Assembly (NCBI GenBank): GCA_013433145.1 | Contig: CM024179.1 | Location: forward strand, 7,165,300 to 7,229,299 | Reading direction: 5' to 3' | Origin: Ascaris suum | Taxonomy: Eukaryota > Nematoda > Chromadorea > Rhabditida > Ascarididae | Length of the DNA stretch: 64,000 bases | Shown here: positions 1 to 64,000 of the stretch, one piece after another | How the letters are laid out: every line of letters starts with the position of its first letter | Position numbering within the stretch: the stretch's first letter is position 1 | Notes under the pieces: generated by a model | Told to the model about the DNA's origin: nothing | What the model saw: the letters and a program-made list of their open reading frames with translations, nothing else | Databases searched by the model: none | Program-made: the position numbers and the translations under genes

Positions 1-204
1 ATTTTATGATGTTAACGATTAGCCGTTATTTGCAACAATAATTTAAAATATCGTTTGTATGATGAATGTAAATGATTTGACTTTGAATGTTGCGTTTTTC
101 CAGGATGTTGTGTGATGATTCTGATTGAATTGTTTATTCTCTGTCACATAAATCTGATTTTAAAAAATGATACAATTCTATCTTGTTGATTCACTATGAG
201 TCAG

Positions 205-293
205 GATTGAGTGAAGAGCTGGAGTTGTGGAACTCAAGTTTTGCAGTCTTAAGTGATTTGGCTGAGTGGTTGCTGGCTGACTACGAGATGGAG
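205..293 (+). CDS. Candidate internal exon, spectrin-repeat-like
   Basis: An open segment of 29 codons lies between a CAG acceptor (ending at 204) and a GAG/GTAAGG donor. It is acidic and predicted helical, with an ELW...L..LAEWLLADYE pattern that resembles spectrin-type repeats (W..L...L..WL). The gene would continue outside the window or in exons I could not find. The acceptor has a weak pyrimidine tract. The family idea rests only on the heptad-like pattern and could be wrong. Confidence 0.35.
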
Positions 294-1083
294 GTAAGGC
301 CTCAAAAAGTTAGAAGGCCGCAACTAGTACCTGAAATATTCAGCCGTCATATGAATCCAGGTTTTTCATTGATGAGGTTATTCGTTGATCGAAGATTGTA
401 ATTTATCAAATCTTCATAGTTGTGATATCTCAATTCTTTTGCCTATAAATTCTTTGCTGTATTCCAATAATTTTTCTCTATTCGTCTGCTTCTATAGTTA
501 ATTTCGCTTATTATTTTTATATATCAAGTCACGCAAACGTTGCATTTTTTTGTATTTTTGAAGGCAATTTGCTTGTCTTAAGACACGAAATATTTGCATT
601 ATGATTCTCTCATATATAGAATGTCGATGAAAAACGTTTCTCCTAAAATCACATATTAAATTTGCGTTTATATTGATTGAAGCATGTTAGTGACAAACGT
701 TTGGCAAAAAATTCTGTCAAAATCTTCATTTCTGATCAGTGGACTGAAACTCGATCTCTTTAGGTTTCTTGCAATTGGAATCCTATTTATCGATATGATT
801 GCATCTGTCAATTCGTATCATTGCATAAAATTGTTTGTATTACTGCTTATGTTTGCATTAATAGGTGAATGATAATTGTTGTGCAATCGCTAGATCACCT
901 TGGAATGGTTTTGAATATAGTAACTCATTTGCTAGCAATTCCTCTGATCTTTTAAAGTTTATTTACACCACTAATTACTTTTACTAGTAACCTCTGAATA
1001 AATCCGATCTGGTTATCTATTCCCTAAGTTCAATAATAAAAGTGAAAAAAGACGCTTTGAGAATCTGTACGAAGGCTTCTTAC
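294..1083. other. AT-rich sequence without recognised features
   Basis: Low-complexity AT-rich DNA. Short open frames occur on both strands but none has splice sites or a recognisable protein. Nothing else seen. Confidence 0.5.
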
Positions 1084-1233
1084 TTGTATTTCGTGCTCCA
1101 ACGTCGTAAGTCCTTCTGAAAATCTTGCTCTAATTTTCTTTGGTTCCCAAGCAGCAGTTAATGTTGTAACGCACTGAAAGTGTAGTCGCTGCAAGTCGAC
1201 CTCGTGGAGCCTTAATATGTCTTTCTTTCTCAC
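1084..1233 (-). CDS. Candidate exon, unidentified protein
   Basis: On the minus strand an open frame of about 50 codons, rich in charged residues (starting VRKKDILRLHEVDLQ, ending TTLEHEIQ), runs into a good donor CAA/GTAAGA at 1084/1083. A possible internal acceptor CACTTTCAG would start a shorter exon. The composition is protein-like, but I recognise no family. It may belong to a separate gene downstream of the menorin-like gene on the same strand. Confidence 0.3.
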
Positions 1234-3160
1234 AACTCGACCGGTTTCACATCAAAGGAAAACCTCATTGTGGCGAGGTTTATTCAAAAACGCTCATTGC
1301 TGCATCTTGTTGCTTTCTGTTGCCATGTAAATGACTAGTGAAGAACAGCTGTACGTTGTCGGCGAAATGTTCTTAAAACGAACGACAACACAATCATCGA
1401 TCATTAAACACATGGGCGGTGACACTACTTTGGGATATACACCTGGCAGCGTAATGGATTGCAAACAGTCTTCCACCTCAACGGCACAATCCTCATGATG
1501 AGGCTAAATTTACTCCGGAAGATTATTGGTTGATAATGAAAGCGAAAAGATAAGTTCCAGCAAGAAACGTTATCATCGAGCACTATTTCAAAAATTATCC
1601 AAGGCATTAACACTTTATCACAACTGGCTCTCATTCAGAAATGATAATTCCTCATGAGTTATGAAGTGTTGCATTCTGTGACTTCAACAGTGAGTTTACC
1701 GTTACTTCGTGCCATTCTCTTATTCTTCAACGACATTCGCCTATCCATCGGCCAATATATTCGAAATTCATTTGAATCAATTCAATGAATTTTAATTCAA
1801 AACTAGGAATAAATCTTTATTATTTATGGAAGCACATATAATGCATATATCACAGAACCAAAAGAAACAAAAAAAAATTATTCACGTATACACAAAAGTT
1901 TTTCATTTACGAACATTTTTGATGTTTCCATATCTAAAATATGCAAATTTTATTTATATTTCTATCATGCAAATTCGATCGCCTATTCGATTGGAGCTAA
2001 CAAAACAAATCGCATACAAATATCTTTGGCAAAAATATCATTTCAGCAAACGAATTAATAACGTAGATTTATCGAATATACGAAAGAGAGAATCAACAAT
2101 GACTTCAACACATATAAACTAGCACCAATTTGAGGGGAACAATACAATAATATGTAAATTTAAAGATTTATTAAGAGTCTAACAATTTTAATCGTCTTCT
2201 TTTCGATGAATCTATGAAGTTTTTAGAGGAATGCAATAAATTGCAATAATAACTAAAATGCTTGTGCAATAAATTAAATACCTTTGTTTAAAAAAAACAC
2301 AAATTAAATGAGCAGCTTTCATCCGCAAAAAAAAACATACTTGAACTATTAGTAGTACTAATAAGTCAAATAGAAATGTGGAAAAGAAATTATTCAATAT
2401 CCTTAATTTATTTTTTTACTTATTTATTTATTTGTTTGTTTATTTATTTACTGGCTTTGTTATTTCCTCATTTCAATATTCGAAAGTGGGGAAACATATA
2501 GAAAAAACACTACCTGATAATAAAATATTGACAAAAAACTGACATATGATATTATTTATCAACCAATAAACAAACTAATATACGTATAGTAAACATTTTA
2601 TTTAAGGCGTTCCTTGCAAGAATCAAACAAAAAATCGCTTTATTTCAGCAAAAATTAGCCAAAAATTAGTCCACTGTAGCAATTTTCGAATCAACCAACT
2701 GAAGAGTTCTTAGCGAATTAAAGATTTTTAAAAAAATGCCTATGGTACTACGTGAGTTTAATGCAATAATAAATTTTTCTTGTCGATCGCAGAAAGACCT
2801 TCAGCGGGGATATTTTTTTAAAAACATATTAATCTGTAGGTTGAAATTAATGATGGTAAATGAATTTCAATTCTGATATTGAATTATAATGAAATGTAAA
2901 TAGAACAGATCATACATTTGGCAAGGTTGCATCTTTATTCGATGCTTTAGAGCAATATCAATTGTTTCAAAACAACGGTGATATATTATGATGGTAATCG
3001 AGTAAGAAGACGTTTCAAATTGAAGAAACTTTACTGAGGTAATCGAAAGGCTTGAAATTCTTCTGCTTCCTTCGAAGAAATACATCAGCTGAGGAAACGA
3101 TGTGGACACTGAAGACAGTTAATTGGCACCAAATTCCAGTGATAGTCCATTTGATTATGG
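1234..3160. other. Intergenic, no supported feature
   Basis: Between about 1290 and 1640 the minus strand has two overlapping open frames of 60-69 codons that may be decayed coding sequence, but no family is recognisable. The remainder is AT-rich, with a TTTA/TTTG simple-repeat run near 2408-2451. The 3' UTR and poly(A) signal of the menorin-like gene should lie below 3161. Confidence 0.4.
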
Positions 3161-19081
<15,921 letters not shown>

Positions 19082-22000
19082 CGGCTTGAAGGGATCGTGT
19101 TCACAATCGGGATTGCCCACTCCGATATGTTAATTACGACTCTGATTCATTTGAATATCGCAGAGTGTCACTCACTTGGGGGGCCAAGCTTCAAAGATAG
19201 CGCTCCACTCAAACAATGCAACGATTCACGCGTTGTTCGGCTGCAATTTGAGAAACTGCCATTTGCATGAAGTTAGCAATTTGCAATGCACAATGCAAGA
19301 ATAACACAAGGTCGATAACCTATCGATGAGAACAGGTAGGTAGAGTTGAGCAAATTCTATTGCGCTTTGCAAGGAAGCATTTTCTGCAAATTTTAAATTT
19401 CAGAAGTATGGAATTTAAGATATTTTGATGCAATTCAGAGTAAATTCTTATGTTTATCATTGCACCATTTTTTAAAAGAAATATCAGTCGGCTGGGAAAG
19501 TTATCATACTCTTTAAAATAGTGAAACAGTAAAAGAAGGCGTTGTTTTAAAAGTAGTGATTGAAGTTTGTTGTGAATGTATAGCCATATTGAAGAGATTG
19601 GATATCAAAAAGCGTGCAGTGGGCAAAATCGATGTGAAGAATGTTATGACATACAAGGAAATCAATACTTCAATAGCTTCATTTAAATTTGACTCTAATA
19701 TTTAAATGGACCCTATGAATTTTTAAGACAATAAATTAGAAATGCTACCCGAACGGATAAAGAAATATTGAATACGACCACACAAAAAAAGATAAATAAT
19801 AAAAAATAAGTAGCCCTTTGGATTAACGAATTTTCACTTTTTTGTCATGATACGCAAAAAAAGAAGGAAAATATCAACATTTTTCAGAACTTCTTGAACA
19901 ATTCGGGCATGATTCGCAAACTTTTAGGCGTAACCCAAAAAAACCAGCCTTGAAAGCCCAAAATAGATAATGGTAGATATTGGGATGATGGAGACCTAAG
20001 GTCATACCAATGTAATTTATTGCAACCCCAAATCTGTAATTTCGCTTAGGTGAGCTGTAATTAGTGATGAGGGCGGCAAAAATGTGAACGGTGACATTGA
20101 TCTTGAGAACAAAAAAATAAAATTTCTTAAAATGAACATTTGATTACTGCATTTGAGTTGAACTTTTTTGAACGATTCATTCTCATTGTAAATAATATGA
20201 GAAAATTTCCAGTGTAATTCTTTTATACTTTGTATTAATTTTGTACACTTAAAATTTAATTGAATTTTTAAAATTCTTTGAAGAAAAATTCCAATGCCAC
20301 AAAGTTTTTAGTGAAATATTTTTAGGGGGTTAACCATTTGAGGGGATAATCATTTTGGGGGGCTAACCATTTTTCGATTCAAAAATCCGTTCACAAAACG
20401 AGCTAAACGCCAATGAATAACGCATGATGAGTGTTTACGAGGCCCACCAATCAACGAGTAAAGAAACTTTCATTGCTTGAGCATAGTATGTCGGCGTGTA
20501 AACCGAACGTGACATTTTCCTAGAAAACAAACGTCCGATTGCGCGATTTATCTCATAAACGAACTATTCACCAATGTTAATAGAGTCGATATGCAACAAC
20601 TTTCGAGTAACCTAAATAGTTCTTATTACTTGTGTAGTGCCCAGTCTGTTATGGAATATGAATTTGTTAGACTGTGACCGAGCCTCAAATGATATATCAT
20701 TGTTTTCTTTTACACAAAAGAAATTTTTCACTTCCGATTACAAGTTAAATAATAACTGTGGTTCTGCAATAGGAGTACTCCTACTGAAAGAGAGCCCTAC
20801 TGAAAGCTAGGGTCAACGATCCCTGTTTTGTAAACCTTAATGATCGGTGTTTTCACCTTTCGTCGGTTTATTGGTGGTTTTTTACTAGGTTTATAACTTG
20901 CAATAACTAAAGCTAATAGAGCAATTCGGTTGCTTTTTTTCGCCCTTTTCTTTAAGTTGTGAGAAACAAAGAAGGGTTTTAGTGAGGCGAGAGAAAATAT
21001 TGAAAGTATTAATACTGTTCTATAATTGGCTAATCATGACGAATTAGAATATGCTTATGCAATAAATTTATCGCATTTTAATAAGCAAAATAAAGTAGTC
21101 AAATAAAAAACAAATAACTTACATATTCATCACAATTTAGATATTTCATATTCTTTGCTTTATACTGCCAAAGAAACATGACGTTGTTTACTTCTTAGAA
21201 AACGTTAACGCAATTACAGTATTTTAATAGTTATCAGTTAATATATCCTAACGTAAGTGTTAACAAAGTTGTCAGATCTCATCAGAGATCTATCTGAAAT
21301 TTGCTATGAAACTATAAAACATGATCTATCACAGATAATAAATGAACAACAAATTGAATGATTTTTCAATATATTTTGTCGAAGGTAATACATAGGTGTG
21401 TGTGTTTTTTTAGGCAAGTTTATAAAATTGGTCAAAGCATTCTTCTAATATGACGCACAAATTTTGTTGCTTTTGCGATGTTTCATTCGATCAGAGTGTA
21501 CGCAAATTGTTGATTTGTATTGCGGTTGAGTGCACGCAAAACCACAATCCACAATTCATTTCGTAAACGCGCATATTGATTATGGGTAAAAAGCATACGT
21601 GAAGCAAATGCACAATCATAGCATTTTCAACATCACATCAATATACTGTTGTATGCTATCTATTAGCAGTTACTTTTAATATACAGATATTGCGAAGGCG
21701 CTTTTCAATTAATGATTGAAAGCAGGGGTTTTCTCGAAAAAGTAATCTTTTTTCGATTCAATAACGAAGGAAAAAAACTGTCGTTATATTAGTGATTACG
21801 ATGCTTTCAGCGATGCTCTCTTACAAGCGCTGACAAAGCAACTTTAAGCATAATTGACTTGTTAGGCGTTCAATTAGGCTGTAAAAGAGTGAGATGGCAA
21901 AGAAATGAAAGAACTTGTCGATCAATCAGATGCTTTCTAAGCGAACGTTTTCAAACAGTTTTATGTTATTTGATTCCTTTAAGAGACAAAGAGAAATTTC

Positions 22001-23853
22001 GTAAATTATCGAAATATTGCAGCAGTGATTTTAATTTTCAATGCCCGAAAAAAATTTTACTCTTTCTACTCTGAAAGAATTCAAAATAACCCGCAAAATT
22101 AATCACTATTTGCCCAGTGGAATTACTTTATGACACAAAATTAATCATCATGTACAAAAGTACATGATCACAGCATTCTCACGCAGATATATCTTCTGAC
22201 GCAGATATATCGATTTATTTATGTTATTTTTGCATGGAATATTGAAGCGTTCTATCTAAACATTTATTAGAGGCATGCCATACAACAAATAGAACCAAAT
22301 TTTAATTTATTATATTACCTTTGAAATTTCTTAACAGTTTCATAAACGATCAGAATTCTTCCCCCGGGAATATCTCTTCTTTTCAAGTAATCCCCCTTCA
22401 TTATCTTGTCCAACTAGCCTCTTTATCAATTACTTTTTCTCGTACTGTAGGTACTACCATTAAACTAACCGCATAAGTGTCTAATTTTTGCTGTGTAAAT
22501 ATACAAGGTTATTTTTGCGCAATGAAATGTGACCGATATATCAATGGACATTTCATCTCATCAAAGGCGAGTTTTTTTTTTGTGAATTGAAGCCATAAAC
22601 CTTTCAAATTGTGCTTCAGTCGATATATGTAGTAGTGCGGAAAAGCATACGTTGGATGCTGATTCAATTGCGAGTTTTGCAGCCAATCTCATTCAAGTAG
22701 AATTAATGAGTGAAACGTTTCGAGAGACATTTTCTTCTCAAATGCAATATTATTATTATTATTCTTTCGCCATTATAGTTTTGCCTATTCTATTACAGCA
22801 CATTAGTTGCATTTTCTGTTATAGTACTTCAGCTATATCTAATTATAATAAGAATTTATAAAGCATAAAATACTAGAATAGGACTGGCGAATTTTTATAG
22901 ATTTGTTTTGCAAATAGGTGCAAATTCAGCAACAACTTAAAATATCCGTAGAAATGGCAGCGACTGAGTTCATAGATCAGAAATGAAACTTGTACTTTAC
23001 TGAAGCGAACGACGTTTTTTTTCTATTCTCGGCTTTCATAACAACCGATTACATCATCAATGCATATAGGATATGAGCGAAAGCACAACTTCCCCGTTCG
23101 ATCAATGATCATCACCTATGATGAGAATTTTTTGTAAGTAAAAATAATTTTTTGGCAAATTAAATGAAAAAAGTTTTTTGCAAATTTCATCAATGATACG
23201 CCTATAAACTCATGAGGGAATAATGTGAGTTGTGTAAAACGGAAGAGCATAAAATATTGAAAGAGTAAATCGACACAACTATAAACGTGGGAAAAGCATT
23301 TATTATTGCAATAAATTCTAGCAACTCGAATATCTCTCATAGATATAGCGCGCAATGAACATTTCGCTTTTTAGAGTCGCGAAACGAAATTTTCAAAGAA
23401 AAAAAAAACTAAACGGCGAAGCAGCAGATTGGGATTAGTTTAATCCTTTAGAAAACGTTTTCGTTCATTTCAAAAAAGAACATCGATGAGCCTAGAGGAC
23501 AATCCCGTAGATTTCTTTTTGATGCCAACTTTGAAAATTTTTTTGCTTCAAATAAGAGAGTGACAAGTGAACTTTTATTCTATCAAATCGCTCTATTGAT
23601 GCGTTCATTGTAAACCTTTTTCGATTGAAATAGATCATTCAAAGTGATCATAATTAATTGGTATCGTCGATAAATATGTAGAAGAAATCTAGTAAATAAG
23701 TTATGCGCATAAATTTCTTATGATATTCGTACTTCATTACTAGTACTTAGATAAGGGCTTTAGCTGGATTTTCTAGAGCATTCTCAAGCATTGCTGCATA
23801 ATTTACCTCATAAACTTTCATACTCCCTAGTGTCAATATTTTTTTCACAGGCA

Positions 23854-23953
<100 letters not shown>

Positions 23954-25185
23954 CAGTGGCAATTTTTATAAGCACAAACATTAAGTAGATAAAAATAAAT
24001 AGAGTACTTTGAGAGCTGATATAATGTACGCGCTTTTGCGTTCGCTCAAGTGGTAAGCTAATTTGCTAGTCAGCAATAAAAAGTAAATATATAGAATATA
24101 GCACTCATATTTCAATTCATCCTACAACTCAAATAAGTCTTAAATAAAAGATTCGCTTTATTGCGGGCAGATGGCAAAAAAGAAGAACTGATCGATGTAA
24201 AATATAGACAATTTTTTTGCAGCTTCTAATATTCCTAGTTTGGAAATTGATGGATCAAAGTGTTGTAAAATATGGAAAAACATTCTATGGGGCGTATTAT
24301 ACCTATGAAATTTCGTTACTTTAGCTTAAGTAGCTTTCGAGATGAAATGCCAGTCGGCCTGCTGCTAGCATAAACATGCATCCATACAAATCACATCATC
24401 ATAAGGCATTTTTGCAAAGCAAGTTTTGAAAAGCGCGTAAGAAAGGCGAAAATTTTTGAGGTTTCAGGTGGGCTGAAATGCACGATCCACAAAATCGAAA
24501 CTTGGGGAAACATGGCCGATAGAATCGAGATAGCAGAGTGAAATTTTGAAATTTTTATAGACAACAAATAATTCGCAATATGCATTAATTGCATTAACAA
24601 CAACCTTGATTCTCATGACAAAGAAACATGCCATAAAATATATAGTACTGATTACAAAGTATAAAGTTGGTGTAAAATGCATTAGAAGTTAGAAAATTGA
24701 CGGTTATAATAGAAAACGGCACAAATTTAATAAAGCGAAGGGGTTATAGCGTCGTGCCTCTCGTTCCTAGTCTCGTTTATTGGAAAAGAAAGTCGTCAGA
24801 ATTTCGAGGAAAGCACGACTTATACGACTGTAGTATGTTATGTTGCTTATCAACGTTGAGGATAGAATGCTCTTTCTATGCTAAAGAAAATCAAACGAAA
24901 AAAGAGCATTAAAAATTTGAGTGAAAAATGTAGTTGTGGGATCATCCCTCTCTCACCTCCTTTAAAAAAGATCGTAGCAGATGCAGAAAATCTCGCAGCG
25001 AATATATTTGTTTGTTTTGTTGAAAAAAAAAAATGGAGAAAAGGATCAATTTGTGAATTAACTCTGGAACGGTTCAACAATGTAATTGTCGAAAATCATC
25101 AGAAAATTATTGCCCCATCCGAACTAGGTTGAAATAAACACAAGAAAATTCAAGGCATCCTATAAAATTCTGGGCGATCCGATCC

Positions 25186-25325
25186 GGCGAATGACCAGTG
25201 ATAGCTTGACTGATTTCACCGAATGATAGCTTGACCATCAATTGGTCGATCGGTCATGGCTATAGCCGGTCGATCCACGAAAGTGAATGAGTAAAAATCG
25301 ACCGGTCGAGCGAGTTCGGCTAATC
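25186..25325. repeat. Cluster of short direct and inverted repeats around GGTCGA
   Basis: Two copies of GATAGCTTGAC lie close together near 25200 and 25226. Several GGTCGA motifs in both orientations follow, including the 12-bp palindrome TCGACCGGTCGA at 25298-25309. Possibly a fragment of a palindromic non-autonomous element; no terminal repeats were defined. Confidence 0.4.
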
Positions 25326-27004
25326 GTATTTAAATAGGATGCTAGAATTAATTAGGCCGGTTTTGACATTAAGGCATATTAGAAAATAGGCAGCTGTGAT
25401 GGGCGACGAAGCATTTTTTCGGAGGTTCATCCATAGCTGGGACACACTTGGAAGCGCGTTTCTCTCTATGCACCTTCTTTCGGGTACCGCCCTCGAAGAT
25501 GCTCAAGCACCGCCCACAACACACGACACCCCCCTATAACATACGTATGGAAAACATCTGTCAGAAATGAGTAATTGTAGAATTTCTAAGCGTGCAATTA
25601 GTATCGCCGTCCGAACGACTGTTCCTGTAAATTCGCATTCATATGCCATGATGCATACACCAAAATGACTAAAAGGTGCTTATTTGCCAACTCACACAAG
25701 TCTATTCACCTTGTTGCAAGAGGTCAGTCCCGGCTCTTGAGTATGTAAATTAAGGGGGATTTTCGGACCGGTTATCCTAACTGATTTGTTGTTGTCATCA
25801 CTGATGGCTATTAAAACTAATAAGGGTATTCTCTTAATTTGGTTTTTTGTGCTTTTGTAAATATCATAGCTGCCCACAAATATTTTATCTATGTTATTAG
25901 AGTGGTTTATGTTTGTGTATATTATAGGGTGGTGCTTCTGTATGTTATAGGATCGTGTATTGGTGTTTATGTGTATATATGTACGTTATTTGTATGTATA
26001 TATAAGTATTTCTCCCTGTTTATTCGGTTGTCTTAACTTGGGGAGCATTGAATTTATAATCCGAAGTGATAGGACTTGGTAGGCGTTATGTTCACCAGAA
26101 GGTGGCATCGTAGGTACAAACTACCTCTCATCAATCAACTTTAAAAGAACTTTGAATTTTGAGGAGGGGAAAATTTGCATGCATTTGTATTCGGATCTTT
26201 ACCATATACCGATCGGATCATGAAAAAACAAATTGGTTAAAATATTAAAGCATTATTTTGTTTATTTATTTGTTTTGAGTAAGTTGCGTAAATTTTTTTC
26301 CGGATGGAATATAAGAAGCGATTGAAGTTATGTCCTCATTTAATCATTTTTCCCAAATTTTCTGCTACCATTATTGGCAAAGATTGATTGACGATCGTTG
26401 AAACTAAGCAAATAATAAATGAACTTGGAATATTTTATTATAATTGGAAACTTGGAAGTCGATTTCATTGTTGTCACAAATTTGTTCCGAATTGAATGCA
26501 ATTTCAACAACGGCAACAGGTTGACATCCCTTTAGGTAACATTGTAATTTTCCTTTGGTACCAACAATCAATTTGCATAATATCGAGGCATATTGTCCCG
26601 AAGACCGTATCCGAATAAGTAGACATATGCAGCAATAAAAGTTATCAAACAGTCACCATAATTCATTTGGTAAACTTTTAATCATCGTTTGCGTGCCTCA
26701 CACACCGTTTATTACCCGCTTCATATAATGTGCAACACATAAACATTTTCCTCTTTATTTATTTGAAGATGGCTCTTAAAAATTGCCAAATTTTAGGCTA
26801 TTTTTCATATGTGTTCATGATGTGAGAGATTCAGCCAAAAAAAAAACTGTGATGCAGCATCGTTTTCATGTCAGTCTAACTGTTTCAGCGTCGAATAAGG
26901 ATGGAATAACAGAGATTCGCGACAAATAACTGCATTTTTTTTGAAATGATTGTTTTTTCTGCCTTATTTTCGTATCCTAAAAAAATAACTCAAAAATTGT
27001 ATTT

Positions 27005-27119
<115 letters not shown>

Positions 27120-28126
27120 GAGAGTTCTTATAGAAGTATTATTCATATATAAAAATGCTTCGGAATATTTCATTCCTCTGAACGATCACATGATTTTTCT
27201 TCGCCGAAATATTCACTATTCTCATGACTTCATTTTAAAAAACGAGCATTCAATAAAATTCTTTTAATTAGGAAAAAACAGAGCAATTTTTTTTTGGTGA
27301 ATTTTGAATGAATGTTACAATGGGAACGTAAAACTTCAATTTTAAAGCGTTTGATAAGAATCTTTCAAATATTATGACTTAATGATGCGCATTGGTGGTA
27401 TTTTTATTGCTGCGCATTGAGATGAGAAAACCCCATTGTATACGTTTAATTACTCGAATAACGATTCAACAATTTGAATGGAACCCACATTTCTGAAGTG
27501 ATGAATAATTTTCAAATTTTATGTGAGCAGGATAAAAATTCAATTTCGCATTGTCCTACCTCATTTTGCCTTTTTGCCATCAATTTTTTTAGTAAGTATA
27601 GTTATGAGGAGAGTAATTTTCACTATACCTCCAGAAATCTTATTCTAGGAGAACGAGTATATAAGCGATAATTTTCCTAAACTCAGGTTTGTCATGACAG
27701 AAAATATTTAGTTATCTAAATCTTTAATGCATATTGCATGAGATATTTCGATTCATATAATATATAAAAGTTTAGATGAAATTTTCGCCATGATTAAATG
27801 ATTCATAGAGTTCTAAGAAATGCTTTCATATGACTCTAACAAATTCTTTGGAAAAATCTCGCTAAGATTGCTCCTTCTCCTGCAAAATAGCCGAAATAAA
27901 GGTGCACCTTACGAGATTGGCAATTGTTTCGCGAAATCTATTCATTGATGGGAAATCGTCCTTATTAATGTCACCTATAATATAATTACTGCAGAAAAAA
28001 AAACGTTGAAATAAAACTTTTCCTTGTACTCTTTAACAGCAGTGAATTAAATTTACAGGTGATCTCATAATGAAATTGATTGATTTTAATTTGAGAATAT
28101 ACGTCATGAAAATGCACTGATGCATT

Positions 28127-28285
28127 TTATAGTTTGCAACTTTCGCGCCAACTCATTGACGCTTTCAATAAAGGCAAAAATGCTGTTCCGTAAGAGTCAC
28201 ATATGGGAGTGTTGCCAAATTTTCTTCCAGTAAAAGCAATACCAGATCGTTCTACTACCAATAAGATGAGCGAAACGAGATTCAT
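28127..28285 (-). CDS. Candidate small secreted peptide, 52 residues
   Basis: An ATG at 28285 opens MNLVSLILLVVERSGIA, which resembles a signal peptide. A 35-residue mature part with two cysteines about 21 residues apart follows, then a stop. There is no homology I can name, no dibasic-flanked repeat peptides and no flanking splice sites that must be used. It may be a chance frame. Confidence 0.25.
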   Translation of the reverse strand: MNLVSLILLVVERSGIAFTGRKFGNTPICDSYGTAFLPLLKASMSWRESCKL

Positions 28286-31200
28286 AATCACCTTACTGAT
28301 TGATCGTTGATGCTTTAAGGGAATATTGCTCTTAAATATTTGCAAATTTCTAAATTTTTCATTTGATTTATAACTTAAAACTTCTCCCAGTAACTGTCTA
28401 AGATTATCTAGGAATGTAAGTAATATTAGTAATCATAATAACTTCTTTTCATTAGCACATATCGATTTTTGGCGAGATTTTATTTTTCAATTTAGGCCAT
28501 TCCGTAGAGTTTGAGAAATTTCAATTGCATCTATCAAAGAAGAAATATTTCTTAATATTCATGCATTGTTCATTGCTTTACGGTAACGGTAATGATATTT
28601 TAGTAATTTCTATTAACCATTATTGAAAGTATTATGAGAGAAATGCACCAAATGTTGTCCTTGTGGATTGAAATAAAATAACCGTTGGGGTAATATGAAA
28701 AAATAAGAATACTCTATGAGAAAGTTCGCATGAGAAAGTTTGTGAATCACAAAAGCTTGACGATTATTTCGTTGTAAACATTATAAACAGAATATATGGG
28801 TTAAATCATGCGAATAAAAAGAGTTATGAGAGTAAATAGAGTGGCGTTTTATGAATTCCATATATCGAATGTGTATGCCTCGAGGGAAAGGAGTAAGAAT
28901 GCTAAAGTGTGTGAAACGTGAAATTAAAAGCATTAGCAAATTTAATTGATCAATGGACAAATTGTTTGTAATGTTTATCCAGTATGAACGTTAGAGCCTT
29001 TCATAAAGCTATTATGAACATCAAATGTGTTAGGTTACAACAGAACATTATTTTAATTTCTCGTTTCGCAGCATTTATATGCTTTATTTTTGAGAAAATT
29101 TGTTATTGAATGAAAATCCAGAAGAACGATTATTTGCGTAATAAAATAATGAGCGCAAAAAGAACAAAATCTTATGTGAGAGGATTTTCTTCTTTACCAA
29201 CTTAGTATTACTCAGGAAAAAATACGCATTGTTTCTAATTTTGTATCCTCCCGCTTCCCTCCTCTCGCCTAAACGTTCTCTTATTTCATTCCGTCTCCAA
29301 TCCAAAGTTATTCAACCTGCCGATTAGCATTTATGATTGTATATTGTGACGTACTGCAGCGGTAATGACATTAAAGAAAAGAGAGACTATATGTGAGGAA
29401 AGAAATGAAAAATTTATTGTCGTAAATAATAAACACTGGATCGAAATGACGTGCTAATGCATAGAACGCACGAAAAAAAAATCTTTTCTGGAATATTGCA
29501 GTTTTAAACTTTGAATCTCGTTATAAGTAAAATTACTTCTAAAGTTTTGAAACGCCATTCCTCGCCAATGATTTAAATCGATTTTTTGTAGCAATCAAGC
29601 ATCTTCAACGGTTCCATTAAGTGCATAGTAACACTTAAAAGCCTCTTACTCCATTAATCAACCACCAATATTACTATTGTGATTTATGTATAACATATCA
29701 AGCAATTCAAGAAGTTTCTTCGGCTATACATTAAATCATTTTTCCCACATTGATAATTGATATAATTAGCAAAATTTTAAAAAATTTTCATCCATAGAAA
29801 ACTCAAAATAATATTTTAAAATAATTTCTAACAGTACTGAAATTAATTGATAATAGGCAATGTGCAGAATTCAATTTCTAGAAATGATACAATGTTTAGA
29901 ATTTTTTTTTTGTTGATGAAATGCAAAACGGCAAAAAGATTATCCAATGGAATTACTCTTGGCAATGAATTGCTCGCCAAAGTGTCAAGCAAATTGTCTA
30001 AACAAATGTCGATCCATTGCTCGCTTTTAATCATATAGCTTTACGAAGATTTTCAACTAATAAACTCTTTTCGAAAAGATATCACTCCATAATAATTTTA
30101 ATTTCCAACAATATATCTATATCGAATTGAAAAAGTTTCTTCGCCAATAATAAATATATGCGGACATTTTATAAATATTCTCATGCAAATGTGCATAAAT
30201 ATTTGCATATCAGTTTCCGATAAAAGAGCTTTCAATATTTGTTCGTCATTGGAAACAACATTTTCTTTCCTCTAAGCTATCGCATCAATAATAAGGATTT
30301 AGTACTAAACATGGGATCTACAAAACCTATTCGTCATAGAAGTATTCTAAGTGCTTTCGCTATTTGAAGCTTCTGATTCATCAAGTTACTATCAGTGATG
30401 GAGGAATTTCTTTTTCATCTTCAAGTAGTTTTCCTTTTATTATGTAGAAGCATGTGATGCTGCAGATGAAAACAAGTTTTCTCTAAGCTCCGATAAGATC
30501 GTCTCTAAGCTGAGATAGGATTTCGCCCAACAGACTATCAAAGGGACTTTAAACTCAGCCTATCGTTATTCACCAGCAATTCCGAAGACCTCCAAAAATA
30601 TAAGAAAGAAAAAAATTCATCAACTAAATGTTGCTACTAACTTCTATAAATAAAACATTTGTTGAAAGTAATCTGAGCGCAAAATTTATCTCTTTTGATG
30701 TGCATCATATTACTCAAAATTCTTTGCTTTACTTATACTGTTCTTTGAAGTTGCAACCATTCGGTCGAAATAAATTGATAATTCACAAGATTACCTTAAG
30801 GTAGTGAAAATATATTTTGATGCTATTATATTTAGGCGTGGAAACACATATGCTAATTTATGCTATCATCACTTTTCGAATGATAATACTTGCTCATATA
30901 TTCATCTAGTGATAAAAAACAACAACAATTAGAATATAGCAGAAATGAACACTCTAATATACAAGTAAAATGCAAATAAATGAACGAAATTACAATGAAC
31001 TGTAGGAGGAATATAATACAAATAGCGGCAGGCAATTTAGCGATTAACACTTTGGAAGCGTTGACCCGTCAATGCAGTCGTACCCATTCCAACACATAAT
31101 GAGCGCATCAACATTGAAACTTGAGCGTTGCTCACCTTGCTGACGAATCATCATTACTAATTGCAGTATCCGATCTCACATAACCACAAGTTTGTTTGAA

Positions 31201-34078
31201 TCTTTATATCATACTGTTGTTCCATTCTACTCATAACATCGGACTATCGGTTACTTGGAAATTTTCATTACGAGTATAACAAATAAAACTTGCTGATAAA
31301 CCTTAGCACTCTAGAAGATGCTTATTAGGAGTGTCGATTATCATCGACTTCACGATAGAGGAGAAATAATGTAATGGAGCGGTGTCCTTGAATAGAGAAT
31401 TATAATCCTAAGCATTTAGGGTAACACACAAATGCAATTTCTGACAGAACTACGAAATATTCAGAAAAAAAAAAACAAATATTTATTCACCAACAAAAAT
31501 GCAGAAACACTAATAGATCAATGAAGATGAATAAGGAAGGAAGCATTAATGTAAAATATACGTTAATCAGTGTTTTAATGAGTGAATCCATAGAAATATA
31601 AAAATATAACTGCGTTAAAAATGTCGAATTTTCTAAAATTGCTCAGATTTTAGAGTAAATTCGCTAATATCTGTACTTTTCAATAATAGATGAGGTTTAT
31701 ATATTGTTAAAGAGTTCTCTTTATGTGAAAATGGAGGCAAAAGTTGATTAGAAAAGACAATTTCCCATGCAATCATATGTAGTAAACAAAAACATGCGAA
31801 CATTTCTCCTATAATAAGCAACAATTGCTTTCGAAAACGACAAGATCTTTGCTTTACAAATTATATTTGTTCAGTACCAACTTACTTGCTTATTCCTCAC
31901 TTACTTACCTATTTCTATGCCGGTTTTTGGGAATATTGCAGTATACATCGTCATTTAAGATAAAGAGCATAAAATGTACATTGAGTCACTGTTTAATAGA
32001 AATATGCAAATATTCGATAAATTATGAAAAAAATCACAGCAAAGTCACTGTATGAGTATTCATAAAAAGCCAGCGTTTAGATCAGCTAAAGCCTATGTTG
32101 TTACTGATGCAGCTAAGAACTGAGGGTTCCTTATTTATTGAAACGTATTAGTCAAACATCTTGAGATTTCTACTGATCTCACCAGAGAAGTAGATATTCC
32201 CAATATTTCTTACTATCATGATGATTTGAATGAAGAAGAATCCCTTAATGAATGAATGAAACAACATCGATTGCAAACGAACTAATATGGCTGAGTGTTT
32301 TTCAATACTGCAAAAGGAACGTTAAAAGTTGAAAAGAACCGACGTAAATTTACGGCCTCATTGCGGATGTAAAATTCTTCAAAGCGTAGAGCGAATCCGC
32401 CTAATTTACTTCAAGACTCTAGTTGGTCTATGAATTATTCTGATTGAGCTAGCTGCTGAACTGAATGAATTTAAGAGAAGGTTTTATATGAGCAATCCAA
32501 GTTTGAATTAACTTCAGTCTTTAGCTAATAAATATTCCAGAAGAACAGTGCAGTTTTGAGCTAAAAGATTTTGTGTGAGAATAAAACATAAGATGGAAGA
32601 TGTACTAAATATGAACTGAAATACATACTAAAATATATACTAAAATGACATACCGAAATAATACCAAGCTATGTCTTCAAATGCGCGCATAAATATATAC
32701 CAAAATGAGTACCAAACAATATTTGTTGCACAGTGAGCAGATATCACGCTATTCTACTGCTTTATAAAAATTGAAGCATATGCATTCATTTACAACTGTT
32801 TAATCTTTACACTTTGGTCGCCAGTCCAATTTATGTCCGAGGTGCAGTGCAATTTCGATATTTTTACAATATTTCAATGCACATTGAAAATAACAAAAGT
32901 TATTATTACTGCGTAAGTCAGCGAACAAATGCCTGCATTATAGAGGATAATTTTTTTTTAGTTTGTTAGTTTGGGTTCTTGTCAGAAAGACTGCTCTTTC
33001 GAGCAAACGACAGCAGCCTTGTTGGATGATCGATCTTCCACCGATATCTCCGAATTGACCTTTCATTGGAAAAAAATTTTAAATAAACAAACGGCATGAA
33101 TAGATCCGTAAAATAGTGGCAGAACTTTGTGTGATAATCAGAAGCAAAGAAGAATGCAGATTCTATTGATTATGGCAACACCAATTTCTTATTAGCTCAA
33201 TCTTTCTGGTACTATTCCGGCACGAATAACTGATATTATTTAGCATAAAGATGCAGTGAAGTGATATGATATTGGTAAAAATGCCTCTTCAAACCCAAAG
33301 ACATAGAAGTAGTGCAACGTGGACGAGGGTAGGAAGCCAAGCTAATGGTGCCAAATTGTGTGCACTCAAGCACTTTAGAAGTTCAATCAACGGCTTGCGC
33401 ATTTTTTGCGCGGTTTTAAAGCGTTTCGACAGGAAATTGGAAAACGCAACTCCCTAAACGCAGTACATGAAAAAATTGCTGATGCGTAGAGGGGCAATTT
33501 TTTGAATTTTTATGCGCAGGTTTGCAATGACGATTGCATTGCTTTCGCTCAAAATGTGGGACACATGTCGCCAATGCTCGCGAAAATCTCTTCAAACGTA
33601 TCGGATGAGATGTCGAATAGTAAATGAGACTGCAATATCTGATTACCAATTGCAGCATTAAATAAAGTAGCAACAAATTAAAAGCACTTGAAGGGCGCTG
33701 AAATTACAATGTTTGCAACGTGCATCTGGCAAATTTATTGAGAAATTCGATTTGCTGCAATACTTTTTGAAGAATTCAAATAATATTTTTCTGAAATCAG
33801 TTCCTTAAATTCTGATCGAAAAAACTATTACTTCTCTGCAATGCTGCAGAGACATGAGTGAAAAGAAGAGTTAATAGCAATTTCTGATGCGTCACAGCAT
33901 AGTAAACCATGGCGCAAATAAAACATGTTGCATATGATGCTTGCATTTAGAGGAAGTAAGGAAAAAACATCAGTGAAGAAATAGAGCAATGAGACCAACG
34001 CCAATTGACACAGATGAGCATGCTCATATGCAATCGATGTTGCGTTATTGTACAGGATATTAACGAGTCAAGAGGTGG
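28286..34078. other. Intergenic AT-rich DNA
   Basis: Only short frames with no recognised product. A minus-strand segment near 33540-33660 looks faintly coding (LLFDISSDTFEEIFASIGD) but is cut by a stop and has no clear splice sites. Confidence 0.45.
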
Positions 34079-35189
34079 TTGGAACATCGGTTACGCTACA
34101 ACATGATAAATCAATTCTCATCTGTCGACCCCCCATTGGTCCTCTCAATGTTCATTGCTGTTTTAGCGCCTTATATTGCGCCAATGCTCCTATACCTTTT
34201 AGAAGAGGCTAGTAAGATTATACGGAAGCTAATGAGGATAAATAGCGGAAGTCGTGGAACATTCATTAAAGAACTGCGACGGATATAATACGGAGATGAG
34301 TGATGATTTCGAAAGGTAGGCATGGACCATATTATTATCTTTGATAGACGCTTTAATGCACTCTTCCGCTCTAACGATGGCTGCGTTTTAATTAGCGACA
34401 CAAAAGAACTATTGAAAGAAGTAAAAAAAGTAAAATATGAGTTAAAAGGCGAGAAAGTTTCTGATAAATTAGGACTGTCTGAATTTTCCATATGCTTTAA
34501 GAGGAGGTTATTCCTCTTCGCAAAAAGTATCGAATTTAGCGGAAGATATTAATAAAGAGCCAAGCAAAAATGCTATCATATTAGTTCTCGTTCAAATATT
34601 TGTAATTAAATTTACTTATATTTTAAAGTCATGCACTCATTTTTTATAGAATCATTTAGTTCCCATTACATTAAAAAAAACTGTTTATGCTTTCCATTAG
34701 ACAAAATATATTTCTATGCGATCACGTAAAAGACATATAATGTGTAGTGATTCTCATCGTTCGTACAATCGGCGGAACCTCACCATCACAATCACCGAAC
34801 TTCCCCAGTGATACGACAACCATATAGGTATAATAACCAATGAATAAAGACATTGCACGAGATCTTATCGTATCTTGCCTGTTTCATCGAGCTGTCTAGA
34901 GAGGACGGTTGTTGAACAATTTAAGTGGATTGATGATTGTGACAAAACAATATATCTGGATGCATTCTTGCGATTTATCAAATCGTCAACTCGAATCAAC
35001 GCAAATCGCATCAAATCCCAACAACGACGTCCGTTGGACTTGTTGAATGAAGATAATGGCGAAAACATTCGGAAAAGCATTATATATATGAAATTAGGCA
35101 TCGTGCGATTGCGGTTAATAAGTGCTCGTCACGCGACGCTCAATTTGAATGAAAATCGAACTGCAATAACTATTATTCGTAATATATGA
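34079..35189 (+). other. Block of three open frames, possible decayed coding region
   Basis: Three consecutive plus-strand frames lie at 34079-34288, 34322-34552 and 34875-35189. The first contains a hydrophobic segment (VLSMFIAVLAPYIAPMLLYLL). The third is charged (VEQFKWIDDCDKTIYLDAF). Base composition is less AT-rich than the surroundings. No family is recognised and the frames do not join cleanly. This could be a decayed gene or mobile element. Confidence 0.25.
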
Positions 35190-38100
35190 TGAATCTTGAC
35201 GATTATCGCGCAAGAAAATTGTTCTTTAAGAAACTTGCTCAATGACGCGGAATTTTTGTTGAACTTTACTGAGTATCTCACAGCAGGAATGTTCAATACA
35301 TTTCAATATTATTTTGTTTTGGGGAATTTTTAGCGAATTGACATTCTTATTTTTCACAATGAGCATATCGATCTTCCAGCTAAATAGAAATGAAGTATCG
35401 AAAAGCTTGTTGTAAAGATTAAGAGGTTTACAGCTGAAAATTAAAGCTCCATTTATTTGTTTGGTTACTTGTTTGCCTATCCATTTGTTCATTTGTTAAT
35501 CGATTCGAAACTTTTGTTGATAGCTTTTCAGAATTATAACTTTATCATTGCGCTTTTTTGGCCTCTTGTTCTCCTCACCAAAGTAAAGAGAGTTGCTTTA
35601 CCCATTGGAATACTGAAATTGTTTGAATAATAGATAATAAGCTGAAATTCCGCTGAAGCTGGGTAATTTTTAGCCGAATATTCGTTCCATTATATTTGTA
35701 GCCTGCAAGTGCAAAACAAATGAGGCTCTTTTGGATTAGTGAAGTTGAACTCAAACGGGGGTGTGCTGCTCACGTGATTACACTTCCTTCTATGTGGCAG
35801 CCAACATGCCTTTTCATCACGGCCAACATTTTCACTCATAATATGTAAACAAGTCCAATTAAAAATCTGTTGTTGTAGAAGAAAAACTATTGCTTTATAA
35901 AGTATAAGGTATTAAGAGGAATAGGATTACAACTGAGGTTCATGAAAAACTCTCTTATTGATGTGGAGATGTGCTAAGATGAGGTTTAAAAACAGATGCT
36001 TATTTCCGCATGAGCTATGACTCCTCGAATGTTGCTGAACACTGCAGCTATGAAAGTAAACTCCGCAATAAGTCTAGCAATGTTAACTCATAATAAATGT
36101 AAAACATTTTTTTTCTCTGAATTCAAATGTTTTCTTTTAGAAGATTAACAACATGAATGTGCATATACCCTTGAGAATAACGGCATAGGTAATGAGTGAT
36201 ACGTGATAAGAAATCACTCACAGAAAGCGAAAAATACTGATAAAAGGAGAAGCAAATTGCAGAATTAGCATATTTTTTATATTCAATTCATGGCTGCTCT
36301 TCTTCAACAGCAATGTTTATTTCATGAACTATTGTTGCTCATAATCTGAGTCTTATCGTTAAGAAGGATGGAAAACAAAAAGAACCACTTCGTCTATTTT
36401 CTTTTTTCTCTTTCCCCAATCCCCTTTGTCCCCATCGTATGTTTATGAAGCTCGCATAGGAAGGTACCTGCGCTTGAAATATCAATACTACTTCTTACTT
36501 GGTAGTCGGCTGTGACTTTGTATTGTGATACACGTTGCTTACGTTATGGCCATGATAAATGGCAGCGAATGTTCAGAAATGAACACTTTGCCAAATTTGC
36601 ATTTTTCAACGAAATCATTAAACTTTTCGTATTTTTATAGAATAAAAATGTATTGCGAGGACTTTTTTTTTACAATGTCGCTCATTTTCTCTTCTCCTAA
36701 CGAATACTTACTGTATTATACATTGTCATCATAGGAAATCCGAAAATTTTTATCGAACTATAAAAGTAAAATTTGAGACCATAGTTTACTTCAAATTCAT
36801 TTTGTACCCTCACCTACAGCTGTCACATTTTTGTCAGTGCCAAACAATTTCTTCGCTTATTTTTTACTCGTCGTAATTAGCAGAAAATAACAGAAAAAGG
36901 TTCAAGTGGCCTAATGAAGAACTGGTATAGCGTGACAAGTGGCCCAATTTTTGCGATGCTTCAAGAACTCTTCAACATGAAGTGTTGCTCTAAACGACTA
37001 AGTAATCACACCCCAAATCTGGCCAACTGTTCTATAGGTGCAATTATGCGCTAGTCTAAAACAACATACGCAGATGCATAATATGTTCGTAAATCATTCG
37101 CGCTTTATTTAGCGTTCATTTTTGTTCATTCATTGCCTCTCAATCCATATGTCAATCGGCGCACTTAATATGACGAAGCTGGCCTCTAAGCAGAAATGGA
37201 TTGCTTGAAAATGAAAGGAGCAATCCCACTGGCTGAAAGCCGTAACAATTTTTTTCTAATTTTTTCACGGTCTCTATGGCTTTTATGATGGTTGTTCTCA
37301 AGTTAAGTTGAAGTGTTATCAGAACGAGCAACTAAACCAATTGTATATACAAACTTTTGACAGTTATTTGTTCATATGCGTGACTCATCCCATCTATGGA
37401 TACGCTACTCTGACAGGAATATGTTAATCACTACAGAAAAAAATGGGTGACAAAGTGGATTTCTTAGCAATCACGTAGCAATAATTTTTTTGCAGTGTTC
37501 CTACTTCGAGGTTTCCATAATACCTTGTTCTAAATAACCCGAACACCTTGCTCTATATAGCCTCGCCTATCCACCTAGTCACACCAGTGCCATATATGTG
37601 AAGTGATTTCAACTTGTATTTTTGCATATACAGATATAATTGTTCGGCTTGCTCATATTGTTCAATTCTCTTAAAGTATTAGCGAAACTTCTTCACTGTA
37701 TCGTAACCAAATTTTTTATGTGGGCATATTCAGCGCTCTAGTGTAGGCGATGCGTTGTGCCACAATGAAATTCAAGGCAGCATGGGAGGATTTGCCGACA
37801 GTTGGAGGGCACAACTACGAGGGAAGCATTGGACGACATAGACAAAACTATAAGGCAACAATTTTCGGTGGTGATCCCATATGGAAGTTGGTCTTCCAAG
37901 TTGATTAGCACAACAGGGAAACAACATATAGGCACAAATGCAGAAAATAATTAGTTTTGCTGTTCAATTAGTGCAATACGACGATATTAATAGAAAAAAG
38001 GCTTTCACGCATATCCCTTTATCGCTGACCGGAATTCTTCGTTCTTTTCTATGTGCTTCTTTTTTGCAGAAATGTATCAAAATCTTTAGATCGGTTTGTT

Positions 38101-40586
38101 TTCAATGAATTTTCACACTATTTTACATATCAATTTCAAGGGCTTATGGAAATTCAGGAAATCCTGCATATGAAATTAAGAAAAGAGCTTTTCAAATATA
38201 TTTTTTTCGTTTTTATGATAAAAAAGTGTTAAGAACATGACAGAAAAGTAACTTTTTGCAGAAAATTTATGCTATCTTTTTCTACATTCGAATGAAATCA
38301 TTTCAAGAAGGATTTTATTTCAGTGCTGGCTGCAAATAGTTCGCGTCAAGGGTTATGGATGTAAGAAAGAGGGGAACCGTTACTAACCTCATCATTTCTT
38401 CTTTTGATAATCGCTGAAGTTATGATTAGGCATTGAAATTGAATCAATGATCCAAAAAATGCAAAGAAATAATTCTGAATGCTTTGAAATAATAGCACAT
38501 ATCAAAATAAAAGCGAAAAAACGAACTTGCAAATATCATCTTCAGAATATATTCTTTAAGCGGTGGCAACGACGATGAAAATGGTCGATGCATCTGCAGT
38601 TTAAGCTCAACAACTCCTTCTCTTTCAGTGTTTATTTACAATCATTTTCATGGATATTTCATGCATGGCTATCAAATTACAAATTATTCTTTTCCTTTTC
38701 AAACGACGCCGACGTAAAGCCTCTATATGACTAACCAACTAAATCTCGGCAACAAGAGGCGTATTTTTATTCTTTTCGATCAGATAACCAAATCCTCGAA
38801 GAGAAATGAGGCATTCGCTATAGTTCCGGAATATTTTCATATAGTTTCAGAGAAATCTGAGGTAGTTTTATGAAGCCCAAGATGATCAATACATGCGAAA
38901 TAACCACAGCCAAAAATTTTCTTGTTTATATTCGCATTCAACTGGAAGTGCAAATCAGGAAACAGTCAATAAGGTATGTTCGCTATTGCTGGCGATCGTA
39001 TGACAAATGTTCGTCATCAGTGTCAAATATGTGATTTCCTCTATAAACATGATCAACAAACCAATAATTAACATGTCGAAAACTTCGCTCATTTGGTGCT
39101 TTCGTTATGTCCCTATTGGAACACCAAACTTTTAATTTTGGCATTGCTAGCACAGACGATTAGGGATAGTAAATTGGTGAAGAGTTAAGAATCTATAAGT
39201 ATGGAGCAAAGTCAGTGAAAAATTAAAATTTGTTGATGAGATGGGATGAAAATGCTGGAACGGTTTTCGCGTTTTCATGCGTTCATCATCGCAAATAAAA
39301 ATCGGAATCATAGGCTGCTTAATTGGGCTATTTTCTGTCGATGAAACGTTTCAGCAAAGAATTTCCTGTCGATCGATGCGACGTGAAGAAATGGAGGGAA
39401 AGGAATAGCTTCATGCACGAAACCACCAATTATTTTTTTTTTTTTTTTGAATTAACGTGTTGCTTAGGCATAGCAATACAATTTCAGAAGAGCTAAAATC
39501 TGTGCAATCGAAGCGCGATTACTATTGTGCGAAAAGAATTACATTTATAGCGGCAAGATATGGCCCTCAAATATTTCTAGCATGAGAATGAAATGTTTGC
39601 AAGAAAAAAATGCAATATGGCAAATGCAGTTGCAATTTTTCGAACATAGTGGGAAGAATATTAATTTTGTGCACACCATCATGCAAGACAATTGCACACA
39701 GCTTGTGAATACTATCAGATGGCAAGCTTAAAGCTTAAAGTTTTCGTACAGTTGCAAAGAATATCATAATTCTTGTGTTTCTCGAAGAACAGCATAGTCA
39801 AAGAGCCTCAGCTATTGGAAACAACGCGAACTGCATTTCTATCTCACAGACCCTAAATTGTGATTTCTTACTATTGTCTGTTATCGTGAATTGCAAAACA
39901 CAACTGATTGCCAGCAGCGGATTGGCAGATAAGTCATAACTTTCGTCAAAAAAACTTCTTCAATGCTTCCTGTCTCATCATGCTCCTTTGATCATGCGTG
40001 TCTTAGACGCATCTGCTCAAAATCCATTAATAAGAACAAAAAAAGCGCATGAAAATGTCCATATATTTCACCAAACCCAGCCGACAAAAACAACGAATAT
40101 TTGAGGGTTGGACGTAGCAACTGTAATCGAAGATTCGGAGAAGCTGACATTCCTCAAAACATTTTATGAATAATTTGTGGACCAACTGACTGTGAAATAT
40201 GCACTCACATATAAAATTATAGATATCAAGATACTCATAGTGTCCCTAATACTGCCAAAAGCAATGCAGACAAAGAAGGTAGACGTTCCGCCCTGATCCC
40301 ATCAAGTGTAATGGGTAGGATCAGTGGTTCAGAAATTTGGCTGCAACGGATTAAGAAAATTGAATTTCACTTTTTTTGCGGCAAATCACTCGCCATAGGG
40401 CGTCCACGGTGAAATCCTCAGCGCCACTTTTTATAGTCATCCGGATATAATTGCAACCTTTCTACATCTTTTAAGCGATTTTGTTGCTAGGTGTGTTAAG
40501 TATTGCTCTAAAATTTCGTATCAATAGCTTGGAGAAGTCTCGATACAGAAATAGATGCCAGTCATTTAAGAGGCCATTGGAATATT
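35190..40586. other. Intergenic DNA
   Basis: No supported gene. Near 37738-37935 both strands have open frames over a slightly GC-richer stretch; a retroelement gag remnant is conceivable but not demonstrable. Confidence 0.45.
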
Positions 40587-41294
40587 TTATGGACTAATCA
40601 CAAACTCAAAGCAGCTGCGTTCACTAACGAGATCCAAGACTAAAAGCATTTTCTCCGTAATATTAAGCGTTTCGACTTTACAGATGACAATTGTGGTTAC
40701 AAAAGACGCTAGAATTTGCCGCGAAGTTAGTTTCTTCAGTCGTTCTAATCGGATCATTGTGATGAGGTATGTGAAAGCCATTTCTGCCTGGCAACAAATA
40801 TGACGGTTCGAGAAGGTCTGCTGAAAATGTACCTCGAGTAATCAGATTTGTGGGACTTTTAGTTCTGGATATGAAGCGGTGCGCGATTTCGGTAACGCAA
40901 TTAATTCCGCTCAAATGATTTCCACAAGTCGCGGCAAACGTTCATCAGACGTTCCGCTTGTCCAGGATAGAACACGGCGAATTTTACACCACAAAGTGAA
41001 ACCTGTATCATTTAGTGGGAGTTGTTTGCGAACAAATTGAAATGATCGGGCTTCATTTAGTACTCCAAGCAGTTCAAAACGGTGAAGAGGAAGATACTCA
41101 ATTGGAGATATGCGACTCTTGGCCATTACGAGCACTGTCGGTGATCCCTTGTCTGTCTCCTTTCGAATCGTACAAACATAAATAGCTCTAGCAGAGGCAC
41201 TTGACGATGCATTGTGAATATTTGCCATCGAATTCTCCAGAGCAACGTATTCGTGGCATGACGTGAGAATAACTGCACCATCATGAGAGAGCAT
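40587..41294 (-). pseudogene. BEL/Pao RNase H and downstream fragment
   Basis: Residues AIYVCTIRKE, VLVMAKSRISPIEYLPLHRF and ELLGVLNEARSFQFVRKQL match the Pao block where AKSR.AP....PRLEL precedes the RNase H region. The WSDS motif is degraded to WCKI. A one-base frameshift near 40913 continues into FISRTKSPTNLITRGTFSA (family PADIATRG). A second shift gives IRLERLKKLTS (family RFSS..KL.R). Confidence 0.75.
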
Positions 41295-41589
41295 TTTTCA
41301 CTGCTTTGTTTTTCAGTAATATGTGCTGATCTCGAGCATGTTTTTCATCCATATTATCTTGTAAAAAGATTTTCAGTGGTGAATTGCTGATGTCCAAAGT
41401 CCGAAAGAAACGAAATATCCCATAAGAAATCATAGAAATACATGCTTGTTTGGAACCGCCTTTGGAGGCTCGAATGTTTTCAATGTCATCGTATCCTCAT
41501 CAGTAATCCCATATTGTCCCTAGAACATTGGCAATTTGAATGACTAGTATGTCGATCAGACACATCGTTGTGCTGGTTCATAAAGGAAA

Positions 41590-41900
41590 ATTTGAAACAA
41601 AACCGCATTAATTCATTTCTGTTGGTGAAAAAATTTGCTTCAATTTGTGATATACTTCAAGTGCTAATTCTTCGGTTTCGGTTAGTAACAAAATGTTATT
41701 GTCCTAAATGCTTGCTGCAATCTTGAAATGCATTGCGAAACGTGACGGCGGACAGCCGCTGCAAGCGGAAACGGGTGATGAAACGGCCCCGACGAAGAAC
41801 ATTCAGCAAAAACCATTGTAACATTCGTACAGATGAAACGGCCCCGATTCGCAATGCAAACAGAAGTTCGCGTTTGTTCAGACACTTGTCGTTCCGACAC
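41590..41900 (-). pseudogene. BEL/Pao reverse transcriptase fragment
   Basis: One frame has FHHPFPLAAAVRRHVSQC, matching the Pao block FGV.SSPFLLAATIRHHL. A shifted frame has DNNILLLTETEELALEVYHK (the remains of the YVDN catalytic motif and what follows), then LKQIFSPTEMN, a stop codon, and CGFVSN. The Y and V of the YVDN motif are lost to a stop codon or frameshift, so the fragment is non-functional. Confidence 0.72.
41777..41847. repeat. 16-bp direct repeat pair
   Basis: GATGAAACGGCCCCGA occurs at 41777-41792 and at 41832-41847, inside the retroelement relic. Probably a small internal duplication. Confidence 0.8.
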
Positions 41901-41972
41901 TCGTCGTTTTTTGTTTTTGGTTAGCAGTGATACTCAGTTTTGCTTTATCTAAGGACGACTGAACTTCAGCAT
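41871..41972 (-). repeat. Inverted duplication, left arm (102 bp)
   Basis: The reverse complement of this segment matches 42780-42881 over 102 bp with six differences, all transitions. It lies in the protease-proximal end of the BEL/Pao relic. Confidence 0.9.
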
Positions 41973-42779
41973 TAAGCAAAAGTATAGGGACTTTTGAATG
42001 ATCAGTAATACTTGGTACACAGGCATTCCTAACAGAAATGGGACATGAAATCGGTAAAAAGATAAGCGCTATTTGAGAAAAACTTGAAGAAATAACATCG
42101 AGTTGGAGGTGATGGACTTCAGATGTACCCATAGAATCTGCCTCATCGTTGGAACCGTCGATAACTCCATTGTAAAAGAAGAGCAAACAGAAATGCAGGG
42201 TTGTTAATCCCAACCTCATACTTCAAACTTCAAATGACTAAGATCGAGGAGTGAGGTTTAATCATAAATGAACAAACCAGGGCTGATGAGAGAGTGGTAG
42301 AATCATTTACATTGGCGAAACGAAATGTAAAATCTGCATTATGACTGAAGGCTTATAAACCTGCACCAAGGGTAGGCAATTCAGAGTCGGTAACAACCTT
42401 TCAAAATTTCCCGTATCAAGTTTATTAGGATAGTCCACTTACTTCCTGATCCGCTGGAGTACTTTGCCTCTTCGAGATTGTTTCCATATGATTCAAAGCT
42501 GCGAATCCAAATTTTTACTGTCCAATACACTGCTGCCTATCGCCTATTTTCTTTATCATTTTACGAGCCGCAGTTGCAATGTTCATAAATCAGTTTTTTG
42601 ATCCTCGCAAAATTTAAGTTTCTCGTTGGGATCCCCATCATTCCATCTAGAAAGGGGGAAGAACGGTAGAAAAATTCAGCAAAATTTTAGGCATTGAATG
42701 AAAGACTGAACGAAATATTTTGGTGATGACAAATAGTAACAACAGTTCAGAAAAAGGATTTGGTATTGTCGCAGCCGCA

Positions 42780-42881
42780 ATGCTGAAGTTCAGTCGTCCT
42801 TAGATAAAGCAAAACTGAGTATCATTGCTAACCAAAAACAGAAGACGATAAGTGTCGGAACGATAAGTGTCTGAACAAACG
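42780..42881 (+). repeat. Inverted duplication, right arm (102 bp)
   Basis: Inverted copy of 41871-41972 across an 807-bp spacer. The similarity stops abruptly on both sides, so the copy is a discrete fragment and not a terminal repeat. Confidence 0.9.
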
Positions 42882-43820
42882 CAAACACAAAGCTTCAGCG
42901 ATTTCCAAAACAAGAAAAAAATCTTGCGTCATCGCCAGTAAAGGATTTATTCAGTTTGCAATGCAAACAGCAGAAGTTCTGAAGGGAATATTGAGAATAC
43001 TTTAACCGCCTGCTTACTATTTATTGCCTTAATTTTTCCTTTTATCGCCTTCTCACTGTCATTCTTTCGTTATTATGGTCTGATCCAGGTTCTCGAGCAC
43101 AATTCATGTTATTCACAACTCTTCACAGTTGTTCAATATGCTGGCATTCATCTGCGCAACACATGTGCGGTGCAGGCGGTGTAGCTGACACAAGCAAAAG
43201 CAGCTACAACTACAGCAACAAAAGTAATTGAAGAATTGCAAATCGGTGCAGTATCAGATTTAAGTGCTCTTGCTCTTCTGCAGCACATGAACACTTATTG
43301 GCGCCATCGAAAAAGTCAAACGCTTCAAAGAGACGTCGACGGCCTATTTACAAAAACACAAACTTTAACCTCGGAAGCATATTCGAGTGTTTCCACGCTC
43401 CTTTTGTTAGCTTTTTTTGAGAGCGTTCCAAATGTAGCCAAAAAATGTTTCCATTGCACGACGATGGTGCTGTTGATTGTTACCTCGCATAGGAAGTGTC
43501 ATCTTCGAACTGTGGAAATTTAGAAATTATCCGCTGTTGATTTACAAACAAGCATGTTATTGGAAAGTATAGATTTCCCACCGCATTTCTGCGCGGCGTG
43601 ACAAGCGGCTACCACCTACATTTTGAATACTGCGACGAGAAATATAATACTCACAGGACAAGATACATAAAATACGCATTCTGTCAGTAGCATTATTCTT
43701 CAGAGATGGTGAAAGTGTATATTTTGAAAACTTCCCCTCGAAAACTCCTCCACAGTTCTGGCCTACGCAGCTTTTCAACCACCCGACCCTACCTAGCCAT
43801 TCAAAACAACACTTCAAACA
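42882..43820. other. Transition between retroelement relic and tRNA array
   Basis: Open frames at 43236-43523 (plus) and 43557-43826 (minus) have no recognised product and no splice signals that decide. No sequence here resembles the array unit, so the array starts abruptly. Confidence 0.45.
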
Positions 43821-43890
43821 GCCCATAGCGGGGCGGCTAGCACTTAGGATTTTGAATCCTGCGACAGGAGTTCAAACCTCCCCAGGACCA
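43821..43890 (+). pseudogene. tRNA-Gln remnant at the array edge
   Basis: The 3' two-thirds, from the D-stem GCAC-equivalent through the TTG anticodon arm and T arm, is recognisable. The 5' acceptor strand is lost and the 3' strand is altered (CAGGACC). Confidence 0.7.
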
Positions 43891-44049
43891 CATACCTACT
43901 CCGTTGTCATCTTGAAGCAACAATATCTACAAACAATGAGGAAGCGGTTTGTTCTCAAGGTAACCGAGGTGTTTCGAACATTATTTTCACAAAAAGGTGT
44001 CCAAGGTAGTCGACCCCTCCGAAACATTCCTACATGGATGAGATTCCGC

Positions 44050-44120
44050 GGTCCCGTGGTGTAGCGGTCAGCACTCAGGACTCTGAATCCTGCGACGGGA
44101 GTTCAAATCTCCCCGGACTT
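44050..44120 (+). tRNA. tRNA-Gln (CTG), array copy 1
   Basis: Anticodon CTG. The 3' acceptor strand is altered (CGGACTT), one base short. Confidence 0.65.
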
Positions 44121-44279
44121 CATACCTGGCCTTTGCGAACCAGGCGCAACACTATTTTAGAAATAATGGGGAAGCGGTTTCTTCTCAACGAAGCCGAGGT
44201 GTTTCGAACACTGTTTTCACAAAAAAAGTTTCCGAGGTGGTGATCCGTATGAAACATTCGTACATACATGAGACTCCGC

Positions 44280-44351
44280 GGTCCCGTGGTCCAGCGGTCA
44301 GCACTCAGGACTCTGAATCCTGCGACGGGAGTTCAAATCTCCCCAGGAACT
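44280..44351 (+). tRNA. tRNA-Gln (CTG), array copy 2
   Basis: Anticodon CTG. The acceptor 3' strand is CAGGAAC, giving mismatches with GGTCCCG; the D arm has GTCC. Confidence 0.65.
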
Positions 44352-44510
44352 CAGACCTACGCCGTTGTCATCTTGAAGCAACAATATCTACAAACAATGT
44401 GGAAGCGGTTTGTTCTCAGGGTAGCCGAGGTGATTCGAACATCATTTTCAGAAGAAGGTTTCCGAGGTCGTTGGTTCGTCGGGAACATTCGCTCAAAAAC
44501 ACCAGTCTGC

Positions 44511-44582
44511 GGTCCCGTGCTGTAGCGGTTAGCACTCAGGACTCTGAATCCTGCGACGGGAGTTCAAATCTCCCCGGGACCT
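44511..44582 (+). tRNA. tRNA-Gln (CTG), array copy 3
   Basis: 72 nt, anticodon CTG. One D-stem substitution (CTGT). Confidence 0.85.
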
Positions 44583-44740
44583 GACACCTACGCCGTTGCC
44601 AAATTGAAGCAACACTATTTTAGAAAGAATGTGGAAGCGGTTTCTTCTCATGGTAGTCTTTTTTCGAAGATTATTTTCACAAAAAAAGTTTCCGAAGTGG
44701 TCGATCCGTCCGAAACATTCGTACATCCATGACACTCCGC

Positions 44741-44810
44741 GGTCCCGTGGTGTAGCGGTTAGCACTCAGGACTTGAATCCTGCGACGGGAGTTCAAATCT
44801 CCCCGGACCT
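44741..44810 (+). pseudogene. tRNA-Gln-like, 6-nt anticodon loop, copy 4
   Basis: One base is missing in the anticodon loop (CTTGAA) and one in the 3' acceptor strand. Confidence 0.7.
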
Positions 44811-44971
44811 CACACCTACGCCGTTGCCAAACTGAAGCAACACTATTTTAGAAATAATGTGGAAGCGGTTTGTTCTCAACATAGCCGAGGTGTTTCGAAC
44901 ACTATTTTCACAAAAAAAGTTTCCGAAGTGGTCGATCCGTCCGAAACATTCGTACATAGATCAGATTCCGC

Positions 44972-45043
44972 GGTCCCGTGGTGTAGCGGTCAGCACTCAG
45001 GACTCTGAATCCTGCGACGGGAGTTCAAATCTCCCCGGGACCT
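44972..45043 (+). tRNA. tRNA-Gln (CTG), array copy 5
   Basis: Regular 72-nt copy, anticodon CTG. Stems GGTCCCG/CGGGACC, GTGT/GCAC, CAGGA/TCCTG and GGGAG/CTCCC are perfect; the variable loop is CGAC and the discriminator is T. This is the reference structure for the other regular copies. Confidence 0.95.
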
Positions 45044-45202
45044 CATACCTACGCCGTTGCCAATTTGAAGCAACACTATTTTAGAAATAGTGTGGAAGCG
45101 GTTTCTTCTCAATGTACCGAGGTGTTTCGAACACTATTTTCACAAAAAAAGTTTCCGAAGTGGTTGATCCGTCCGAAACATTCGTCAAAAAGACTAGTCC
45201 GC

Positions 45203-45274
45203 GGTCCCGTGGTGTAGCGGTCAGCACTCAGGACTCTGAATCCTGCGACGGGAGTTCAAATCTCCCCGGGACCT
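45203..45274 (+). tRNA. tRNA-Gln (CTG), array copy 6
   Basis: Regular copy, anticodon CTG. Confidence 0.94.
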
Positions 45275-45433
45275 CATACCTGGCCGTTGCGAACCAGGCG
45301 CAACACTATTTTAGAAATAATGTGGAAGCGGTTTGTTCTCAAGGTAGCCGAGGTGTTTCGAACACTATTTTCACAAAAAAAGTTTCCGAAGTGGTGATCC
45401 GTCCGAAACATTCGTAGATACCTGAGAATCCGC

Positions 45434-45505
45434 GGTCCCGTGGTGTAGCGGTCAGCACTCAGGACTTTGAATCCTGCGACGGGAGTTCAAATCTCCCCGG
45501 GACCT
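45434..45505 (+). tRNA. tRNA-Gln (TTG), array copy 7
   Basis: Regular copy, anticodon TTG; first clean TTG copy from the left. Confidence 0.94.
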
Positions 45506-45667
45506 CATACCTACGGCCTTTGCGAACCATTCGCAACACTATTTTAGAAATAATGTGGAAGCGGTTTGTTCTCAACGTAGCCGAGGTGTTTCGAACACTA
45601 TTTTCACAAAAAAAGTTTCCGAAGTGGTCGATCCGTCCGAAACATTCGTACATACATGAGAATCCGC

Positions 45668-45739
45668 GGTCCCGTGGTGTAGCGGTTAGCACTCAGGACT
45701 TTGAATCCTGCGACGGGAGTTCAAATCTCCCCGGGACCT
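45668..45739 (+). tRNA. tRNA-Gln (TTG), array copy 8
   Basis: Regular, TTG; D-loop variant GGTTA. Confidence 0.94.
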
Positions 45740-45898
45740 CATACCTGGCCTTGCGAACCATTCGCAACACTATTTTAGAAATAATGTGGAAGCGGTTTCT
45801 CCTCAACGTAGCCGAGGTGTTTCGAACACTATTTTCACAAAAAAAGTTTCCGAAGTGGTCGATCCGTCCGAAACATTCGTACATCCATGAGACTCCGC

Positions 45899-45970
45899 GG
45901 TCCCGTGGTGTAGCGGTCAGCACTCAGGACTTTGAATCCTGCGACGGGAGTTCAAATCTCCCCGGGACCT
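45899..45970 (+). tRNA. tRNA-Gln (TTG), array copy 9
   Basis: Regular, TTG. Confidence 0.94.
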
Positions 45971-46131
45971 CATACCTACGCCGTTGCGAAACATGCGCAA
46001 CACTATTTTAGAAATAATGTGGAAGCGGTTTGTTCTCAAGGTAGCCGAGGTGTTTCGAACACTATTTTCACAAAAAAAGTTTCCGAAGTGGTCGATCCGT
46101 CCGAAACATTCGTACATACCTGAGAATCCGC

Positions 46132-46202
46132 GGTCCCGTGGTGTAGCGGTCAGCACTCAGGACTCTGAATCCTGCGACGGGAGTTCAAATCTCCCCGGAC
46201 CT
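46132..46202 (+). tRNA. tRNA-Gln (CTG), array copy 10
   Basis: CTG; one G missing in the 3' acceptor strand (CGGACC). Confidence 0.75.
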
Positions 46203-46360
46203 CACCTACGCCGTTGCCAAATTGAAGCAACACTATTTTACAAATAATGTGGAAGCGGTTTGTTCTCAAGGTAGCCGAGGTGTTTCGAACACTATTTTCA
46301 CAAAAAAAGTTTCCGAAGTGGTCGATCCGTCCGAAACATTCGTAGTCCATGAGACTCCGC

Positions 46361-46433
46361 GGTCCCGTGGTGTAGCGGTCAGCACTCAGGACTCTTGAAT
46401 CCTGCGACGGGAGTTCAAATCTCCCCGGGACCT
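46361..46433 (+). pseudogene. tRNA-Gln-like, 8-nt anticodon loop, copy 11
   Basis: An extra T in the anticodon loop (CTCTTGAA) makes the anticodon ambiguous between CTG and TTG; the rest is regular. Confidence 0.7.
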
Positions 46434-46593
46434 CATACCTACGCCGTTGCCAATTTGAAGCAACACTATTTTAGAAATAATGTGGAAGCGGTTTCTTCTC
46501 AAGGTAGCCGAGGTGTTTCGAACACTATTTTCACAAAAAAAGTTTCCGAAGTGGTGATCCGTCCGAAACATTCGTAGATACCTGAGAATCCGC

Positions 46594-46664
46594 GGTCCCG
46601 TGGTGTAGCGGTCAGCACTCAGGACTCTGAATCCTGCGACGGGAGTTCAAATCTCCCCGGACCT
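46594..46664 (+). tRNA. tRNA-Gln (CTG), array copy 12
   Basis: CTG; acceptor 3' strand one G short. Confidence 0.75.
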
Positions 46665-46823
46665 CATACCTACGCCGTTGCCAATTTGAAGCAACACTAT
46701 TTTAGAAATAATGTGGAAGCGGTTTCTTCTCAAGGTAGCCGAGGTGTTTCGAACACTATTTTCACAAAAAAAGTTTCCGAAGTGGTCGATCGTCCGAAAC
46801 ATTCGTCAAAAACCAGAATCCGC

Positions 46824-46894
46824 GGTCCCGTGGTGTAGCGGTCAGCACTCAGGACTCTGAATCCTGCGACGGGAGTTCAAATCTCCCCGGACCT
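46824..46894 (+). tRNA. tRNA-Gln (CTG), array copy 13
   Basis: CTG; acceptor 3' strand one G short. Confidence 0.75.
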
Positions 46895-47052
46895 CATATC
46901 TGGCCTTTGCGAACCAGGCGCAACACTATTTTAGAAATAATGGGAAGCGGTTTCTTCTCAACATAGCCGAGGTGTTTCGAACACTATTTTCACAAAAAAA
47001 GTTTCCGAAGTGGTGATCCGTCCGAAACATTCGTAGATACCTGAGAATCCGC

Positions 47053-47124
47053 GGTCCCGTGGTGTAGCGGTCAGCACTCAGGACTCTGAATCCTGCGACG
47101 GGAGTTCAAATCTCCCCGGGACCT
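47053..47124 (+). tRNA. tRNA-Gln (CTG), array copy 14
   Basis: Regular, CTG; start of a run of eight regular CTG copies. Confidence 0.95.
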
Positions 47125-47283
47125 CATACCTGGCCTTTGCGAACCAGGCGCAACACTATTTTAGAAATAATGGGGAAGCGGTTTCTTCTCAACATAGCCG
47201 AGGTGTTTCGAACACTATTTTCACAAAAAAAGTTTCCGAAGTGGTGATCCGTCCGAAACATTCGTAGATACCTGAGAATCCGC

Positions 47284-47355
47284 GGTCCCGTGGTGTAGCG
47301 GTCAGCACTCAGGACTCTGAATCCTGCGACGGGAGTTCAAATCTCCCCGGGACCT
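47284..47355 (+). tRNA. tRNA-Gln (CTG), array copy 15
   Basis: Regular, CTG. Confidence 0.95.
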
Positions 47356-47514
47356 CATACCTGGCCTTTGCGAACCATGCGCAACACTATTTTAGAAATA
47401 ATGTGGAAGCGGTTTCTTCTCAACGTAGCCGAGGTGTTTCGAACACTATTTTCACAAAAAAAGTTTCCGAAGTGGTGATCCGTCCGAAACATTCGTAGAT
47501 ACCTGAGAATCCGC

Positions 47515-47586
47515 GGTCCCGTGGTGTAGCGGTCAGCACTCAGGACTCTGAATCCTGCGACGGGAGTTCAAATCTCCCCGGGACCT
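47515..47586 (+). tRNA. tRNA-Gln (CTG), array copy 16
   Basis: Regular, CTG. Confidence 0.95.
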
Positions 47587-47746
47587 CATACCTGGCCTTT
47601 GCGAACCAGGCGCAACACTATTTTAGAAATAATGGGGAAGCGGTTTCTTCTCAACATAGCCGAGGTGTTTCGAACACTATTTTCACAAAAAAAGTTTCCG
47701 AAGTGGTCGATCCGTCCGAAACATTCGTACATACCTGAGAATCCGC

Positions 47747-47818
47747 GGTCCCGTGGTGTAGCGGTCAGCACTCAGGACTCTGAATCCTGCGACGGGAGTT
47801 CAAATCTCCCCGGGACCT
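47747..47818 (+). tRNA. tRNA-Gln (CTG), array copy 17
   Basis: Regular, CTG. Confidence 0.95.
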
Positions 47819-47978
47819 CATACCTGGCCTTTGCGAACCAGGCGCAACACTATTTTAGAAATAATGTGGAAGCGGTTTCTTCTCAACATAGCCGAGGTGT
47901 TTCGAACACTATTTTCACAAAAAAAGTTTCCGAAGTGGTCGATCCGTCCGAAACATTCGTACATACATGAGAATCCGC

Positions 47979-48050
47979 GGTCCCGTGGTGTAGCGGTCAG
48001 CACTCAGGACTCTGAATCCTGCGACGGGAGTTCAAATCTCCCCGGGACCT
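47979..48050 (+). tRNA. tRNA-Gln (CTG), array copy 18
   Basis: Regular, CTG. Confidence 0.95.
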
Positions 48051-48209
48051 GATACCTACGCCGTTGCCAATTGAAGCAACACTATTTTAGAAATAATGTG
48101 GAAGCGGTTTCTTCTCAAGGTAGCCGAGGTGTTTCGAACACTATTTTCACAAAAAAAGTTTCCGAAGTGGTCGATCCGTCCGAAACATTCGTACATACAT
48201 GAGATCCGC

Positions 48210-48281
48210 GGTCCCGTGGTGTAGCGGTCAGCACTCAGGACTCTGAATCCTGCGACGGGAGTTCAAATCTCCCCGGGACCT
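48210..48281 (+). tRNA. tRNA-Gln (CTG), array copy 19
   Basis: Regular, CTG; the spacer after it is unusual (GCCGTGCAACCAACAC). Confidence 0.95.
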
Positions 48282-48438
48282 CATACCTACGCCGTTGCCG
48301 TGCAACCAACACTATTTAGAAATAATGTGGAAGCGGTTTCTTCTCAACGTAGCCGAGGTGTTTCGAACACTATTTTCACAAAAAAAGTTTCCGAAGTGGT
48401 GATCCGTCCGAAATATTCGTAGATACCTGAGAATCCGC

Positions 48439-48510
48439 GGTCCCGTGGTGTAGCGGTCAGCACTCAGGACTCTGAATCCTGCGACGGGAGTTCAAATCTC
48501 CCCGGGACCT
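48439..48510 (+). tRNA. tRNA-Gln (CTG), array copy 20
   Basis: Regular, CTG. Confidence 0.95.
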
Positions 48511-48669
48511 CATACCTGGCCTTTGCGAACCAGGCGCAACACTATTTTAGAAATAATGTGGAAGCGGTTTGTTCTCAAGGTAGCCGAGGTGTTTCGAACA
48601 CTATTTTCACAAAAAAAGTTTCCGAAGTGGTGATCCGTCCGAAACATTCGTAGACACCTGAGAATCCGC

Positions 48670-48741
48670 GGTCCCGTGGTGTAGCGGTCAGCACTCAGGA
48701 CTCTGAATCCTGCGACGGGAGTTCAAATCTCCCCGGGACCT
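48670..48741 (+). tRNA. tRNA-Gln (CTG), array copy 21
   Basis: Regular, CTG. Confidence 0.95.
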
Positions 48742-48900
48742 CATACCTGGCCTTTGCGAAATTGCGCAACACTATTTTAGAAATAATGTGGAAGCGGTTT
48801 CTTCTCAACGTAGCCGAGGTGTTTCGAACACTATTTTCACAAAAAAAGTTTCCGAAGTGGTCGATCCGTCCGAAACATTCGTACATACATGAGACTCCGC

Positions 48901-48972
48901 GGTCCCGTGGTGTAGCGGTTAGCACTCAGGACTTTGAATCCTGCGACGGGAGTTCAAATCTCCCCGGGACCT
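48901..48972 (+). tRNA. tRNA-Gln (TTG), array copy 22
   Basis: Regular, TTG; D-loop variant GGTTA as in copy 8. Confidence 0.94.
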
Positions 48973-49131
48973 CATACCTGGCCTTTGCGAACCAGGCGCA
49001 ACACTATTTTAGAAATAATGTGGAAGCGGTTTCTCCTCAACGTAGCCGAGGTGTTTCGAACACTATTTTCACAAAAAAAGTTTCCGAAGTGGTCGATCCG
49101 TCCGAAACATTCGTAGATCCTGAGAATCCGC

Positions 49132-49202
49132 GGTCCCGTGGTGTAGCGGTCAGCACTCAGGACTTGAATCCTGCGACGGGAGTTCAAATCTCCCCGGGAC
49201 CT
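49132..49202 (+). pseudogene. tRNA-Gln-like, 6-nt anticodon loop, copy 23
   Basis: Anticodon loop CTTGAA, one base short; acceptor stem intact. Confidence 0.65.
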
Positions 49203-49360
49203 CATACCTACGCCGTTGCGAAACAAGCAACACTATTTTAGAAATAATGTGGAAGCGGTTTCTTCTCAACGTAGCCGAGGTGTTTCGAACACTATTTTCA
49301 CAAAAAAAGTTTCCGAAGTGGTGATCCGTCCGAAACATTCGTACATCCATGAGAATCCGC

Positions 49361-49432
49361 GGTCCCGTGGTGTAGCGGTCAGCACTCAGGACTCTGAATC
49401 CTGCGACGGGAGTTCAAATCTCCCCGGGACCT
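49361..49432 (+). tRNA. tRNA-Gln (CTG), array copy 24
   Basis: Regular, CTG. Confidence 0.95.
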
Positions 49433-49593
49433 CATACCTACGCCGTTGCGAACCAGAAACAACACTATTTTAGAAATAATGTGGAAGCGGTTTCTTCTCA
49501 AGGTAGCCGAGGTGTTTCGAACACTATTTTCACAAAAAAAGTTTCCGAAGTGGTCGATCCGTCCGAAACATTCGTACATCCATGAGAATCCGC

Positions 49594-49665
49594 GGTCCCG
49601 TGGTGTAGCGGTCAGCACTCAGGACTCTGAATCCTGCGACGGGAGTTCAAATCTCCCCGGGACCT
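49594..49665 (+). tRNA. tRNA-Gln (CTG), array copy 25
   Basis: Regular, CTG. Confidence 0.95.
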
Positions 49666-49824
49666 CATACCTGGCCTTTGCGAACCAGGCGCAACACTAT
49701 TTTAGAAATAATGTGGAAGCGGTTTCTTCTCAACGTAGCCGAGGTGTTTCGAACACTATTTTCACAAAAAAAGTTTCCGAAGTGGTGATCCGTCCGAAAC
49801 ATTCGTAGATACCTGAGAATCCGC

Positions 49825-49895
49825 GGTCCCGTGGTGTAGCGGTCAGCACTCAGGACTTTGAATCCTGCGACGGGAGTTCAAATCTCCCCGGACCT
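49825..49895 (+). tRNA. tRNA-Gln (TTG), array copy 26
   Basis: TTG; acceptor 3' strand one G short. Confidence 0.75.
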
Positions 49896-50054
49896 CATAC
49901 CTACGCCGTTGCGTGTTCAAATAACACTATTTTACAAATAATGTGGAAGCGGTTTCTTCTCAAGGTAGCCGAGGTGTTTCGAACACTATTTTCACAAAAA
50001 AAGTTTCCGAAGTGGTGATCCGTCCGAAACATTCGTAGATACCTGAGAATCCGC

Positions 50055-50126
50055 GGTCCCGTGGTGTAGCGGTCAGCACTCAGGACTCTGAATCCTGCGA
50101 CGGGAGTTCAAATCTCCCCGGGACCT
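50055..50126 (+). tRNA. tRNA-Gln (CTG), array copy 27
   Basis: Regular, CTG. Confidence 0.95.
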
Positions 50127-50287
50127 CATACCTACGGCGTTGCCAAATTGAAGCAACACTATTTTACAAATAATGTGGAAGCGGTTTCTTCTCAACGTAG
50201 CCGAGGTGTTTCGAACACTATTTTCACAAAAAAAGTTTCCGAAGTGGTCGATCCGTCCGAAACATTCGTACATCCATGAGACTCCGC

Positions 50288-50359
50288 GGTCCCGTGGTGT
50301 AGCGGTCAGCACTCAGGACTTTGAATCCTGCGACGGGAGTTCAAATCTCCCCGGGACCT
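50288..50359 (+). tRNA. tRNA-Gln (TTG), array copy 28
   Basis: Regular, TTG. Confidence 0.95.
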
Positions 50360-50518
50360 CATACCTACGCCGTTGCCAATTGAAGCAACACTATTTTAGA
50401 AATAATGTGGAAGCGGTTTCTTCTCAAGGTAGCCGAGGTGTTTCGAACACTATTTTCACAAAAAAAGTTTCCGAAGTGGTGATCCGTCCGAAACATTCGT
50501 ACATACCTGAGAATCCGC

Positions 50519-50589
50519 GGTCCCGTGGTGTAGCGGTCAGCACTCAGGACTTTGAATCCTGCGACGGGAGTTCAAATCTCCCCGGACCT
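50519..50589 (+). tRNA. tRNA-Gln (TTG), array copy 29
   Basis: TTG; acceptor 3' strand one G short. Confidence 0.75.
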
Positions 50590-50747
50590 CATACCTGGCG
50601 TTGCGAAATTGCGCAACACTATTTTAGAAATAATGTGGAAGCGGTTTCTTCTCAAGGTAGCCGAGGTGTTTCGAACACTATTTTCACAAAAAAAGTTTCC
50701 GAAGTGGTCGATCCGTCCGAAACATTCGTACATCCATGAGAATCCGC

Positions 50748-50819
50748 GGTCCCGTGGTGTAGCGGTCAGCACTCAGGACTCTGAATCCTGCGACGGGAGT
50801 TCAAATCTCCCCGGGACCT
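50748..50819 (+). tRNA. tRNA-Gln (CTG), array copy 30
   Basis: Regular, CTG. Confidence 0.95.
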
Positions 50820-50978
50820 CATACCTGGCCTTTGCGAACCATGCGCAACACTATTTTAGAAATAATGGGAAGCGGTTTCTTCTCAACGTAGCCGAGGTGT
50901 TTCGAACACTATTTTCACAAAAAAAGTTTCCGAAGTGGTCGATCCGTCCGAAACATTCGTACATACATGAGAATCCGC

Positions 50979-51050
50979 GGTCCCGTGGTGTAGCGGTCAG
51001 CACTCAGGACTTTGAATCCTGCGACGGGAGTTCAAATCTCCCCGGGACCT
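50979..51050 (+). tRNA. tRNA-Gln (TTG), array copy 31
   Basis: Regular, TTG. Confidence 0.95.
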
Positions 51051-51211
51051 CATACCTACGGCGTTGCGAAATTGAAGCAACACTATTTTAGAAATAATGT
51101 GGAAGCGGTTTCTTCTCAAGGTAGCCGAGGTGTTTCGAACACTATTTTCACAAAAAAAGTTTCCGAAGTGGTCGATCCGTCCGAAACATTCGTACATCCA
51201 TGAGAATCCGC

Positions 51212-51283
51212 GGTCCCGTGGTGTAGCGGTCAGCACTCAGGACTTTGAATCCTGCGACGGGAGTTCAAATCTCCCCGGGACCT
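51212..51283 (+). tRNA. tRNA-Gln (TTG), array copy 32
   Basis: Regular, TTG. Confidence 0.95.
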
Positions 51284-51443
51284 CATACCTACGGCCGTTG
51301 CGAAATTGAAGCAACACTATTTTAGAAATAATGTGGAAGCGGTTTCTTCTCAAGGTAGCCGAGGTGTTTCGAACACTATTTTCACAAAAAAAGTTTCCGA
51401 AGTGGTCGATCCGTCCGAAACATTCGTACACCTGAGAATCCGC

Positions 51444-51514
51444 GGTCCCGTGGTGTAGCGGTCAGCACTCAGGACTTGAATCCTGCGACGGGAGTTCAAA
51501 TCTCCCCGGGACCT
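51444..51514 (+). pseudogene. tRNA-Gln-like, 6-nt anticodon loop, copy 33
   Basis: Anticodon loop CTTGAA, one base short; otherwise regular. Confidence 0.65.
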
Positions 51515-51673
51515 CATACCTGGCCTTTGCGAAACATGCGCAACACTATTTTAGAAATAATGTGGAAGCGGTTTCTTCTCAAGGTAGCCGAGGTGTTTCG
51601 AACACTATTTTCACAAAAAAAGTTTCCGAAGTGGTGATCCGTCCGAAACATTCGTACATACATGAGAATCCGC

Positions 51674-51745
51674 GGTCCCGTGGTGTAGCGGTCAGCACTC
51701 AGGACTCTGAATCCTGCGACGGGAGTTCAAATCTCCCCGGGACCT
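51674..51745 (+). tRNA. tRNA-Gln (CTG), array copy 34
   Basis: Regular, CTG. Confidence 0.95.
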
Positions 51746-51902
51746 CATACCTGGCCTTGCGAAATTGCGCAACACTATTTTAGAAATAATGTGGAAGCGG
51801 TTTCTTCTCAAGTAGCCGAGGTGTTTCGAACACTATTTTCACAAAAAAAGTTTCCGAAGTGGTCGATCCGTCCGAAACATTCGTACATCCATGAGAATCC
51901 GC

Positions 51903-51974
51903 GGTCCCGTGGTGTAGCGGTCAGCACTCAGGACTTTGAATCCTGCGACGGGAGTTCAAATCTCCCCGGGACCT
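51903..51974 (+). tRNA. tRNA-Gln (TTG), array copy 35
   Basis: Regular, TTG. Confidence 0.95.
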
Positions 51975-52132
51975 CATACCTGGCCTTTGCGAAACAAGCA
52001 ACACTATTTTAGAAATAATGTGGAAGCGGTTTCTTCTCAACGTAGCCGAGGTGTTTCGAACACTATTTTCACAAAAAAAGTTTCCGAAGTGGTCGATCCG
52101 TCCGAAACATTCGTACATACCTGAGAATCCGC

Positions 52133-52204
52133 GGTCCCGTGGTGTAGCGGTCAGCACTCAGGACTTTGAATCCTGCGACGGGAGTTCAAATCTCCCCGGG
52201 ACCT
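52133..52204 (+). tRNA. tRNA-Gln (TTG), array copy 36
   Basis: Regular, TTG. Confidence 0.95.
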
Positions 52205-52361
52205 CATACCTGGCCTTGCGAAATGCGCAACACTATTTTAGAAATAATGTGGAAGCGGTTTCTTCTCAACGTAGCCGAGGTGTTTCGAACACTATTTTCA
52301 CAAAAAAAGTTTCCGAAGTGGTCGATCCGTCCGAAACATTCGTACATCCATGAGACTCCGC

Positions 52362-52433
52362 GGTCCCGTGGTGTAGCGGTCAGCACTCAGGACTTTGAAT
52401 CCTGCGACGGGAGTTCAAATCTCCCCGGGACCT
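52362..52433 (+). tRNA. tRNA-Gln (TTG), array copy 37
   Basis: Regular, TTG. Confidence 0.95.
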
Positions 52434-52593
52434 CATACCTACGCCTTGCGAAATTGAAGCAACACTATTTTAGAAATAATGTGGAAGCGGTTTCTTCTCA
52501 ACGTAGCCGAGGTGTTTCGAACACTATTTTCACAAAAAAAGTTTCCGAAGTGGTCGATCCGTCCGAAACATTCGTAGATACCTGAGAATCCGC

Positions 52594-52665
52594 GGTCCCG
52601 TGGTGTAGCGGTCAGCACTCAGGACTTTGAATCCTGCGACGGGAGTTCAAATCTCCCCGGGACCT
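52594..52665 (+). tRNA. tRNA-Gln (TTG), array copy 38
   Basis: Regular, TTG. Confidence 0.95.
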
Positions 52666-52824
52666 CATACCTGGCCTTTGCGAAACAGAAGCAACACTAT
52701 TTTAGAAATAATGTGGAAGCGGTTTCTTCTCAACGTAGCCGAGGTGTTTCGAACACTATTTTCACAAAAAAAGTTTCCGAAGTGGTCGATCCGTCCGAAA
52801 CATTCGTACATCCTGAGACTCCGC

Positions 52825-52896
52825 GGTCCCGTGGTGTAGCGGTCAGCACTCAGGACTTTGAATCCTGCGACGGGAGTTCAAATCTCCCCGGGACCT
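52825..52896 (+). tRNA. tRNA-Gln (TTG), array copy 39
   Basis: Regular, TTG. Confidence 0.95.
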
Positions 52897-53055
52897 CATA
52901 CCTGGCCTTTGCGAAATTGCGCAACACTATTTTAGAAATAATGTGGAAGCGGTTTCTTCTCAACGTAGCCGAGGTGTTTCGAACACTATTTTCACAAAAA
53001 AAGTTTCCGAAGTGGTCGATCCGTCCGAAACATTCGTACATACCTGAGAATCCGC

Positions 53056-53127
53056 GGTCCCGTGGTGTAGCGGTCAGCACTCAGGACTTTGAATCCTGCG
53101 ACGGGAGTTCAAATCTCCCCGGGACCT
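53056..53127 (+). tRNA. tRNA-Gln (TTG), array copy 40
   Basis: Regular, TTG; shortened spacer after it (CCAAAAACACT). Confidence 0.95.
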
Positions 53128-53284
53128 CATACCTACGCCTTTGCGAACCAAAAACACTATTTTAGAAATAATGTGGAAGCGGTTTCTTCTCAACGTAGCC
53201 GAGGTGTTTCGAACACTATTTTCACAAAAAAAGTTTCCGAAGTGGTCGATCCGTCCGAAACATTCGTACATCCTGAGAATCCGC

Positions 53285-53356
53285 GGTCCCGTGGTGTAGC
53301 GGTCAGCACTCAGGACTCTGAATCCTGCGACGGGAGTTCAAATCTCCCCGGGACCT
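53285..53356 (+). tRNA. tRNA-Gln (CTG), array copy 41
   Basis: Regular, CTG, isolated among TTG copies. Confidence 0.95.
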
Positions 53357-53515
53357 CATACCTGGCCTTTGCGAACCAGGCGCAACACTATTTTAGAAAT
53401 AATGTGGAAGCGGTTTCTTCTCAACGTAGCCGAGGTGTTTCGAACACTATTTTCACAAAAAAAGTTTCCGAAGTGGTGATCCGTCCGAAACATTCGTAGA
53501 TACCTGAGAATCCGC

Positions 53516-53587
53516 GGTCCCGTGGTGTAGCGGTCAGCACTCAGGACTTTGAATCCTGCGACGGGAGTTCAAATCTCCCCGGGACCT
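53516..53587 (+). tRNA. tRNA-Gln (TTG), array copy 42
   Basis: Regular, TTG. Confidence 0.95.
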
Positions 53588-53745
53588 CATACCTGGCCTT
53601 TGCGAAACATGCGCAACACTATTTTAGAAATAATGGGAAGCGGTTTCTTCTCAACGTAGCCGAGGTGTTTCGAACACTATTTTCACAAAAAAAGTTTCCG
53701 AAGTGGTGATCCGTCCGAAACATTCGTACATCCATGAGAATCCGC

Positions 53746-53816
53746 GGTCCCGTGGTGTAGCGGTCAGCACTCAGGACTTTGAATCCTGCGACGGGAGTTC
53801 AAATCTCCCCGGACCT
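53746..53816 (+). tRNA. tRNA-Gln (TTG), array copy 43
   Basis: TTG; acceptor 3' strand one G short. Confidence 0.75.
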
Positions 53817-53972
53817 CATACCTACGCCGTTGCGAAACAAGCAACACTATTTTAGAAATAATGGGAAGCGGTTTCTTCTCAACGTAGCCGAGGTGTTTCG
53901 AACACTATTTTCACAAAAAAAGTTTCCGAAGTGGTCGATCCGTCCGAAACATTCGTAGATATGAGAATCCGC

Positions 53973-54044
53973 GGTCCCGTGGTGTAGCGGTCAGCACTCA
54001 GGACTTTGAATCCTGCGACGGGAGTTCAAATCTCCCCGGGACCT
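53973..54044 (+). tRNA. tRNA-Gln (TTG), array copy 44
   Basis: Regular, TTG. Confidence 0.95.
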
Positions 54045-54203
54045 CATACCTGGCCTTTGCGAACCATGCGCAACACTATTTTAGAAATAATGTGGAAGCG
54101 GTTTCTTCTCAACGTAGCCGAGGTGTTTCGAACACTATTTTCACAAAAAAAGTTTCCGAAGTGGTCGATCCGTCCGAAACATTCGTACATCCTGAGAATC
54201 CGC

Positions 54204-54275
54204 GGTCCCGTGGTGTAGCGGTCAGCACTCAGGACTTTGAATCCTGCGACGGGAGTTCAAATCTCCCCGGGACCT
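54204..54275 (+). tRNA. tRNA-Gln (TTG), array copy 45
   Basis: Regular, TTG. Confidence 0.95.
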
Positions 54276-54435
54276 CATACCTACGCCGTTGCCAAATTGA
54301 AGCAACACTATTTTAGAAATAATGTGGAAGCGGTTTCTTCTCAACGTAGCCGAGGTGTTTCGAACACTATTTTCACAAAAAAAGTTTCCGAAGTGGTGAT
54401 CCGTCCGAAACATTCGTAGATACCTGAGAATCCGC

Positions 54436-54507
54436 GGTCCCGTGGTGTAGCGGTCAGCACTCAGGACTTTGAATCCTGCGACGGGAGTTCAAATCTCCCC
54501 GGGACCT
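54436..54507 (+). tRNA. tRNA-Gln (TTG), array copy 46
   Basis: Regular, TTG. Confidence 0.95.
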
Positions 54508-54666
54508 CATACCTGGCCGTTGCGAAACAGCGCAACACTATTTTAGAAATAATGTGGAAGCGGTTTCTTCTCAACGTAGCCGAGGTGTTTCGAACACTAT
54601 TTTCACAAAAAAAGTTTCCGAAGTGGTCGATCCGTCCGAAACATTCGTAGATACCTGAGAATCCGC

Positions 54667-54738
54667 GGTCCCGTGGTGTAGCGGTCAGCACTCAGGACTC
54701 TGAATCCTGCGACGGGAGTTCAAATCTCCCCGGGACCT
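54667..54738 (+). tRNA. tRNA-Gln (CTG), array copy 47
   Basis: Regular, CTG; first of three consecutive CTG copies. Confidence 0.95.
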
Positions 54739-54896
54739 CATACCTGGCCTTTGCGAAACATGCGCAACACTATTTTAGAAATAATGGGAAGCGGTTTCTT
54801 CTCAACGTAGCCGAGGTGTTTCGAACACTATTTTCACAAAAAAAGTTTCCGAAGTGGTGATCCGTCCGAAACATTCGTAGATACCTGAGAATCCGC

Positions 54897-54968
54897 GGTC
54901 CCGTGGTGTAGCGGTCAGCACTCAGGACTCTGAATCCTGCGACGGGAGTTCAAATCTCCCCGGGACCT
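54897..54968 (+). tRNA. tRNA-Gln (CTG), array copy 48
   Basis: Regular, CTG. Confidence 0.95.
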
Positions 54969-55127
54969 CATACCTACGCCTTTGCGAAACAGCGCAACAC
55001 TATTTTAGAAATAATGTGGAAGCGGTTTCTTCTCAACGTAGCCGAGGTGTTTCGAACACTATTTTCACAAAAAAAGTTTCCGAAGTGGTGATCCGTCCGA
55101 AACATTCGTAGATACCTGAGAATCCGC

Positions 55128-55199
55128 GGTCCCGTGGTGTAGCGGTCAGCACTCAGGACTCTGAATCCTGCGACGGGAGTTCAAATCTCCCCGGGACCT
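55128..55199 (+). tRNA. tRNA-Gln (CTG), array copy 49
   Basis: Regular, CTG. Confidence 0.95.
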
Positions 55200-55358
55200 C
55201 ATACCTGGCCTTTGCGAAACAGCGCAACACTATTTTAGAAATAATGTGGAAGCGGTTTCTTCTCAACGTAGCCGAGGTGTTTCGAACACTATTTTCACAA
55301 AAAAAGTTTCCGAAGTGGTCGATCCGTCCGAAACATTCGTAGATACCTGAGAATCCGC

Positions 55359-55430
55359 GGTCCCGTGGTGTAGCGGTCAGCACTCAGGACTTTGAATCCT
55401 GCGACGGGAGTTCAAATCTCCCCGGGACCT
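55359..55430 (+). tRNA. tRNA-Gln (TTG), array copy 50
   Basis: Regular, TTG; start of a run of 17 TTG copies. Confidence 0.95.
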
Positions 55431-55587
55431 CATACCTGGCCTTTGCGAAACATCGCAACACTATTTTAGAAATAATGGGAAGCGGTTTCTTCTCAACGTA
55501 GCCGAGGTGTTTCGAACACTATTTTCACAAAAAAAGTTTCCGAAGTGGTGATCCGTCCGAAACATTCGTACATACATGAGAATCCGC

Positions 55588-55658
55588 GGTCCCGTGGTGT
55601 AGCGGTCAGCACTCAGGACTTTGAATCCTGCGACGGGAGTTCAAATCTCCCCGGACCT
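55588..55658 (+). tRNA. tRNA-Gln (TTG), array copy 51
   Basis: TTG; acceptor 3' strand one G short. Confidence 0.75.
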
Positions 55659-55818
55659 CATACCTACGGCGTTGCGAACCAGGCGCAACACTATTTTAGA
55701 AATAATGTGGAAGCGGTTTCTTCTCAACGTAGCCGAGGTGTTTCGAACACTATTTTCACAAAAAAAGTTTCCGAAGTGGTGATCCGTCCGAAACATTCGT
55801 AGATACCTGAGAATCCGC

Positions 55819-55890
55819 GGTCCCGTGGTGTAGCGGTCAGCACTCAGGACTTTGAATCCTGCGACGGGAGTTCAAATCTCCCCGGGACCT
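55819..55890 (+). tRNA. tRNA-Gln (TTG), array copy 52
   Basis: Regular, TTG. Confidence 0.95.
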
Positions 55891-56049
55891 CATACCTGGC
55901 CTTTGCGAACCATGCGCAACACTATTTTAGAAATAATGTGGAAGCGGTTTCTTCTCAACGTAGCCGAGGTGTTTCGAACACTATTTTCACAAAAAAAGTT
56001 TCCGAAGTGGTGATCCGTCCGAAACATTCGTAGATACCTGAGAATCCGC

Positions 56050-56121
56050 GGTCCCGTGGTGTAGCGGTCAGCACTCAGGACTTTGAATCCTGCGACGGGA
56101 GTTCAAATCTCCCCGGGACCT
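56050..56121 (+). tRNA. tRNA-Gln (TTG), array copy 53
   Basis: Regular, TTG. Confidence 0.95.
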
Positions 56122-56279
56122 CATACCTGGCCTTGCGAAATTGAAGCAACACTATTTTAGAAATAATGTGGAAGCGGTTTCTTCTCAACGTAGCCGAGGT
56201 GTTTCGAACACTATTTTCACAAAAAAAGTTTCCGAAGTGGTCGATCCGTCCGAAACATTCGTACATCCTGAGAATCCGC

Positions 56280-56351
56280 GGTCCCGTGGTGTAGCGGTCA
56301 GCACTCAGGACTTTGAATCCTGCGACGGGAGTTCAAATCTCCCCGGGACCT
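56280..56351 (+). tRNA. tRNA-Gln (TTG), array copy 54
   Basis: Regular, TTG. Confidence 0.95.
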
Positions 56352-56510
56352 CATACCTGGCCGTTGCGAAATTGCGCAACACTATTTTAGAAATAATGTG
56401 GAAGCGGTTTCTTCTCAACGTAGCCGAGGTGTTTCGAACACTATTTTCACAAAAAAAGTTTCCGAAGTGGTCGATCCGTCCGAAACATTCGTACATACCT
56501 GAGAATCCGC

Positions 56511-56582
56511 GGTCCCGTGGTGTAGCGGTCAGCACTCAGGACTTTGAATCCTGCGACGGGAGTTCAAATCTCCCCGGGACCT
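56511..56582 (+). tRNA. tRNA-Gln (TTG), array copy 55
   Basis: Regular, TTG. Confidence 0.95.
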
Positions 56583-56740
56583 CATACCTGGCCTTTGCGA
56601 AACGCGCAACACTATTTTAGAAATAATGTGGAAGCGGTTTCTTCTCAACGTAGCCGAGGTGTTTCGAACACTATTTTCACAAAAAAAGTTTCCGAAGTGG
56701 TCGATCCGTCCGAAACATTCGTACATACCTGAGAATCCGC

Positions 56741-56812
56741 GGTCCCGTGGTGTAGCGGTCAGCACTCAGGACTTTGAATCCTGCGACGGGAGTTCAAATC
56801 TCCCCGGGACCT
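56741..56812 (+). tRNA. tRNA-Gln (TTG), array copy 56
   Basis: Regular, TTG; its spacer has the short form GGTTTCCCTCAACG. Confidence 0.95.
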
Positions 56813-56972
56813 CATACCTACGGCGTTGCCAAATTGAAGCAACACTATTTTAGAAATAATGTGGAAGCGGTTTCCCTCAACGTAGCCGAGGTGTTTCGAA
56901 CACTATTTTCACAAAAAAAGTTTCCGAAGTGGTCGATCCGTCCGAAACATTCGTACATCCATGAGAATCCGC

Positions 56973-57043
56973 GGTCCCGTGGTGTAGCGGTCAGCACTCA
57001 GGACTTTGAATCCTGCGACGGGAGTTCAAATCTCCCCGGACCT
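56973..57043 (+). tRNA. tRNA-Gln (TTG), array copy 57
   Basis: TTG; acceptor 3' strand one G short. Confidence 0.75.
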
Positions 57044-57202
57044 CATACCTGGCCTTGCGAACCAGGCGCAACACTATTTTAGAAATAATGTGGAAGCGGT
57101 TTCTTCTCAAGGTAGCCGAGGTGTTTCGAACACTATTTTCACAAAAAAAGTTTCCGAAGTGGTCGATCCGTCCGAAACATTCGTACATCCATGAGAATCC
57201 GC

Positions 57203-57274
57203 GGTCCCGTGGTGTAGCGGTCAGCACTCAGGACTTTGAATCCTGCGACGGGAGTTCAAATCTCCCCGGGACCT
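57203..57274 (+). tRNA. tRNA-Gln (TTG), array copy 58
   Basis: Regular, TTG. Confidence 0.95.
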
Positions 57275-57430
57275 CATACCTGGCCTTGCGAAAGCGCAAC
57301 ACTATTTTAGAAATAATGTGGAAGCGGTTTCTTCTCAACGTAGCCGAGGTGTTTCGAACACTATTTTCACAAAAAAAGTTTCCGAAGTGGTCGATCCGTC
57401 CGAAACATTCGTACATACCTGAGAATCCGC

Positions 57431-57502
57431 GGTCCCGTGGTGTAGCGGTCAGCACTCAGGACTTTGAATCCTGCGACGGGAGTTCAAATCTCCCCGGGAC
57501 CT
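57431..57502 (+). tRNA. tRNA-Gln (TTG), array copy 59
   Basis: Regular, TTG. Confidence 0.95.
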
Positions 57503-57662
57503 CATACCTACGCCGTTGCCAAATTCAAGCAACACTATTTTAGAAATAATGTGGAAGCGGTTTCTTCTCAACGTAGCCGAGGTGTTTCGAACACTATTTT
57601 CACAAAAAAAGTTTCCGAAGTGGTCGATCCGTCCGAAACATTCGTACATCCTGAGAATCCGC

Positions 57663-57734
57663 GGTCCCGTGGTGTAGCGGTCAGCACTCAGGACTTTGAA
57701 TCCTGCGACGGGAGTTCAAATCTCCCCGGGACCT
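57663..57734 (+). tRNA. tRNA-Gln (TTG), array copy 60
   Basis: Regular, TTG. Confidence 0.95.
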
Positions 57735-57894
57735 CATACCTGGCCTTTGCGAAACAGGCGCAACACTATTTTAGAAATAATGTGGAAGCGGTTTCTTCTC
57801 AACGTAGCCGAGGTGTTTCGAACACTATTTTCACAAAAAAAGTTTCCGAAGTGGTCGATCCGTCCGAAACATTCGTACATCCATGAGAATCCGC

Positions 57895-57966
57895 GGTCCC
57901 GTGGTGTAGCGGTCAGCACTCAGGACTTTGAATCCTGCGACGGGAGTTCAAATCTCCCCGGGACCT
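57895..57966 (+). tRNA. tRNA-Gln (TTG), array copy 61
   Basis: Regular, TTG. Confidence 0.95.
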
Positions 57967-58126
57967 CATACCTGGCCTTTGCGAAACATGCGCAACACTA
58001 TTTTAGAAATAATGTGGAAGCGGTTTCTTCTCAAGGTAGCCGAGGTGTTTCGAACACTATTTTCACAAAAAAAGTTTCCGAAGTGGTCGATCCGTCCGAA
58101 ACATTCGTACATCCATGAGACTCCGC

Positions 58127-58198
58127 GGTCCCGTGGTGTAGCGGTCAGCACTCAGGACTTTGAATCCTGCGACGGGAGTTCAAATCTCCCCGGGACCT
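58127..58198 (+). tRNA. tRNA-Gln (TTG), array copy 62
   Basis: Regular, TTG. Confidence 0.95.
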
Positions 58199-58358
58199 CA
58201 TACCTACGGCCGTTGCGTGTTCAAGCAACACTATTTTAGAAATAATGTGGAAGCGGTTTCTTCTCAAGTAGCCGAGGTGTTTCGAACACTATTTTCACAA
58301 AAAAAGTTTCCGAAGTGGTCGATCCGTCCGAAACATTCGTACATCCATGAGAATCCGC

Positions 58359-58430
58359 GGTCCCGTGGTGTAGCGGTCAGCACTCAGGACTTTGAATCCT
58401 GCGACGGGAGTTCAAATCTCCCCGGGACCT
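58359..58430 (+). tRNA. tRNA-Gln (TTG), array copy 63
   Basis: Regular, TTG. Confidence 0.95.
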
Positions 58431-58588
58431 CATACCTGGCCTTGCGAACCAGAAGCAACACTATTTTAGAAATAATGTGGAAGCGGTTTCTTCTCAACGT
58501 AGCCGAGGTGTTTCGAACACTATTTTCACAAAAAAAGTTTCCGAAGTGGTCGATCCGTCCGAAACATTCGTACATCCTGAGAATCCGC

Positions 58589-58660
58589 GGTCCCGTGGTG
58601 TAGCGGTCAGCACTCAGGACTTTGAATCCTGCGACGGGAGTTCAAATCTCCCCGGGACCT
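58589..58660 (+). tRNA. tRNA-Gln (TTG), array copy 64
   Basis: Regular, TTG; its spacer shares the short GGTTTCCCTCAACG form with copy 56. Confidence 0.95.
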
Positions 58661-58820
58661 CATACCTACGGCGTTGCGAAATTGAAGCAACACTATTTTA
58701 GAAATAATGTGGAAGCGGTTTCCCTCAACGTAGCCGAGGTGTTTCGAACACTATTTTCACAAAAAAAGTTTCCGAAGTGGTCGATCCGTCCGAAACATTC
58801 GTACATACCTGAGAATCCGC

Positions 58821-58892
58821 GGTCCCGTGGTGTAGCGGTCAGCACTCAGGACTTTGAATCCTGCGACGGGAGTTCAAATCTCCCCGGGACCT
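58821..58892 (+). tRNA. tRNA-Gln (TTG), array copy 65
   Basis: Regular, TTG. Confidence 0.95.
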
Positions 58893-59052
58893 CATACCTA
58901 CGCCGTTGCGTGTTCAAATAACACTATTTTAGAAATAATGTGGAAGCGGTTTCTTCTCAACGTAGCCGAGGTGTTTCGAACACTATTTTCACAAAAAAAG
59001 TTTCCGAAGTGGTCGATCCGTCCGAAACATTCGTACATCCATGAGAATCCGC

Positions 59053-59124
59053 GGTCCCGTGGTGTAGCGGTCAGCACTCAGGACTTTGAATCCTGCGACG
59101 GGAGTTCAAATCTCCCCGGGACCT
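59053..59124 (+). tRNA. tRNA-Gln (TTG), array copy 66
   Basis: Regular, TTG; end of the long TTG run. Confidence 0.95.
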
Positions 59125-59284
59125 CATACCTACGGCCGTTGCGAACCAAGCAACACTATTTTAGAAATAATGTGGAAGCGGTTTCTTCTCAACGTAGCCG
59201 AGGTGTTTCGAACACTATTTTCACAAAAAAAGTTTCCGAAGTGGTCGATCCGTCCGAAACATTCGTAGATACCTGAGAATCCGC

Positions 59285-59356
59285 GGTCCCGTGGTGTAGC
59301 GGTCAGCACTCAGGACTCTGAATCCTGCGACGGGAGTTCAAATCTCCCCGGGACCT
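59285..59356 (+). tRNA. tRNA-Gln (CTG), array copy 67
   Basis: Regular, CTG. Confidence 0.95.
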
Positions 59357-59516
59357 CATACCTGGCCTTTGCGAACCAGGCGCAACACTATTTTAGAAAT
59401 AATGTGGAAGCGGTTTCTTCTCAACGTAGCCGAGGTGTTTCGAACACTATTTTCACAAAAAAAGTTTCCGAAGTGGTCGATCCGTCCGAAACATTCGTAG
59501 ATACCTGAGAATCCGC

Positions 59517-59588
59517 GGTCCCGTGGTGTAGCGGTCAGCACTCAGGACTCTGAATCCTGCGACGGGAGTTCAAATCTCCCCGGGACCT
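59517..59588 (+). tRNA. tRNA-Gln (CTG), array copy 68
   Basis: Regular, CTG. Confidence 0.95.
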
Positions 59589-59743
59589 CATACCTACGCC
59601 GTTGCCAAGCAACACTATTTTAGAAATAATGTGGAAGCGGTTTCTTCTCAACGTAGCCGAGGTGTTTCGAACACTATTTTCACAAAAAAAGTTTCCGAAG
59701 TGGTCGATCCGTCCGAAACATTCGTACATCCATGAGAATCCGC

Positions 59744-59778
59744 GGTCCCGTGGTGTAGCGGTTCAGCTCAGGACTCTG
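59744..59778 (+). pseudogene. Truncated tRNA-Gln, array copy 69
   Basis: Begins normally but breaks in the anticodon region (CAGGACTCT) and joins directly to the spacer block GCCGAGGTG. The 3' half and about 110 bp of unit are deleted. GGTTCAGCTC in the D arm is also rearranged. Confidence 0.9.
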
Positions 59779-59865
59779 CCGAGGTGTTTTCGAACACTAT
59801 TTTCACAAAAAAAGTTTCCGAAGTGGTGATCCGTCCGAAACATTCGTAGATACCTGAGAATCCGC

Positions 59866-59937
59866 GGTCCCGTGGTGTAGCGGTCAGCACTCAGGACTTT
59901 GAATCCTGCGACGGGAGTTCAAATCTCCCCGGGACCT
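59866..59937 (+). tRNA. tRNA-Gln (TTG), array copy 70
   Basis: Regular, TTG. Confidence 0.95.
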
Positions 59938-60097
59938 CATACCTGGCCGTTGCGAACCAGAAGCAACACTATTTTAGAAATAATGTGGAAGCGGTTTCTT
60001 CTCAACGTAGCCGAGGTGTTTCGAACACTATTTTCACAAAAAAAGTTTCCGAAGTGGTCGATCCGTCCGAAACATTCGTACATACCTGAGAATCCGC

Positions 60098-60168
60098 GGT
60101 CCCGTGGTGTAGCGGTCAGCACTCAGGACTTTGAATCCTGCGACGGGAGTTCAAATCTCCCCGGACCT
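60098..60168 (+). tRNA. tRNA-Gln (TTG), array copy 71
   Basis: TTG; acceptor 3' strand one G short. Confidence 0.75.
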
Positions 60169-60327
60169 CATACCTGGCCTTTGCGAACCAGGCGCAACAC
60201 TATTTTAGAAATAATGTGGAAGCGGTTTCTTCTCAAGGTAGCCGAGGTGTTTCGAACACTATTTTCACAAAAAAAGTTTCCGAAGTGGTGATCCGTCCGA
60301 AACATTCGTAGATACCTGAGAATCCGC

Positions 60328-60399
60328 GGTCCCGTGGTGTAGCGGTCAGCACTCAGGACTTTGAATCCTGCGACGGGAGTTCAAATCTCCCCGGGACCT
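60328..60399 (+). tRNA. tRNA-Gln (TTG), array copy 72
   Basis: Regular, TTG. Confidence 0.95.
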
Positions 60400-60558
60400 C
60401 ATACCTGGCCTTTGCGAACCATGCGCAACACTATTTTAGAAATAATGTGGAAGCGGTTTCTTCTCAACGTAGCCGAGGTGTTTCGAACACTATTTTCACA
60501 AAAAAAGTTTCCGAAGTGGTGATCCGTCCGAAACATTCGTAGATACCTGAGAATCCGC

Positions 60559-60629
60559 GGTCCCGTGGTGTAGCGGTCAGCACTCAGGACTTTGAATCCT
60601 GCGACGGGAGTTCAAATCTCCCCGGACCT
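60559..60629 (+). tRNA. tRNA-Gln (TTG), array copy 73
   Basis: TTG; acceptor 3' strand one G short. Confidence 0.75.
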
Positions 60630-60788
60630 CATACCTGGCCTTTGCGAACCAGGCGCAACACTATTTTAGAAATAATGTGGAAGCGGTTTCTTCTCAACGT
60701 AGCCGAGGTGTTTCGAACACTATTTTCACAAAAAAAGTTTCCGAAGTGGTGATCCGTCCGAAACATTCGTAGATACCTGAGAATCCGC

Positions 60789-60860
60789 GGTCCCGTGGTG
60801 TAGCGGTCAGCACTCAGGACTTTGAATCCTGCGACGGGAGTTCAAATCTCCCCGGGACCT
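60789..60860 (+). tRNA. tRNA-Gln (TTG), array copy 74
   Basis: Regular, TTG. Confidence 0.95.
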
Positions 60861-61018
60861 CATACCTACGCCGTTGCCGAACAAGCAACACTATTTTAGA
60901 AATAATGTGGAAGCGGTTTCTTCTCAACGTAGCCGAGGTGTTTCGAACACTATTTTCACAAAAAAAGTTTCCGAAGTGGTGATCCGTCCGAAACATTCGT
61001 AGATACCTGAGAATCCGC

Positions 61019-61090
61019 GGTCCCGTGGTGTAGCGGTCAGCACTCAGGACTCTGAATCCTGCGACGGGAGTTCAAATCTCCCCGGGACCT
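61019..61090 (+). tRNA. tRNA-Gln (CTG), array copy 75
   Basis: Regular, CTG. Confidence 0.95.
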
Positions 61091-61249
61091 CATACCTACG
61101 GCGTTGCCAAACAGAAGCAACACTATTTTAGAAATAATGTGGAAGCGGTTTCTTCTCAACGTAGCCGAGGTGTTTCGAACACTATTTTCACAAAAAAAGT
61201 TTCCGAAGTGGTGATCCGTCCGAAACATTCGTACATCCTGAGAATCCGC

Positions 61250-61321
61250 GGTCCCGTGGTGTAGCGGTCAGCACTCAGGACTTTGAATCCTGCGACGGGA
61301 GTTCAAATCTCCCCGGGACCT
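61250..61321 (+). tRNA. tRNA-Gln (TTG), array copy 76
   Basis: Regular, TTG. Confidence 0.95.
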
Positions 61322-61479
61322 CATACCTGGCCTTTGCGAACCAGGCGCAACACTATTTTAGAAATAATGTGGAAGCGGTTTCTCTCAAGGTAGCCGAGGT
61401 GTTTCGAACACTATTTTCACAAAAAAAGTTTCCGAAGTGGTGATCCGTCCGAAACATTCGTAGATACCTGAGAATCCGC

Positions 61480-61551
61480 GGTCCCGTGGTGTAGCGGTCA
61501 GCACTCAGGACTCTGAATCCTGCGACGGGAGTTCAAATCTCCCCGGGACCT
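61480..61551 (+). tRNA. tRNA-Gln (CTG), array copy 77
   Basis: Regular, CTG. Confidence 0.95.
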
Positions 61552-61711
61552 CATACCTACGCCGTTGCGAACCAGGCGCAACACTATTTTAGAAATAATG
61601 TGGAAGCGGTTTCTTCTCAAGGTAGCCGAGGTGTTTCGAACACTATTTTCACAAAAAAAGTTTCCGAAGTGGTGATCCGTCCGAAACATTCGTAGATACC
61701 TGAGAATCCGC

Positions 61712-61782
61712 GGTCCCGTGGTGTAGCGGTCAGCACTCAGGACTTTGAATCCTGCGACGGGAGTTCAAATCTCCCGGGACCT
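61712..61782 (+). tRNA. tRNA-Gln (TTG), array copy 78
   Basis: TTG; one C missing at the T-stem/acceptor junction (CTCCCGGGACC). Confidence 0.75.
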
Positions 61783-61943
61783 CATACCTACGGCCTTTGC
61801 GAACCAGGCGCAACACTATTTTAGAAATAATGTGGAAGCGGTTTCTTCTCAAGGTAGCCGAGGTGTTTCGAACACTATTTTCACAAAAAAAGTTTCCGAA
61901 GTGGTGATCCGTCCGAAACATTCGTAGATACCTGAGAATCCGC

Positions 61944-62015
61944 GGTCCCGTGGTGTAGCGGTCAGCACTCAGGACTTTGAATCCTGCGACGGGAGTTCAA
62001 ATCTCCCCGGGACCT
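61944..62015 (+). tRNA. tRNA-Gln (TTG), array copy 79
   Basis: Regular, TTG. Confidence 0.95.
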
Positions 62016-62175
62016 CATACCTACGCCGTTGCGAACCTGAAGCAACACTATTTTAGAAATAATGTGGAAGCGGTTTCTTCTCAAGGTAGCCGAGGTGTTT
62101 CGAACACTATTTTCACAAAAAAAGTTTCCGAAGTGGTGATCCGTCCGAAACATTCGTAGATACCTGAGAATCCGC

Positions 62176-62247
62176 GGTCCCGTGGTGTAGCGGTCAGCAC
62201 TCAGGACTTTGAATCCTGCGACGGGAGTTCAAATCTCCCCGGGACCT
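62176..62247 (+). tRNA. tRNA-Gln (TTG), array copy 80
   Basis: Regular, TTG. Confidence 0.95.
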
Positions 62248-62406
62248 CATACCTGGCCTTTGCGAACCAGGCGCAACACTATTTTAGAAATAATGTGGAA
62301 GCGGTTTCTTCTCAAGGTAGCCGAGGTGTTTCGAACACTATTTTCACAAAAAAAGTTTCCGAAGTGGTGATCCGTCCGAAACATTCGTAGATACCTGAGA
62401 ATCCGC

Positions 62407-62478
62407 GGTCCCGTGGTGTAGCGGTCAGCACTCAGGACTTTGAATCCTGCGACGGGAGTTCAAATCTCCCCGGGACCT
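62407..62478 (+). tRNA. tRNA-Gln (TTG), array copy 81
   Basis: Regular, TTG. Confidence 0.95.
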
Positions 62479-62640
62479 CATACCTACGGCCGTTGCGAAA
62501 CTGAAGCAACACTATTTTAGAAATAATGTGGAAGCGGTTTCTTCTCAAGGTAGCCGAGGTGTTTCGAACACTATTTTCACAAAAAAAGTTTCCGAAGTGG
62601 TCGATCCGTCCGAAACATTCGTACATACATGAGACTCCGC

Positions 62641-62712
62641 GGTCCCGTGGTGTAGCGGTCAGCACTCAGGACTTTGAATCCTGCGACGGGAGTTCAAATC
62701 TCCCCGGGACCT
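62641..62712 (+). tRNA. tRNA-Gln (TTG), array copy 82
   Basis: Regular, TTG. Confidence 0.95.
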
Positions 62713-62869
62713 CATACCTGGCCTTTGCGAAACAGGCGCAACACTATTTTAGAAATAATGTGGAAGCGGTTTTCTCAACGTAGCCGAGGTGTTTCGAACA
62801 CTATTTTCACAAAAAAAGTTTCCGAAGTGGTGATCCGTCCGAAACATTCGTAGATACCTGAGAATCCGC

Positions 62870-62940
62870 GGTCCCGTGGTGTAGCGGTCAGCACTCAGGA
62901 CTTTGAATCCTGCGACGGGAGTTCAAATCTCCCCGGACCT
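62870..62940 (+). tRNA. tRNA-Gln (TTG), array copy 83
   Basis: TTG; acceptor 3' strand one G short. Confidence 0.75.
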
Positions 62941-63099
62941 CATACCTGGCCTTTGCGAACCAGGCGCAACACTATTTTAGAAATAATGTGGAAGCGGTTT
63001 CTTCTCAAGGTAGCCGAGGTGTTTCGAACACTATTTTCACAAAAAAAGTTTCCGAAGTGGTGATCCGTCCGAAACATTCGTAGATACCTGAGAATCCGC

Positions 63100-63171
63100 G
63101 GTCCCGTGGTGTAGCGGTCAGCACTCAGGACTTTGAATCCTGCGACGGGAGTTCAAATCTCCCCGGGACCT
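63100..63171 (+). tRNA. tRNA-Gln (TTG), array copy 84
   Basis: Regular, TTG. Confidence 0.95.
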
Positions 63172-63330
63172 CATACCTACGGCCTTTGCGAAACAAGCAA
63201 CACTATTTTAGAAATAATGTGGAAGCGGTTTCTTCTCAAGGTAGCCGAGGTGTTTCGAACACTATTTTCACAAAAAAAGTTTCCGAAGTGGTGATCCGTC
63301 CGAAACATTCGTAGATACCTGAGAATCCGC

Positions 63331-63401
63331 GGTCCCGTGGTGTAGCGGTCAGCACTCAGGACTTTGAATCCTGCGACGGGAGTTCAAATCTCCCCGGACC
63401 T
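63331..63401 (+). tRNA. tRNA-Gln (TTG), array copy 85
   Basis: TTG; acceptor 3' strand one G short. Confidence 0.75.
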
Positions 63402-63560
63402 CATACCTGGCCGTTGCGAAACAGAAGCAACACTATTTTAGAAATAATGTGGAAGCGGTTTCTTCTCAACGTAGCCGAGGTGTTTCGAACACTATTTTCA
63501 CAAAAAAAGTTTCCGAAGTGGTGATCCGTCCGAAACATTCGTAGATACCTGAGAATCCGC

Positions 63561-63632
63561 GGTCCCGTGGTGTAGCGGTCAGCACTCAGGACTTTGAATC
63601 CTGCGACGGGAGTTCAAATCTCCCCGGGACCT
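63561..63632 (+). tRNA. tRNA-Gln (TTG), array copy 86
   Basis: Regular, TTG. Confidence 0.95.
63568..63579 (+). promoter_or_regulatory. Internal Pol III promoter (A box), representative
   Basis: TGGTGTAGCGG fits the A-box consensus TRGYNNARYGG exactly. The B box of the same gene, AGTTCAAATCT, is the form usual in tRNA-Gln. Both are unchanged in nearly all copies, so transcription competence is plausible. Confidence 0.7.
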
Positions 63633-63666
63633 CATACCTGGCCTTTGCGAAACAGGCGCAACACTA

Positions 63667-63670
63667 TTTT
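63667..63670 (+). terminator. Pol III T-run terminator, repeated in every unit
   Basis: The first run of four T after the tRNA lies about 35 nt past its end, inside the constant ACTATTTTAG. A second T4 occurs further down in ACTATTTTCAC. The position is constant through the array, so each unit could be an independent transcription unit with a trailer of about 35 nt. The coordinates are those of the unit whose tRNA ends at 63632. Confidence 0.6.
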
Positions 63671-63791
63671 AGAAATAATGTGGAAGCGGTTTCTTCTCAA
63701 GGTAGCCGAGGTGTTTCGAACACTATTTTCACAAAAAAAGTTTCCGAAGTGGTGATCCGTCCGAAACATTCGTAGATACCTGAGAATCCGC

Positions 63792-63862
63792 GGTCCCGTG
63801 GTGTAGCGGTCAGCACTCAGGACTCTGAATCCTGCGACGGGAGTTCAAATCTCCCCGGACCT
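63792..63862 (+). tRNA. tRNA-Gln (CTG), array copy 87
   Basis: CTG; acceptor 3' strand one G short. Last tRNA in the window; the unit that follows is cut by the window end. Confidence 0.75.
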
Positions 63863-64000
63863 CATACCTACGCCGTTGCGAAACTGAAGCAACACTATTT
63901 TAGAAATAATGTGGAAGCGGTTTCTTCTCAACGTAGCCGAGGTGTTTCGAACACTATTTTCACAAAAAAAGTTTCCGAAGTGGTGATCCGTCCGAAACAT

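Follow-up and report, generated by a model that had tools for sequence, protein, structure and literature searches.

The closest described parallel to the locus analyzed here comes from Entamoeba, where tRNA genes of many isotypes lie in long tandem arrays of mostly uniform units, with thousands of copies and some dispersed genes besides. According to the accessible parts of that report, there are 25 array units carrying one to five tRNA types each, some together with 5S RNA; short tandem repeats lie between the genes in E. histolytica and E. dispar, and the arrays exceed 10% of the genome (PMC2652664). Animal genomes are generally portrayed with their tRNA genes dispersed or in clusters that are mostly small, and single-isotype arrays are unusual among them. 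However, precedent exists, since clusters of fifty and more tRNA genes occur in Nematostella and teleost fish, and the authors state that large clusters arose independently many times in eukaryotes (PMC2888827). In its accessible portion that paper describes no fixed repeat unit or one-array-one-isotype layout for these clusters, and in Danio mixed pairs (K-N, K-S, R-T) are most frequent, unlike the single-isotype arrays of Ascaris. Tandemly repeated tRNA genes are also seen in the human 1q23.3 tRNA VNTR, whose units are 98% identical and flanked by retroelements, although there the unit measures 7.3 kb and 9-43 copies occupy one locus (PMC4041453). The Arabidopsis Ser-Tyr-Tyr cluster is another case, differing in being a single plant locus with two amino acids per cluster; it is silent in most cells and used in one tissue (PMC12308677). 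Nearer to Ascaris, the ascaridoid Baylisascaris schroederi is reported to have 6,190 tRNA genes, and the available text describes no array organization for them (PMC9684166). Our literature search, which covered titles and abstract openings and subscription journals only thinly, found no report of such tRNA organization in Ascaris. Tandem tRNA arrays are known elsewhere, but a multi-isotype, one-gene-per-unit set in a nematode appears to be a new form of them.

Here, we describe about 176 nearly identical Gln tRNA genes in one 40-kilobase tandem row on one Ascaris chromosome. The window (the whole 64,000-nucleotide stretch of Ascaris suum DNA that was analyzed) contains 88 of the 176 units, at 43819..64000 on the + strand. 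Its edge is only an apparent array end, because the contig carries the array on to window coordinate ~84316 (contig C17, about 7209118-7249615), giving ~40.5 kb in a BLAST scan of the window and the continuing sequence. The 20-kb length proposed in an earlier note on this DNA is thus right for the part inside the window and wrong for the array as a whole. The same note had a start near 43821 and at least 87 tRNA-Gln genes in 231-bp units on one strand, and these points hold. Tandem Repeats Finder gave a period of 231 bp from 43839 to 64000, as two adjoining rows. Two further units came from the BLAST scan: the first of the array, at 43819, which has decayed, and one of only 122 bp whose tRNA is truncated (59744..59865, + strand, also seen by Tandem Repeats Finder). 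They bring the count to 88, of which 86 were scored. ARAGORN called 86 tRNAs from 44050 to 63863, all on the + strand, 82 as Gln (CTG or TTG) and four with an anticodon indel. On unit scores, which the note had thought worth checking, the 86 window matches to Rfam RF00005 ranged from 45.6 to 68.2 bits against a curated cut-off of 29 bits, and tRNA was the sole family above cut-off in the Rfam scan of the window. Another 84 matches lie beyond the window, making 170 for 176 units. Seeing only the window, the note missed the doubled array length and the membership among at least 12 arrays.

A chance origin is ruled out by 86 tRNA matches in one register. A SINE or other dispersed repeat is likewise excluded, since an 18-mer of the Gln gene has 162 occurrences, all on the same strand (0 on the other), two of the matches listed lying outside the array. 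tRNA-Gln genes elsewhere, which the earlier note had proposed for comparison, do exist; four dispersed copies scored 64.7-68.2 bits in Rfam, and the array is therefore not the sole source of Gln tRNA. Out of 71 stop-to-stop ORFs in all, ten lying in the left flank were put to Pfam, nine of them without a family.

A representative intact tRNA-Gln (TTG) lies at 45899..45970 on the + strand (68.0 bits, ARAGORN and Rfam). Its A box, TGGTGTAGCGG (45906..45916, +), fits the consensus TRGYNNARNNG, and its B box region, AGTTCAAATCT (45949..45959, +), is two bases off the general B-box consensus. The gene is followed by a hypervariable trailer (unit positions 73-105; 45971..46004, +, in this unit) found in 110 versions among the 171 units that were aligned, five irregular ones being left out. 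The trailer is a mosaic pieced together from segments of a few haplotypes, and its variants are barely linked to sites elsewhere. In common versions one can pick out a short stem by eye, but the positions that vary look non-compensatory. The first TTTT 3' of the representative gene (46006..46009, +) starts 36 nt past its last base. A TTTT follows the gene in all 171 units, at a distance of 30-38 nt in 162 of them and of 77-95 nt in the other nine. What had been proposed as a T-run terminator in most units is a lone, distant TTTT instead of a close T-run.

That tRNA structure is kept in most units stands by the Rfam matches, but only 103 of the 171 aligned units combine a flawless Gln body with a CTG or TTG anticodon, the other 68 being imperfect. 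Positions 33-37 read TTTGA or TCTGA in 153 units and otherwise in 18, and the commonest single deletion, of G at position 66, affects 36. The wobble base, the one common tRNA polymorphism of the array, is T in 117 units, C in 51 and a gap in three; either base still specifies Gln, and both anticodons occur. The left-edge units (43819..44971, +) are decayed by comparison with the consensus, and in the first five, 7.3% of tRNA and 9.7% of cold-spacer positions are off consensus, gaps counted. In the uniform core (units 5-140), substitutions number 8 in 9,585 tRNA sites vs. 30 in 14,985 cold-spacer sites (p 0.03), a test from which position 34 and the spacer hot sites were removed after the data had been seen. 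Taken alone, the Gln array makes a weak case for constraint on the tRNA body over the spacer; its cold spacer varies hardly more than the tRNA, so that homogenization alone could almost suffice. Head-to-tail repeats, a homogenized core and diverged edges are traits that it shares with satellites.

The Gln array is not alone. In a partial census, we identified twelve single-isotype arrays on six contigs, with 11 anticodon types and nine amino acids: Gln, Lys-TTT (two), Lys-CTT, Arg-TCT, Arg-TCG, Cys, Gly, Asn, His, Phe, and Ala. Many isotypes in long tandem arrays are thus found in Ascaris as in Entamoeba, and the likeness drawn in the earlier note is upheld (PMC2652664, from its accessible parts). 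However, across the sampled portions of the 12 arrays (a part only for at least eight of them), each unit of ~153-356 bp holds one tRNA gene. Units mixing several tRNA genes or adding 5S RNA, which mark many though not all Entamoeba units, were thus not seen there, 5S RNA being absent from the Rfam scan of the window. The arrays also occupy well under 1% of the genome, as estimated from the units found. Spacers are unrelated between arrays, the Lys-TTT pair excepted, giving 11 spacer types, which rules out a single tRNA satellite that spread. Nineteen probes of 400-600 bp, 15 of them with no ARAGORN tRNA, bracket the array ends, though gaps are possible. Whole-genome counts for four T-arm patterns, 3,176 matches vs. 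432 for the reversed patterns, imply further arrays. Matches were located only among those listed, so arrays on later contigs are unnamed and twelve is a lower bound; one search with 367 forward matches showed no array among the matches listed. Dispersed Gln, Lys, and Thr genes are also present among the listed pattern matches. The genome-wide Rfam search, with 63 of 14,580 first-look candidates scored, is no census.

Across the arrays, tRNA bodies are less variable than spacers, a gene-like constraint not expected of a satellite unit. The 12 arrays were sampled at 439 units, in which polymorphism affects 15 of 872 tRNA sites vs. 218 of 1,943 in the spacers (Fisher p 2.6e-21), and without the Ala array the figures are 4 of 800 and 189 of 1,861. 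In every one of the 12 arrays, the tRNA is less diverse than the mid-spacer. The sampled units of seven arrays carry no substitution in 12,391 tRNA sites beside 737 in 27,458 spacer sites, which indicates that tRNA function is being kept. Comparing the consensus sequences of the Lys-TTT pair gives 38 differences in 242 spacer sites and 0 in 73 body sites (p 4e-5). The Ala array looks degenerate, with an imperfect body in 51 of 52 units. The 12 arrays were also checked for the flanking mutation pattern of transcribed tRNA genes, with no consistent signal: relative to the mid-spacer, diversity was higher in the 20 nt upstream in six arrays and in the 20 nt downstream in four (means over the 12 arrays of 0.085 upstream, 0.060 downstream, and 0.075 mid-spacer). 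A TTTT within 10 nt of the gene is found in one of 12 array consensus units vs. seven of nine dispersed genes (p 0.002), and neither Lys-TTT array has one before ~155 nt. This scarcity of near terminators counts against simple expression of the arrays.

We consider it probable that these are functional tRNA gene-dosage arrays homogenized by unequal exchange, and that the Gln array belongs to a genome-wide single-isoacceptor set; the sequence itself shows the arrays, their isotypes, bodies that are mostly intact and vary less, unrelated spacers and edge decay, whereas transcription, dosage role, and agent of homogenization are what we infer here. Each array (the Lys-TTT pair jointly) would have started independently, when a single tRNA gene and the DNA flanking it were amplified in tandem. 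Core units would then stay similar through unequal exchange and gene conversion, with decay confined to the edges, and selection acting on the copies as a pool would preserve the bodies. RNA polymerase III may read each unit from the internal A and B boxes, with a predicted transcript that has an unusually long trailer and ends at the distal TTTT. The Gln array would most likely serve as a dosage reserve for CAA and CAG decoding. We count in favor of dosage that tRNA copy numbers are reported to mirror codon usage in B. schroederi (PMC9684166, accessible part).

The earlier note had left the choice between a dosage cluster and a tRNA-derived satellite, and the invariant bodies of the sister arrays favor the former, even though near terminators are mostly missing and the Ala array is degenerate. 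Both of these exceptions fit the alternative that tandem duplication captured a functional gene and unequal exchange then multiplied the repeat as neutral or selfish DNA, leaving most copies silent and the tRNA a passenger. So does the near-uniform cold spacer of the Gln core. The function of Entamoeba arrays has likewise been called obscure, with many copies likely transcriptionally inactive (PMC2652664), and the Arabidopsis cluster is silent in most tissues (PMC12308677), both from the accessible text. Such a passenger origin is nonetheless unlikely, given the seven arrays free of body substitutions beside variable spacers and the Lys-TTT bodies that stayed identical while their spacers diverged. 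The eleven unrelated spacer types would moreover require repeated independent events, each taking a whole tRNA gene.

Intact bodies alongside poor terminators would be accounted for if the copies were functional but mostly packaged silent as in rDNA, acting as a boundary, replication-pause or pairing element, with tRNAs drawn from few units or at one developmental stage. In the accessible text, the human VNTR is proposed as a boundary element (PMC4041453) and root cap cells are the main site of expression of the Arabidopsis cluster (PMC12308677). We regard this as improbable, as no spacer similarity was found between arrays, the Lys-TTT pair aside. Very improbable is an assembly artifact, by which length, mosaic trailers, and broken anticodons would be the consensus of noisy long reads over a repeat. 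The assembly is given as PacBio and Hi-C (PMC8065839, accessible part), deletions in the Gln array are about six times commoner at polymorphic sites (3.0%) than elsewhere (0.5%), "tg" anticodons coincide with the C/T wobble position, a pattern that mixed reads would produce, and the trailer mixes haplotype parts with little linkage outside. However, the commonest deletion, G66, lies in a GGG run outside the polymorphic set, edge units have numerous differences peculiar to them, the same assembly contains several other arrays that are clean, and tRNA genes number in the thousands in a second ascarid (PMC9684166, accessible part). Such an artifact could account for indels and copy number, but not for the array itself.

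Beyond the dosage reading, we put forward more tentatively, as rather less than an even chance, that ascarids keep most cytoplasmic tRNA genes as animals keep rRNA genes. Each isoacceptor would have its own array evolving in concert, some 3,000 copies in total, with sizes matched to codon demand and the main use in egg production and the early embryo. This would be an independent animal counterpart of the Entamoeba arrays, possibly with readthrough of units lacking near terminators. Separate arrays for at least nine amino acids are natural replicates, one gene class with 11 unrelated spacers, and open questions on how arrays start, how uniformity is kept up, how copy number relates to codon demand, and which units are switched on. 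Ascarid tRNA annotation is also affected, because gene counts are swollen by the arrays, whose sequences may include errors of the consensus. Gln position 20 is C in 162 of 171 array units and T in all four dispersed copies examined, and Lys arrays carry AGAAGGC vs. AGAGGGC in all three dispersed copies examined. Copying from those dispersed genes thus fails to explain the clean bodies, and with array-specific bases such as Gln C20, tRNA sequencing can gauge the arrays' share directly.

The tandem tRNA-Gln array on contig C17 is a true feature of the genome, and larger than first noted. Both ARAGORN and Rfam found 86 tRNA genes in the window, spanning 44050-63863 and confined to the + strand, and Tandem Repeats Finder returned a period of 231 bp, as expected from the one-strand array of 231-bp units described in the earlier note. 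Scored individually against RF00005, these 86 tRNAs reached 45.6-68.2 bits, all above the Rfam tRNA cut-off of 29 bits. A BLAST scan of the window and the next 50 kb counted 176 units on the + strand, with starts at window coordinates 43819-84245. Of these, 88 lie within the window, in agreement with the minimum of 87 claimed for it; the proposed length of about 20 kb was too small. Over the whole array, Rfam gave 170 matches (86 in the window and 84 beyond it, the latter among 88 rows that also included 4 dispersed Gln genes) and ARAGORN 167 tRNAs, and only 5 of 175 unit spacings fell outside 215-245 bp. The window corresponds to C17:7165300-7229299. In the genome searched (277.8 Mb, 97 contigs), an exact 18-mer of the tRNA-Gln 5' half occurred 162 times in forward and never in reverse orientation. 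G+C content in 2-kb windows was 48-49% inside the array versus 30-41% to its left. A Pao-type retrotransposon fragment (Peptidase_A17, PF05380, E 3e-9) lies about 2.5 kb to the left, at window 40911-41297 on the - strand; the human tRNA VNTR also has flanking retroelements, according to excerpts of its description (PMC4041453).

The Gln array is part of a genome-wide organisation of tRNA genes in this nematode, with one isotype per array. A genome search with RF00005, in which 63 candidates were scored, revealed tandem tRNA runs on C1 and C22 that correspond to Lys-TTT (two loci) and Arg-TCT. The two Lys-TTT arrays lie about 190 kb apart in opposite orientation, one at C1:3.395 Mb on the + strand and the other at C1:3.588 Mb on the - strand. 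Four T-arm patterns matched the genome 433, 1,150, 1,068 and 525 times (3,176 in total) in forward form and 157, 56, 146 and 73 times (432) when reversed, and many of the places listed formed regular series. These comprise arrays of Cys-GCA (201-bp units, at least 36 among the matches listed), Gly-TCC (212 bp, at least 84 among those listed), Asn-GTT (356 bp, at least 68 likewise), Arg-TCG (262 bp, C13:3.13 Mb, at least 58 likewise), His-GTG (200 bp, reaching at least C3:10390342), Phe-GAA (181 bp, reaching at least C13:7336379), Lys-CTT (183 bp, C7:7037960 to at least 7060332) and Ala (153 bp, C1:5285846 to at least 5330751). With Gln included, this partial census amounts to 12 arrays on 6 contigs, with 11 anticodon types (Gln and Ala counted once each) for 9 amino acids, and to roughly 1,150 genes when summed by spacing, if the arrays are unbroken. 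Forward T-arm matches outnumber reversed ones by about 2,740, which, together with the Gln array, whose T-arm falls outside these patterns, suggests a genome total near 3,000 tRNA-like genes, and further arrays are therefore likely. TGGTTCRAHNCCA points to at least one further large array, beyond C16:4.79 Mb: it has 367 forward matches in the genome, and the matches listed, which run up to that point, include no array. Three matches of AGGTTCGAGTCCT, spaced 262 bp apart at C13:1254371-1254907 on the - strand, share T-arm and spacing with the Arg-TCG array and may represent a small satellite copy of that array.

Several relatives of this organisation appear in the published excerpts consulted. 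In Entamoeba there are 25 types of tRNA array, whose units carry 1-5 tRNA types each, with copies estimated at 4,500 (PMC2652664), and clusters of fifty and more tRNAs occur in Nematostella and teleosts (PMC2888827), while the human 1q23.3 array (PMC4041453) and the Arabidopsis SYY cluster (PMC12308677) are single loci. Excerpts from Ascaris papers mention tRNA once (PMC7647404, PMC8065839), twice (PMC8837657) or not at all (PMC9894435), in no case for arrays, and our incomplete coverage of the literature on tRNA arrays in Ascaris, nematodes and generally yielded no report of these arrays among the matches listed. A published PCR primer directed at the 120-bp germline satellite of Ascaris (excerpt of PMC6675119) has 2,761 genome matches with at most 1 mismatch, and none reversed. 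The ascaridoid Baylisascaris schroederi carries 6,190 tRNA genes, said to reflect codon usage (PMC9684166, in part). This large count suggests an expansion common to both; the excerpt makes no mention of tRNA arrays.

Comparison of 439 units over the 12 arrays, irregular ones left out, indicated that tRNA bodies vary less than the spacers between them. The alignment was essentially full-length for the Gln and two Lys-TTT arrays and partial for the others. A site was counted as polymorphic when at least 8% of the units, and no fewer than two, carried a second base; such sites numbered 15 of 872 in tRNA versus 218 of 1,943 in spacer (p 2.6e-21; sites and units inside one array are non-independent, so that p-values here are guides). 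The Ala array contributes 11 of these 15, and without it the figures are 4/800 and 189/1,861. In the part of it sampled (C1:5294000-5301999), the consensus body was found in 1 of 52 units and the wobble base was split fairly evenly among the four letters (T15, C11, A13, G9, gap 4); this array appears to be decaying. Arg-TCT, Lys-TTT a, Lys-CTT, Asn, Gly, His and Arg-TCG had no tRNA substitution at 12,391 sites versus 737 at 27,458 spacer sites, and in Gln, Lys-TTT b, Ala, Cys and Phe the tRNA rate (0.26%-5.05%) was in each case lower than that of the array's own spacer. The two Lys-TTT arrays have spacers of common ancestry, with 38 of 242 aligned sites differing, and consensus bodies that are identical at all 73 sites (p 4e-5); no similarity was detected among the remaining array spacers at E 0.01. 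In units 5-140 of the Gln array, substitutions numbered 8/9,585 in tRNA versus 30/14,985 in spacer (p 0.03), hypervariable sites having been left out after the data were seen. The Gln body thus exceeds its cold spacer only slightly in uniformity, and it is chiefly the sister arrays that speak for selection.

Within the Gln array, 171 units were aligned (5 irregular ones left out), with substitution rates of 1.0% at tRNA and 4.2% at spacer positions. Spacer variation was clustered at unit positions 73-105, 133, 141 and 215-226. The first of these tracts, a trailer of about 33 bases directly 3' of the tRNA (e.g. window 45971-46004), is hypervariable and flanked by almost invariant sequence. Its 110 versions among 171 units could have arisen either by genuine shuffling of short tracts or by the mixing of reads in the consensus. 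Deletions were found at 3.0% at the 22 polymorphic sites versus 0.5% at the remaining 209; 36 of 171 units had two Gs rather than three at position 66, and TTGA stood at the anticodon in 12. Mixed or noisy reads would yield such deletions, and assembly artefacts may therefore account for some "broken" units and for the exact copy number.

The Gln sequence shows a tandem amplification with a uniform core, decayed edges and mostly intact bodies. tRNA divergence from the consensus, gaps counted, was 7.3% in the left five units, about 4% in the right thirty or so and 0.3-0.4% in units 5-100, the pattern predicted where unequal exchange homogenises the central units. Gln identity is kept at the single common variable tRNA base, wobble position 34, where T (117 of 171 units) and C (51) give anticodons TTG and CTG, both Gln. 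The mode of action inferred as most likely is that Pol III would read the units one by one from their internal boxes, that copy number would provide the dosage of tRNA, possibly to meet the needs of egg production and the early embryo, and that the core would be renewed by unequal exchange and conversion. TTTT lies within 10 nt of 7 of 9 dispersed genes (4 Gln, 3 Lys, 2 Thr) versus 1 of 12 array consensus units (p 0.002), namely Cys; the distance is 15 nt in Arg-TCT, 16 in Ala and about 156 in the Lys-TTT arrays. The first TTTT past the Gln gene end is at 30-38 nt in 162 of 171 units and at 77-95 nt in 9. Such distant TTTT may point to long trailers, to other termination signals or to many silent copies. 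Position 20 is C in 162 of 171 Gln array units and T in all 4 dispersed Gln genes examined, which makes it a ready marker to test array expression.
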